Source: Odiellus spinosus (lineage: Eukaryota; Arthropoda; Arachnida; Opiliones; Phalangiidae). Taken from it: 64,000 nt of DNA. Positions 1-64,000 of this stretch are shown piece by piece (the first letter of the stretch is position 1; every line of letters starts with the position of its first letter). Both the position numbers and the translations under genes were made by a program. Where the stretch lies: positions 4,494,601 to 4,558,600 of the forward strand of contig OY987237.1 in assembly GCA_963920705.1 (NCBI GenBank), in the 5' to 3' direction. The notes beneath the pieces were generated by a model. That model had not been told where the DNA came from and made no database searches. It saw nothing but the letters and a program-made list of their open reading frames with translations.

Positions 1-3000
1 AAAAACGCGGCTGAGATAGATAATGAATTATATGTCGACTTCGTACGCGACAAACAAGAACAACATTATAAAAACGCGCAAAATGAATTAACAGCAGAGA
101 ATGTTGTTTTAAAAAAGCAAATTTCGGAACTAAAATATGAAAATCAGAAACTCGGTAACGAACTAACCATCTTAAAGAACAATATTTCAGCTTTATTAAA
201 AACTGCAGATGCTGAAATCAAAAGAAAAAACCACCAAATCCACGAAATTAGACAAAGGTAAGAAGATTTAATAATCAAGGTTACGTACGATTTATATAGT
301 TAAATATTATTTAAATTTCTGTATTCAGATTAGATGGTGTACTATTTCGTCGAGAACAAGGGCATTTTAGACGTTACAATCCAGAATTGAAAACCAATTA
401 CGAACCTTTAACACCACCCTCGAGTAACGAAAAACTCGTCTTTAGAAATTCCGATCTGTCCACAGAAACAATTATGGATAAAACTACCCTTAATTTGGAG
501 TCAGAGAATGTAGAGCCGATAGTTTTAAGAGCACAAACTGCGTTGGATTCTGAAGAGATGGAAAACTGCGTCGAACGGGGTATAAAAACCAAAACTTTGT
601 GGGTGACTTCCAAATATTTACTTAAAGACGAGAATACAAGATACGAAAAGAAGAATTTGGGGAAAAAAGGGAAGCGACGGTTGAGCGACGATAAACCTAA
701 CGACGAAGTCCGACTACTGAAATACAATTTGTGGAAAAGTAAAAAAGAAAGGCCCATAAAACCGCCAATTTTGGTTATGAAGAAAGAAATACCGCATGAC
801 GAAGGTATAGTCATTTTAAACGTAGACAAACCGCAAATGGTTTTGAAGGATAAAACAAACTCTAAAGAGGGAAAAGGGTTGCCTGAAAACCCTGGCGCCC
901 TAGAGAAAGAAGAAAATAAATTTGAAAAAATTACTCTCAAAGAAAAGGCGAATGTTGATGACTTCAATTTAAAAGAGGAGAATTTCCAAGAGACTGAGGA
1001 ATCAGCCGTGAAAGAAAATATAAATAATGACAAACGTCTTGTAGAATCACCCAAAAAGAAACGGAAACTAGATCAAGCCAAAACCCCCAAAAATAATTTT
1101 TCCCCAATAAAATTAAATCATCCTGTGTTTCGCTTTTCTTTCAAAATACCCAAAATTTCGAAGAATTTAAATTCTACTGAAGATTTGACTAAAAATGAAG
1201 GAAATATGACTCTAAATAATCGAGAAAATACAAGCAAAGAGGCCAAGAAAAGAAGAACGAGCTCGGGTCAACTAAAAACTTTCCAAGGAGATCATTCTCT
1301 AATTGAGAAGGCGCCTCCCCAACATGAAACTATAGAATCAAAGATCTCTTTCGAATCAAAACCGCGCCAGTTACAGTTAACAATTAGAAAAGATAGTGCC
1401 AATAATTTAGAGAGAAAAAATTATCAAATCGAGCCAAAGAAAAGAGCAAATGGTTCAGACACTGGTCAGGAAAAACTTGAAAATTCGTGGAACGAGCGGC
1501 TCCAAATAAATCCTTTAGAATTGAAGCCCATTGTTTCAGAATCCGAGAGTAAAATTTTACCCGAACAAAAACCACCAGAGTTACCGGTATTGATAGAAAA
1601 CAAACACCCAATGTATAAAAAAGTTCCTCAAATCGAGAATCAACTGTCAAAATCATATCTGGACCGAGACAATTATTGTGCAGAACCAAAGAAAAGAAAA
1701 TTGCATTCAGTGGACTCTAGGGAAAAACTTAAAATTTCGCGATTTGAAGAACAATGCGAAATTAATGGGGTATTATCAAAAAGCGAGACAAAAGATCCGC
1801 GTAAACCTCCAGGATACCAAAAAAACATTTCTGTAGATTTAAAACTGCCCAAGTTCGTGGTACAGATAGAAAATGAAAGCTCGCGTAATTCTAAAAAAAC
1901 TCAATCATCAAATTTCAAGAAAAACAAGTGGAGCTTTATACCTAAAGAATTAAATGAAAACCTTCTAGCAAAAAAAGATATAAACCCAAAATTAGACAAA
2001 GATCCAAACAAAAAAATATATTCAATGAACACAGAGACAAATTTATCCTTATCTAATGAATTTGAACTGATTCAGAAAGAAATCCAAGATCATCAGCCAA
2101 AACTGAAAGAAATCCAAGATGATCGGTTGAAACTGAAGGATATCCAAGACGACCAGTTGAAACCGAAAGAAATCCAAGATGACCACTTGAAACTGAAAGA
2201 AATCCAAGATGACCACTTGAAACTGAAAGAAATCCAAGATGACCACTTGAAACTGAAAGAAATCCAAGATGACCACTTGAAACTGAAAGAAATCCAAGAT
2301 GACCACTTGAAACTGAAAGAAATCCAAGATGACCATTTGAAACTGAAAGAAATCCAAGATGACCAGTTGAAACTGAAAGAAATCCAAGATGACCAGTTGA
2401 AACTGAAAGAAATCCAAGATGACCACTTGAAACTGAAAGAAATCCAAGATGACCAGTTGAAACTGAAAGAAATCCAAGATGACCACTTGAAACTGAAAGA
2501 AATCCACAATGATCAGTTGAAATTAAAAGAAATCCACAATAATCAGTTGAAACTGAAAGAAATCCAAGACGATCAGTTAAAACCAAAAGAAATTGAAGAT
2601 GGTCAGTTGAAATTGAAAAATAATTACGCTAAGAAAGATTGCGAGAAATTGCCCAAAGGAAGAGGAGGAAAAACTAAAGAACATTCTGAACTCGATAATA
2701 GTTCAAATGAGTTTAAACTTAAAAAATCTCTGGGTGATGAAAGATCGAAGAAGCGCGAGATGAAGAAGGTTTCGTCACTAACTCGTTTTAAGCCTAAAGA
2801 ACCCAACTGCAAGAAGATTACACCAAAAGAAGATTTTGGACATTTCAATTATAAACTCAAAAACACACGTAAATCACTCGAGAAAACTAGTTACAAATCC
2901 TCCCTCTCTAAAAATGATTACAAATCAAAGGCCACTTTGATACCTGGTGTTTCAAAAAGTGATTCTAAATGCTCATATAGTTCCAAATCCACAGTTAATA

Positions 3001-4085
3001 AATATAGTAAAGATACAGCGAAGTCAAATGTTATATTAAACAAACGCAATGACACAACTAAAGCAGAGAAAAAATTGTCATCAGAATCTAAGAATTATTC
3101 CGCGCGGAATCAAAGACTAAACAAATCCAAGTCCCATTCGCTGCAAAAACATACTGATTCTAAATCGAAAGAACTCGAGAAAAAGGATGAGAAAACATCA
3201 GGAAAATCGTCACCAGTGCCGAAAGAAAATGAGAGAGAATTTAAAAAAGGTTTATCGAGTAAAAGTAATACCAGACACTTTAAAGAATTTCTCAAGGAAA
3301 AGACCACGGCGAACCTTAAAGAAACGAAGAAATCTAGAGAACCATTTTCCAATCTGAACCGAAGGTCAAAAGAATCTGATTCCATTATTAAATCTATAGC
3401 AAAGGAAGGGAGAGTGGAGAGACACATGGACAAACCTAAACTTTACTCGAGAAGAGAGTCAAGACCAAAATATTCTACGTCGTATAAATTTAATTCTAGC
3501 ATACCACGTAAATCTAACTACCCTTCATCTTCTATAAAGGGAAAAAGTCGAGATTGTTCTGTTAAATATGGTGATGCTGTAAGAAATTCCGTTGATAATG
3601 GTCATAAGAGCTTTGAGCTCTTGAAAATAAAAAGTGATTCTGAAAGAAACGCGAAACAAACTAATGAGTTTGTGACAAATTTAGACATCAGCTTAGAAGA
3701 CATTTCAAACAATGCGGGTTTGAGAGAAAATAATGTGAAACAAAATCCTGAGGAAGTGAAAAAATTAGGTATCTTAAACAATGCCGGTTTAAAAGAAAAG
3801 AAAGAGAAGCCGAAGTCTGATGAAATGGAAAAATTTGATCTTTTCTTCTCGGATATTTCAAGCAATGCGATTTTAATTAATAAACGTGAAACTTTTACTA
3901 CTTCTAAATGCTTCGAAGAAAACCCCACCAAAAATGTTTTAAACAATATAAACAATTCAGCAACGTCTAAAGTAACCAAAGACAATGATTGTAAAGTAAA
4001 TTTACCTGTAACAACAACCATAAGTGAACCTGATCTTGAAGATGGGGAAGTTTTAAGCGACATTGATGATTTTTTCACATTTTAG
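1..4085 (+). CDS. CASP8AP2: FLASH / CASP8AP2 homologue, 3' part (5' end outside window)
   Basis: Two exons are visible: 1-257, open at the window edge, and 329-4085, with a 71-bp GT-AG intron. The splice joins a split Arg codon in frame. Exon 1 encodes a coiled coil ending in NNISALLKTADAEIKRK, which closely resembles the N-terminal coiled coil of FLASH; an upstream ELYVDF sits where FLASH has its LDLY-type motif. FLASH is a nuclear histone-locus-body protein; its N-terminal part binds Lsm11 and recruits the cleavage complex for replication-dependent histone pre-mRNAs. Exon 2 (about 1250 residues) is Lys/Glu/Ser-rich and probably disordered, with basic NLS-like clusters such as PKKKRK and an 18-unit decapeptide repeat. 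The last residues include LEDGEVLSDIDD, resembling the EEGEI-SDS stretch near the C-terminal region of vertebrate FLASH. No SANT-like C-terminal domain follows before the TAG. A polyadenylation signal lies at 4153. Identification rests mainly on the coiled coil. Confidence 0.8.
2076..2615 (+). repeat. 30-bp coding minisatellite, about 18 units
   Basis: In-frame tandem array inside the FLASH-like gene. The unit is 30 bp and encodes a decapeptide of the form LKLKEIQDDH. Central units are almost identical at DNA level and differ mainly by CAC/CAG (His/Gln) at the last position. Edge units are degenerate (KEIHNDQ, KEIEDGQ), as expected when an array grows by unequal exchange in its middle. Because 30 is a multiple of three, all three antisense frames also stay open; those are shadows. 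Confidence 0.95.
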
Positions 4086-4152
4086 CATGTAATAAGACCT
4101 TTATAGTAGTTTTTGCCTTATTAATAATAACCAAAGAACGTGTTACGAAACT

Positions 4153-4158
4153 AATAAA
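4153..4158 (+). terminator. Polyadenylation signal of the FLASH-like gene
   Basis: Canonical AATAAA located 68 bp after the TAG stop codon, followed by an AT-rich stretch. It is the only good poly(A) signal before the COX17 gene. Confidence 0.5.
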
Positions 4159-4199
4159 AGTTTAAAAGTACAACAGTATACTAATACTATAGTTTAATT

Positions 4200-4395
4200 T
4201 ATTAAGCCTTGGTCAAATATATGATTGACCTCTTGTCGTCCTTGGGGTCAACTATCATCTGATTCCTACCCCTCCCTCCTGCATCGAATTTGACAATGGC
4301 TTAGCCGTTACCGTCGTTACGCAATCAATGGATGCCGATTTCCAATCCACGTGCGAAAAGTTCCTCTTCCTGGAAGTTTCTTACATCATCTCAAA
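4200..4395 (-). pseudogene. Unidentified gene remnant with in-frame stops
   Basis: On the minus strand one frame reads as ordinary protein: first EEELFARGLEIGIH, then a TGA, a short stretch, a TAA, then AIVKFDAGG, and finally DPKDDKRSIIYLTKA before a TAA. The composition is protein-like and the frame holds across two internal stops, which suggests a recently disabled copy or a single exon of a decayed gene. I do not recognise the family. It lies between the FLASH-like gene and COX17, close to the COX17 start, so it could also be part of the COX17 promoter region by chance. Confidence 0.35.
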
Positions 4396-4472
4396 AGCAA
4401 TTTTTCTTCGAAAAGAAGCTTTTGATCTAATTTGAAACAAGTTTAATATCCGAAATATTAAACTTCTTTAAT

Positions 4473-4792
4473 ATGGGACAAGTGAGTGTATTAAATAACA
4501 TTTAAATCGTCCCGTAGTTTCGAAATAACCCTTTAATTTTGCCCCGAAGGGTAATAGTACTCCTGCTCCTGATGGTCAAAATAAGGAGAAATTAAAACCG
4601 TGCTGCGCTTGTCCGGAAACTAAAAGAGCTAGGGACGAATGGTAGGACGTTAATTACAGAGTTTAATGACGATAACTGTGAATATATCAAACGTTTGAAT
4701 TTTTCAGTATCGTATTGCAAGGAGAAGAGAACTGCCAGGATTTGATAGAAAAGCACAAAGAATGCATGAGGAAATTAGGCTTTAAAATATGA
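4473..4792 (+). CDS. COX17: COX17, cytochrome c oxidase copper chaperone
   Basis: Three coding exons: 4473-4481 (Met-Gly-Gln only), 4550-4641 and 4708-4792, all with GT-AG introns of 60-70 bp, giving 61 residues. The protein has [16 protein letters not shown] followed by [21 protein letters not shown]. That is the complete COX17 signature: the Cys-Cys-x-Cys copper site and a twin CX9C coiled-coil-helix fold, ending in the conserved GFKI. COX17 works in the mitochondrial intermembrane space. It is imported and oxidised by the MIA40 pathway and passes Cu(I) to SCO1 and COX11 for assembly of complex IV. The very short first exon means that simple ORF searches miss the gene. Length matches the family (about 60-70 residues). 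Confidence 0.95.
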
Positions 4793-5971
4793 TGAATTAT
4801 TGTATATTAACTTAGTTTTAATTTATATCATTTCAAACAAAACAGCCTTTATTTATAGAAGCCCTTTTCATTTCACTGTAATTAAAATTGAAAACCTAAT
4901 AAATATTTCGTTAATACTTATTACTTACTGATTGTACATTGTTTTAGACCAAGGCATTGGCTTTATGTAATACCCTAGTCAATAAATCATGTCATTGGAC
5001 TACTAAAAATCGATATTGGGATGGCTAAGCAGTCCTATCATTCCTATATTTTCAAACTTGCCCTATATTATTCTGCATTTCCTTGAAAGTCCTATAATTT
5101 TGAGTTATGGGTGAATTTCACAATTAAAAAATACCGCTAGTTCAATAACTAAACCACATATCTCTTACGAATGCGAGGAAATGTTTAAAATAGTCTTATA
5201 TTGCAATTATGGGGTGAATTTCCATCGTTTAAAACTTACGTAGACATTGTTCATTAATTTCATATAAAAAAAAAAATTATCATGAGCCTCTTACAAAGGA
5301 TGCCTCGCCACTAGATACATATAGATGGTTTTATAAAGTAACATATACAATAATGTAGAAACAGATAAAATAGCCATTAAAAAGTACCCGTTTATATTGA
5401 AAATTTAGCGTTTTTCAATGTTGGTTCAAAGTATAGCATTTTCTATACATTTGCCAAACTGACTTTACGGAATCGTCTATTGAGAAAAAGTCCTTAAATT
5501 AAGCAAGTCAATCTTCGACTCCTTTTACAGACTTATTACTACTTATAGACAAAACTAACACCCTCATTTTTAAAAGTTACACGTAGGACAAAAAGTTTTA
5601 TTTTATACACATTTACAATAAATTTACAATGTTTCATACAACATAAAAACCCTATTTTTTAAATTAAATTAACTTCAATAATGAAAAAAAAAAAAAAGGA
5701 AACAGCTTCTAAAGATTAAGAATCTTCTTAAATAAACTGTTTTAAAGTTTCTATTCCGCTTTTAAGCAAAAAGGTATGGGTATTCAAAAGCAATCCATAC
5801 TTTGAAGAAATGTACAATATGAATTTGTGGCATTTTTGCGCGCATTTGTTGTTTTATCAAAAAACCGACTTTTCTATCAAAAAGGTGTTACTGGTATTAA
5901 ATATTTTTTTTTTTTTTTTGGTTTTAGCTCCCAGTTCACCTTAGTGAAGACTGTAGATTATTCAAGGCAAA
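4793..5971. other. Intergenic, AT-rich, no gene seen
   Basis: Lies between the converging COX17 and UBE2F genes. An AATAAA at about 4898 can serve COX17. The remainder is AT-rich with short poly-A and poly-T runs (5267-5279, 5683-5697, 5906-5921) and short stop-interrupted frames. No coding exon, RNA gene or clear transposon was recognised. Confidence 0.6.
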
Positions 5972-7240
5972 CTATCTCTTTGCGTGTCTTTGTACATATT
6001 CTCTTACTTTGACTTTAAATCCTTCCTACAACATAATAAGGTTTGTATCGCTTTATAAATTTTCATTAAGAATGATCCCCAAATATTCCTCGCTTAAAAA
6101 TTTCAATAACAATGACCCCAAATAAGTTCTAATCTTTCAACAAATGAACTATGACCCACAAATATTCCTTGCTTTTAAACTTTCTATAAACCAACAATGA
6201 CCCCCAAATATATCTTAATAAATTATAAACCAATTAAAACCAAACAATAATGCGAAAATTTTGACTTCCTCCTTCTTATCAAACTAACTCAATACCTTGA
6301 CCATTTTAATAATAACATTCTAAAATCTTTCCTTAAAGCGTAACCTTGACCCTCCAAATGATAATATGATCTTCAATAATAGATTACGTAAAAATTCTAG
6401 ATAATAATCCTAAAAAATGGTGGCAAGAAATAAAAAGAGACATTACCCTATCTTTTTGGTAATGTTCCGCAGCATCTATATTCAACGGATCATCAAAATT
6501 TAGTAGATCCTAAAACAAGCGTACTATTTTGAAATTATTTTTGAACAGCGTAAATATTAATCGGATCATAAAACTTATCTGCGGTCAACTTACGGTAAAT
6601 AATGAGTTTAAACCCCAGACTACGTCTTTCAAGGTTCTAGTAGGAGCCCAACCGAGACCATCAATGGAATTTTGCCTTAAGAGACTCAGACATATATCAC
6701 CGTTTTCACTTATATTTGGATGCCACAATGGGGTTAAACATTTAACTTTAGGAGGCTTTATAAAACAATCAAATACAGGGTTATCCATCAAACCAAGTAA
6801 GATCTGAGATCGATTGAGGGGTCGGTTATTTAGCTTTTTGATTTTAAAATTTAAACTTGAGATTTGCGAGTTGTCCGACCCCTCTAAAATTCGCTTACCA
6901 CCATGTTATAATCATCCGGTACATCTATGTGGAATTTAAATTTCCCACCTTGCCAATAACCTTCGTCCGGTATCACAATCAGATCAATCTTGCACAACTC
7001 GTTTGGGTTTTCGAAGTTTATGGAACATGTAGGTGGTATGTGCATTTGCATTTCTTGCACTTCTGCGTAGTATAAAGAACAATTTTGGTATATATATTTT
7101 AATTCCCTCACGATTGATCAATAAATACCTTTAATCAGTAGTTTATCTCTAATTGAAATACGCCTCTGAGCCACTATATGCTCTTCTTTGGTATTGGTTC
7201 TTTCATTTTCCTTTTTTAATTTTTTGGATAAAGTTATCAT
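5972..7240 (-). CDS. UBE2F: UBE2F, NEDD8-conjugating E2 enzyme
   Basis: Five coding exons on the minus strand: 7240-7129, 7062-6899, 6755-6594, 6509-6447 and 6025-5972, with GT-AG junctions and compatible phases, giving about 184 residues; the human protein has 185. The N-terminus [10 protein letters not shown] and the [14 protein letters not shown] segment match the UBE2F tail that docks on the NEDD8 E1 (NAE1-UBA3). The core has the HPN motif in [11 protein letters not shown] with the catalytic Cys at about residue 114, then [20 protein letters not shown], which separates UBE2F from UBE2M. The C-terminus [13 protein letters not shown] is also typical. UBE2F charges NEDD8 and, with RBX2, neddylates CUL5. 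An acceptor at about 7253 implies an upstream non-coding exon. No broken exon was found. Confidence 0.96.
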
Positions 7241-8321
7241 TTTTGTAACAATTCTGCAACAAAATCGGTAATGGGTTATGATCCAAATAATAAGAAAAAA
7301 GCTTCTAAAGGTGGACTCATGTATGTATAAAGAACTAGCACGCTCTTAATACATCCATGATCCATTCCATACCATGGTGGAGTGAACTTCAGTGAAGCTG
7401 AAGCCTGAACTTCTGAAGACATCAACCAAGGCTTAATGCTTAAAAGGCGTACATACCTTTAAACTATCTTGACGATTTCCTAGACGAATTTGTCACGTAT
7501 TCGCTACCTCTGATCATGTCTAGCACCGGTTTACGTAAGAAAATGAACCATTTTGGTTCGAATATGTTTCAAAAATTACTTTTATTTATAATAAAGGAGT
7601 TGCCTAATGCCTACTCAAACCTTAGAGTCATCCCTAGCCCTCGCTGTAAGCGGTCTAGCAGCAGTTCAAAGGCTCCATTGTGACGCAGAGAATAATGAAA
7701 AGGAGTAGCAACTACTCTACAACAGTAGCTCTACAACAGTAAATATCGATGTTTGCTCCATAAGTTTAGTTTCCGGTATTACGTAAGCTTAACTAAGAGC
7801 AACAAAGTTTCCCCAGAGTTCCTACTCCTTTTTCTTTATTCTCTATGGTTGAGAAAAGATTCAGTACATTGAGTTGGACTTGGGAGAGTATTTTATACTA
7901 GAGTTTTAATGAAGATTGGTCAGCGATGCATACCCGAGATACCACCTCCATGCATTAAAGGGACTATCTGCGTTTTCTAAAGCCCTTTAAATTCCTCTTC
8001 TTTTCTTGCTTAGCAGACGACATTAGTAATCATAAATTGTACAGTCAAAGCTAGGCTGTGCTGCGCACAAGGGAAAATGATGTTCAAGGGTCTAATTATA
8101 GAGCAGGTAGGGCCTTTAACGATTGAAATGAACGAATAGGTGCAATCTATGAACAAATTGACGTAGTAAGTTTGTGTTTTAAAAAGAAAATTTTTATTGT
8201 GGTATGAATCAATTTTAAGTGCAATAACCAGTTAGTTAAAGTTGCAAAAATTATAATTTAAAAAATACTCTATATTTTGTCCTGCGTATATAACAGGGTG
8301 TCGTCTGCTCGTTCAATAAAA
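7241..8321. other. Intergenic between divergent UBE2F and VPS25
   Basis: About 1.1 kb that should contain the promoters and 5' non-coding exons of both genes. A stretch at about 7960-8120 is related to 31830-31960: both share a CTTAGCAGACGAC core followed by AAAGCTA, so it is a dispersed repeat. No conserved coding segment was recognised. Confidence 0.5.
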
Positions 8322-9680
8322 ATGGCCGAGTACGAATGGCCGTGGCAGTACAACTTTCCACCGTTTTTCACGTAATGTCTCGTAATTTATTTTCGTAATG
8401 TTTATAAAATTTCCATACTATTGTTAAATAGTTAATGAACTTAATTTTAAATTAAAAGTGGTATTAGAAATTTACGTTTTTAAACCCAAATTTAGCTCTT
8501 ACACGATCTGTCAAATTTGGCTGATCTATATCTTTTACTTCTACCTTTTTTGAGATAAAGCAGATAATGTATATGCACCCTTTTATAGGTTGCAACCTAA
8601 TTTAGATACTAGAGGAAAGCAGCTGGAAGGCTGGAGAAACGTCATCCTTGGATTTTGCAAATCCCAAAAGCAGTACCGTTTGGATGTAACTGAAGCTCAA
8701 AATAGCCAGTTGTTTTACAACAGCGAAATCAATAGTAAGATTTTAAAGATTTTTTACAGTCTTAGAATGGGTAAAATATTGAGTCATATTTTAATTGGTA
8801 CATGTACCTTGCAAGAGTTTAAATATTAAACCAACTTATATTTACTCTTTTCAAGACTGAAACTCGCAACATAGTTTGTTTCTAAAATTAAATTTATATT
8901 TGAAAATCTACAGGAAAACTGCCACTTGAAGCCATATACATTGTACTAGACAATCTAAGCCAAACTGGTTAGTTCATTTAGTAGATTACTTCTCATTTGT
9001 TGCACTGGTTTCCTAATTACCACGGAATTAGGCTTAGAAAACTGGATTAAATGCCTAATAATAAGAATTCTTTATTTCATCAGAAGAATTCTTTATTTCA
9101 TCAGAAGAATTCTTTATTTCATCAGAAGAATTCTTTATTTCATCAGAAGAATTCTTTATTTCATCAGAAGAATTCTTTATTTCATCAGAAGAATTCTCAT
9201 TTTGTATGGAAATTCTTCATTAAAAAAGAAGAATTCTTATTATTTTGATCCAGTTGCTCTGTCTAGAAAACCAAAGTCCCTAAGCATATAAAATTGAATG
9301 AAAAGTCATTAAAACTAAATATAAATCTTTATAGGAAATGTAGAATGGATAGACAAACAAAAACAACGCTGTTTTGTCTTTTGGCGCAAGCCAGATGAAT
9401 GGGCTGATATAATTTATAATTGGGTGAGAACTTTCCAACTTGCTAGTCCAAACGTTCAAGGCTATATAATTGTTTTGTGGGTCCTATATAGGCGAGTAGT
9501 CACGGGATGACTAATACAGTGTGTACTGTCTTCGAATTAATCTCGGGAGATGACACTGTTGATGAAGAGTTTCATGGATTAGATGAGGAGATGCTACGTA
9601 AAGCGATACAAGTCTTGGAAGAAAATGGCAAAGCCAAGTTCATTAGCTTGGAAAGCAGCGAAGGAGTCAAATTTATTTAA
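8322..9680 (+). CDS. VPS25: VPS25, ESCRT-II subunit
   Basis: Five exons: 8322-8371, 8589-8734, 8914-8967, 9335-9423 and 9492-9680. All junctions are GT-AG with matching phases, giving 175 residues (human 176). The N-terminus EWPWQYNFPPFF is the VPS25 hallmark; its PPxF motif contacts VPS22 and VPS36. It is followed by LQPNLDTRGKQLEGW, EAIYIVLDNL, VEWIDKQKQRCFVFWRKPDEW and, in the second winged helix, VFELISGDD and DEEFHGLDEEML; the protein ends in GVKFI. Two VPS25 copies form the arms of the Y-shaped ESCRT-II, and the second winged helix binds VPS20/CHMP6 to start ESCRT-III assembly on endosomes. Intron 3 carries a tandem repeat. The gene appears intact. Confidence 0.97.
9060..9197 (+). repeat. 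21-bp tandem repeat in VPS25 intron 3
   Basis: Six nearly perfect copies of a 21-bp unit (AAGAATTCTTTATTTCATCA plus one G) followed by a partial copy. It lies wholly inside the intron at 8968-9334, so its unusual open frame is not coding. Each unit contains an EcoRI-like GAATTC palindrome. Confidence 0.95.
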
Positions 9681-10402
9681 TTTAAAAATTATGAAAATTC
9701 GAAAAATAAAAAAATAAACTATTGTTTTCACTGTTGTAAATATTAGTAATTTATAATAATAAAAAATCAGGCTTTCTTATAAAAACGAGTGCTTTCATTT
9801 GAATTATAAACAATTTCAACGAGAAATACGTCCCTCGCCAAGATACTCAGATACTACATAAACTTAAGGAGTAGAGTTTGCGCAACTTAATTTAAAAGAC
9901 AAAGGTTCATGAACGACGAATCTCAGTTCGTTGCCTGGGGGCGCATTTCTTGTCAAGTTTATTGATTATTGTGGTGCTCTATCGGAAATTCTATAGTAAA
10001 TGCGACAACTATTTTAAGACATCTATTAGGCAACTTCTTGGGCGACTTTTAAGGGTATAAAGCTCTTGTTCAAGAAGACGTTACGGCTTAACATTCCTGT
10101 CATTAGTACGTTTAACAAACGAATGTTACGTTGGGAAACATGACGTCACGCGCGTTAGCATAAGATATTTTTCGTTGTGGTTACTCCCTTTAAGACGCTT
10201 CTCTTTTCAACTTGTAACAAGTTGTAAGTCATATCTCTTGGGTAACTTCAAGACTGCCAGGGTACCTGCTATTCATATCTCTTTGGCAGCTCCGCGACAT
10301 CTAACTAACATTAAAACGTGGAGCCTTTGCTACATTCCTCAAGTTGCAGCATTTCCTATATTGAACAGAAGGGCTGTTTATTGCAAAAATCGATACATTA
10401 GG
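9681..10402. other. Intergenic between VPS25 and carboxylesterase 1
   Basis: Contains AATAAA-type poly(A) signals shortly after the VPS25 stop. The open frame at 10175-10423 has no recognisable domain and overlaps the 3' exon of the esterase on the other strand. Nothing else is supported. Confidence 0.5.
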
Positions 10403-12400
10403 TTAAAGGTCGGAAACACTTAACAGCAGATTACACTTTTCACTTTCTACTTCGTCAGAAAGAACTACAATCTTGTTGTTTAGTAGGAAAATTTCTTTTT
10501 TACTCCTATTGTAAATAGGCCATTCTATATTTAAAATTTGATTCAGGTTGTGGTTAGGAAATCTGTAAACAACAAATTGAAAATTGAGACCCCAAGAAAC
10601 GTTTTTAGGTACACTCTATTTGAATGGGATCTTACCCAAATTTGGCAAAACTAGTCCAATACTTCATTATTAGTTTCGAAAATGACACGTCACTATCGCT
10701 GTAATAATTGTTTGGGTCCAACGGTTTGCCAAAAACGAAGAACAACTCGCTAGCATGAGGTACTTCCTCCCAATTGAAAAAAGGCGAAACAGATGAGACG
10801 TGAGAGTAAAGGTATTTGTAAACATTATTTCCATTTTTGGCAGCCTGATTGGCAAGCTGGTACACGACGCACCTCACTTGCGTATCGGTCACAAAATCGA
10901 GCAATGGTTGCCTATAATTGTCACCAAACTGAAAATTCGCGGAATAAATATTTTTAACCGATTCCACTAGATCAGTATTATTCGTTCCAAGAGATTTGAC
11001 AACGTATTTAGTGAAATCATTTTCAGAGGCAAAGAAATTCAAAGTATCATCGAAGATCCCCAAGTTTAGGATGTTAGCCTTAAATCCATCGGCCGTAGTA
11101 CTTCCAACCATGATATTGATGTCTTTGTTTAAATAACCTTTTAGTAACATTTCAGTCGGTGTGTAGGGGAAGAAAACTCCGTCTACAGTTGGTATGAATT
11201 GAAGTTTATTGGTGATGGACGCGTTGACGAGTTCATCGACGTTCTTAGATCGCAAACAGTACGCCGTGTCTGTGGCGTTGGACATGTCGCAACCAACAGC
11301 TTGGGCTAACTTTGTGGATTGCGTCAGAGATGAGCTTTTATCTCGGTAAAGTCGTTGAGAAAATACGCTGCCACTTTCAACGATTCCTCTAGCGAATAGA
11401 CCTTGGCTCGATGGTAAAATTAAGTGATTGCTAACGCTGGTCCCGCCCGAACTTTGACCAAATATGGTAATTTTGTACGGATCGCCACCAAATGCTTCGA
11501 TGTTTTCACGAACCCATTTAAAAGCCATTGCTTGATCCATAAGACCAACGTTACCTAAACGTTTTTTTAGGTTAAGTTAGTCTTTCGAGTTTCAGGTAGA
11601 GCTTAGAAATTAAGAGCCAATAAATATTATAGCTCAGGTCATATTTACTGTCAATTGACCACACAGTTGGTCTGTCACAAGAAGACCTCCCAAAACAGTT
11701 ACGTTAGGTTACTACTGGAGCCTACTTCTTAGGAACTGACTAACTGACCTGGTTCATAAGCTTGAGACAAGTAATTATATCATGGTTTCGTAATAAAACT
11801 GCCCGATTTAGCCTTCTAATTATCATGAAACTTGTATGAAGTTATTTTACCAGAAATATTAGAATCATCCATGTACAAGAATCCAAAAAGGGTTAATCTA
11901 TAGTTGAACGTTACGACAATTACTCCCTCCTCGGTAGCAAGAACTCCACCGTCGTATAAATTCAAAGTTGAAGATCCAGTATTGTAAGCCCCACCGTAAA
12001 TGAAAATCATAACAGCTAGGTTCTTGGTCAAAATCGCCGGTGTCCAAATATTCAAGTACAAGCAGTCCTCCGATACTGGATCAGTATTGGGTACAAAAAT
12101 TCCAAATTTCGAATATTTTTCGTAGTTTTCTCGATTGCCTTGAATGCAAGCGTTTGGTTTGGTTTTTGCTACAAGAACATCCTTCCAACTCTTGACGGGT
12201 AAAGGAGGTTTAAATCGCAATTTCCCTAATGGTGGTTGTGCGAACGGAATTCCGTAATAAACGGTGACCAAACGGTTATTTGAAGTTTTAATCAGGGAAC
12301 CTTCGATTTGTCCGTTTTTGGTTTTAATTTGAGTACTAGAAGTCGTTGTAACTTGACTGCTCAAAAATAGGAGCAAACTGAGTTCAAAAAGATGACGCAT
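10403..12400 (-). CDS. Type-B carboxylesterase, secreted, altered oxyanion motif (paralogue 1)
   Basis: Three exons: 12400-11851, 11554-10636 and 10562-10403, about 542 residues, full length for an insect carboxylesterase. A signal peptide (MRHLFELSLLLFL) indicates secretion. Family landmarks are YYGIPFAQPPLGKLRFKPP, EDCLYLNIWTP, the nucleophile elbow GQSSGG (Ser about 218) and the His region HASELFFVFG. The acidic triad residue is probably the Asp of TADGF, where most esterases have Glu. The oxyanion-hole HGGG of the family reads YGGA (about 135-138), which may weaken or change catalysis. These enzymes hydrolyse carboxylic esters such as pheromones, hormone esters, lipids and xenobiotics. 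Exon boundaries and the 919-bp middle exon are identical to those of the paralogue at 50.5-53.9 kb. Substrate is unknown. Confidence 0.9.
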
Positions 12401-13964
12401 TTCTAATAATTCTAGCTAATCAACTTTCAGTCAAAGAATGATAAAAAAGCTTACGAGTATGATGAATTAACCTTTTACAAATTCATACAGCTGTTTTTTA
12501 AGGTTCTAAAATGCGTCAATATTTTGAAACTGCAACTTTAATTTGGAATATTTTGGATTCTTTATCCAAATTCCGAAATTCTTTATCTTTGGTATAGTTT
12601 AAACAATCGGGCTCAAATTCTCTCTTTCTGGTTGATATTGTAGTAAGTGCATCAACTAACTCTACTTCCGCAGTTCACGGATTTCAGTCCGCAGTTTTAA
12701 AGTTCGCAGTTCATGAATTTAGAACTCCAATTCTGTTCCGAGAGCTCTAGCTCTTTTTCTAAGTACGCGTCGATTTGATCTCGCAAACACTACATATACA
12801 GTTCACGTGTAACTGTTCACCTATACATAACGGGAAAATGTTATTGATATCGGAGGAGCGGGGATTTCCGGGGAAGTTTATTATTTTTGATTAAATTATA
12901 ATTTGGGTAGAGTTTTTAGATCTTTAACTAAGCAAACTGGAGCAAACTCTATTGTGTTTTCAATTTTTTTTATATTTCTTAGTTTTTGCGTTCTGATATG
13001 ATAAAATTATAATCTATAATAGCGTTCAATGAACTTTAAATATAAAATCAGTTAAAGGGCAAATCTCATTTCAATTCATATTTTGTTTACTAATTATACG
13101 AAGATAGTGAAATATAACATGAGCGAAAGCATGGTGGATATAGAATAAAATTTGAGTAAGAAGTGGGTTGCCTTTTCCATGGTATTTTAAAAGTGTACCT
13201 TACAGTTTTAGGGAACTACATCCGGTTTTTGGTCATTTTCTTATCGGCTACGGCTCTTATTGGCCGTGATGTGTCGTCAGCTTAAAGGAAAAATTGGAGT
13301 TCTCTAATTTCGTTTATTTTTGCATTCACCATTCCAAAATGAGTATTGGTAACTCTTGGAGTAAAAACAATTTATTTAAACCCTTTGAAATTACGGCAAG
13401 GAATGACAGAGCCGGCGGAAATTTCCGTGAACGCAATAGTGACTTAAAAAAAAAGTTTTGCGCGAAACTAAAAACGCGTTCCTAATCAGGTACTATCTTA
13501 TTCATTAGCGCAAACATTTTAGAGAGGACCTTCAATCCGCCTGTACGCGTTGATTTGAAGTCGAGATATTATCAATAAATATTCTAAAATGATTACAGGC
13601 TCAAAATATTAATATACTTTGCATCTTCCAAATCATCATATTTTCCTTTTGATCGGGATATGACCCCCAAATTAAAAAACTAGCCCCCATCAATTGGAAA
13701 AACATAACGATGCCCCTTTATCCTTCTCTCTTGATTAAATTATATACAAAACGTCAGTGAAGAGAAGGATTGTAAAATCTATACATCAATTACGTAACTG
13801 ATAACAGCCTTTGGTAATGCTAACTATTTTTCAGTAAGAGTTCTTCACTTAAGTACAGTCAAAGCTAGATTCGCACACCGATTACGTGGTGTGATCAACA
13901 CCTCGCAGTGAAGCCAGTAGATTTTTTGTACTTATTTTAGCATACACTATAAAAGACAAAACAA
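12401..13964. other. Intergenic with a dispersed repeat
   Basis: Upstream flank of esterase 1. The segment at about 13050-13290 is clearly related, in the same orientation, to 23600-23830: both share ATTCATATTTTGTTT, CTTACAGTTTTAG and a closing CAGCTTAAAGG, so it is a dispersed repeat with about 75-80 percent visible identity. A short frame at 13294-13485 has no recognisable domain. Nothing else is supported. Confidence 0.5.
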
Positions 13965-15363
13965 AAAAAAAAACAAGTTGGGAAACCAAAATAATACCTC
14001 CCCGACAACCACGTGATGTTAACTAACCTAACCTTACCTAAAATATTAAAATTTATGGCATTTGTGGAAGACGAAGATTGAAAGCAAAAAAAAAAATAAT
14101 ATCTCAATTAAACACTAAATATATTAAACCAATAATTCAGATCAAAAATATACTTCTTATCAAGATAAATTTGAATGCAAAAGAATCAAACTTAATTCAA
14201 AATAAAATTTTGAGAACCAGAGTCAGAAATTTTTTTTGCTGAATAATGAATTAATTTTAATATAAATGCGTATCGAGTAAAATAAGCAAGGTCAAGGTTC
14301 TTCTTTTAAAACCATATAATAATTTTGAAGGCTCTAGAGTATTTGCAGACCAAGTAACGCCAATAGGCAAAATATTATATCACATTGAACCTATATGCAT
14401 TTCTTCAGTATACCAACAAAACCCTAAATAATTCTCTACTTAAAACCAAACCTAACTAGAGAAAAAAAGGAAAATAAATAAGATATAACCACATAGATTT
14501 CAAGATAAATAATCCAGTCCATAATTCAGTATTAAAACAAAAAAATCAGAATTAAGACAACTGAAATTAGCAATCTTTGGTAATATGTAAAATAGCCCTT
14601 ACACGAACAATTTAAGTAAAGCAAATTATCAAATAAACGACAAATAAGTCAATTAAAATGAAAAATATTAATCTTACCACTACCAAATAGCGGGCAGAAA
14701 ACACAGACATCAAGATAACATTAGCAAAATAAATTTTCAACACCGGTAATCCTGAGAACTAGATTCTACAAAATCTTCCTGAATAATAAATTTATTTTAA
14801 TCTAAAAAATATAAAATCTTAAAAAATATATATACAAATAACATATTGATAAACCAATTAAAATTAGATGCGAAAAACATTTAATCTCGATATGAGATTA
14901 AATACACAAGGTCAAGGTTCTTCTTTTAAAACCATATCAGAATTTTGACGGTTGTAGAGTATTTGTAGACCAAGTAACGTGAAAAGGCAAAATGTTATAT
15001 CACATTGAACCTATACATGGCTTCAGTATACAACACAACCCTAATAAACCTATCAATAAACAACTAACGCATTGGCTTTCCGTATATCAGGTTAAACTAA
15101 AAATAATAAACTCATCAAACAAATAATTCAAATTCAAAATTACTACCTTACCAATAAAATTGCATTCAAACGATTCAAACTTCATTTAAAATCATCGAGC
15201 CAAATTTCTAGACAACTAGTTCGTCAAAGATTTCAAAAGAATGAAGTAAATTTAAGTTCAATAAAATAAAATTTAGATAAGCAAGGTCAAGGTCCCTCAG
15301 TAAAAACATATCGGTGTTTAGAAAACTCTAGAGCATTTTTTTGTAGACCAAGTAACGCCAGTG
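13965..15363. repeat. Degenerate repeat copies forming the left arm of a large inverted repeat
   Basis: Starts with AATACCTCCCCGACAACCAC after a poly-A tract. It holds at least three diverged copies of a module recognisable by GCAAGGTCAAGGTTC followed by TAGACCAAGTAACG (near 14288, 14910 and 15286). The second copy is matched in reverse complement at about 18220-18600, and the 13970-14040 end is matched in reverse complement at 19790-19862. It is AT-rich, and no transposase or other protein was seen. Confidence 0.7.
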
Positions 15364-15518
15364 GAATTTTTACCTCCCCGAGTGAACTTGTTCAAGGGGA
15401 GGTTTTACGTTCGTCGTGTCTGTGTGTCTGTGTGTCTGTCACTTCCGGTGTAAGCGGATATCCTGTGTAACCGGATATCACGTGACCTAGCACGTAGAGC
15501 AAAAATCTTGGGACTCAA

Positions 15519-15956
15519 GATTTGCGTTCGTAGCTACACTGAGCGCCTGGTGTAATAACTACCTCCAGACATTGAACATCGTTCAATTCCGTTCAACGGG
15601 AATTCCTATAATCAGGCTGCCACATGGATAAGCTTCAGGTGTCGTGCGATTTTATGCAACCGTGGACGTCTCCCATTGCATATTATCGCCTTCCACCATC
15701 CACATCAAACCTCGATGCTGGACAGTTGAAGGCGATTATACACAATGGGACGTCTCCCACTGTTATAATCACCTCTGACCATCCAAACGCACCAAGGTCC
15801 AACCTTTAGTTTCCGATCTCAGCGGGCCATATTAGCGAGGCGTCCCTCAACTAATATGGTCCACATCAACCATCAACTCGCCCCCTCTACGGGTCAGATT
15901 TGCGTTCGTAGCTACACTGAGCGCCTGGTGTAATAACTACCTCCAGACATTGAACA
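15519..15956 (+). repeat. Two direct copies of a ~60-bp sequence flanking ~315 bp
   Basis: A block beginning AGATTTGCGTTCGTAGC and ending CCAGACATTGAAC occurs at about 15519-15580 and again, essentially identical, at 15896-15956. Between them are two related modules containing GGGACGTCTCCCA/CATTG. The inverted copy of this region at 21780-22060 has no equivalent second copy, so the duplication postdates the palindrome or was lost on the other side. Confidence 0.8.
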
Positions 15957-16359
15957 GGGGGTGGGTTCCCCTTTCTTCACAGCTTTAAGTTACAGATACC
16001 TAATAATGTTTTTCGATCGCCTTATATACCACTTTTTTACACTAACGCGTTGTAGCCTTATGGCGTGGTATCTTTCAGTGAATTGAAACGAAATGTTCAT
16101 TTAAACTATAATTAAAATTTCTTAAATTACTTAACTTAGTCTAATTAATAATTTCGCTGAAAATTAAATTAAAATTAAATGTTATTTTAGAAGATATTTA
16201 AGAAATTGTCTAAGAATTTTGTGAAATTTGTGTGTTCAATACCAGCTCGAGTTGGCAGCACGCGTTAAGCTATTTTCCATGTACCATTTAGTCCAAAAAC
16301 ATAGGTATAAAGGTATTGTAGGCTTAGGCTTGCTGCAAACTCAGGGTGGATTGGAAAAC

Positions 16360-17040
16360 TAATACAGTTCAACTTCTACGCATATGGAAGTAGTCTTGTT
16401 TTTTATCTATTTTAATTGATTGATTTAATTTTTTAGCTTAGACTCAGTTATTAAAATGTGTAGGTGTTTTTTTTTATTTTGTTTATCGCATATATAAAAG
16501 CGTGAAATACTATTTCGGCCGTCAGAGAAAAAGCTGGGATCGAAGAGCTGGTTACCTTTTCGCTCGCCGTACCAATTCACTAGTGTGATGGTAATTCGAC
16601 AGCGGCTCTTAGCTGCTTCGACTGGCGTTTCTCTCCGTGGAGTGATACCTCCTTTACCTCGGTGTCGAGGAGAGCTAATACACGTGTGTTTGGGCTTCGT
16701 ACTTGTACATAACCTTAAGGCCTGCGTAAAAGCCTCATATAATGTAAGGTCTTATGGGTGATTTGCACTTGACTTTTGGAGCGAATGTACCCGTATATCT
16801 AACTTAAACTTCTCCATTACCTACTTTGATTTTCATGTACTTGAGTTCCGTGACTGAAATGTGCTTTAAACCCAATCTTTAATAATTCGCCATTGAATAA
16901 CAAACCAACTATTACCACGTAGGATAGGAGACAAGATAATTGAGGTCTACATGTTGAATAACCTGCCACAAACTTGTATTTAATAGAATAACCGGCCGAG
17001 TACAGGGACTGGAAGTCTGCAACAGACTTCTAGTATTATT
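16360..17040 (+). mobile_element. ~680-bp insertion in the left arm, TATA-containing
   Basis: The inverted partner arm goes directly from the homologue of 17045 (about 21195) through about 160 bp of unrelated sequence to the homologue of 16350 (about 21360), so this block is extra. It contains a TATA-like ATATATAAAA (16490) followed by GC-richer sequence (16510-16720), which resembles a promoter or LTR leader. No terminal repeats or coding capacity were identified; its class is unknown. Confidence 0.35.
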
Positions 17041-18179
17041 TTTTTCTTTTCGGCTGAATATTGAGAGAATTAGCTTTATGTACCGGGATAAACTTACTTC
17101 CTAGCGAAGCTGGAAACAATGTATTGGGACTTTGTTATAAGAACAAGTTTCTAGCACGCGCTTTCAATTTCATTTTTTCAATTGCTCGCGTGTTTGCTAT
17201 ATTTGCGAATTTGTTTCGCACGAAAATGCCGCGTATACGCAAGGGTATAATTCACAAGAAACGCTGGATTTGAAGTAAATTCTTCATTAATATTTGCAAT
17301 TTCTCGCGCAAAACGCCATTAATGTCTAGGCGACTTCCTTGCATCTATCGCGTCTAATGCGCTCTCTTAAGGATATTAATTGGTGCATTCACGTCATCAG
17401 CGTAAAGATATAAATAGATTTACGAAGAACGCGTGCTGGTATGTTTGGTAGATCTAAATGGCCAAAACGTTAGAGTTCTAATTTTTTTTTTCAATTTCTC
17501 CGAATGTCTAAAGTAAATAAGTGCGTGTAAACAAGCTAAGCTTCAATTTTGCACACCTTTAAAGCATAATAACGTCATTTAAGCAAAGGAACATATGTGT
17601 ATTTGTGACTTGCGTAAAATCGAGTTCATCAGCACGCGAGTATGTGTAGCCCACTAAATTTCAAGTCCGAAACCACTTTACGCGTGCAAAATATCAAAGC
17701 GATTCTGATATTCTTGGGAAAATCAGTTTAATGTATGGGGAAATACTGTAATTTTCTGGCAAATTTTCGAACAGTGGCGTAAGAATTGGTTTTAATAACT
17801 AGCACGGGTTTTCAAATTAATATTTTATAAGCCTCGCACGTTTCCAATTGTATTTCACGCGAAATTGTTGCGTGTACGCATGCGCAGATCGAACCAGGTT
17901 ATTTATACCACAATTTACAGTTGACTAACATTCTTAAACCGGATTGACATTGAATTTTCTTGTGTTTTAATTGGTATATATGATATGGTTCACCCTATAG
18001 TGAAATGTAGACCGAGTGGGGAAAAGAATCACGTGATTGGATCTCTTAATGACTGCTAGTTTTAGTTTCACACTTTTCCCCACATGAAATTAATGTTTAT
18101 CCCAATTAAGTATAGTAGAACTATGCTTTTTAATGCCTACTGTCGTTTATTTTCGGTGACGTTTTAGCTAGTGTGTAGT

Positions 18180-19862
18180 CACGTAAAATAACGTTTGTTT
18201 CACAACTTGTGTTGTATACTGAAGCCATGTATAGGTTCAATTTGATATAACATTTTGCTTTTCACGTTACTTGGTCTACAAATACTCTACAACCGTCAAA
18301 ATTCTGATATGGTTTTAAAAGAAGAACCTTGACCTTGTGTATTTAATCTCATATCGAGATTAAATGTTTTTCGCATCTAATTTTAATTGGTTTATCAATA
18401 TGTTATTTGAATAGATATTTTTTTTGAGATTTTATATTTTTTAGATTAAAATAAATTTATTATTCAGGAAGATTTTGTAGAATCTAGTTCTCAGGATTAC
18501 CGGTGTTGAAAATTTATTTTGCTAATGTTATCTTGATGTCTGTATTTTCTGCCCGCTATTTGGTAGTGGTAAGATTAATATTTTTAATTTTAATTAATTG
18601 ACTTATTTGGCGTTTATTTGATAATTTGCTTTACTTAAATTGTTCGTGTAAGGGCTATTTTACATATTACCAAAGATTGCTAATTTCAGTTGTCTTAATT
18701 CTGATTTTCTCCACTATAAAACCAAGAAACATTTCCGATTTTTTTCATAATCGAAATAAGCCGTGTACAGTGATCTTCGAGACGAGAGGAGACGAGGCCA
18801 GACCAGACGAAAGAGAGCTATAATGACTTAAGGGAGATAATCAACCAGCATAGAATGTTATCACCATTTGAAATCAACAGAGCAGCGACACGGCTTTCAT
18901 TTATCACAAGAAAGAGACGGCCCGGCTACGAAGAATTGAAACGTGCAAGCAGTTAGTGTTTTCGGACTCGACATATGAGAAATCTACAGTCAGTAAAAGC
19001 TCGGCAGTTCTTCATACGGCCTCGTAATTGTAAACATAAAAGGAGCTATTCTAACGGTATTTAAATTAGTCTACTTTCAGTCTTTTAAGATATTTTTTTA
19101 TCATAGGAGTGGAAGCTAACGCCTTGTAACCGGTTTGGAAAATAACCTCTCAACCAGCTCAATCCTTGGATTCTTCCAATGACTGGGATCACTTGCATGA
19201 TGAAAATATCAGTAATGGTCCTCTATTAGCACGTCAAAACAAGAATTTTAGACGAAAACTGTACCGGAAGTAATTGTCGATCATCTACCGAAAATGGGTT
19301 GTAAATGGAACATTCAGTCTACAATATTTCTTGGTTTGTCTAAGAGGAACTTGCTACAAAATCTTCGTCGTTTTAATTCCTTGTCTTCATTGCCATCCCA
19401 GACTAAATCCTTCGTCTTTATCAAATCAGTGGATTATCTCAAAGATAATCACACAGTACCGCCTATGCTCTAATGATAATTTATATTATAAGAAAATGTA
19501 TTTTACATATTTATTTAGAAAATAAATTTCATTTGGTGTGTCTATTAAGTAATCTACGCCATGCCGCATATAATTATGCGTAACGCAGGACATTTCAATT
19601 GGTGTGTATATTAAAGAGTCTACGACCTGTCGCATGTAATTATGGGTAACGCATGACACACTTTTGCATTCTCTGTATCCTTGAGGTTAAGGGAAAATAC
19701 TTATATTCCGTAAAATAGAGAATAATAATTGGAATGCACGCTGGTTCCTCTATTCATCCAATACTCTACATTTCTTTTCATCTTTTATTTTAGGTAGGGT
19801 TAGGTTAGATTACTTTAACGTCGGGCTCGGGGAGGTTATATTTTGGTTTCCCAACTTGTTTT
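18180..19862. repeat. Right arm of the second large inverted repeat
   Basis: 18220-18600 is the reverse complement of about 14740-15025, and 19790-19862 (ending in GGTTTCCCAACTTGTTTT) is the reverse complement of 13965-14040. The section between about 18640 and 19790 has no obvious partner and no recognisable gene. This arm is embedded in the middle of the 15.37-22.22 kb palindrome, giving an interleaved structure. Confidence 0.65.
19525..19655 (+). repeat. Two-copy tandem repeat, ~65 bp
   Basis: Two adjacent diverged copies share TTGGTGTGT, a CTACG motif, a CGCAT(A/G)TAATTATG core and GTAACGCA(G/T)GACA. They lie in the single-copy centre of the large palindrome. Confidence 0.75.
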
Positions 19863-22223
19863 AGATCAAAATCATCTTATGACCTCGACATGGCCTATAC
19901 ATTCGTAAGCAATTACATTCAATAAACAATTAACGCATTAGGTTTCCGCATACCACACTAAACTAAGGACTGTGACGTACAATTTCGCTTTCTGGTGCTA
20001 CTCAGTCTACAGATACCCTAGAAAGCTGTAGAGTAAATTTTTGATATATAAGCTCACTTAACACGTTTTTTTTTGCGGTATAATGAGTAAAGAAGGGATA
20101 TCTCTCTTTTGGCCCCACAATCAATTTTTTATAATTTTTTTTAGACACGGCGGACCTGAGTAAAAACATACCCAGTTGTGAAACAAACGTCATTTTACGT
20201 AACTCCACATTAGCTAAAATGTAACCGGAAATACACGACAGCAGGCCTTAAAAGCCTGGCTCTATTATATTTAATTGTGATTAACATTAAATTCATGTGG
20301 GGAAAAGTTTGAAACTAAAACTACCAGTCATCACGAGAACCAATCACGTGATGCTTTTCCCCACTCGCTCTACATTTCACTTTAGGATCATCCATATCAT
20401 ATATACCAAATAAAACACGAGGAATTTCAATGTGAATCCGGTTTAGAAATTCCGTCAACTGCAAATTGTGGCTGGACTAATCTGCTTCAATCTGCTCATG
20501 CGCAACGCAACATACATTTGCGAAACGCGCGGGAATTATAAAAAATAAATTGGAAAGCCCGTACTAGTTATTAAAACCAATTATTACGCTATTCTTCGCA
20601 CGTTTGCCAAAAATTACAGTATTTACCCATACAAAAAGCTGATTCTCCCAAGAATATCGAAATCGCTTTGATATTTTGCATGCGATCCTTCTTCAAATAC
20701 TCGCGTGCTGGCGAACTCGATTTTACGCGTGTCACAAATACACGGGAAACCTAAGTACTGTACTTCTGTTCAAGGAGAGTTTTCAAGACTACCTTTTTCT
20801 TAAGAGGTTTAACATTTTGTATAAATCCGCCTCATCTTCAAATCTTATACGTCAAAATAAAAGTCTGGCGCGAATTTATGATATATCCAATCAGACTAAG
20901 CAACTTTATTTTGTGCACAGATCGAGGCAACAAGGTCGCTTAAACATTAATTGGCGATTTGCGCGAGAAATTGCAAACATTAAGGAAGAACTTATTGCAA
21001 ATCCAACGTTTCTTGTGAATTATACCCTCGCGTACACGCGACATTTTCGCGCGAAACACATTTGCGAAGTCCGCAAATGCGCGAGAAATTTTAGTGCATC
21101 CAGCTTAGGGCAGTATCGCAAACATGCGAGAAATTGAAAAAAAGAAATTGAAAGCGCGTGCAAGAAATCCCGGTACATAAAGCTAATTCTCTCAATATAA
21201 CAAAAAAAAAAAAAAAATAATAAAATTATTTGTAATGTCCATGTATACATGCCATATAACCATCTCTATATCCCTGTGAAGGCGCCTTTATCTCTTATCT
21301 AAATTATGTTGTTTCTATCTTGCATACCCGTGTAAACGGACCTTTATTTTGATTCTTCAATCCACCCCAAGTTTGCAGCAAGCCTAAGCCTTTACTACCC
21401 GTTATACCTTTGCTTTTTTGACTAATTGATATATATGCAAAATACTTTAGCGCATGCTGCCAACTCAAGCTGGTATTAAACGGTCACATTTCTTTAAATT
21501 TTTGCACAATTTCTTAAATATCTTCAAAACTATTTTGAATTTTAAATTGATTTTTCAGCTTCGTTATTAATTAGATTCAGTTAAACAATATTATTATATT
21601 AAATTAAAATTTAAATGCATTATACGCTTGAATTCACTAAAAGATATCGCGGCATAAGGCCAAAATAGCGAGTAACCGAGAAGAGTTGGGGAAAACCCCC
21701 CCTTCTCAACGTCTAGACGTTTATCGTAACCCTAGGCATTCGGTAACTGCACCATAAAGACCCGTAGAGGGAGGAGATAACTGGAGTGGAAGGTTGATGT
21801 GGACTATATTAGTGAGGGACGCCTCGCTAATATGGCCCGCTGAGATCGGACACTAGAGGTTGGACCTTGGTGTGAGGATGGTCGGAGGTGATTATAATCG
21901 CCTTCAACTGTCCAGCATCGAGGTTTGACCGTAAAGTGGATGGTGGAATGTGATAATATACAATTGGAGACGTCCTGTTGTATATAATTGCACGACACCT
22001 GAAACTCATTGTGGCAGCTACGCTTAAAGGAGGTAATTCCCGTTAAACGGAATTGAACGATAAGCTGGTATGATAATGTCTCTAGACTTTTGGCTCCACA
22101 AGCTAGGTCACGTGATTTCCGGTTACACAGGATATCCGCTTACACAGGAAGTGACACACACACAGACACACAGACACGACCAGTGTAAAACCTCCCCCTG
22201 AACTAAAGTTCAGTCGGGGAGGT

Positions 22224-24546
22224 AAAAAAATTTCATTTCTTCACGTTTGCTTTAAACGAAGCACGAGAAAAAAATAAAACCATTAGTCGCGTATGTTTAT
22301 ACCACAAAACTTAATTTTCAAAAACGAAATAAAATCGAGGAGGTAAAAATAGTGACGTCATTGATAACAATTTAAAGGGATTATGAGCTTTATATTATTA
22401 ATTCCCTTTGTGCTACGCACTTTTGGCTATCTCAACACCCGCCAATGATGGGATTTCGCTTAGCGGGCTAAGCTTATACTAAAGAGAGAATGCAGGATCA
22501 CGACCAATATCCTGAATTTCCTTCCCATATTAACAGATGAGGTAATAATTTTTCGTGGGCCTCGGAAGCGGACGTGTGAACTAGGACTAACAATGGACAC
22601 CCATCTCTTAATATATTAAGATGATTAACAATTCCTAACGTTCTTAAGCGTCCTCTAACGGAAAACTGGGGCAAAAATAGGTGCTAACAAATCCTCGTGC
22701 GTGGCTGCTATGGTTAGTGAGAAGCCAGACTTTGAAAGAGTATCCTTAAAAAAATTTTTTTTCGGGCAATCGAAATTTAATGCCTATACCACATTAAACG
22801 TTTTTTTATGATGTCCGCATTTTTAACGCAATCTAACCAAAAGTGTTCGATAATTCTTATATTCGCTAACCATTCAGAAAACTGCCGATCTTCTAAAATA
22901 CATTATTTCGGATTGATAACGCGAAAGTTATAATAAATAGAGAATTAAAAACAAACTTGAATTTATTCGTCGTTTTGGGAAGAATAGAACGTGTTAAGTA
23001 TGCAAACTTTCCGAATTTTAGAATTTTGTCGCTTATTGTGGGGTCGTATTTAAGGTTTTTCCATTTATTTTGAGAATGATTTTAAAGTCTAATATATTCT
23101 CCTAGAAAATGAACAATTTCAACTATTTAATTATTTAACAGTAATCAGAAGCCGATGAAACCCTCCTTTGAAGTCTACTACTCTAATGTTCCATATAGCG
23201 CGCCTCTCTGTATGGGTAAAATTCACAATTTTACGAGATCGGAGGGGTCCTACTTCATACCCCCTGTCTACGGAAAATTGGAAATTCTCTCTCTCCACAA
23301 ACGACGACGTTTTTTTTGACGAACTCCAAGGCTGCTAGAGATATTCGCTGGACGAGCTCCCGCTCCGAAAATATCTACCGTTAGGAGGCGTACGAATCGC
23401 GCTTTTTGAAAATAACCCATACAGAGAGGGGTAGACAAGACCAGGGAGTAATAGACTTCAAAGGAGGGTTTCATCGGCTTCTGATTTTACTTAAAGAATT
23501 TTGGGATTTTTCAATATTAAATAATGAAATTAAAAAATTTATATTTCAATTATTAAAAAAATCAAAATAGATACTTTTACAATTTACTTACAATTTAAAG
23601 GACTAAGTTAAAGGGTAGATCTCATTAAAATTCATATTTTGTTTCCTAATACAATGAATATGCACGGGAGAGCATAGTGAATATGGATAAGAACGAAAGT
23701 ATACAGCGTTGCCTTTGCCAAGGTATTTTAAAATTGTATCTTACAGTTTTAGATAGAAACAATATCCGATTTTTGATCATTTCCTTATCCGCGACGGCTC
23801 TTGTTGGCTGTGATGCGTGAACAGCTTAAAGGGAAACTATTAGTTAGAATTAAAACTCGTCATAACGTTTATCTAATTAACTGTAACCAAGCAGTATCAG
23901 CATCGTAAAATAATTATCACCTTGGTCAATACGTTCTGCGTAAAATTTGCACGCCTACCTCTACACGGATTTGCAGAGAACAGATATCCCACCAAATTAC
24001 GAATAAAAAATATGGAAAAATGGAAGCAAAATTATACAGATAGGAACCAATGAAAAACAATCAGAAAATTAATTATTAAGTGTGTTTTGTTTACTCGAAT
24101 TTAAATGGCGCTACTGTCTACGTACGTGTTTCGATAATTGGCGCTAAAAACATTCGGCATGTCGTAATTGAGGTTAGTTAATCGATTTTGTTGTTCCTCG
24201 TCAAAGTAACCGAATTTAATTTTTTATTTTTTAAATCCACATAATTTACTAAAACGGCTTCGTTATTTTAGGTTCAATATCGATTTTTACAGGAAGTGTG
24301 GCGCCATATCTCCAAAGCTGGGATTCAAAATGGTGGTCGACCCGGAAGAGGTGAAGTGCGAAATTTAAAAGCACCATTTTTTCTCGACTGAAATATTTTC
24401 GATTCATTTTTCTTTTACTAAATATAATTTTTTAGGGCCTAAGATATCTAAAAATGAATTTTTTCACGTATTTCATTCCATTTTATCCATTCTCCCTTCA
24501 AGAAATTCAATACTTATATTTTAAATTAAATTAATTTATTTTACGA
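22224..24546. other. Intergenic upstream of the EF-hand cluster
   Basis: Contains a MITE at 23144-23485 and the dispersed repeat at 23600-23830 shared with 13050-13290. A CGAGGAGGTAAAAA motif at 22336 resembles the element end at 22223. No protein-coding exon was recognised in the remainder. Confidence 0.5.
23144..23485. mobile_element. MITE-like element, 342 bp, ~40-bp terminal inverted repeats
   Basis: The ends ATCAGAAGCCGATGAAACCC and GGGTTTCATCGGCTTCTGAT are exact inverted copies, and pairing continues inward through CTCCTTTGAAGTCTA. An inner pair (CCTCTCTGTATGGGT with ACCCATACAGAGAGG) extends the foldback. There is no coding capacity. The target-site duplication is not clear. Confidence 0.85.
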
Positions 24547-24746
24547 TATGCGCATTTTAAAAATAAAAGAGGCGAAATCATCGTTAATTCTTGTAAACAT
24601 AAGCTAAACATTTAGCAGACCGCAGCTGATCCAGCATCGTCTCAATTTCTCTATCGTGAATTGATAACGAGATACGTATATAAATACACGGAAACCGACA
24701 TCTAATAATTACTCTTCTTGAATTGCTCTTGGAAGGAACGCGACTG
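24547..24746 (+). promoter_or_regulatory. Conserved promoter block and 5' non-coding exon, EF-hand gene 1
   Basis: Most diverged member of a block shared by all six cluster genes: GTTAATTCTTGTAAAC, a CAGACCGCAGCTGATC box, an ATTGATAA (GATA-type) site, a TATA box at 24677-24685, then a short leader ending at a splice donor at 24747. The acceptor at 24851-24852 joins it to the coding exon ten bases before the ATG. Confidence 0.75.
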
Positions 24747-24861
24747 GTAATACCTCACTATTTCTTATTTACTTATTTTTAGCTACACATATATTTATAT
24801 ACATATACATACATATGTATGTACATATAATTTCACCTACAAACATTTCCAGTTGTGGACC

Positions 24862-25344
24862 ATGAAGAACTTAACTCTGGCCCTAGCCCTGGTAGTAACA
24901 GTAGCGGTGCTTTTCCCAAGCCAGGTAGACAGCGAGTGCTGCAGAACTCAATGCGCTAATGACGTCTGCGAGGATTGCACTCCGACTACCCCCTGTTGAG
25001 GATATGGAAGTTGCAACATATTTTGCTGCGCTTGTAAATGCAGAACTGGCATAGGCTGTGAAAAATGTCGAAATTCTATAATGGAATTTATCCACAACGT
25101 TTTCTTCGGAAAAGAAGATGTAAAAGACAAAGAAGTTGACCACGCCGCGGACACGAGACAGTACTTGAACCAACTAATTGGCGCTTACGACCAAACCGGT
25201 GACGGTTCTCTGAATCTACAAGAGGTTCAAAAGTGGTGGTCGGTCGAAAATAAAGGAAGAAGAGGGGTCAACGTTGAAGTCGAATTTCGAAAGCTCGATA
25301 CGGACAACAACGGAAAATTGACCAAACGAGAAATTGATCCATAA
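24862..25344 (+). pseudogene. Secreted Cys-rich/EF-hand protein 1, in-frame TGA at a conserved Cys codon
   Basis: Reads from MKNLTLALALVVTVAVLF (signal peptide) through the Cys-rich domain and both EF-hands to EIDP, 160 sense-length codons, with one interruption: TGA at 24997-24999 in TPC*GYGSC. The intact paralogues have TGC here (PCCGYGKC). Otherwise the frame is uninterrupted. EF-hand 1 is DQTGDGSLNLQE and EF-hand 2 is DTDNNGKLTKRE; both have complete Ca-binding loops. As translated the product would stop at 45 residues. A single C-to-A change explains this, so a young pseudogene or null allele is the simplest reading. Selenocysteine or readthrough would be required for function, and no SECIS-like element was apparent downstream. 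It is most similar to gene 6 in having extra sequence (RTGIGCEKCRNS) before the EF-hands. Confidence 0.8.
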
Positions 25345-26475
25345 ATAAATTGTAAAAGAAAACAATAAATAATAATCAGAATAATTCGAAATTAAATTGG
25401 CTTTGATTGGTTTATTTATAGTTGCATTTTCTTCTTATCGGCACTTTTCAAATTTATTTTATAACTTACAAGATCACTTGTTTGCGGTAAAATTCGTTTA
25501 GTCGAAATTTTGATTCCTAAAAGAAACTCAAAAGCTGTTCCATTTCGAGCTCCAAGTTTCCATTTAAAAAATAGGCAATTATTTATCTTTTTTAAATTCG
25601 ATCCACCCAAAATTAGCTCAGAATCAAGAGGGCAGAATTCCATATTTAGATTGTTTCACGTTTTCAATCGGAGCGTGATCGGATCAAAAGGAGAGTGTGT
25701 TCATCTATGGACACGGTTTTGTTCATGGACAATTTAACTTAACCGGGAGGGGTTAGGTGCCCCCCCCCCCCCCATAGATAAATACGTAAACCAAATAGAC
25801 AAATTCATAAATTCACAAAGATAAAAGTGAAAGTAAAGCCCCGTTTTCAATCAAGTTTTTCAAGCTTCTGCTTTCGCTTTTCCAAGAGAAGCTGATAACG
25901 TAACACGTGGGTTAAACGAAAAGCTTGATTTAAGCCTCACCTTTGATTTGACGCAACATCTCGATTCTTGGCCAAAAAAAAAAAAATAAATAAATAAAAT
26001 AAAAATAAAATAAAATAAAAATAGTTATGTAGAAGCTACAGGGCGTCTAGCCTCCAAGTAGAGTTGCCTGTTAAGATTGTTTTGGCCAAGAATTTAGTTT
26101 TTACGTCAAAACTAAGATATATTCACATTGGTTTTGACGCGTAAGCTAGATTCTTGGCCATCAAATCTCTGGTTGAACGGAGGGGTTTGTAGGTAGGTAA
26201 GCGGTTTGCAAAACAGCGTTTCCCAGTTCAGCATGTGTCAAAACAGCGGTGTCTTAGAACATCGATTGTCAAAATAAACACACACCGCCAAGCATTGAAG
26301 TAAACTATATACTATTCGTATAGTATGTTCCATTCCAGCAGGACTATTTCTCTCTTCAACGTGGGAGTTGCCAAATAATATTTAATTCTGTATATGTTAT
26401 TATATCTTAAAAGAAAAAATAAAATATAATTCACGTGAATTTGAAATAGTCGCGAGATCTAATTTTTAATTTAAG
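25345..26475. other. Intergenic, dispersed repeats between EF-hand genes 1 and 2
   Basis: Contains AATAAA signals near 25365 and a 14-C run (25760-25773). An A-rich simple tract lies at 25974-26020. A module with AAGCTTCTGCTTTCG (25862) and one with AGAAGCTAC-GGGCGTCTAGCC (about 26031) recur beside the other paralogues (27010/27550, 38815, 41490/41730, 43950/44165), marking segmental duplication. No gene was recognised; the frame at 25510-25737 has no known domain. Confidence 0.6.
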
Positions 26476-26711
26476 CATAGAGACTTTTAACATAGGGAGT
26501 GCAAAGTAGAGGCGAAGATGTAGCTCAAAACAACCGTTGTAAAAGGCCGGGTCAATTTCCGGTATAGCATCCCTCTAATGCGGGTGACGTCATGAGACCG
26601 AAAGTTGGCCAGACCAGTTATAAGCATTGGCAAAGGTTGCTTGGGGAGCTACATCTCGTTTTGCCTTGCCAAAGGCATGAGTTTCCACTCCCTTTGTTAA
26701 AAGTCTCTATG
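26476..26711. mobile_element. MITE, 236 bp, with 7-bp target duplication
   Basis: Terminal inverted repeats CATAGAGACTTTTAACATAG and TTGTTAAAAGTCTCTATG (continuing with GGGAGTG/CACTCCC) are flanked on both sides by ATTTAAG (26469-26475 and 26712-26718). The related uninserted sequence at about 40790-40830 shows one continuous copy of the flanks, which confirms insertion. A truncated end of the same family occurs at 38881-38905. Confidence 0.85.
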
Positions 26712-26718
26712 ATTTAAG

Positions 26719-27240
26719 TAACCATATCGATCCACCGAAGAAGGGCCTCGGTTCAAAACGTCTCGTAAAAAACGTTTTCTATAAATACCGTATTGTTTTC
26801 TATGTAAAAAAAAAAACCCCATAATTTCTACTCCATTTTTAACCACGGTAAAAGACAAGTTTAATGAAAATTAAATAACAATTCAATAAGAAGCCACACT
26901 CCGAGAGGGCATGTTGACCCTCCCCAAATCTTTAACGAAATCCCCAAATCTCTATAGCACACACACTACACGCTACAATATAGTAGCCAATACCTCCCTA
27001 GGGGTTTTCAAGCTTCCGCTTTCGCTTTCCCCAAGAGAAGCTTATATCAAATCAATTTAATATATTAAATTCGTTCTGTTACTTGAAGCCTGATAACGTC
27101 CAGGTTAAACGAACAGCTTGATTTAAGCTTCACCTTTGATTTGACGCAAAGGGTTGATTCTTAACCAAAAAATCTTCATTGAAAACTCGACTTAAGGGTC
27201 AAGCCCTATCTTGGGTAAGAATATGAAATACCGGTGGTGC
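26719..27240. other. Duplicated intergenic segment
   Basis: Contains the AAGAAGGGCCTCGG...AACGTCTCGTAAA motif (26745) that also occurs at 40830-40880, and an AAGCTTCCGCTTTCG module (27010). The sequence CCCATAATTTCTAC at 26818 is the empty site of the element at 40914-41102. No gene seen. Confidence 0.6.
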
Positions 27241-27247
27241 ATTATAC

Positions 27248-27539
27248 CAAGAAGGATCAGATAAGGAGAGGAAAAGTGGGAACGGCGCGGCTCCTACTGT
27301 GTCGGCCTAAACTCCCACTCTGGGAGAACGGGGGACAGACGGGGGTAGAGATGCTTCGTGGTAAATTGTTGTCACGTGGGTAAAACGAATCCTTTATGAG
27401 ACGCGCTAGCTAGCGACCACGTGACAACAGTTTACCTCGAGAATTTCCTATCCCCCCTTTCCACCCGAGTGGGAGGTTGGCTCTTCTCTCTCTAACTCAT
27501 CGCAGCCCCACTTTTCCTCTCCTTATCTGATCCTTCTTG
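27248..27539. mobile_element. MITE, 292 bp, CAAGAAGGATCAG ends, 7-bp target duplication
   Basis: Terminal inverted repeats of about 33 bp begin CAAGAAGGATCAGATAAGG and end CCTTATCTGATCCTTCTTG. Flanking duplication ATTATAC at 27241-27247 and 27540-27546. Segmental paralogues at about 41710 and 44156 lack the element. A second copy of exactly the same length, in the opposite orientation, lies in an MFSD12 intron (62825-63116). Confidence 0.92.
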
Positions 27540-27546
27540 ATTATAC

Positions 27547-28081
27547 TTAGGTAGAAGCTACACGGCGTCTAGCCTCCAACTAGGGTTGCCTGTTAAGATT
27601 TTTATGGTCAGCAATTTAGTTTTTGCGTCAAAGCTAAGGTAAATTCACATTGGTTTTAACGCAATGGTTGGAAACTGGGCTTTACCCAAGGTGGAAGGAG
27701 TCCCCATTCGCTCATAATTCTCTGTAGCAATTTACGAATCTGACTAAATTGAGACCAAAATGGTAAAATGAGATTCAAATTTTGACCAATGAAAAACCAA
27801 ACCTTCGTCATCACTCTTCATTTATCTTATTTTAAGAACTTTGTGGCGTTATCTTTCGAAAAAGATTTTACCTCAATAATCTTTAGAATTAGTTGCGAGA
27901 AATTATATTATTTGTAAGAATTCTTTCTTTCGCGGGAAGTTTTTTTTTTGTATTATTTTGACCAGGATGTTAATTAGAAAAATGCAAACTATTGAGATAT
28001 TCCCCGTAATGATTGAAAACAGGGTATTTTACTCTTCGCTTACTCTTAAGAAATTCAATACTTTAAAAAACAATTCTACGA
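27547..28081. other. Upstream flank of EF-hand gene 2
   Basis: Segmentally duplicated: the stretch around ACCAAAATGGTAAAATGAG and ATTCTTTCTTTCGCG recurs upstream of genes 3, 4 and 5 (about 38900, 41900 and 44430). No coding exon recognised. Confidence 0.6.
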
Positions 28082-28272
28082 GATACGAATTTTAAAATTG
28101 AACGAGCCGAAATCATCGTTAATTCTTGTAAACGTACGCTAAACATTCAGCAGACCGCAGCTGATCGTCTAAAAAAACGCTATCACGCATTGATAAGAAT
28201 AAACATATATAAACAAGGAGACCAGCCTCTGAAAATATTCTTCTCGAATAGTTTTTGGAAGGAAGGCAAACG
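28082..28272 (+). promoter_or_regulatory. Conserved promoter block and 5' non-coding exon, EF-hand gene 2
   Basis: Contains a CATCGTTAATTCTTGTAAAC forkhead-like site, CTAAACATTCAGCAGACCGC, an E-box CAGCTG, ATTGATAAGAATAAAC (GATA type) and a TATA box ATATATAAAC (28205-28214). The leader exon ends at a GT donor at 28273. This block is nearly identical to that of gene 3. Confidence 0.85.
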
Positions 28273-28717
28273 GTAAATACCTCAATATTTGTTATTTAAA
28301 TATTTTTAACTCCGCTAGTTATTACTTAATGAATTTTTGAATTATCATTTGAAAGAGGTTATTCACTTCAAAATTAATTTATATTTCTATTATTTTAAAA
28401 ACAAAATATACTATTTTCATTAAAAAAATTAGTCTTATAAAGTTTTGACGCAAAGGCTAGATTATTGACCAAATAATCTTGATTAAAAACGCGACTTAAT
28501 TACCCTTAAAATTGAACGATTCTTCAAAGCTCTTGAATGTCGTCTTCTTCGCGCGTGATAAGCCAATCATGGCCAGAACACACGGTTAATACACGATTTA
28601 AAATATGACTTTAAAATTTTTAGGTCTAATTATACGCAACTATATCATCATTTAGAAATTATGAAACTAGATTTTTTATATCGCAATTATTTCCTAGAAA
28701 ACTACATCCGCTTCATC

Positions 28718-29176
28718 ATGAAGACCCTATTTGTCGCGCTAGCGCTGGTTATTGCCGTAGCCGTGCTTTTCCCTGACCAAGTGGAGAGTGTGTGCTGTAA
28801 TTCTTGCAGAAACAAATGCATGGACAACACTGTCGCGACGCCCTGTTGCGGGTATGGAAAGTGCAACGTATTTTGTTGCAATTGCGATGGAGGATGCAGA
28901 GGGTGTAGAAATTACTCTTTGATTGGATACATTCGCAACATATTCTTCGGAAAGGATGAAAATGAAGTTGATCCCGAAGCAGAGTCTATAGAGTACGTGA
29001 ACGAATTAATTGAAACTTACGACCAAACCGGTGACGGTGCAATGAATCTACAAGAGTTTAGAACCTGGTTGTCATTCAAAAGTAAAGGAAAAGGCGGGCT
29101 CAACGTTGAAGCTGAATTCCGAAAACTCGACACGGACAACAACGGAAAATTGACCAAACAAGAAATTGATCCATAA
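28718..29176 (+). CDS. Secreted Cys-rich/EF-hand protein 2
   Basis: 152 residues from the ATG at 28718. This start is preferred over an in-frame upstream ATG at 28661, because an acceptor at 28696-28697 just before AAAACTACATCC and alignment of all paralogues place the upstream codons in the 5' intron. Residues 1-23 form a signal peptide (MKTLFVALALVIAVAVLFPD). Residues 25-62 contain 12 cysteines (CC, C, C, CC, C, CC, C, C, C), which probably form disulfides. After a linker come EF-hand 1 (DQTGDGAMNLQE) and EF-hand 2 (DTDNNGKLTKQE), both with complete ligand positions 1, 3, 5 and 12. The protein ends in EIDP. The product is predicted to be extracellular and calcium-binding. I recognise no named family with this layout. 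It is one of six same-strand tandem copies. Confidence 0.88.
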   Translation: MKTLFVALALVIAVAVLFPDQVESVCCNSCRNKCMDNTVATPCCGYGKCNVFCCNCDGGCRGCRNYSLIGYIRNIFFGKDENEVDPEAESIEYVNELIETYDQTGDGAMNLQEFRTWLSFKSKGKGGLNVEAEFRKLDTDNNGKLTKQEIDP

Positions 29177-30675
29177 ATATGTCTTAGGACAAATTAAACG
29201 TTCGCTATTCGATAAATTTAAAAGACGATAGTAAAATAATATTAAACGATCATTCATATTTGGACGAATTTAATTTATACCATAAGCCGATGATAACACT
29301 TAATTAGCGCTGGTATGGCAATATGTCAGTTCCTACATACCATAAGGAGAGCCAATTTCGCCCTACGAAAAATGGTTTTGGAAAAGCGACTTCAGCATCT
29401 GTCACACATTTTAACACTGTTTTACTGTGAAAAGGGTACTATTTTTTTTTAATATTAACCGACTATTTGCGTATAATAATACTAAATAAGAATTGACAAG
29501 TTGCAACTTTATTTACGCAATAAATATATTGCGTAAATAAAGTTGCAACTTGTCAATTCTTATTTAGTAAAAGGGTACTAGTTACATAAGCTAAGTTACA
29601 CTAGAGACATCTACAGCCGCGTTCATACTAGACTTCGGAAGCAATTTAAACCGTTTCAAAACGTTTCGCTGCCATCGCTGGAGTCGTGTGAATTATGGGA
29701 TTATGTGGGAACTGTATAGGCCAATGACTAAAGGAACTCTATAACATGTCATAATCGCGAGAAGTCATAAACAGTATTTATCTAAAGAATACTAGGTTTA
29801 AAAACAGTAGTTTTTATCCAAAAAGTTTACTAATATACTTAAAAAATTATACGACTAGTTCTAGAGACACGTGATCATCAACGGATGATTCAACTTCCGA
29901 TGAACTATAATCGTTTTGATCAGAATTCTCATCATTTGTGTCGCTTTCGAGTTCATACACGTATATGGCTGTATTTCTGCCATTATTGCTTTTAACGCCT
30001 CAAATTTTGGATAGTATTATAGTTTAAGATCTAGTTTATATTAATAAAAAAACCGCGAAACGTTTACGTTTAAACTTTTCCCAGGAAACGCGAATCAAAA
30101 CGGATTTTTTAGCGTTATTTTCTATGGTGAGAGTAAATTCGATCGTAAAACTGACGTCACGCGTCCGCCGGCACTTTCTGGATTATTTTCAATTTTTGAA
30201 AAGGAAAATCACGTGCTGGCGCGAGAGGAGGCCCGAATTGAGACAGAGGTTGCATGTGAACTTAAAGACCCAAAATAGGACGCCGCTATAATTCTTTTAC
30301 GTATGATAGCCATAATCGCTTTGAAACCATGTCGAAAGTTGAACAACTTTTTCAGATAATAATTACGTTTAATTATTAAGGATACTTATTTCCAATAAAA
30401 AAAAAAATTCTAATAAATGAATTCGAATATTTCAGAGTCTCTAATTAAGCTATCTTTGTTGTTATAACCATATTTGCGGTTGGCGTTGGTGTTGAAATTT
30501 CACAGGGAGTAGAATACAATGACGTTTTTCATACAATGATTGAGGTCGTGATCTCCAGGGCACATCGTACTAAACTAACCTAACTTCACGCTGAATCTGA
30601 TATAGGGTCATTCCGTACCATATGATCCAGTGAAGTCATCACGGATTTTTGTTTTTTAAAATTAATCCGCCTATT
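29177..30675. other. Intergenic downstream of EF-hand gene 2
   Basis: Holds a 3' flank shared with genes 3-5 (ATACCATAAGCCGATGATA motif), a perfect 40-bp-arm palindrome at 29481-29568 and a dispersed repeat around CGCGTTCATACTAGACTTCGG (about 29620). The end, about 30481-30672, is a segmental copy of 46440-46600. No gene seen. Confidence 0.6.
29481..29568. repeat. Perfect 40-bp inverted repeat with 8-bp loop
   Basis: Arms 29481-29520 and 29529-29568 are exact reverse complements, starting ACTAAATAAGAATTGAC, with TAAATATA between them. AAAAGGGTACTA occurs on both sides (about 29436 and 29570), like a 12-bp target duplication. The corresponding place beside genes 4 and 5 lacks the hairpin. Confidence 0.95.
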
Positions 30676-31346
30676 TATCTATAGTAGGATCCAACCTTGG
30701 AAAGGGTAACTTTTAACACCTCAGCTAGAGTTGTAACCCTACTCCGCGCGGAACGGTACAACAACACCATGCTAAATAGTTCCAGCCCGCGGTTTTTAAA
30801 TGTTAAGATCTTGGCGTGAAGATTTATCCTATAACAGAGGGGGGGGGGTTTCCATTTGGATGAGTTTTTTTAAACCCTAGATAATCTGGTTTAGTTGCTG
30901 TTTTATGCAATGAATTTTATTGGTTTAATTAATTTGTTACTAAAACACAAAATAACTTAGATTTAAATTGGTAATAAAATTTTTTATTACCAATATCCAT
31001 TGTCGCTAAGCCTAAGCCAAGTCTTAACTTTATTTAAAATATACCGAAGGCGAAGTCCGAAACGTGACCTTGCTCTCCCAGCGATAAAAAAAAGGCGAAA
31101 GAAAGCCGAAGGGCGAATATTTCCTCGTGCGTGGTCGCGCTCGATTCGCCTCGTGAGCTCTTTCTCTACGGCGGGAGGCTTTCCCCCACCGATTGACTTC
31201 CCCTTCCCGGCGCTTTTTAAAATAGTACAAGTTAAAGTAGTATAGGCTCTATTTATTATGGTCAATTTTGTATCGTTCCACGCGAAGTACAATTTTACGA
31301 GGGCGTTAAAAGTTACCCTTTCCAAGGTTGGATCCTACTATAGATA
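30676..31346. mobile_element. MITE-like element, 671 bp, ~42-bp terminal inverted repeats
   Basis: The ends TATCTATAGTAGGATCCAAC and GTTGGATCCTACTATAGATA pair exactly, and the pairing runs inward through CTTGGAAAGGGTAACTTTTAAC with few differences. The interior has a GC-richer stretch (31040-31210) whose overlapping frames on both strands have no recognisable domain; a 10-G run lies at 30840-30849. No transposase. Confidence 0.85.
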
Positions 31347-32888
31347 TTATATCAAAAATGTCTTTGCGAACAAAGACCCAGAAGGACATGTTATGGCCTT
31401 GAATGTCTGAAGTGACAGATATTTAATTTTCTTTTAAAACATTAAATTTAAATACAATTAAATTTTCTTTTAAAACATGAAATTTAAATACAATTAGATT
31501 TTCTTTTAAAACGAAATTTAAATATAATCACAATCTGGCACGATTTAGAGTTTCAAATTTCAATACAACTGATTTTATTCACTCGGAAATATTTAAGAAA
31601 AACATAACAGACGATTTTCTCCCATTGACGCTTAACATTAAATTTCGCTTGATTATTTTTCAGGGAAAACGTGTATTGAACTGTTATTTTTCAGTATAAC
31701 GTGAGTCCACTTTATGTTTTCTTAGTTTAACCCGAATTTCCACGACTCGCAATTGAACGGATCGTTAAAAATACTCCCGGTTTATTGGAATGGGTATATG
31801 ATAAAGGGAAATGTGTTTTTTAAAGCCCGTTTAAAGTCACCTTCTTTTCTAACTTAGCAGACGACGCAAACCATAACAATTTGTACTTTCAAAGCTATAT
31901 TGCGCGCGCGAGGGAAGAGAACTTCAAAGCGACGAATTTTAGAGCGGATAAGGTTTTTAAATAAATTGTAATACTTTCATTTTTCTTTTCATTAAAACCG
32001 TACAATTAAAATGATGATTTCCATAAGGGACCACTAATTAGTTATTAGGAGTTATAAAAAAAACATTATCCATGGATTAGGTTTGTTCGTTTGCAATCCA
32101 AATTAAAAATTAAAATATGGGGAATTTTTATTCCCTTTAAATTCCTTGTATAAGCATCCGTAAGCTAACATGAACGAATTGCCTCGACTAAAGTCGAGGA
32201 GTTGTAATAAAACATTATCCATGGATTAGGTTTGTTCGTTTGCAACCTAGATTAAAAATTAAAATATGGGGAATTTTTTTCCCTTTAAATTCCTTGATAA
32301 GCATTCATAAGCTAACATGAACGAATTGCCTCGACTAAAGTCGAACAGTTATAATAAAGCATTATCCATAGAAAACATTATCCAATTAAGGTATGAGATC
32401 AGATCATAGAACTTTGAGTCTAGCCTAAAGCCAAAGCTAAATTAAGTATATTTTTCTATCGAACGAAAAGTTTCCTTTTGTTTGACACGTAATCCCTGAA
32501 AAATAATCAAGCGAAATTTAATGTTAAGCGTCAATGGGAGAAAATCGTCTGTTATGTTTTTCTTAAATATTTCCGAGTGAATAAAATCAGTTGTATTGAA
32601 ATTTGAAACTCTAAATCGTGCCAGATTGTGATTATATTTAAATTTCGTTTTAAAAGAAAATCTAATTGTATTTAAATTTCATGTTTTAAAAGAAAATTTA
32701 ATTGTATTTAAATTTAATGTTTTAAAAGAAAATTAAATATCTGTCACTTCAGACATTCAAGGCCATAACATGTCCTTCTGGGTCTTTGTTCGCAAAGACA
32801 TTTTTGATATAATATCTGTCACTTCAGACATTCAAGGCCATAACATGTCCTTCTGGGTCTTTGTTCGCAAAGACATTTTTGATATAAT
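31347..32888. mobile_element. Foldback element, ~325-bp inverted arms, repeated right end
   Basis: Arms 31347-31676 and 32493-32813 are close inverted copies with ends ATTATATCAAAAATGTC / GACATTTTTGATATAAT. The right end is followed by a second direct copy of its last ~73 bp (32816-32888, CTGTCACTTCAGACATTC onward) and the start of a third. The interior contains two direct ~150-bp copies (about 32048-32200 and 32205-32345) sharing ACATTATCCATGGATTAGG and GCCTCGACTAAAGTCGA. No coding capacity. Confidence 0.85.
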
Positions 32889-32939
32889 ATCTGTCACTTC
32901 AGTCTAACACGAAAGTGTTAACTTCTATATTAAAAGACT

Positions 32940-35400
32940 AGCCCTTTAAAAAGTGATTCAGTCAAATCTCTACATTTTTACCATTGCCCTTTAAACCCAA
33001 TTAAAATTATTTTTTTTATTATTTTTGATGTTAATAGCTGGGGCAGCCGCACTTGATTCAGTCAAATCTCTACATTTTTACCATTGCCCTTTAATTCCAA
33101 TTAAAATTAATTTTTTCATTATTTTTGATGTTAATAGCTGCGGCAGCCGCACTTGATTCAGTCAAATCTCTACATTTTTACCATTGCCCTTTAATTCCAA
33201 TTAAAAAAAATTTTTACATTATTTTTGATGTTAATAGCTGGGGGAGCCGCACTTGATTCAGTCAAATCTCTACATTTTAACATTGCCCTTTAATCCCAAT
33301 TAAAATTAATTTTTACATTATTTTTGATGTTAATAGCTGGGGCAGCTGCACTTGATTCAGTCAAATCTCTACATTTTTACCAGTGCCCTTTAATCCCAAT
33401 TAAAATTAATTTTTACATTATTTTTGATGTTAATAGCTGGGGGAGCCGCACTTGATTCAGTCAAATCTCTACATTTTAACATTGCCCTTTAATCCCAATT
33501 AAAATTAATTTTTACATTATTTTTGATGTTAATAGCTGGGGCAGCTGCACTTGATTCAGTCAAATCTCTACATTTTTACCAGTGCCCTTTAATCCCAATT
33601 AAAATTAATTTTTACATTATTTTTGATGTTAATAGCTGGGGCAGCCGCACTTGATTCAGTCAAATCTCTACATTTTTACCATTGCCCTTTAATCCCAATT
33701 AAAATTAATTTTTACATTATTTTTGATGTTAATAGCTGGGGCAGCCGCACTTGATTCAGTCAAATCTCTACATTTTTACCATTGCCCTTTAATCCCAATT
33801 AAAATTAATTTTTTCATTATTTTTGATGTTAATAGCTGCGGCAGCCGCACTTGATTCAGTCAAATCTCTACATTTTTACCATTGCCCTTTAATTCCAATT
33901 AAAAAAAAATTTTACATTATTTTTGATGTTAATAGCTGGGGGAGCCGCACTTGATTCAGTCAAATCCCTACATTTTAACATTGCCCTTTAATCCCAATTA
34001 AGATAAATTTTTTCATAATTTTTGATGGTAATACCTCCGGCAGCCGCACTTGATTCAGTCAAATCTCTACATTTTTACCATTGCCCTTTAATCCCAATTA
34101 AAATTAATTTTTACATTATTTTTGATGTTAATAGCTGGGGCAGCCGCACTTGATTCAGTCAAATCTCTACATTTTTACCATTGCCCTTTAATCCCAATTA
34201 AAATTAATTTTTACATTATTTTTGATGTTAATAGCTGGGGCAGCCTCACCTGATTCAGTCAAATTTCAACATTTTTACCAGTGCCCTTTAATCCCAATTA
34301 AAATTTATTTTTTCATTATTTTTGATGTTAATAGCTGGGACAGCCTCACTTGATTCAGTCAAACCTCTACATTTTTACCAGTGCCCTTTAATCCCAATTA
34401 AAATTAATTTTTTCATTATTTTTGATGTTAATAGCTAGGGCAGCCGCACTTGATTCAGTCAAATCTCTACATTTTTACCATTGCCCTTTAATCCCAATTA
34501 AAATTATTTTTTTCATTATTTTTGATGTTAATAGCTGCGGCAGCCGCACTTGATTCAGTCAAATCTCAACTTTTTTACCATTGCCCTTTAATCCCAATTA
34601 AAATTAATTTTTACATTATTTTTGAAGATAATAGCTGGGGCAGCCGCACTTGATTCAGTCAAATCTCTACATTTTTACCATTGCCCTTTAATTCCAATTA
34701 AAAAAATTTTTTACATTATTTTTGATGTTAATAGCTGGGGGAGCCGCACTTGATTCAGTCAAATCTCTACATTTTAACATTGCCCTTTAATCCCAATTAA
34801 AATTAATTTTTACATTATTTTTGATGTTAATAGCTGGGGGAGCCGCACTCGATTCAGTAAAATCTCTACATTTTTACCAGTGCCCTTTAATCCCAATTAA
34901 AATTAATTTTTTCATAATTTTTGATGTTAATAGCTGCGGCAGCCGCACTTGATTCCAGTCAAATCTCTATATTTACCAGTGCCCTTTAATGCCAATTAAA
35001 ATTAATTTTTTCATAATTTTTTATGTTAATATCTCCGAGAGCCGCAGCGAAATCATTATATTTTCCCCATTGCCCTTTAAACCCAATTAAAATGAATTTT
35101 TTCATCAATTTTGATGTTAATATCTCCGAGAGCCGCAGCGAAATCATTATATTTTCCCCATTGCCCTTTAAACCAAATTTAAATTAAATTTTTCATCAAT
35201 TTTGATGTTAATACCTCCGACAGCCGCAGTGAAATCTTTATATTTTCCCCATTGCCCTTTAAACCAAATTTAAATTAATTATTTCAGCAATTTTGATGTT
35301 AATACCTCCGACAGCCGCAGCGAAATCTTTATATTTTCCCCATTGCCCTTTAAACCAAATTCCAATTAATTTTTTCATTATTTTTGATGTTAATACCTTC
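32940..35400 (+). repeat. 100-bp satellite array, about 24 units
   Basis: Units of 100 bp (some 98-101) share CTTGATTCAGTCAAATCTCTAC, CATTGCCCTTTAATCCCAATT and TTTTTGATGTTAATAGCTGGGGCAGCCGCA in turn. Units fall into variants (GGGGAGCCGC with ACATTG; GGGCAGCTGC with CCAGTG; AATTCC forms). A two-unit block around 33240-33440 is repeated exactly at 33440-33640, and a variant pair near 33140-33260 recurs near 33840-33960, showing higher-order duplication. The last four units (about 35030-35400) are a diverged subtype with CTCCGAGAGCCGCAGCGAAATC. No spacers or cas-like genes exist; this is not CRISPR. Confidence 0.95.
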
Positions 35401-35479
35401 CTTATTGCCGTTCGGAATGGCAAGTCGTTCGGAATTTCACTCATTTTTAAAAAGGAGAGTACTTTTAAGGCGGAGAAAT

Positions 35480-35995
35480 TGAAAATTAATGTTATTCTAT
35501 GAGATTTAGATTTTTTGCAAGAGACTTACCTTTCAGATTTATTTTCTAATGCTTCCAAATATTTTACAGGCTTTATTTTAAGACTAATTTCATAATTTTA
35601 TACCGATTAGTTTGGTCACAGTCTATAAACGGCAAAAATATGAAGAAGGAGAAATTAAGTCATTAGAGTTCAATACCCATAGCCTCCAAATCAAGCGCGC
35701 GCGCTCGTGCTCGTGATTTTAAAAAGCCATATAAAACCTAAGCCTAATTTGTCAAATTAGGCTTAGGTTTTTGGCGAATCTATTTCTCCGCCTTACTTTT
35801 TCCTCCGTTTTCATGAATAGACTGTGGGCCAACTAATCGGTGTAAAATTATGAAATTAGTCTTAAAATGAAGTTCGAAACTTAATTCATACCACACGGAA
35901 AATCCAAGTCTGAAAAATATCCGGAAGTATTAGAAAATAAATCTGAAAGGTAAGCCACTTTCAAAAAACCAAATCCCATAGAATAACATTACGAA
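35480..35995. repeat. Large imperfect palindrome centred near 35754
   Basis: The centre is a near-perfect hairpin, AAACCTAAGCCTAATTTG facing its reverse complement. Outward, ATTAGTTTGG-TCACAGTCTA (about 35610) pairs with TAGACTGTGGGCCAACTAAT (about 35820), and AGATTTATTTTCTAATGCTTCC (35536) pairs with the stretch at about 35925-35950. Arms are about 240 bp. No coding capacity. Confidence 0.8.
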
Positions 35996-36507
35996 TTTGG
36001 CCATGCGCGAAACCAGCTAAGTACCAAAAAAAGGGTCAACTTCAGAATTAATTTTAAAATACTTAGACTTAATATTTTTAAATGAAACTTGAAAAGTTCA
36101 ACATTCGAACCTTGCTCTACCACTTAAAATTGATTTTAACCGTAAATAATTCCTCATTTAGTTCTGCGATGCAAGGGACATGTCCTCGAAAGAGTCGATT
36201 TTAATGTTATTTCAATGGGGAAATGGAGCGTTCTGATTGGCTAAAGGTCCATTTTTTTAAGGAAATCAAAATAACATTACAGATGATGATGGGCCCAATA
36301 CATAGAACCCTACCGGGTTCTAAGAATTAATAATACATTTTCCAAGTTTTGAGTATAAAATATTGAGAGGTTTTTCGAATATTTTAAATTTACCAGCAAC
36401 CCTTCATTTTTGAAAGCAAATCTCAAAGACATCTGACCTTGTGACATCTAAAGTGACGATAATATTACGTAAACCAAGGTTAGTAAAGAGACAGGTTAAG
36501 CAGACTC
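35996..36507. other. Intergenic; segmental copy of 46610-46800
   Basis: From about 36330, the sequence containing TTTTAAATTTACCAGCAA, AAAGTGACGAT and AGACAGGTTAAGCAGACT matches 46628-46802 closely in the same orientation. 35996-36330 holds nothing recognisable. Confidence 0.7.
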
Positions 36508-36608
36508 TCAGCCCCGCCAAGAATTTTTCACGAGTAGGCACAGCCAGATTTAGACTGAGGTCCCATCCCATTTCTTACTATACTAATCACGGGATAGTTT
36601 ATTTCTTA

Positions 36609-37330
36609 AGGGCCCCATACACGATGCTATTTTCGGGGGACGATTTATCTCTCCGATCTGGCCACACACGGGAAAACCTAAGTCTGAGATATTTTACACT
36701 TTACCCCATCGATGCGATTTCGGCGAACGATAATTAAAAAGGCTAGGCAGATTGGCAAGTGTTTGGTTAACCGTTTATCCTTATTGATATTTATGATTTT
36801 ATCGTGATAATAGTTATATTGAAGACTTTAATTTTGAAGTCGCGGGGTTTAGACAAGATTATTTCTGTTTGTTTTATCTTTATTCATAATTGGAAATTAA
36901 TCACGGGAAGTCTATGAAAAATGCGTGTAATCGCGAATATTTAACTGATTAACCAAATGTTTGTAGATTATCTTGTCCAAATCCCGACCTCTACTTAATT
37001 TGAAAATAATCAAAACAGGTAATGATGTTGTTTTTTACTTATAATTCAAAGAAAACAAGTGTTCTTTATCATTTTAATTTTATATAATATTTCATAAATA
37101 TTTGGCTAGCATAATTTCGTCGGCAGGTCTACCGACAAACCCATACAAGTAAAGATTTCTCTCCGCGAGTTGCTCCGATCTCTGAAATTTCCCGCCCGGG
37201 TCGGAAGACCAGCGACTGTCGCAATCGACGTCTTTGGTCGTTCAACAACGCCATACACGGAAAGACTTTTTCAAGGACGAGCGACAAGAAGTCGTTGTCG
37301 CATCAAAAATCGCATCGTGTATGGGGCCCT
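36609..37330. mobile_element. PIF/Harbinger-like MITE, 722 bp
   Basis: Terminal inverted repeats AGGGCCCCATACACGATGC / GCATCGTGTATGGGGCCCT are flanked by TTA on both sides (36606-36608, 37331-37333). A 3-bp TTA duplication and G/C-rich ends fit the PIF/Harbinger group. The interior is AT-rich with a further inverted pairing around GGTTAACC (36778) and GATTAACC (36949). No transposase. Confidence 0.7.
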
Positions 37331-37755
37331 TTAGACTATAAAATCTTGAATCATGTGATAAAAGTCACGTGACTACCCTCTTTCCAGTCCCTCATGGATT
37401 TTAAAGTACTTTCTATTTTTTTTTTTTTTTTGACAAAATTTTCTCCAACTGTATTTCAAAACGAAATTTAAAGAATGAATTAAGAAAGAACTATAGTAGC
37501 CTAAAGGTCAAGTGGTACTTCTTGGAATTTGGACTCTACCTCAGCCGCTCACCCCTCTCTTGAGAGTTGAGAGATCTTAACAAAAATCGATCCTTCTGCC
37601 TTCACAAATGTTCACAGTCGAAGTTAATGTTGAGGGCCCAGTTTACCTCTTGCGTTTATTTGACCCCTGCAAAGGGGGTAGGCAACCTACCGAATTAGAC
37701 CTGTAAAGGAGGATGATGGGCTCTTGCGCATTGACGGTGATTTTTCCACGGACCG

Positions 37756-38366
37756 TTTATATACCGGACAAGAATTCGTTAGTCTTCAACAGTACAAAAT
37801 ATCCTTCTCATAGCATTGGGCCAGTAAAGTGCTAGAAAATAGTAGTCCAAGGTCGTTTTCCCCCTCGGTCAAAGTGGTATACCACGTGATAAGCGTAATT
37901 TCTGAGTATTTTGGAGATTTTCTCAGCAGGGATTGCCAATTTATTAAGGTTTCGAATCTAGGTAGCCAGCCGTCTTTCCACCCAATTTGCGGCGCGTACT
38001 AAACCCTATTCGTTATCCCTTCGAATTTTTTATTTATAGGGATATTGAGGGCCTCGCTTTACGCGCGCTGACCATCACGTTTGGTGACCATTTGCTCGAA
38101 GCTGGTTCACTCTCTGTAGTCCACATTAATTTGGCAGCGCGTAGAAACCTACTCTTTCCTTTATCTCTAAGAATTGTTTACTTAGAAATGTGGGGGACGT
38201 TACTGAAACAGGGTCCCCAACCTCACGTTGCTTCTAATATACGAGATTTTGTCACCCGCGAGTAAAAGGATGACTTTGTACCATTACAATCTGGGCTCTA
38301 TACAGAGTCGGTGTATGCTGGAAAAAAAACGGTTGCTTTTCTCGTCCGGTATATAAACGGTCCGTG
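37756..38366. mobile_element. Inverted-repeat element, ~610 bp
   Basis: Ends ACGGACCGTTTATATACCGG (from 37756) and CCGGTATATAAACGGTCCGT (to 38366) are exact inverted copies, followed inward by ACAAGAA / TTCTCGT. No transposase and no clear target duplication. Confidence 0.75.
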
Positions 38367-38765
38367 ATGTTTCATCCCACTTTGCTTGTCTGATTCTGTG
38401 GTTCCCTACCCCCCCTTGGAAGGTGTCAAAATAAACAAAACACCGACCATCGCCGACGCTGAGCCGAACAGGTGCACCGTGGTATTTCCCCTTGTCATTT
38501 CAAGGACCCCAGCATTCCGCTGTTATCTTTCCGTTTTGGTTAAAACGGTGAACTATTGTCAAATATTACTTGTAAAATATTATAATATAAGCGATGCAAT
38601 TCAAGAAAAACTAATGATACATTTTAAAAACCGGAAATTTTAGAAATATTTGAGGCTCCTTAAGCTCTTTTCACCAAATTTCGAGCCCCCCCCCCCCAAA
38701 ATAGGCCCTAATTTTTCAACGTAGGCACGTGCCTACTTGTGCCTATTGCTGGCGGGGCTATTCTG

Positions 38766-39198
38766 CTAAGCCACGTGACTGATTGATTTCTAGAGCGCGG
38801 CCATTTAAGTAAAGCAGAAGCTACAGGGCGTCTAGTCTCCAACTAGAGTTGCCTGTTAACTGACATGTCTTGGCATAAACATAGAGACTTTTAACATAGG
38901 GACCAAAATGGTAAAATGAGATTCAAATTTTGACCAATGAAAAACCAAACCTTCGTCATCACTTTGTCTTAATTTATTAACTTTGTGGCATTATCTTTCG
39001 AAATTGATTTTACTTCATTAATCTTTAGAATTGGTTTCGAGAAATTATATTTTGTAAGAATTCTTTCTTTCGCGGGAAGAATTTTTAGTATTTTGACCAG
39101 GAATCCAGGATGTTAATTATTGAGATTTCCCTGTAATTATTGAAAATAGGGAATTTTACTCTTTCCTTACTCTTAAGAAATCCAATACTTTTTTACAA
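38766..39198. other. Upstream flank of EF-hand gene 3
   Basis: Segmental duplicate of the gene 2 upstream region (AGAAGCTACAGGGCGTCTAG at 38817, CCAATGAAAAACCAAACC at about 38935). It includes a truncated end of the 26476-26711 MITE family (38881-38905). No gene. Confidence 0.65.
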
Positions 39199-39390
39199 GA
39201 TACGCATTTTAAAATTGAACGAGCCGAAATCATCGTTAATTCTTGTAAACGTACGCTAAACATTCAGCAGACCGCAGCTGATCGTCTAAAAAAACGCTAT
39301 CACGCATTGATAAGAATAAACATATATAAACAAGGAGACCAGCCTCTGAAAAATATTCTTCTCGAATAGTTTTTGGAAGGAAGGCAAACG
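39199..39390 (+). promoter_or_regulatory. Conserved promoter block and 5' non-coding exon, EF-hand gene 3
   Basis: Almost the same sequence as the gene 2 block: GTAAACGTACGCTAAACATT, CAGACCGCAGCTGATCG, CACGCATTGATAAGAATAAA, TATA box at 39322-39330 and a leader exon ending at a donor at 39391. The acceptor is at 39605-39606. Confidence 0.85.
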
Positions 39391-39626
39391 GTAAATACCT
39401 CAATATTTGTTATTTGATTATTTTCAACTCCGTTAGATATTACTTATTGTTATTTCGTACGTGATAAGCCAATCACGGCCAGAACACACGGTTCATATAC
39501 ACGATTTAAAATATGATTTTTAATTTTCTAGGTCTAATTATACGTAACTTTATCATCATTTAGAAATTACGAAACTTGGTTTTCTTATATCGCAATTATT
39601 TCCTAGAAAACTACGTCCGCGTCATT

Positions 39627-40085
39627 ATGAAGACCGTATTTATAGCTCTAGAGCTGGTTATTGCCGTAGCGGTGCTTTTCACTGACCAAGTGGAGGGTGT
39701 GTGCTGTGGTGCCTCTTGCAATAAGTGTTGGGACAACACTGTCGCGACGCCCTGTTGCGGGTATGGAAAGTGCAACATATTTTGTTGCAATTGCGATGGA
39801 GGATGCAGATGGTGTAAAAGTTACTCTTTGATGGGATTCATTCGCACCACATTCTTCGGAAAGGATGAATGCGCAGTCGATCACGAAGCAAAGTCTAGAG
39901 AGTACTTGAACGAATTAATTGAAACTTACGACCAAAACGGTGACGGTGCAATGAATCTACAAGAAGCTAAAGCATGGTGGTCAGTCAAAAGTAAAGGAAA
40001 AGGTGGTCTCAACTTTGAAGCTGAATTCCGAAAACTCGATACAGACAACAACGGAAAATTGACCAAACAAGAAATTGATCCATAA
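39627..40085 (+). CDS. Secreted Cys-rich/EF-hand protein 3
   Basis: 152 residues. The start at 39627 aligns with the paralogues; upstream codons belong to the 5' intron. The signal peptide MKTVFIALELVIAVAVLF contains a Glu within the hydrophobic core where the other copies have Ala, which may weaken secretion. The Cys-rich domain again has 12 cysteines with the same spacing as gene 2. A 13th Cys occurs in the linker (GKDECAVD) and would be left unpaired or allow dimer formation. EF-hand 1 is DQNGDGAMNLQE and EF-hand 2 is DTDNNGKLTKQE, both complete. It is closest to gene 2, with which it also shares promoter and flanks, so this pair is the most recent duplication together with 4/5. Function unknown. 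Confidence 0.87.
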   Translation: MKTVFIALELVIAVAVLFTDQVEGVCCGASCNKCWDNTVATPCCGYGKCNIFCCNCDGGCRWCKSYSLMGFIRTTFFGKDECAVDHEAKSREYLNELIETYDQNGDGAMNLQEAKAWWSVKSKGKGGLNFEAEFRKLDTDNNGKLTKQEIDP

Positions 40086-40615
40086 ATATGTCTTCCGACA
40101 AATTAAATTTTTGCTATCCGATAAATTTAAAAGACGATAGTAAAATAAAATAGAACGATGATTCATATTTTGGGCGAATTTAATTTATACCACAAGCCTA
40201 TAATAACACTTATTTTAATTAGCGCTGGTATGCCAATATGTCAGACTCAGTTCCTATATATAATAAGGAGAGCCAACTCGGCTCTATGAAAGGTGGCTTT
40301 GGAAAAGCAACTACAGCGTCTGTCACACGTAAAACATTTTTGCACTGTTTTGTAAAGTTTTAACGGTGAAACATAAGCTACATTCACACTTAAGACTTTG
40401 TAAACATTTTTAAACCGTTTTGAATGTTCAAATTAACTTTCCAAGCTAATAATTACACTTTCCGACAGAGAATCTTGGCAGTTTCATCCTTCCAAAACGG
40501 ATAAAAACGGTTTCAAAGTCTATAGAGTGAACGCGGCTAAACACCCAAAATAGGGCGCCACCATATAATTGTTTTAAGTGTGACAGCTAGAATCGCTACA
40601 TTCAACAAGGGTACC

Positions 40616-40662
<47 letters not shown>

Positions 40663-40913
40663 CCTCCGTGGCTCCTGCCCTATAGCAGATAATCTACAAC
40701 CACGCTAGCCACTTTTAAACCATGTCGATTGTTGAACTCGAGCGTTTGAACTCAACACGATTCACGTGATTTTGGAATTTGAAATTGTGTCGCGAGATCT
40801 TATTTTAAATTAAAGGAACCCTAATGATCGACTGAAGAAGGGTCTTGTCTTGGCTCGAAAAGTCTCGTAAATAAAGTTTTCTATAAAGTTTTCTCTGTAA
40901 AATAACATAATTT
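40086..40913. other. Intergenic downstream of EF-hand gene 3
   Basis: Includes the shared 3' flank, a MITE-like inverted-repeat stretch (about 40385-40540, ACTTTGTAAAC...GGTTTCAAAGT) that recurs beside genes 4-6, a 38-T run (40620-40657), and at 40780-40890 the empty-site homologue of the 26476-26711 MITE. No gene. Confidence 0.6.
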
Positions 40914-41102
40914 GGCAATTTTGAACAACAGTCCCCGGACGCCATTCACTATATAACCTAACCTAACCTAACCTTACCTAAACCTTACGTAACCTAACCT
41001 AACCTAACCTAACCTAACCTAACCCAATGTTCACTTTTTGTGGGGAAAATAGAAAAATAAATAAAACAAAATGGCGTCCGGGGACTATTGTTCAAAATAG
41101 CC
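40914..41102. mobile_element. hAT-like MITE, 189 bp, carrying telomere-like CCTAA repeats
   Basis: Terminal inverted repeats of 33 bp, GGCAATTTTGAACAACAGTC / ACTATTGTTCAAAATAGCC, are flanked by the 8-bp duplication CATAATTT (40906-40913 and 41103-41110). The interior holds about a dozen CCTAA units at 40957-41024, slightly degenerate on the left. The paralogous site at about 26819-26826 has a single CATAATTT and no element. The 8-bp duplication fits the hAT superfamily. Confidence 0.88.
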
Positions 41103-41110
41103 CATAATTT

Positions 41111-42242
41111 CTACTATGCCTATATCTAAACCATGGTAAATAATAAATTTAATATATATTATATAATATATAAAAACCTTTCTCGCCGTTCGTTCCCCGG
41201 AATTCCTGGGAGATCATTCGCAGGAAGAAATATGTAGGGTTATATTTTCGCCAGAATGGGGCTTCCTTCAAAAGATTAAAGAAAAAAATAAAAATTAAAG
41301 AGGGCAAAAGTCTAGAAGTAAATCGCTGGCTCAAGGCTCCCACCAAAATCAGAATAATATTTTTGGGCAAAATGATACTTTTTACCATATAAATACCGCC
41401 AAATGATAAATATATAAACCAAATAGACAAATTCATAAATTCACAAAGAGACACGTGAAAGTAAAGTCACCGTTTTCAATCAGGTTTTTCAAGCTTCTGC
41501 TTTCGATTTTCCAAGAGAAGCTTATATCAAATATATTAATTTCATTCTATCACTTGAAGCCTGATAACGTTCGTTAAACGAAAAGCTTCACATTTGATTG
41601 GACGCAAAGGGTTGATTCTTGGCCAAAACAAATCTTGATTGAAAATGCGCCTTAAAGGTCAAGCCCTCTATCTTGGGTAAGAATATAAATGTCAACAGGC
41701 GACTAACGGTGGTGCACTATAGTTTGGCAGAAGCTACAGGACGTCTAGCCTCCAGCTGGAGTTGCCTCATGATTTACACGTATCTATTTCAATCAAGATT
41801 TTGTTTGCCAAGAATCAAAATGGTCAAAAAATAACTTGATCGAAAACTGGGCTTTACCTAAGATGGACGGCGTGCCACTTCGCGAATCTGTGTATTGAGA
41901 GCAAAATGGTAAAATAAGATTCAAAGACCAATAAAAGCAAATCTTCATCACTTTTCATTTATCTTAATTTATTAACTTTGCGGCGTTATCTTTCGAAATA
42001 TACTTCAATAGTCATTACAATTAGTTTCGAGAAATTAATATTTGTAAGAATTATTTCTTTGGCTTGAATATTTTTTAGTATTTTGACCAGGATGCTAATT
42101 AGAAAAACGCAGACTATTGAGATATTCCACGTATAATTATTGAAAATATGGTATTTTAGGGATAAAGTGCGAACCATACTTGCTTGCTTACTCTTTGAGA
42201 AACTCAATACTTATATATCCTATATAAAATAATTTATATTGC
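41111..42242. other. Intergenic upstream of EF-hand gene 4
   Basis: Segmental duplicate of 25800-26100 and 27560-28080: ACCAAATAGACAAATTCATA at 41419 matches 25790, and AGAAGCTACAGGACGTCTAG is at 41731. Site 41710 is an empty site for the 292-bp MITE. The minus-strand frame at 41149-41454 has no recognisable domain. Confidence 0.6.
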
Positions 42243-42437
42243 GAGATACGCATTTTTAAATCGAAATAGCCGAAAAATCATCGTTAATTCTTGTAAACGT
42301 ACGCTAAACATTCAGCAGACCGCAGCGGATCGTGTAAAATTCGCTATCACGAATTGATAAGAATAAACTTCTATAAACAAGGAATTCGGCCTCTGAAAAT
42401 TATTCTTCTCTAATAGTTTTTGAAAGAAACGCAAACG
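42243..42437 (+). promoter_or_regulatory. Conserved promoter block and 5' non-coding exon, EF-hand gene 4
   Basis: Shares TAATTCTTGTAAACGTACGC, CAGCAGACCGCAGC, ATTGATAAGAATAAAC and CTATAAACAAGGA with genes 2, 3 and 5. The E-box CAGCTG has become CAGCGG. The TATA box is the weaker CTATAAAC (42371-42378). Leader donor at 42438. Confidence 0.82.
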
Positions 42438-43004
42438 GTAAATACCTCACAATTTCTTATTTACTTATTTTTTGGCCCCGCTAGTTATTACTTATTGAAT
42501 TAGCATTTGAAAGGATTATTCAGTACAAAATTAATTTATATTTCAATTATTTTAAAATGAAAATAGACGAAGTTTTTAAGAAAGTCAATCGCGATAGAGC
42601 TGTTGAAGGCTGCCTTAAATAATAGGATTGGTCCGAATTTACCCTACGCTGAAATTAGAACCTAATCAAATAACTTCAGAATATAATTCAAACATTAAAA
42701 TGTCTGATAAACATTGTGGAAATACTATTTGATTCGTAATTTTGCGTGGAGATTCTGAAAATAATTTCAAAGGTTTCCCTTTATATAATTTAAATATAAT
42801 TGCCGCGTGTTCCGGCTAATGTTAAGTATGTCGTAGGTGATAAGCCAATCACGGCCAGAACACAAGGTTAACATACACGATTTAAAATTTGATTTCTAAA
42901 TTTCTACGTCTAATTATACGTAACTTTATCACCCTTTTTAGAAATTATGAAACTTGTTTTTCTTACATCGCAATTATTTCCTAGAAAACTACGTCGACGT
43001 AATT

Positions 43005-43475
43005 ATGAAGACCATATTTGTCGCGCTAGCGCTGGTTATTGCCGTAGCTGTGCTTTTCCCTGACCAAGTGGAAAGTGATTGCTGCGGTGCTAACGGCTGC
43101 GGGATTTGTTTGGACTGCACCACCACCTGGCTCTGTTGCGGGAAGGGACCGTGCAACATGTTTTGTTGCAATTGCGATTATGGATGTAGAAGTCGAAAAT
43201 CTCGAAACTCTTTGACGGCATTCATTTCCAACATTTTCTTCGGAAAGGATGAAAATGAAGTCGACCACGAAGAGCAGACTAGAGAGTACTTGGACGAATT
43301 AATTGAAACTTACGACCAAAGCGGTGACGGTACGATAAATCTACAAGAGGCTAAATTATGGTGGTCAGTTAAAAGTAAAGGAAAAGGCGGGCTCAACGTC
43401 AGCGTTGAAGATGAATTTCGAAAACTCGACACCGACAACGACGGAAAATTGACCAAACAAGAAATTGATCCATAA
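43005..43475 (+). CDS. Secreted Cys-rich/EF-hand protein 4
   Basis: 156 residues from the ATG at 43005; the acceptor lies at 42983-42984. Signal peptide MKTIFVALALVIAVAVLF. Twelve cysteines follow in a slightly different spacing from genes 2/3 (CC, C, C, C, CC, C, CC, C, C), as in gene 5, then a basic RSRKSRNS linker in place of the last Cys pair. EF-hand 1 is DQSGDGTINLQE and EF-hand 2 DTDNDGKLTKQE, both complete. A two-residue insertion (NVSVEDEF where the others have NVEAEF) lies just before EF-hand 2 and looks like a six-base local duplication. Predicted extracellular and calcium-binding; no named family recognised. Confidence 0.88.
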   Translation: MKTIFVALALVIAVAVLFPDQVESDCCGANGCGICLDCTTTWLCCGKGPCNMFCCNCDYGCRSRKSRNSLTAFISNIFFGKDENEVDHEEQTREYLDELIETYDQSGDGTINLQEAKLWWSVKSKGKGGLNVSVEDEFRKLDTDNDGKLTKQEIDP

Positions 43476-44727
43476 ATATGTATTCTGACAAATCAAACGT
43501 TGTTCGCTATTCGATCATTTAAAAGACGATAGAAAAATAAAATAAAACTATGATTCTTATTTTAGGTGAATTTAATTGATACCATAAGCCGATGATAGCA
43601 CTTAAGTAGGGCTGGTATTATATGGCCACATGACAGTTCCTACATACCATAAGGAGAGCCAACTCCGCCCTATGAAAGGTGGTTTTGGAAAAGCGACTAC
43701 AGCGTCTGTAACACGTAAAATATTTTTGCACTGTTGCGAAAAAGGTAGTTATGGGCCCAATCTACAGTTTTCACGGTGAAACATAACCTACATTCACACT
43801 AGAGGCTTTGTTTTCAATGTTCAAATAATCTTTTAAAGCCGATAATTACACTTTCCGACAAAGAACCTTGGCAGTTGACCGGGAATTTTAACAATTTGAT
43901 CCTTCCAAAATGGTTAAAAACGGTTTCAAAGTGTATAGAGTGCTTTCCAAGAGAAGCTTGTATCAAATTCATTTAATATATAAAATTCATTATGTCACTT
44001 GAAGCCTGATAACGTCCAGGTTAAACGAAAAGCTTCACCGTTATTGGACGCAAAAACTCGATTCTCGGCCAAAAAATCTTGATTGAAAACACGCCTTAAA
44101 GGTCAAAGCCCTAAATCTTGGGTAAGAACATAAATGTCAAGAAGCAACAAGCGGTGGTGCACTGCAGTAAGGTAGAAGCTAAAACGTCTCCAACTAGAGT
44201 TTCTTGTTAATTGACATGTCTATTCCTAAAGGCGCTTTTTCAATCAAGATTGTTTTGGACAAGAATTTAGTTTTTCCATCAAAACTAACGTAAATTCTCA
44301 TGTGTTTTGACGCAAAAACCAGATTCTTGGCCAAAAAAAAAATATTGATTGAAAACGTGGCTTTAAATACCCAAGATGGACGCGCGTGATTACCTCTGTA
44401 TGGAGTTTACGAATCTGACTATTGAGACCAAAATAGTAAAATAAGATTAAAATTTTTACCAATGAAAAACCAAATCTTTTCATCACCACTTTTCATTTAT
44501 CTTTCGAAATAGATTTTACTTCAATAATCAGAATAGTTTCGAGAAATTATTATTTGAAAGAATTCTTCCTTTCGCGTGAAGAATTTGTAGTATTTTGATG
44601 CTAATTAGAAAAATGCAGACTATTGAGATATTCCCTGCAATTATTGAAAATACATGTATAGTGGGAGCCTTATACTTGCTTACTCTTTAAGAAATTCGAT
44701 TCTAAATATTCGTATTTATTTTACGAG
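43476..44727. other. Intergenic between EF-hand genes 4 and 5
   Basis: Shared 3' flank (CATAAGGAGAGCCAACTCCG), the ACTTTCCGACAAAGAA MITE-like stretch, the AAGAGAAGCTTG module (43949), the empty 292-bp-MITE site (about 44156) and the AGATTCTTGGCC module. No gene seen. Confidence 0.6.
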
Positions 44728-44920
44728 ATACGCATTTTAAAATCGAAAGAGCCGAAAAATCATCGTTAATTATTGTAAACGTACGCAAACATTCAGCTAA
44801 ACATTCAGCCGATCGTGTAAAATTCGCTATCACGCATTGATAAGAATAAACTTCTATAAACAAGGAATCTGGCCTCTGAAAATTATTCTTCTCGAATAGT
44901 TTTTGGAAGGAACGCGAACG
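44728..44920 (+). promoter_or_regulatory. Conserved promoter block and 5' non-coding exon, EF-hand gene 5
   Basis: Same block as gene 4 but with TAATTATTGTAAACGTACGC and a shortened CATTCAGCCGATCG segment: the CAGACCGCAGCTG box is lost by a small rearrangement (CATTCAGCTAAACATTCAGC). GATA-type site and CTATAAAC TATA are kept. Donor at 44921. Confidence 0.8.
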
Positions 44921-45210
44921 GTAAATACCTCACTATTTCTTATTTACTTATTTTTTGGCCCCGCTAGTTGTTACTTAAGGAATTATCATTTGAAAGGCAT
45001 ATTCGCTAAAAAATTAATTTATATTTCAATTATTTTAAAATTCAAAGACACTTTTCATTAAAAAAAGGAGTCTTATAAAGCCTGGTTTTAAACCAAGATT
45101 TTTTGGCCACGAATCTAAATTTTTAAATTTCTAGTCTAACTATACCTAACTTTACCATCATTTTTAGAAATTACGCAACTACTTTTCTGATTTACTACGT
45201 CCACGTCATT

Positions 45211-45675
45211 ATGAAGACCATATTTGTCGCGCTAGCGCTGGTTATTGTCGTAGCGGTGCTTTTACCTGACCAAGTGGAGAGTGTGTGCTGCTATTCTAAC
45301 GGCTGCGGGGGTTGCGATGACTGCACCACAAGCACGCCCTGTTGCGGGAAAGGAAAGTGCAACATGTTTTGTTGCAATTGCGATAATGGATGCAGAAGTC
45401 GAAAATCTCGAAACTCTTTGACGTCATTCATTCGCAACATATTCTTCGGAAAGGATGAAAATGAAGTCGATTACGAAGAGCGGACTAGAGAGTTCTTGGA
45501 CGAATTAATTGCCACATACGACCAAAGCGGTGACGGTACGATAAATCTACAAGAGGCTAGAGCGTGGTGGTCAGTCAAAAGTAAAGGAAAAGGCGGGCTC
45601 AACGTTGAAGCTGAATTTCGAAAACTCGACACCGACAACAACGGAAAATTGACCAAACAAGAAATTGATCCATAA
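45211..45675 (+). CDS. Secreted Cys-rich/EF-hand protein 5
   Basis: 154 residues: signal peptide 1-24 (MKTIFVALALVIVVAVLL), twelve cysteines between residues 26 and 61, basic linker RSRKSRNSL, EF-hand 1 loop about 104-115 (DQSGDGTINLQE), EF-hand 2 loop about 140-151 (DTDNNGKLTKQE), C-terminus EIDP. Both loops have all side-chain ligands. It is closest to gene 4. The usual splice acceptor (CCTAG before AAAACTAC) is deleted upstream of this copy; an alternative TTTTTAG at 45161-45167 could be used instead. No named family recognised; a secreted calcium-binding role is inferred only from domain layout. Confidence 0.88.
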   Translation: MKTIFVALALVIVVAVLLPDQVESVCCYSNGCGGCDDCTTSTPCCGKGKCNMFCCNCDNGCRSRKSRNSLTSFIRNIFFGKDENEVDYEERTREFLDELIATYDQSGDGTINLQEARAWWSVKSKGKGGLNVEAEFRKLDTDNNGKLTKQEIDP

Positions 45676-47150
45676 ATATGTCTTAGGACAAATTAAACGT
45701 TGTTCGCTATTCGATAAATTTAAAAGAAGATAGTAAAATAAAATAAAAATATGATTCATATTTTGGGCAAATTTAATTTATACCATAAGCCTATGATAAC
45801 ACTTAATTAGGCCTGGTATGACAGTTCCATAAGGAGAGCCAACTTCGCTTTTGAAATGTGGTTTTGGAGGAGCGCCTGCAACGTCTGTCACATTTTTTTA
45901 GCGCTGTGAAAAAGGTAGTTACGCGCCGAATCTTTTGTTTTCACGGTGAAACATAAGCTACGTTCACACTAGAGACTTTGTAACCATTTTTAAACCGTTT
46001 TGAATGTCCAAATAAACTTTCCAAGCTAATTCCACTTTCTGACAACGAATCTTGGCATTTGACAGGAAATTTTAACAATTATATCCTTCCAAAACGGTTA
46101 GAAACAGTTTCTAAAGACCCAAAATAGAGCGCCATCATTCGCTACATTCAACAGGGCTATCAGTCATTTAAAAAGATAAAAACAGGGCCGAGTTGGCTCT
46201 ATACTTTCCTCCGTGGTTCTTACTCCATAGCAGTTAAGCTATAATAAAATTAGTCACTTTGAAACCCATGTTGAAAGTTGAACTTAACTTTTCCATGTAA
46301 TAATTACGTTTTATTATTAAGGATACTTGTTTCCAAAAAAAAAAAAAATAATAATAATAATAATAATAATAATAATTATTAAATTCGAATGATTCAAAGT
46401 CTCTAATTAAGCTCTCGTTGTTGTTATAACCATATTTCCGGTTGGAGTTGGTGTTTTTCATACAATGATTGTGGTCCTGATCTCCACGGCACATCGTGCT
46501 AACCTAACCTAACTTCACGCTGAATCTAATATAGGGTCATTCCGTACGATTTCCTCCAGTCATCATGGATCAATATTTCTTACTTTGAAAATTAATCCAC
46601 CTATAGGCTATATGTCTAGATATTCATAATAAATTTTCCAAATTTTGAGCAGAAAATATAGATAGGTTTTTGAATATTTTAAATTTACCAGCAATCCTTC
46701 ATTTTAGGATGCAAATCTCATAAACATCTAACCGTATGACGTTTAAAGTGACGATTATATTACATAAACCAAGGTTAGTAAAAAGACAGGTTAAGCAGAC
46801 TTTGCTAAGGCACGTGACTGTTTCAAAAATTGTCAATTACATGGAAATTAATATGATAAAATATTTAAAAAGAAGGGTCTCACGGATAATATTTTAACTT
46901 TATATAAAATAAAGCCAAGCTAGCTTTCAACTGTCCTTGCAGTCTTCATCAAGTCTATTCGTGTTAAATATTTTAACAAATATTTGTCTCATTAGGGCGT
47001 GCGCGTCTTAGTCTAAGAGGGGTGTATTAAAGAGAAGGTCTTATTTTCCGGGTCTTAACCGGGGCAACCAAATATATGTTTTTTTTCTCACTCACGTCAT
47101 CAGAAACGATAATTAAAGAGAGCCAATAAGATATGTAATTAGTTTTGATA
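45676..47150. other. Intergenic, segmental duplicate and simple repeats
   Basis: Includes the shared 3' flank of gene 5, an (AAT)n microsatellite at about 46347-46376, and 46440-46800, which is a copy of 30481-30672 plus 36330-36507 without the intervening 5.6-kb block. A minus-strand motif at 46913-46965 resembles a hammerhead ribozyme relic (see findings). No protein gene. Confidence 0.6.
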
Positions 47151-47345
47151 GGCTTTGAGAGGTGGAGTTATTCCTTGGGCTTGGAGAGGTGGAGTTATTC
47201 CTTGGGCTTTGAGAGGTGGAGTTATTCCTTGGGCTTTGAGAGGTGGAGTTATTCCCTGGGCTTTGAGAGGTGGAGTTATTCCTTGGGCTTTGAGAGGTGG
47301 AGTTATTCCTTGGGCTTTGAGAGGTGGAGTTATTCCTTGGGCTAT
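47151..47345 (+). repeat. 27-bp minisatellite, 7 copies
   Basis: Unit of 27 bp containing TTTGAGAGGTGGAGTTATTC and CTTGGGC, almost identical across copies. It stays open in several frames on both strands only because 27 is a multiple of three. There is no start context, no signal for a gene, and no homology to the neighbours. Confidence 0.95.
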
Positions 47346-47489
47346 GAGTTGGTTCACAGTAATATTCCTTAAATTTTTTTTATAAATTCCTGCCTCAATT
47401 AAATAAATGAAAAATTATACCAAATCTTCTCTTATATTCTAATATTTCGTCTTCTTAAGTTATTGGAAAGCCATATTTCTTGTTTATGA

Positions 47490-47725
47490 CATCTTTATGG
47501 ATAACTTTTTCACGTTCGAACCTTCTTCCGTTGTTGTCCTTATCGAGTTTTCGGAATTCGTCTTCAACGTTGAGACGCATCCTTTTCCGCAAACCACTTT
47601 GGAACATCTTCCGAGTTCAACATACCATCACGGATTTTTGCCGTACCGTAAATTAGTTCGTTGAAGTATTTTCTAGCCTCATCCTCGGCTCCTTTGTCCA
47701 ACCATACGAAACGTGTTATAAACTT
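47490..47725 (-). pseudogene. Decayed, inverted seventh copy of the EF-hand gene
   Basis: The minus strand reads EDEARKYFNELI, then MLNSEDVPKWFAEKDAS, then after a frameshift NVEDEFRKLDKDNNGRRFEREK. These align in order with the linker, EF-hand 1 region and EF-hand 2 (NVEAEFRKLDTDNNGKLTKREI) of the six plus-strand copies. EF-hand 1 has lost its loop ligands, a frame change separates the halves, and no Cys-rich or signal exon was found beside it. It is the only member in the opposite orientation. Confidence 0.85.
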
Positions 47726-47840
47726 AGACTTTAATAACCAGTGCCTCTATCGCGACAGTTTTTACATTAGCCTTGTGGGAAGGAGAGTTATGTATGGGAA
47801 AATGGAATTTACCTAGAGTATATGAAAATCCTCCCTATAA

Positions 47841-47972
47841 TACCCTTTTCAGACGAGGCGTAATTCGCCGGTTTAATAAGATTTAAACGAGATTTATTGA
47901 ACTTGAAGGCTATTTGTAAATCTCGGTTAAACCTGATTAAACCGGTTAATTACACCTAGTCTAAACAGGGTA
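47841..47972. mobile_element. Short MITE-like inverted-repeat element, 132 bp
   Basis: Ends TATACCC and GGGTATA pair, as do CGCCGGTTTAAT and ATTAAACCGGTT and the inner GATTTAAACGAGATTTA / TAAATCTCGGTTAAACC. The structure folds along almost its whole length. No coding capacity. Confidence 0.65.
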
Positions 47973-48101
47973 TAAGAATATCGATCTGGAATGATTGCAT
48001 TGATTGGTATACAAATCCGCATCCGTGAGCAATCGAGGCGGCGAGTGGAGCAGGGTATGGAATGGAAAAATTTCGGGAGGGGGGAGATAAGACATACTCT
48101 T

Positions 48102-48150
48102 AGCATGGACTAATTATAGTATACACTATATACTATAATTAGTCCATGCT
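48102..48150. repeat. Perfect 22-bp palindrome, 5-bp loop
   Basis: AGCATGGACTAATTATAGTA plus TA at 48102-48123 is exactly reverse-complementary to 48129-48150. CTCTTA-like sequence occurs on both sides, as in the hairpin insertion at 29481. Confidence 0.9.
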
Positions 48151-48649
48151 CTTAGGGATGGTTTTTTCATACTCTTGAATTTACATATGAACGTCCCCAA
48201 TTTGGGAGTCCTAAGAAATAGTCGACATCTATAAGCAGAATTGTGAAATTAGAGTCGCATGCACTCCCGCACTAAGCATTGATGGTTTGGTCAAATATAA
48301 TCTTAAGATCCGTAGTCCGGATTTCGGTCAATTTGGTGGGAATTTCCGGCACACATAGTAACAACTGGCTCGTTTAAAGGTATGGTATTTCTCTTCTACA
48401 AAGTTTAGCCAATAGGAGGCGTTCTCCCGGAAGAAATATTCAAGGTTAACATAAGCGCATTCTTCAAAACTAATCTTCAGTGTTTTTCTGATAATAAACG
48501 CTCTCTTATTTTTAAAGAAATCGCTGTCTAAATAAAAAAAAATTTAAGCTGTGTATCTTATTATTTTATTGATGATTTTGAACTTCTCTTATAATACACT
48601 ATAAAATAAATTCAATACTTATTCATATTCCTATATAAAATAATTTATA

Positions 48650-48842
48650 ACGCGAGATACGCGATTTAAAATCGAACGAGATGAAAAATCATCGTTAATT
48701 CTTGTAAACGTACGCTAAATATTCAGCAGACCGCAGCTGATCGTCTAAAATTCGCTATCACGCATTGATAACGATAAACGTATAAAAACACGGTGACGGG
48801 CCCCTGAAAATTATTCTTCACGAATAGTTTTCGGAACGAACG
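48650..48842 (+). promoter_or_regulatory. Conserved promoter block and 5' non-coding exon, EF-hand gene 6
   Basis: Contains CATCGTTAATTCTTGTAAAC, CAGCAGACCGCAGCTGATCG, CACGCATTGATAACGATAAA and TATA box TATAAAAAC (48781-48789). Leader exon ends at a consensus GTAAGT donor at 48843; the acceptor is at 49560-49561. Confidence 0.85.
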
Positions 48843-49581
48843 GTAAGTACCTCACTATTTCTAATTTAATATTTAGATATCATTTTAAATTTTAATTATT
48901 ATTGGTAATCAAATCTAAAATAAATTTATTTTTGAAATTTATGCTTCAAAATTAGTCATTTTTTAAGAAAATAAATAGAAAAACATTAACGGGATAATTC
49001 AATCTAAAAACAAGTGATGTTTTATCGATTCCTTATCGTGTAAATTAAATACGTCTAATACACCAGTAACAAAAACTACAGACAAATATTAATTTAGAAC
49101 GGAAAATTAACTTGGATTCACGGATATCCTGAATTTATTCGTATTGACCATTGAGCAAAAGCCCGTTGTTAAGGCGAGATCTCTTATGAGACTTCCAATA
49201 ACACTCGATTGGTCGTTGACCCTTCAATACGAAGAAATTCAAGATCTCCATGAATCCAGCTAAGCTTATTTTACAGTAGGTTTAAAATTTATTTCGAGTT
49301 TAATATTTTATTTATTGGTAGATTTATTTAAACGATCAGGAATCGACAAAAAAAAAAAAATCACTTGTTTGTAAGGTTGCATTCTCCCTTTGACTCCAAA
49401 AACTAAACTTCTGCCACGGTTTTAATTAATAACTTTACTTCGGCCGCGAAAACAAGTCGATACTTTATTTCTGTGGATTCTATTTCACAGAAAGTAATAT
49501 TCGAGTATTTTTATTTTTCATTTTACTAACTACTTTTTTTATATCGCTATTAGTTTCATAGAAAACTACATCAGCGTCATC

Positions 49582-50082
49582 ATGAAGACCGTATTTGTCG
49601 CGCTAGCGCTGGTTATTGCCGTAGCTGTGCTTTTCCCTGACCAAGTTGAGAGTGTGTGCTGCCGCGCTCCATGCCCAAGAATGTGCAACGACTGCACCAA
49701 GCCCACTCCCTATTGCGGATATGAACCGTGCAATATACTTGGCTGTGACTGCCCAGAGGTTCCCGGAAAGGGAGCGTGCAGAACTGGCGTTGGCTGTAAC
49801 AACTGTCGAAACTCTTTCATGGCATTCATTCACGATCTTTTCTTCGGAAAGGAAGATTTAAAAGAAATTGAAGTCGATCACGAAGAGGAGTCCAGAAAGT
49901 ACTTGGACGAATTATTTGACACTTACGACCAAAGCGGTAACGGCGCTTTGAGTCTACAAGAGTTCAGAAAATTGCTGTCGGTCGTAAATAAAGCGGTAAA
50001 AGATCAGAACGTTGAAGCTGAATTCCGAAAACTCGACAGAGACAACAACGGAAAATTGACCAAACGAGAAATTGATCCATAA
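49582..50082 (+). CDS. Secreted Cys-rich/EF-hand protein 6
   Basis: 166 residues. Signal peptide MKTVFVALALVIAVAVLF. The Cys-rich domain is longer than in genes 2-5, with a Pro/Gly-rich insert (CPEVPGKGACRTGVGCNNC), yet it still has exactly twelve cysteines; one of the CC pairs reads YC. The extended form resembles gene 1, so genes 1 and 6 at the two ends of the cluster represent an older subtype. EF-hand 1 is DQSGNGALSLQE, with Asn at position 5; EF-hand 2 is DRDNNGKLTKRE and complete. A linker LKEIEVDHEEESRKYL precedes the EF-hands. Intact, with consensus splice signals for the 5' non-coding exon. Family unknown. Confidence 0.88.
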   Translation: MKTVFVALALVIAVAVLFPDQVESVCCRAPCPRMCNDCTKPTPYCGYEPCNILGCDCPEVPGKGACRTGVGCNNCRNSFMAFIHDLFFGKEDLKEIEVDHEEESRKYLDELFDTYDQSGNGALSLQEFRKLLSVVNKAVKDQNVEAEFRKLDRDNNGKLTKREIDP

Positions 50083-50493
50083 ATATGTCTTAGGACAAAA
50101 TTAAATGTTTGCTATCAGATAAATTTAAAAGAAGATAGTAAAATAAAATTGAAAAATGATTAAAATTTTGTGCGAATCTAATTTATACCGTAAGCCGATG
50201 ATAACTCTGTAGCTGTTGAGTTACGTTCTCTTTTTAGTCACTTTGGAACCGTTTCACGTGTTGAAAGATATTAAATCTATTTTTTTAACAATAACTTTAA
50301 GAGTTAACCTTAAAATTTCATAGTGCACCTTTACAAAACGGTTAAAAACGATTTCAAAGTGTGAACGAAGCTTCAATGAGGAGAGTACACTTTTTTTTTT
50401 CATGAAAATAATTTTAAGTTCTTTACCCCTATTTTTACAGCCCTCTTCTCTTAATTTATACTCATTTAATTAACTTAAAAAATTAACATTTTT
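50083..50493. other. Intergenic between EF-hand gene 6 and carboxylesterase 2
   Basis: 3' flank with AAATAAAAT poly(A)-like signals and a remnant of the shared MITE-like stretch (AAAACGGTTAAAAACGATTTC, about 50336). The genes converge here. No further gene. Confidence 0.6.
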
Positions 50494-53400
50494 TCAATAG
50501 TTGTCGGTATAGGTCGGCACGCTTAATAGCCTGTTACAGTGGTTTACAGACGTTTTGTCAGATATTAACGCGCTTTCCTCGTCCAAGACGTAAATTTCTT
50601 TGAAAACTGAATCGTAAGGGGTCCATTTTCGTTCCGAAATAGACTCTGTGACGTTAGAATCACTAGGAAATCTGAAACCAAACGACGTTGTACCATTAAA
50701 TATCGATATTTATATATATTGAGGATCTTTAAAATCGAATTTAAGCAATTTGAAGTTGTGTAGGAGGAACTTGTAAGGTTTACAGCGCCTTCAAGTTGAA
50801 AAGTAAAGAGAATTCAATGAACGCAACCACTGACTCTTACCCAAATTTTGCAAAGCTAGTCCAATACTTCATCATTCGTTTAGAAAAGGCCACGTCTCTT
50901 TCGGTGTAATTTTCGCTCGATTCCAGGGGCATGCCAAAGATGAAAGGCAACTCGCTAGTATGGGGAGATTTTGCCCATTTAAAATACGGAGATACAGGCG
51001 AAACGAAAGTGTAAAGATATTTGTAAACTTGATTCCCATTTTTGGTTGCCATTTCTGCTAATTGGTTCACGCTGCAACTCACTAGCGTATCGGTCAACAA
51101 ATCAACCAATGGTCGAACATAATTGTCGTCAGATTGATAATTCTTGGAATAAAAATATTTAACAGATTCTACAAGAGCCGTGTTATTGCTTCCCAGCGAT
51201 TCGATGACGAAATTTTTGAAATAATCTTCAGAAACGAAAAAATTCCAAGTATTGTTGAAGATTCCAGAATTGACTGTACCAGGCTTAAATCCATCGCTCG
51301 TTGAACTTCCAATCAAGATATCGACATCTTTGTTCAAATAACCCTTTTCCAACATTTCAGTCGGGGTATAGGGGAAGTAAACTCCGTCTACGGTCGGTAT
51401 GAATATAAATTGATTGGAAATGGACGCGTTGACGAGTTCGTCGACAGTTTTGGTGCGCAAACAGTCCGCCATATCTGAGGCGGTGGACTCGTAGCAACCG
51501 ACAGCTTGCGCTAATGATTCAGATTGCATCAAAGATGTGTTTTTATCTTGGTAAAATCGATGGGAAAATACGCTGCCACTTTGAATAATTGCTCTAACGA
51601 ATAAATTTTGGCTAGATGGCAAGATTAAATGAGTGCTGACACTGGCCCCACCCGCGCTTTGACCAAATATGGTGATTTTGCCCGGATCGCCACCGAATGA
51701 TTCGATATTCTCACGGATCCATTTAAAAGCCATTGCTTGGTCCATAAGACCAACATTACCTATTAGAGGAATTTGGAAAATAAACTATTCAAATGCCACT
51801 AATTAATGAAATGAAATTTGATACTATACAGGGTGGAAACCTTCGCCGGCGTCCAGTCGAGATACTTCCCCTTACGCATTGTTGTTATTCAGTGAAATGT
51901 TAAGGGATTTACAGGCGCTATTGGGATCAGTTCACTTCAGTTCCACTTAATAATCAAAGATTTCAGTTTTAATGTAGAGAAATGAAATGCATAAGTGAAA
52001 TCAATGACGGATTTAATTTAATTTAATTAGGAAAGAAAAGATGTCACTTGCGGAAACTAAATAGCCCAAATTGAAGTTAATCAAACATTTCCAAATTTAA
52101 ACATTAAACTCTTCAAATTTAATAACAAAGCATCACATTAAATGTTCAAAATGTCTTCCGTCGACATTGACACATTGCCGACAACGGAATTGCCAGTTTT
52201 CTCTTTCGCGAGTTAACATCTCGGGAGAAACGAGAGCAGCCGCTTGCTTAATTCGGTCTCGAAGGCTATCAAGTGTTGGTGGCTCAGTGGCGTACACAAG
52301 GCTTTGTACATACCCCCAAAAGAAAAAATCCACCGGCGTTAAATCTGGCGAACGAGGTGGCCAAGCCACTGGACCACCACGACCTATCCATTGGGGACCG
52401 AATTCCGCGTCTAGCCAATCCCGAGAAACACGTGCAAAATGCGGTGGTGCACCATCGTGCTGGTACCAGACTCGTCTTCGTTCTGCTAAGGGAAGATCGT
52501 CTAGGGCATCGGACACTACGGTGTTTAAGAGATCATCGTAACGATCTCCGTTTAGATGTTCTTCGAGAAAAACAGGTCCAATTACCCGATCACCTAACAA
52601 TCCACACCAAACGTTTATCCTCCAGTTTTCTTGGTGATGATTCGCCCTTAGCCAATGGGGATTTTCCCTCGACCAGTAGTGCAATGGATAGGTCGTGGTG
52701 GTCCAGTCGCTTGGCCACCTCGTTCGCCAGATTTAACGCAGGTGGATTTTTTCTTTTGGGGGTATGTACAAAGCCTTGTGTACGCCACTGAGCCACCAAC
52801 ACTTGATAGCCTTCGAGACCGAATTCAGCAAGCGGCTGCTCTCGTTTCTCCCGAGATGTTAACTCGCGAAAGAGAAAACTGGCAATTCCGTTGTCGGCAA
52901 TGTGTCAATGTCGACGGAAGACATTTTGAACATTTAATGTAATGCTTTGTTATTAAATTTGAAGAGTTTAATGTTTAAATTTAGAAATGTTTGATTAACT
53001 TCAATTTGGGCTATTTGGTTTCCGCAAGTGACATCTTTTCTTTCCTAATTAAATTAAATTAAATCCGTCATTGATTTCACTTATGCATTTCATTTCTCTA
53101 CATTAAAACTGAAACCTTTGATTATTAAGTGGAACTGAAGTGAACTGATCCCAATAGCGCCTGTAAATCCCTTAACATTTCACTGAATAACAACAATGCG
53201 TAAGGGGAAGTATCTCGACTGGACGCCGGCGAAGGTTTCCACCCTGTATACGCAATGAATTTTAAAATGTTTTGTATAATGAGCAGACTCGTTAAAATAT
53301 ACCTGAAATATTGGAGCCATCGAGATACAAGAACCCAAACAGTGACAATCTGTAGTCTACAGTTACGACAATAACCCCTTCCTCAGAAGCTAGAACTCCT

Positions 53401-53873
53401 CCATCGAACTGATCCAAAGTTGAGGATCCAGATTTATAGCCTCCACCGTGAATATAAATCATAACCACTAAGTTCTTGGCCAAAGTCGTCGGTGTCCAAA
53501 TATTCAAATACAAACAGTCTTCCGATGTTTTATCATTGACTGAAGTAAAACCGCTAAATGTCGGAAACGTTTCGGCGGTTTCTTGTTCAACTTGAATGCA
53601 GGCGTTTGGTTTCTTCTTCGCCATAAATACATCATCCTGGTTTTCGTAAGGTTTCGGAGGTTTAAATCTCAATTCTCCAAGTGGTGGTTGAGCGAATGGA
53701 ATACCGTAAAAAACTCTAACCAAATGGTTAGTTGAAGTTTCCATTAGGGAACCCTCGATTTCTCCATTTTGGGTTTTAATTCGAATACTGGATGTATAAT
53801 TACTGTCGCAAGGCTTCGCAATTAAAAGCGAGTTTAACATAAACACCGAGAGAGTAGAGTATAACATTTCCAT
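50494..53873 (-). CDS. Type-B carboxylesterase, secreted (paralogue 2)
   Basis: Three exons: 53873-53303, 51759-50841 and 50671-50494, about 555 residues. Signal peptide MEMLYSTLSVFMLNSLLIA. Landmarks: FYGIPFAQPPLGELRFKPP, EDCLYLNIWTP, the intact oxyanion motif HGGG (about 142-145), nucleophile elbow GQSAGG (Ser about 225), probable acidic residue Asp in TSDGF, and His in HTSELPFIFG. It should therefore be an active ester hydrolase. Intron phases and the 919-bp middle exon match esterase 1 at 10.4-12.4 kb, so the two are duplicates now separated by the EF-hand cluster and about 38 kb. Intron 1 would be only about 125 bp without the 1418-bp transposable element inside it. Substrate is unknown; pheromone, hormone or xenobiotic esters are all possible for this family. 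Confidence 0.92.
52133..52681 (-). pseudogene. Transposase C-terminal fragment (left arm and centre)
   Basis: About 180 codons open to the stop at 52133: HYWSRENPHW, VWCGLLGDRVIGPVF, WYQHDGAPPHFA, IGRGGPVAWPPRSPDLTPVD, FFWGYVQSLVY and a C-terminal GRHFEHLM. The HDGAPPHF Asp and the SPDLTPVD Asp fit the second and third acidic residues of the DDE_3 catalytic core. The N-terminal DNA-binding region and first Asp are absent because the inversion junction cuts the gene, so it cannot encode an active enzyme. Confidence 0.88.
52682..52942 (+). pseudogene. Second transposase C-terminal fragment (right arm)
   Basis: Inverted copy of the last 87 or so codons, from WIGRGGPVAWPP to FEHLM. It differs from the left arm by a few substitutions, including SPDLTQVD for SPDLTPVD. 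An upstream in-frame ATG at 52655 is fortuitous. Confidence 0.88.
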
Positions 53874-55924
53874 CGCTTTTCAACGTAATGCTCCACTTCA
53901 CAACTGAAATAACGCTCTACTTTTCAAGTAGAGTGGAACATTATTTAGGCCTAGTAGCTGAAAGCTACAGGTGATTTTGTATAGCCTATAAAATACCAAC
54001 GAAAATGAAAACGGTTTATCTAATACGTTTATTTACTTGTGTTCAGTAACTTATAGAAGTTTACGAAATTTTTTATTCTCTATATAATTTAACATTGCTT
54101 ATCAATGACCTTATCGTGCTGGATCAGAGCTAGATTATTTAAGCTGCCCTCCAATAATATGATTTGGGTTTTATGGTAGATTAATGGGAGGATATTACAT
54201 ACAAGAACGAATGGTTTTTGCTCAAAACTAATAAGTCTGAGGGGTACTCGGTCATTCCAAAAAATGATCCCGTACACTTCTAAAGAAATCCAAACAAAAA
54301 TTCAAAAATGAAAATACAGAGATTTCTTTCAAAATGTGAAAAAAAAATCAAGAAATAAAAAAATACGACAAGAAATGAAAATATCTGGCACGAAATCAAG
54401 AAATCAGGCACGAAATCAAGAAATGCGTCAATAACTTCGAAGATTTCCTTCCCCCTCGTGCTGGCTCCAATTCTCACTCCAAGTTTGGACGGCAGGTGTT
54501 TCACGTTAACTGCTATCTACCTGCCTAGAGAAATGTCCAAGTTCTATTGATAGTATCAATGTTTCTTTATTGCATGCTTAATAGGGGTTTTTTCATCAAG
54601 TGCTCAAATGGAACAGTTTGGGCTACTTGTGAGCAAATTCAAAGCGTTTCGTGGGATTTTCCATTTTTGGAGGAATTTTTGGGTCAGCTCGTATTGCACA
54701 TGTACAAAGTATTACAAACTCGTAAAAGCAGCTTTACGTACGAGTTCGAAGTAGTTTCACGTACGCGTTCAAGGTAGATTCACGTACGCTATTTGGCCAG
54801 TGTTCTTATTAGGTTAGGTTGTACGGCTTTTAAATAAAAAAGTTATGGGCCATGCGCGGTAGAATTTATTTCATTCGATTCCAATAAGGATCGCAAATCT
54901 TGCCCCTTGATAGTAAAGTACAAATTGAAAAAATATTGGGTGAAATTCTCCCTTATTTCAGTAGCGTAAATGTTACAAATTCGAGCACTCCGTATGAAAA
55001 AGGAATTCCCGTAGGACAACCATCAATAACTCTGCCCTTTAAAACAAAATAAAGGAAAATATTTCATATAAAAAGCAGATTAAGTTGCGAAAGATTTGGC
55101 TGAATTTCCCTGATCTCAAAATTTAATATCTGCCCATTCCGAGTTGAAATAAAAATTGTATCTGTCCATTCCAAGATGTAATTTAATATAAGTCGATTCT
55201 GAATTGTAATATCGTCACAAATAACCATGATTTATTTCAACTTGCTAAGCCTAGCTTGGTTTTTAATTAATATATATATATATATAGGTTAGAAGGGCTT
55301 ATAAATTTAAAAATTGGCAAATATAAATTAATAATGAAATTTGATAACTAAACCCTTCTCAATCCTAGCTTAATTCGTCGCCCCTAATTAGCTGAGTTCC
55401 AAACAGAATATTTAACACGGATATCGAGAGAGGAGTCAAATTATATAAGGTCTCTGGAAATGCCTCCCGAGACGCGTCTAATCCCGGGCCATTTTCGAAA
55501 GGAAATCCAAGCAGTGCGGATGTATTTTTAACTACTTTGACGCGTTACTATTTTAAAGTATTTTTGGATTTAAGTTGCAAAAGAAACACAGTGCTATTTA
55601 ATATCAAAAGTAAGATTCAATTTTAGTTAATTATAGATTAAATTAACCAGAGAATGATGTGTGACAAACTACTACTTTGTTTTACTTTGTATTTCTAAAG
55701 TGAATGTCACTTTCTCCTCTCGTTCAATAATCATTATTATTATTAACTAAATTACTAATAATTACTGCTAATTTATATGCAACAATTAATCACGAAAAAC
55801 ATTTAATTATAATTTCATTGCGAAATTTAAAACGTAGCCCAAAATCTTTCCCACTTATTGGAAACGTTTTAGTTTTAATTTATAACTCAGGTTTCATAAT
55901 CGATTTGAAACGGTAAAATCAAAC
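53874..55924. other. Intergenic, no gene seen
   Basis: AT-rich upstream flank of esterase 2. It contains a 20-bp tandem (GGCACGAAATCAAGAAATCA, about 54388-54428), three ~24-bp units with TTTCACGTACG(A/C)GTTCAA (about 54720-54792) and a TA dinucleotide run (55269-55285). The open frames at 54280, 54547 and 56033 have no recognisable domain. Confidence 0.5.
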
Positions 55925-56185
55925 CGATATTCAAATCGCCAGGAATCGTTTTTAAGCCTCACGTGTTCACGCATTATCTTTATAAATCGGTTTATTGTAG
56001 CTTCATCTATCGGTTGTTGAAACCGAATCGGTATGAAACTGGTTCCCGAAGCAGTTTCGAGAAATCGAATCAAATCGATTCAAGAAAAGACGGTTTCCCG
56101 TTCACAGCACTCTAGCGAAACGTTTTTGAAAGGTTTAAATCTATTCCAAGGCCTAAGTATGAACGCGGCTTATCTGACGTCCTTG
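55925..56185 (+). repeat. Dispersed repeat, copy A (inverted partner at 59258-59515)
   Basis: Contains TTCAAATCGCCAGGAATCG, GTTCACGCATTATCTTTATA, GAAGCAGTTTCGAGAAATCG and ends with CCTAAGTATGAACGCGGCT. The same elements appear in reverse complement at 59258-59515 with about 85 percent visible identity. The last motif is also seen near 29620 and beside several EF-hand genes, so it is a genome-wide family. Confidence 0.85.
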
Positions 56186-56221
56186 TTAATCCCACGTTCC
56201 AAGTTAAAATTGTTTGCATAA

Positions 56222-56274
56222 ATTAGGATAAACACGTTCGTGTTTATTAGGATAAACACGTTCGTGTTTATCCC
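56222..56274 (+). repeat. Two palindromic 25-bp units plus downstream GTC microsatellite
   Basis: AGGATAAACACGTTCGTGTT occurs twice in tandem and each unit is itself a palindrome (GATAAACACG/CGTGTTTATC). An eight-copy GTC run follows at about 56348-56373. Confidence 0.85.
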
Positions 56275-56514
56275 TTTATCTGAACTCGAATTTCATCAGA
56301 AACCGTAATGTCTTTTCCAATGGACCCGCGGCGCTTGATAACTGAAAGCGTCGTCGTCGTCGTCGTCGTCGTTTCCCTCTTCCCACCGTCCACTGAATTC
56401 GAATTAATACAGACAAAGGTACTTTTGAAAAAATTTGATAAGACTTCGATCAGGTACAAGAGTATCTCTAGTTAAACACAGATTTCAATAATGAAATGTT
56501 GATTAAGTATACGA

Positions 56515-56925
56515 AGTAATAGAAAGTAAGGTACCTGAATGGATTACAAAAGGGTGAAATCTTAAGCTTAGCCGAGCTTTACTAATTGCTTCAAAATGAA
56601 TAAACAAAAATTTTATTTCTTAAACAGTAGAATGATAAGGAATATCCATCGAATTCGAGTTAATAGAAAGTAAGGTGCCTGAATGGGTTACAAAAGGGTG
56701 AAATCATAAGCTTAGCCGAGCTTTATTAATTGCTTCAAAATGGTAAACAAAATTTTATTTCTTAAACAGTAGAATGATAATGAATATCCATCGAATTCGA
56801 GTTAATAGAGAGACAGATGCCTGTATGGGTGACGAAAAGGGTAAAACATATAACTAGCCGAGCTTTATTAATTGGCTTTAAATTGATAAACAAAAATTGA
56901 TTTTATTAAACAGTTGATAAGTTTT
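56515..56925 (+). repeat. Three tandem ~140-bp units
   Basis: Units start AATAGAAAGTAAGGT(A/G)CCTGA and include TTAGCCGAGCTTTA(C/T)TAATT and ATATCCATCGAATTCGAGTT. Copies one and two are about 93 percent alike by eye; the third is more diverged and truncated. A partial unit (GAATTCGAATTAATAC) precedes the array at 56394. Confidence 0.9.
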
Positions 56926-57395
56926 TTTTAATGACATTTTTTATCGTTAACGGAAAATTGCATATATTGGGTTCTTTTACTAGGGTAGCCCTCTTCAGCC
57001 GTCTAATTTTGACTATTATGTCATATCATGAGTATCCCATTATATTCACCCTAATTCACCGTAATTAAAAAGTTGGAATGATTTTCTTATCATTTGATTT
57101 TTTAACTTTAATAATATATCTCTTCTCGGCCTATATAAACGAGATTTGCATATTCAGTACTCATAGATGCACTGTACCAATGCGTGGTTTACGTTAGCGT
57201 TTAAAATTGTGGCGAACCCTCTCGTTTGTGCAATGGTGACGTCTTCGATTGTTTAGGCAATCGTTTCTCACCTATATTTCGGTGATAAGAGACTCATTTC
57301 TCACGATCTTTTGGGTAGAGTACTCGAATAAACCGAGGCGATTGAATGTAAATCGCCTTACCTAGAAATGTGGCCAATATAATATAGTAAGTCAC

Positions 57396-57582
57396 TATAA
57401 AAACATTTCACAATGAGAGTTCTAGGGATTAAATATCACTCGAGTTGGACTTCATATCCTGCCAAGTGCTCGATTACACATGAAATTTTGTAAAAACATT
57501 TCACAATGAGAGTTCTAGGGATTAAATATCACTCGAGTTGGACTTCATATCCTGCCAAGTGCTCGATTACACATGAAATTTA
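57396..57582 (+). repeat. Two identical 91-bp tandem copies
   Basis: AAAAACATTTCACAATGAGA through CGATTACACATGAAATTT occurs at 57399-57489 and again directly after with no visible change, implying a very recent duplication or gene conversion. Confidence 0.92.
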
Positions 57583-57944
57583 TAGTTTAACGTTTTCAAT
57601 CTCTACTTTATTTTTTAAAATACTTGAGTTTTGCGACTAGGATGTGCTTTAGATCCAATAGCTTCGTCATTACAACTACGTAATAACGTTGCTATTAAGT
57701 AGTTGACCAATTATTGAAGTCTGTATCTAAATCACGTCTAACTCAATTATAATAAAAAATAAAGATTTAGAATTTTAAATAGGATATACGAAACGGAAAT
57801 TGATGTCGGCGAGTTAAATAAACGGCCACATACTTCTGGTCTCCAGAATTATGTTCTCATGCTGCTTTAAAGAATTGTTTCGCTTTCCATGCTCATTTTT
57901 TGTCGATGCGATTCAATATTATAAATTTAATCTCTAGCTCGGTC

Positions 57945-58390
57945 TAGCCCGTCCCTCTTGTAATATTTTAGGTAAGGCTAGGTTAGTTAATCCCTCGACC
58001 TCCCCCGTCCATCTGGTAATCTTTAAGGTAAGGTTAGGTTAGTTAATCCCTCTAATTAGCCAATCCTTCCAACTAGTTAATCCTTAGCTCGGGCTATTTG
58101 TAATATTTTAGGTAAGGCTAGGTTAGGTAAGTTAATTCCTCGAATTAGCCCATCGTTCCAACTAGTTAATCCCTCGGGTTACCCATTCCATCAAGTAATC
58201 TTTAAGGTTAAATTAGGTTAATTAAACCCTGGAAATAGCCCATCCCTCCAACTAGGTAATCCCTATAACTCGGGCTAACCCGTTCCTCTTGTAGTATTTT
58301 AGGTAAGATTAGTTTAGGTTAGTTAATCAATTGAACTAGCCCATCCCTGTTTTACAACTTAGGTAAGGTTTGGTTAGTTAATCTCTGCCT
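57945..58390 (+). repeat. Degenerate TTAGGTTAG-rich tandem array
   Basis: Five to six diverged units built from GGTAAGG(C/T)TAGGTTAGTTAA, TCCCTC(G/T)AA-TTAGCCCATC and CTCGGGCTA. No coding capacity. Confidence 0.75.
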
Positions 58391-58551
58391 TTCGAGATTT
58401 GTACCAGGGTCTCAATTACGAATAGATTGAAGCCTCAATTAAACGCTTTAATTTTTATTCAGCATTAGTAAGAATTAAAGTTCAATAAACCTATAAAGCA
58501 AAATAGTGAAATGTGGAAAAGGTGTATATTTTTGGAGAAAAAAGGACAGAA

Positions 58552-59059
58552 ATTATACAAAAAAGAGGTTGCTTCGCACCCTTAAAAAAACTCTTTATCT
58601 AACTCGAATCAAACCCGTGAAGGGACAGAAATTATTTGTTAGAGAAAGAGCAATTTCATATCTTTAAAATTATAGTTAGTAGATTTAGTCTACTACTTCA
58701 AAGATTTTATTACTATTATATATTTTCCAAAAAACGGACAAAGACGACCTAGTTAACCATCCTCTCCCATTGATGTTTATTTTAAATTCTATCAATATCA
58801 CTAATAAAATTAGCTAAAGATGGAGTTCCTTTAATGTATATATATTTATCATTAGTCCTAGGTCGTCTTTATCCGTTTTTTGGAAAATATATAATAGTAA
58901 TAAAATCTTTGAAGTAGTAGACTAAATCTACTAACTATAATTTTAAAGATATGAAATTGCTCTTTCTCTAACAAATAATTTCTGTCCCTTCACGGGTTTG
59001 ATTCGAGTTAGATAAAGAGTTTTTTTAAGGGTGCGAAGCAACCTCTTTTTTGTATAATT
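58552..59059. repeat. Long palindrome, 201-bp arms, 106-bp loop
   Basis: Arms 58552-58752 and 58859-59059 are near-perfect reverse complements. Outer ends are AATTATACAAAAAAGAGGTT and AACCTCTTTTTTGTATAATT; inner ends are GACGACCTAG and CTAGGTCGTC. No coding capacity and no clear target duplication. Confidence 0.92.
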
Positions 59060-59257
59060 AATATTTGTGTGTAAAATTAGGCACATTTTAATTATAATGA
59101 ATCAATAGCAAAATTAAGTATTGCATTTCATTCTCCCTTTTAAGCTAAGATCTATAAGTAAAAATAATAGTTTAAATTATTAAACTATAAATAATAATAA
59201 TTTATTTGACACGGTAAATTTTTTTAGTACATTTTGGTCATGTTCAAGTCATAAGCA

Positions 59258-59515
59258 GCGTTCATACTAGGCCTTGGAATCGATTTAAATCGTTACAAAA
59301 CGATTCGTTAAAGTCGTGGGAACGGGAAACCGTCTTTTCTCGAATCGATTTCATTCGATTTCTCGAAACTGCTTCGGGAACCATTTTCATATCGATTCTG
59401 TTTCAACAACCGATAGAAGAAGCTACAATAAATCGATTTATAAAGATAATGCGTGAACACGTGACGCTTAAAACGATTCCTGGCGATTGAATATCGGTTT
59501 AATTTCACCGTTTCA
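59258..59515 (-). repeat. Dispersed repeat, copy B (inverted relative to 55925-56185)
   Basis: Reverse complement of copy A, beginning AGCAGCGTTCATACTAGGCC and ending CGATTGAATATCGGTTTAAT. The minus-strand frame at 59308-59508 is therefore repeat, not gene. Confidence 0.85.
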
Positions 59516-59907
59516 AACCGATTTAAGAAATGCTAGTGTTGAATTTTAGGCCGCTGCGACCGAAATTATTTAAAGTTAAAATGAAAAAGATGAAAAAATT
59601 TGTTATTTAAGAGATCTCTATCTCTTAAATAACAAAAATATGGGCGTACTATTTATTAATAACCTATTAATTAACCCATGGAAAATCATTCGCAGTATAT
59701 AAATATCCCCCGAGGCAAGTGATTTTTGTGACCCCTCACGTAATTTCAAAATAAGGGTGAATACATCCAGATATCCAGAATTTTTTTTGCAAAGCTTAGA
59801 GGAAAATTAAATAAAAAAAAGTTAATTAGTTTGGACGCGCCGCCACCTTGTAAGAAGTATAGAAGATTTTGCCTCTGTTACTTTTCACCAAAAATAATTT
59901 ATAATAC

Positions 59908-60147
59908 GATTCTGTATTTTATTTTGAAAAAGAACTGCTACTTCATGGATGTTTAAAAACTTTAATTAATCTAGAATAAATTCAGAAGCTTTCGGGTCGC
60001 GACCCTTAATGATTTAGTATTGTATAATTTTGGCTGATGAAGGGTCACGACCCAAAAGCTTCTTAATTTATTTTAGATTAATTTAAGTTTTTAGACATCC
60101 ATGAAGTAGCAGTTCTTTTTCAAAATAAAATATAGAATTATTCTAGA
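59908..60147. repeat. Palindrome with ~105-bp arms
   Basis: TTGAAAAAGAACTGCTACTTC...AGAAGCTTTCGGGTCGCGACCC pairs with GGGTCACGACCCAAAAGCTT...GAAGTAGCAGTTCTTTTTCAA. The loop around 60013-60034 is short. No coding capacity. Confidence 0.88.
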
Positions 60148-60713
60148 ACCATAAGAATTTTAATATTTATAATATGTATGTAAATTTTAACTTTAAAATG
60201 AAATTTCAAGGTTGCAATTGAGCATGAAAATGATTTAAAATTGGAAAATATTTTAAGTCAATGTTATAATATATTGAAAATTTTCTGTGATCCACACCCA
60301 GTTAATTACTTCAGTCTGTTAATATACGCAATTACAACAAATCGTGTCAAAACTTAACTATATAATTAATAGATAAATAAAAGCCCTAAATCTGAATTTC
60401 AAATGATATAAACCTGTTATTGGGGGATGAGAAATTTAAGGTATAGGGATAAGACTAACTCTTTGATGATAACAAATCAGTAAATCGAGTTTTAAATATA
60501 TAGAATGCTGTTTAAGGATTTAAGGGAAACATGGAGAAAAACGGAGGGATAAATTACTAAAACACGTAATTAGTTCGACGTTTTGTATTTGAAACAAATG
60601 TTCAATCACCATTCACACGTTTGCAGGGAGGAAAGCCCAAATTTTTAAACATACGTATATTAACGTTGCATTTTCTAGAATTAAAAGGACTGGAGGAAAT
60701 ATATGATGAAAAA
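60148..60713. other. 5' flank of the MFSD12-like gene
   Basis: AT-rich. A good acceptor (TTTGCAG at 60620-60626) precedes the first coding exon and suggests a non-coding first exon within or upstream of this stretch. Nothing else is seen. Confidence 0.5.
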
Positions 60714-63700
60714 ATGGTAAGAGCCACTTCGAAACGTAGCAGCGAAGAGATGGACCAGGAGAATTTGTCCTTTTTTATACCGCGACAAGGACGTTTACCG
60801 TGGTCCCAACGATTCAGTTACGGCGTGGGTCACATTCTGAACGACCTATCAGCGTCCTTATGGTTCAGCTACCTAATGGTGTACCTACAATTCGTTCTGG
60901 GCTTTGACACGTTCTTATCCGGTATAGTTTTGATGGTGGGCCAAGTTGCGGATGCCGTGGCCACCCCTCTCATTGGATACGAAGGGGACGTGGCGGGAGA
61001 AAGTGGCCTTTGCTTAAAGTATGGAAGGCGGAAATGCCTACATTTGGTTGGTGAGTTTCGATCCTGACCGCGCATAAAAATCGGCCGATTTTTATGCGCG
61101 GAAAAGAGCTAGTTGTCACGCGCGAACATACTTTTGATTAAAGTAATTAATTTTTTTATATATCTATTCAAGGAACATTGGCTGTGATTATTAGTTTTCC
61201 ATTCATATTCACGGGATGTCCCTCGTGTCCTGGTCACCCTTCCAACACTGCCAAACTCGTTCTATTAATCCCTCTAGTGTGCATCTTTCAATTTGGGTGG
61301 GCAACAACGCAAGTCGCTCACCTGGCTCTCATACCTGATTTAACCGAAGACGATGACGAACGAGATTTGTTGAATATTATTAGGTTAGACAAACACTTTT
61401 CACTTGTTGCGAAATCGATATACTCAGAGAATTTTTGATTTTAACTGTACCTCTTCCCCCTCCCTTTAATTATAACATCATTATGTTTTTGATCAAAGTG
61501 CGTTGAATTTTTGTCAAATGCTCAACTACTTAAATTAATACAATTTCTTTATAATCCACGAACTGTTTTATATATAATAGTTTAAAAATGTTAACATATA
61601 TTTTGTAATAGGTATTCATTTGACGTTATTGCCGACGTCATTGTCTACGTCGTGGCTTGGATTGTATTGGATTTTATGACGAAGGGACCAGATGATGATA
61701 ATAGGATCGGGTTCGAAGATTCTGGGAAATTTGTGGTATGATTTACTCGACTCTTAATCTTTAACATATTTTTCCTCGAGAGCTTACTTCATCAAAATAA
61801 AGTTATATGTTATATTTCATTATATTATAATATCAAGTTTCCTTTATATCTATTTAGTCGATCATAAAATATCATGAAATCATTTTTCTACAATTAATAC
61901 GAATTTAACAGATCATTGCTTGGATCCTCACCGTAATAGGGACGGTCTTTTCAATTATCTTTCAACTTGGCGTGAAAGAAATGCCTCGTCCCAAAAGGGA
62001 GGAGGATGGTTCATCCAGCTCGTCATCATCAATGATCGGCGCTGCCAATGCCGCTTCTTCACCCTTAATGACGTGGAGTGATTGGATTAAGGAACCCAAT
62101 TTTTATCACGTATAGATCCCCTTAACAATAATTTTGCCTCGTTAAAAACCTATTTTAAAATTTTGTCTATATTTAAATGCAGATCACTTTGTTGTTCACA
62201 ACGGCACGGATGGTCCACAATTTCACGACTGTTTTCATTCCGCTTTATCTCCAAGAGTCCTTGGGGGCCCATCAGGTAAGACTATCACTCACGGTTCTTA
62301 TCTTATAGGTTCGATTATAAATATAATATGAAATTTATTCTTATATTTCAACAGGACATGCTGGCAAAAATTCCCCTGGTAATTAACTTGAGTGGTTTCG
62401 CGTCATCATTGGCATTAAAGTACAGCATTGGTTGCTTAGGAAAGAAGGTACGATAAATATTAAAGTTTGCAAGGCATATTCATAGTTTTCACTAAAGGGG
62501 GTAAATGCCGTTCCCTCAGTGAAATGTTTTGTTTTTGTTGAACAAACTATATTTATAATCTAAAAAATGGATCCAATTATATAGGCTTCGTACGTGGTGG
62601 GAGTGACATTTGGAGTTGCCGGTTGCGTGTGGATTGCTTTAGATCAGGGTTACCCTTTCTGCGCTAATGGAATCTACGGTGTTGCTGTCCTTCTGGGGCT
62701 AGGATCCTCAGCAATGTTAGTCTGTTCAATGTCTTTCATTCCAGATTTAATAGGCATTGATAACGTAAGTATATAACATGCTTCGAAATTATTAACATGT
62801 ACGCGCATTCTTTGTTCATACGTGCAAGAAGGATCAGATAAGGAGAGGAAAAGTGGGGCTGCGTTGAGTTAGAGAGAGAAGAGCCAACCTCCCACTCGGG
62901 TGGAAAGGGGGGATAGGAAATTCTCGAGGTAAACTGTTGTCACGTGGTCACTAGCGTCGTTGGCTACTATGAAGCTGATAAAGGATCCGTTTTACCCACA
63001 TGACAACATTTTACCACGAAACGTCTCTACCCCCGTTCTCCCAGAGTGGGAGTTTAAGCCGACGCAGTAGGAACCGAGCCGTCCCCACTTTTCCTCTCCT
63101 TATCTGATCCTTCTTGATACGTGTGATAGATTTTGAATCACTTTTAAGGGTATCACGTAACACTCGCACCAGTGGTGATATCATTAGTACATTAAAATCT
63201 GTACGTAGACAAATTTGAATGGGGTCTATAGTCCGTGTATCTCCATGCAGTTCAGTAAAAACGAAACCAACATTATTGTATAATCCAATTATTTAAACTC
63301 TATTGTAAAAATATAACGACGCATTACCCTTCATGATACCTTTCTCATAGTATAAACCCCATGTAAACAAACAAAAATTTCAAAAATTCTCTTCTCACGC
63401 GTTGTTGGGGTTTCCCTCAGTTGCGCCACTTTAGTAAAAATAGCCTAACCTCCCTCTCTTGGATTTTTTCGCGACCATCACGAAAAAAAGGAGATTAAGC
63501 TCCATAGAAATGGCCCATTTGGCTACTTAAAGAGGTTTTAATTTACTTATTGTAACATAAATAGCGTTTTAACGAAGAGTTTGAATTTTTCATAGGAAAA
63601 CGGCGCCTTCGTATACGGAGCAATAAGTTTCTTTGATAAAATGACCATTGGTATTAGCGTCCTACTAGTCCAATATGTTCACGGGTACGTTAATTTCCTC

Positions 63701-64000
63701 GATACTCGATTTTAAAGTGAATCTGTCACTGATTTTCAAGAGTTTCAAATAGAATTTAAGTATTATTTAAGGAAAAAAACGTTAAAATTATTCAAAATAT
63801 AAAAGTCCAACGCATTTTTAAATTTCTTTGCAGCGTGTATTGCAACAACGATTGCGTCTATTTCTACAGATACGTCTTGGCTTACGTTACAGGAGGAATC
63901 GCTATTTGTTCGGCAATCGTTGTTTTAACAATCAACACAAGGACACTCACGCTCCGCTCAAAAGGCAAGAAAATAAATCTTAAGAGCTCTTTTTCGATCT
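60714..64000 (+). CDS. MFSD12: MFSD12-like major facilitator transporter (3' end outside window)
   Basis: Nine coding exons: 60714-61050, 61173-61383, 61612-61735, 61912-62109, 62183-62275, 62355-62447, 62585-62764, 63596-63684 and 63834-beyond 64000. All introns are GT-AG and phases agree. The start at 60714 gives an N-tail followed by QRFSYGVGHILNDLSASLWF, the MFSD12 TM1 signature. Then come GQVADAVATPLIGYEGD, YGRRKCLHLVG, FQFGWATTQVAHLALIPDL, RYSFDVIADVIVYVVAW, a Ser-rich central loop, TARMVHNFTTVFIPLYLQ, FIPDLIGIDNENGAFVYG and SFFDKMTIG. MFSD12 is a twelve-helix protein of lysosomes and lysosome-related organelles, needed for cysteine import. Intron 7 contains a 292-bp MITE. About 490 residues are visible and the reading frame is still open at the edge. 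Confidence 0.93.
62825..63116. mobile_element. MITE, 292 bp, in MFSD12 intron 7
   Basis: Same family and exact same length as 27248-27539 but in opposite orientation. Ends CAAGAAGGATCAGATAAGG / CCTTATCTGATCCTTCTTG are flanked by ATACGTG on both sides (62818-62824 and 63117-63123). Interior sequence is about 90 percent alike after reversal. No coding capacity. Confidence 0.92.

Follow-up and report, generated by a model that had tools for sequence, protein, structure and literature searches.

In the window, the 64,000-nucleotide stretch of Odiellus spinosus DNA analyzed here, six copies of one gene lie in tandem on the forward strand, starting at positions 24862, 28718, 39627, 43005, 45211, and 49582 and sharing 56–85% pairwise identity. 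Five of these copies are intact, each encoding an N-terminus that resembles a signal peptide as judged by eye, a domain of 12–13 cysteines, and two canonical EF-hands: g2 (28718..29176; 152 aa), with a domain resembling the SD2 subdomain of the insect immune protein Diedel; g3 (39627..40085; 152 aa, 13 Cys); g4 (43005..43475; 156 aa); g5 (45211..45675; 154 aa); and g6 (49582..50082; 166 aa), the most divergent copy of the cluster, with an insertion in the Cys domain. The mature parts of g2, g4, g5, and g6 contain 12 cysteines each, and the 13 of g3 correct the even core count of 12 given in a sequence-only reading of this DNA. That reading had also counted six same-strand genes. The six forward-strand copies are present, but the first of them, g1 (24862..25344), is interrupted by an in-frame TGA at position 24997, where the aligned codon is TGC (Cys) in all five other copies. 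Because of this stop, g1 is probably dead, i.e., not an intact gene but a probable pseudogene or null allele. Selenocysteine at the TGA was rejected, since no SECIS element occurred among the 11 Rfam matches (E up to 10) in the span searched, 24990–28000, although a distant or unusual element may exist. To the six copies described before, our analysis added a seventh EF-hand fragment, a decayed remnant of that half, inverted onto the reverse strand (47509..47686), which is frameshifted and falls into two frames.

All six copies share an upstream block containing TATAAA, a GATA word, and a GT resembling a splice donor, the latter located 116–740 nt before the ATG. This common block with its donor-like GT makes a non-coding first exon likely in the cluster genes. 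On the basis of conservation and the GT, the block and predicted exon 1 were placed on the forward strand at 24526..24746 (g1; donor at approximately 24746), 28052..28272 (g2), 39170..39390 (g3), 42217..42437 (g4), 44700..44920 (g5), and 48622..48842 (g6). A short TTAGG-type array and the general impression given by the esterases suggest an arthropod.

The EF-hand half belongs to a well-known superfamily. It contains two loops with canonical ligands, as the sequence-only reading had proposed, and the Pfam EF-hand profile (PF00036) scored 37.9–41.1 bits in all five intact copies, above its cut-off of 25.4. The Asn at loop position 5, which had been thought peculiar to g6, is no exception, because loop 2 reads D-x-D-N-N-G in g2, g3, and g5 as well as in g6; Asn is an accepted ligand at this position. 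The first AlphaFold2 prediction had a mean pLDDT of 41.8. In the second, the EF region formed a pair of helix-loop-helix units, with short strands where the loops lie (residues 71–129; mean pLDDT of 65–82 per ten residues), and the Cys domain was resolved in neither prediction. The letters of the loops support the EF pair as a putative calcium-binding module.

The Cys-rich half, on sequence evidence, is homologous to SD2 of Diedel. A profile (A5) built from 11 Cys domains was searched against all PDB sequences, and Diedel was its single match up to an E-value of 10 (E = 3.2e−6). Individual proteins also found Diedel: the g3 Cys half alone matched chain 3zzo with an E-value of 2.2e−4, and a paralog from elsewhere in the genome (L019) matched Diedel alone with an E-value of 4.1e−6, while g6 reached only 0.068. 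When the non-Cys residues were shuffled with the cysteines held fixed, none of 2,000 shuffles reached the observed score for any of the five intact copies; when Cys–Cys pairs were scored as zero, the counts were 0, 0, 0, 0, and 1 of 2,000. The Diedel fragment used here had been picked for its match, and these counts are uncorrected for that choice. The Pfam Diedel family (PF13164; cut-off 21.3) gave scores below its cut-off in four of the five intact window copies (7.6–13.6 bits, the highest being the g5 Cys half) and no match in g6. Among nine matches in the whole genome, four exceeded the cut-off, all of them on contig C6 (23.3–29.3 bits), and none of 14 control genomes was positive. Of five paralogs scanned, L019 scored 24.6 bits by hmmscan, L015 and L018 remained below the cut-off (16.6 and 10.5 bits), and L012 and L014 had no match up to an E-value of 1. 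The shortness of the shared core (approximately 30 residues) and the sub-threshold Pfam scores of the window copies would be compatible with convergence, in which the resemblance to Diedel is a coincidence of Cys spacing. However, the outcome of the shuffles, the exclusive match of the profile, and the paralogs on C6 that pass a curated cut-off make such a coincidence very improbable. We therefore regard the identification of the two modules, SD2 and EF-hands, as highly probable from their sequences.

Judging from the residues, the SD2 core and the hydrophobic loop after Asn are both present. The two letters at the tip of the loop are VF, IF, MF, MF, and IL in g2–g6, and in 20 aligned rows the tip ended in F in 17, was II in two, and was IL in one, preceded by N in 18 rows and D in two. 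In Diedel, the equivalent residues are Asn77-Ile78-Phe79, with a strictly conserved Asn and exposed Ile and Phe; the structure paper proposed this loop as a binding site and described it as tethered to the N-terminus by two SD2 bridges, although its own count of SD2 bridges varies, being four in two passages and three in a third (PMC3307722). The cysteine preceding CG and the one following the tip were jointly present in 9 of 20 rows and jointly absent in 11, and the double Cys at the N-terminus and the next cysteine beyond the tip were jointly present in 17 of 19 and jointly absent in 2. Because both cysteine pairs are gained and lost together, two disulfides are predicted. The ferredoxin-like SD1 subdomain of Diedel is absent: all nine Diedel matches in the genome begin at profile position 25 or later, and in the window copies the CC and the loop lie only a few residues apart. 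The RGD integrin motif is likewise absent from the five intact copies, from the piece of g1 after the stop, and from a bacterial relative in Tahibacter soli.

The combination of SD2 and an EF pair occurs at 20 loci of this genome, i.e., the six cluster copies and 14 others, and a phase-1 intron is predicted between the modules at five of the 20. Outside the cluster, the family sits at six further places (C15 at 11.6 Mb, C2, C11, C6, C17, and C1). The sequence-only reading had described a conserved EF half and a diversifying Cys half. The nonsynonymous divergence bears out the first impression, dN being higher in the Cys half in all 10 pairwise comparisons among the five intact copies; however, dS was also higher in all nine pairs in which it was defined, and dN/dS was similar in the two halves of the sister pairs (0.37 for Cys and 0.46 for EF in g2/g3; 0.73 and 0.66 in g4/g5). 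These values therefore do not support diversifying selection on the Cys half or its surface; the raw pattern could equally stem from alignment effects or from local homogenization of the 3′ half. The same reading had found no recognized family. This holds for the combination, which is not named in Pfam, NCBIfam, or the PDB sequences, and which was not found in the retrieved portions of the literature on Diedel with EF-hand, venom, or HGT, or on Tahibacter with EF-hand; where Diedel and EF-hand co-occurred in those portions, the terms were unconnected. It does not hold for the halves. As far as searched, the combination is unnamed, while each half is of a known kind.

The same three-part architecture, with a signal-peptide-like start, an SD2-like core, and an EF pair in the same order, was found in 2 of 233 genomes of the bacterial family of T. 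soli, namely in T. soli itself (L002; 4995–5516) and in a second genome, G151 (L030; 1450–2028). The T. soli protein shared 31% identity with g3 over 159 aligned positions, including 22 of the 32 Cys-core positions, and was 49% identical to that of G151. It reached an E-value of only 0.049 to Diedel in the PDB search, and for its Cys half none of 1,000 Cys-fixed shuffles reached the observed score. Neither bacterial Cys piece matched Pfam Diedel (E up to 10 in one scan and 0.1 in the other), and these scans gave no Pfam family for this part. The T. soli protein has 10 cysteines, compared with 12–13 in the intact window copies; both bacterial proteins have a single N-terminal Cys and read C-G-N-C instead of C-C-N-C, and their genes lack introns. 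The rarity of the architecture in the family could point to animal DNA contaminating bacterial assemblies, but this is extremely improbable: the T. soli gene is a single uninterrupted frame inside a contig of 1,005,070 bases, surrounded by bacterial-type ORFs, one of which is AIPR (Pfam), and its GC3 is 0.908 (0.801 in a nearby ABC-transporter-like ORF), against 0.44–0.49 in g2–g6. The occurrence of the G151 gene in a second genome also argues against contamination; its GC3 is 0.698 and that of the adjoining ORF, presumably an enzyme of the isocitrate lyase/PEP mutase type, is 0.689. The family is confined neither to the cluster nor to animals.

A tree of 19 rows (17 from this genome and two bacterial; g1 was dropped for its stop, L016 for its missing 5′ part, and L027 for being nearly the same as L026) placed the bacterial pair on a long branch (1.92) within a group that also contains L009 and the window cluster (support 87/86). 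It was drawn open and cannot give the direction of an animal–bacterium transfer. No match to the full-length protein of T. soli was found in plasmids (E 0.01), nor any to its Cys half in phages (E 1). Homologs of Diedel, a cytokine-like protein of insects, have been published from insect DNA viruses. A pattern scan for viral relatives (A1) confirmed none of 29 stretches, and no viral contig matched a degenerate DNA pattern of the core. In another viral scan (A2), one of 15 stretches, L001, was rejected because its nine-residue match arose by chance within an unrelated, larger protein. All these scans also missed the published viral Diedels and, having no positive control, say little.

The sequences show the two modules and the order in which they lie, the SD2 homology, the genome-wide family, and the architecture in two bacteria, and they likewise support the sequence-only reading's description of secreted, Cys-rich, tandemly duplicated proteins that bind calcium according to their loop letters. 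Overall, these genes probably encode small secreted proteins combining SD2 with calcium-binding EF-hands. After secretion, the cysteines would close a compact SD2 fold that supports a hydrophobic loop, N-[I/V/M]-F, braced by its Asn, and the EF pair, binding calcium outside the cell, would form a rigid stand that depends on this calcium. Such a protein may then act outside the cell as a soluble ligand or modulator, in defense or tissue signaling most likely, with the SD2 loop rather than RGD and integrin making the contact; action as a ligand via this loop is a possibility that we hold with some doubt. The published mechanism of Diedel is RGD–integrin, and the absence of the RGD motif here counts against this explanation as a whole.

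Recruitment of Diedel-like parts into salivary, venom, or defensive secretions would fit the tandem duplication and the Cys-rich secreted format, and it has a precedent in Diedel-like proteins reported from the setae of processionary caterpillars and the venom particles of Leptopilina heterotoma (PMC11335235, PMC11944595). The consulted passages, however, describe the caterpillar proteins as 10-Cys Diedels with an added helix, with no mention there of an EF-hand, and give no domain detail for the wasp venom; moreover, the family occurs at six other places in the genome and there is no sign of diversifying selection, so that we consider such effectors unlikely. Still less probable is a role in calcium storage, cuticle, silk, or matrix, with SD2 as a stable scaffold only. 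The full set of EF-hand ligands and the net charge of −4 to −10 in the five intact copies (K+R minus D+E, whole protein) would suit such a role, but these copies contain no single-residue runs longer than three and, by eye, no repeated segments, and the tip residues are conserved, although a mere scaffold would not need them. If the preferred reading of secreted SD2–EF-hand proteins is extended, SD2 might be a self-standing, transferable extracellular ligand module, ranging over insects, insect DNA viruses and, fused to EF-hands, this animal and at least two bacteria; the gene would have moved from one of these two groups, animals and bacteria, to the other, with the bacterial protein perhaps targeting animal surfaces, or the animal one bacterial surfaces. 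This extension is speculative, but it would be a rare case of a disulfide-rich module common to animals, viruses, and bacteria.

Among known systems, secreted EF-hand proteins such as SPARC (PF10591) likewise have a Cys-rich region ahead of an extracellular pair of EF-hands. The Cys domain of SPARC is follistatin-like, and the best window copy (g6) scored 13.3 bits and the paralog L018 17.3 bits, both below the cut-off of 22. Paired EF-hands are also shared with NCBIfam XopAW and other bacterial EF-hand proteins; in the three copies scanned, the EF region alone matched XopAW (27.7–30.3 bits; cut-off 120). Diedel (Drosophila CG11501; PDB 3zzo/3zzr) is also secreted, has two cysteines at the mature N-terminus (equated by position and not by alignment across the missing SD1), and shares the core C-x-D-...-C-G-x-G-x-C-N-[IVM]-F-x-C-N-C-D-G-G-C with its hydrophobic tip after Asn. 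In contrast to Diedel, the present family lacks SD1 and RGD, has 12–13 cysteines instead of 10, and carries an additional EF-hand pair. Because it isolates SD2 from SD1 and RGD and keeps the suspected binding loop, while adding a calcium module and reaching into bacteria, it makes binding by SD2 alone testable.

All six same-strand copies that the sequence-only reading had placed in the window are present (g1–g6, plus strand, from 24862, 28718, 39627, 43005, 45211, and 49582), but five of the six claimed genes are intact, g1 being interrupted by a TGA at 24997. This codon occupies the second Cys position of C-C-G, where the other five copies have an aligned TGC, and because no selenocysteine element was seen near it in an Rfam search, g1 is most simply read as a broken or null copy; the full EF half is still encoded downstream of the stop. 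An inverted and frameshifted relic of the EF half lies at 47686–47509 on the minus strand. Upstream of each of the six copies, a shared, conserved block contains TATAAA, a GATA word, and a GT resembling a splice donor that lies 116–740 nt before the ATG; in L009, the sole dispersed paralog tried, the best match to the block had an E-value of 0.096. Comparison of the blocks revealed a plus-strand 23-nt word, AATCATCGTTAATTCTTGTAAAC (at 24576, 28111, 39228, 42276, 44758, and 48687), which starts 94–103 nt 5' of TATAAA, is identical in five of the six blocks with one change in g5, and contains what we take to be a forkhead-like word.

The cluster is flanked on both sides by minus-strand pieces of carboxylesterase-type genes (10632–12400 and 50837–53873), with 10635–11540 matching Pfam COesterase (9.4e-68) and the other pieces assigned by likeness. 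The right-hand gene has two coding pieces, and between them lie transposase-like ORFs, presumably of mariner type (52133–52684, minus; 52655–52942, plus), the minus one having no Pfam match at E 0.1. A 333-nt inverted repeat with arms 99% complementary and 810 nt between them (31342–32817) is followed by about 25 copies of a 100-bp satellite (32954–35395). Fourteen copies of TAACC (= TTAGG, the arthropod-type telomere unit) occur at 40954–41024, approximately 4.5 Mb inside the 17.2-Mb contig. A hairpin-like stretch at 26081–26161 scored 36 bits to mir-590, below the gathering score of 65, and has a 71% complementary arm at 44239–44339. At 387–4085, an open frame of 1232 aa contains a 30-bp repeat in about 18 copies, and no Pfam family matched it above the cut-off.

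The window copies belong to a real, expanded gene family. A protein search of the source genome (443 Mb, 286 contigs), in which the window is C15:4494601–4558600, gave 17 matches, six of which were the window copies, and a search with the family of the insect immune protein Diedel gave three further loci, on contig C1. With a weak, stop-containing match at C2:14307188 left out, the genome holds at least 20 family loci, including broken g1 and L016, which is without its 5' part. The Cys and EF halves are in one frame in L009, L010, L011, L012, L015, L018, and L025–L027; in L013, L016, L017, L019, and L014, a phase 1 GT-AG intron is predicted between the Cys exon and the EF exon. A phase 1 intron between modules is a usual sign that an extracellular protein arose by module shuffling. 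In four copies on contig C6 (L013, L016, L017, and L019), the Cys exon ends in R-x-K-R-S, which we take to be a furin-like motif; as a lead only, this site might free a peptide resembling the Diedel subdomain SD2 from the EF half.

The earlier claim of no recognised family stands for the combination, to which none of the searched libraries and papers gives a name, but both halves are of known kinds. Pfam EF-hand models scored above their cut-offs in five of five intact copies, and the canonical ligands were borne out by the loop letters, the second loop of g4, which a spacing rule kept out of the loop scan, being visible in the sequence. An AlphaFold2 prediction (six sequences) contained two helix-loop-helix units, both loops having short strands; mean pLDDT per ten residues was 65–82 over residues 71–129 and 31–40 in the Cys part, which was not resolved. 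The EF loops are likely to bind calcium. The Cys half had also been proposed to diversify. When the five intact copies were compared in pairs, dN was indeed higher there in 10 of 10 pairs, but so was dS in all 9 of the 9 for which it was defined, and a diversifying surface is not supported. In these pairs, dN/dS exceeded 1 once in the Cys half (g2/g5, 1.09; undefined in g3/g6) and never in the EF half.

For the Cys half, Diedel was the sole Pfam family listed in four of the five window copies, at 7.6–13.6 bits against a cut-off of 21.3, and no family was listed for g6. Against PDB sequences, g3 matched Diedel (3zzo) at an E-value of 2.2e-4, followed by three viral protease chains at 0.5–0.6; Diedel was also matched by L019 (4.1e-6), g6 (0.068), and the Cys half of a bacterial member from Tahibacter soli (0.049), and a profile of 11 Cys domains of the family matched it at 3.2e-6 and nothing else up to E 10. 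When non-Cys residues were shuffled with the cysteines fixed, 0 of 2000 shuffles reached the observed score in each of five copies, and scoring Cys-Cys pairs as zero gave 0, 0, 0, 0, and 1 of 2000. Such shuffles likewise gave 0 of 1000 for the T. soli half against Diedel and, with T. soli as the comparison, 0 of 600 for every one of the five window halves. In the published structural description (PMC3307722), SD2 consists of the first four mature residues and loop 60–89, is the conserved half of the Diedel family, exposes Ile78-Phe79 braced by Asn77, and has four disulfides (three according to its Discussion), two of them tying the loop to the N-terminus. On our own reading, the window Cys domain would be SD2 without the other subdomain, SD1. 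No complete Diedel was found in the genome, where every match to the Diedel model starts beyond position 24 of the model; introns could hide one.

The surprise was the occurrence of the family in bacteria. Two short patterns run against 84,980 bacterial and archaeal genomes returned 62 stretches, one of which was confirmed, that of T. soli (Rhodanobacteraceae). This gene (GC3 0.908) lies inside a 1,005,070-base contig and encodes a 173-aa protein with the same three parts as the window proteins, identical to g3 at 50 of 159 aligned positions and at 22 of 32 in the Cys core. Searched with the T. soli protein at E 1e-8, 2 of 398 genomes of its order matched, T. soli and G151, the latter at 49% over residues 14–168. 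The Cys profile returned the same two from T. soli's family (2/233) and from a family sample around G151 (2/197), and T. soli from a phylum sample (1/398). Other phyla were covered by the narrow pattern scan alone, which did not return G151 though its core fits the pattern, and which may miss or not contain members. Within the sampled genomes, the bacterial members are rare, all belonging to a single family, and this rarity favours transfer from an animal, the animal side being this genome alone and the tree leaving the direction open. Near the T. soli gene, an AIPR-domain protein (L002, 1157–2875; Pfam 7.3e-30) is encoded with a low GC3 of 0.479, and from this composition we would guess at its recent acquisition.

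The proteins would be secreted, judging from their signal-peptide-like start, and disulfides would close, in keeping with secretion and a largely even cysteine number. According to a published account (PMC9116668), Diedel is an RGD-dependent integrin ligand; because RGD was missing from the window proteins in a sequence scan, the RGD-integrin route is unlikely for them. SD2 is the probable contact surface because the hydrophobic tip following Asn in its loop is conserved, and the best remaining guess is an extracellular ligand, stabilised by calcium, that would act in defence or tissue signalling.

Cysteines were compared in 20 rows (17 own-genome copies, two bacterial members, and a Diedel fragment), 19 of them with the N-terminus. 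The Cys that precedes C-G and the one immediately following the tip were jointly present in 9 and jointly absent in 11 of the 20. The double Cys at the N-terminus and the second Cys beyond the tip were jointly present in 17 of 19 and jointly absent in two, the bacteria. Counted by hand on the tree, where several forks are weak, the first pair requires at least three joint changes (g6 versus the other window copies, the two C2 copies versus their neighbours, and one between the two main groups), and the second pair one. Because both pairs are present or absent jointly, two disulfides are predicted, from few independent events. One of them would join the loop to the N-terminus, as in Diedel; compared with Diedel, the window proteins retain the loop and, at the mature N-terminus, the CC, without the intervening stretch.
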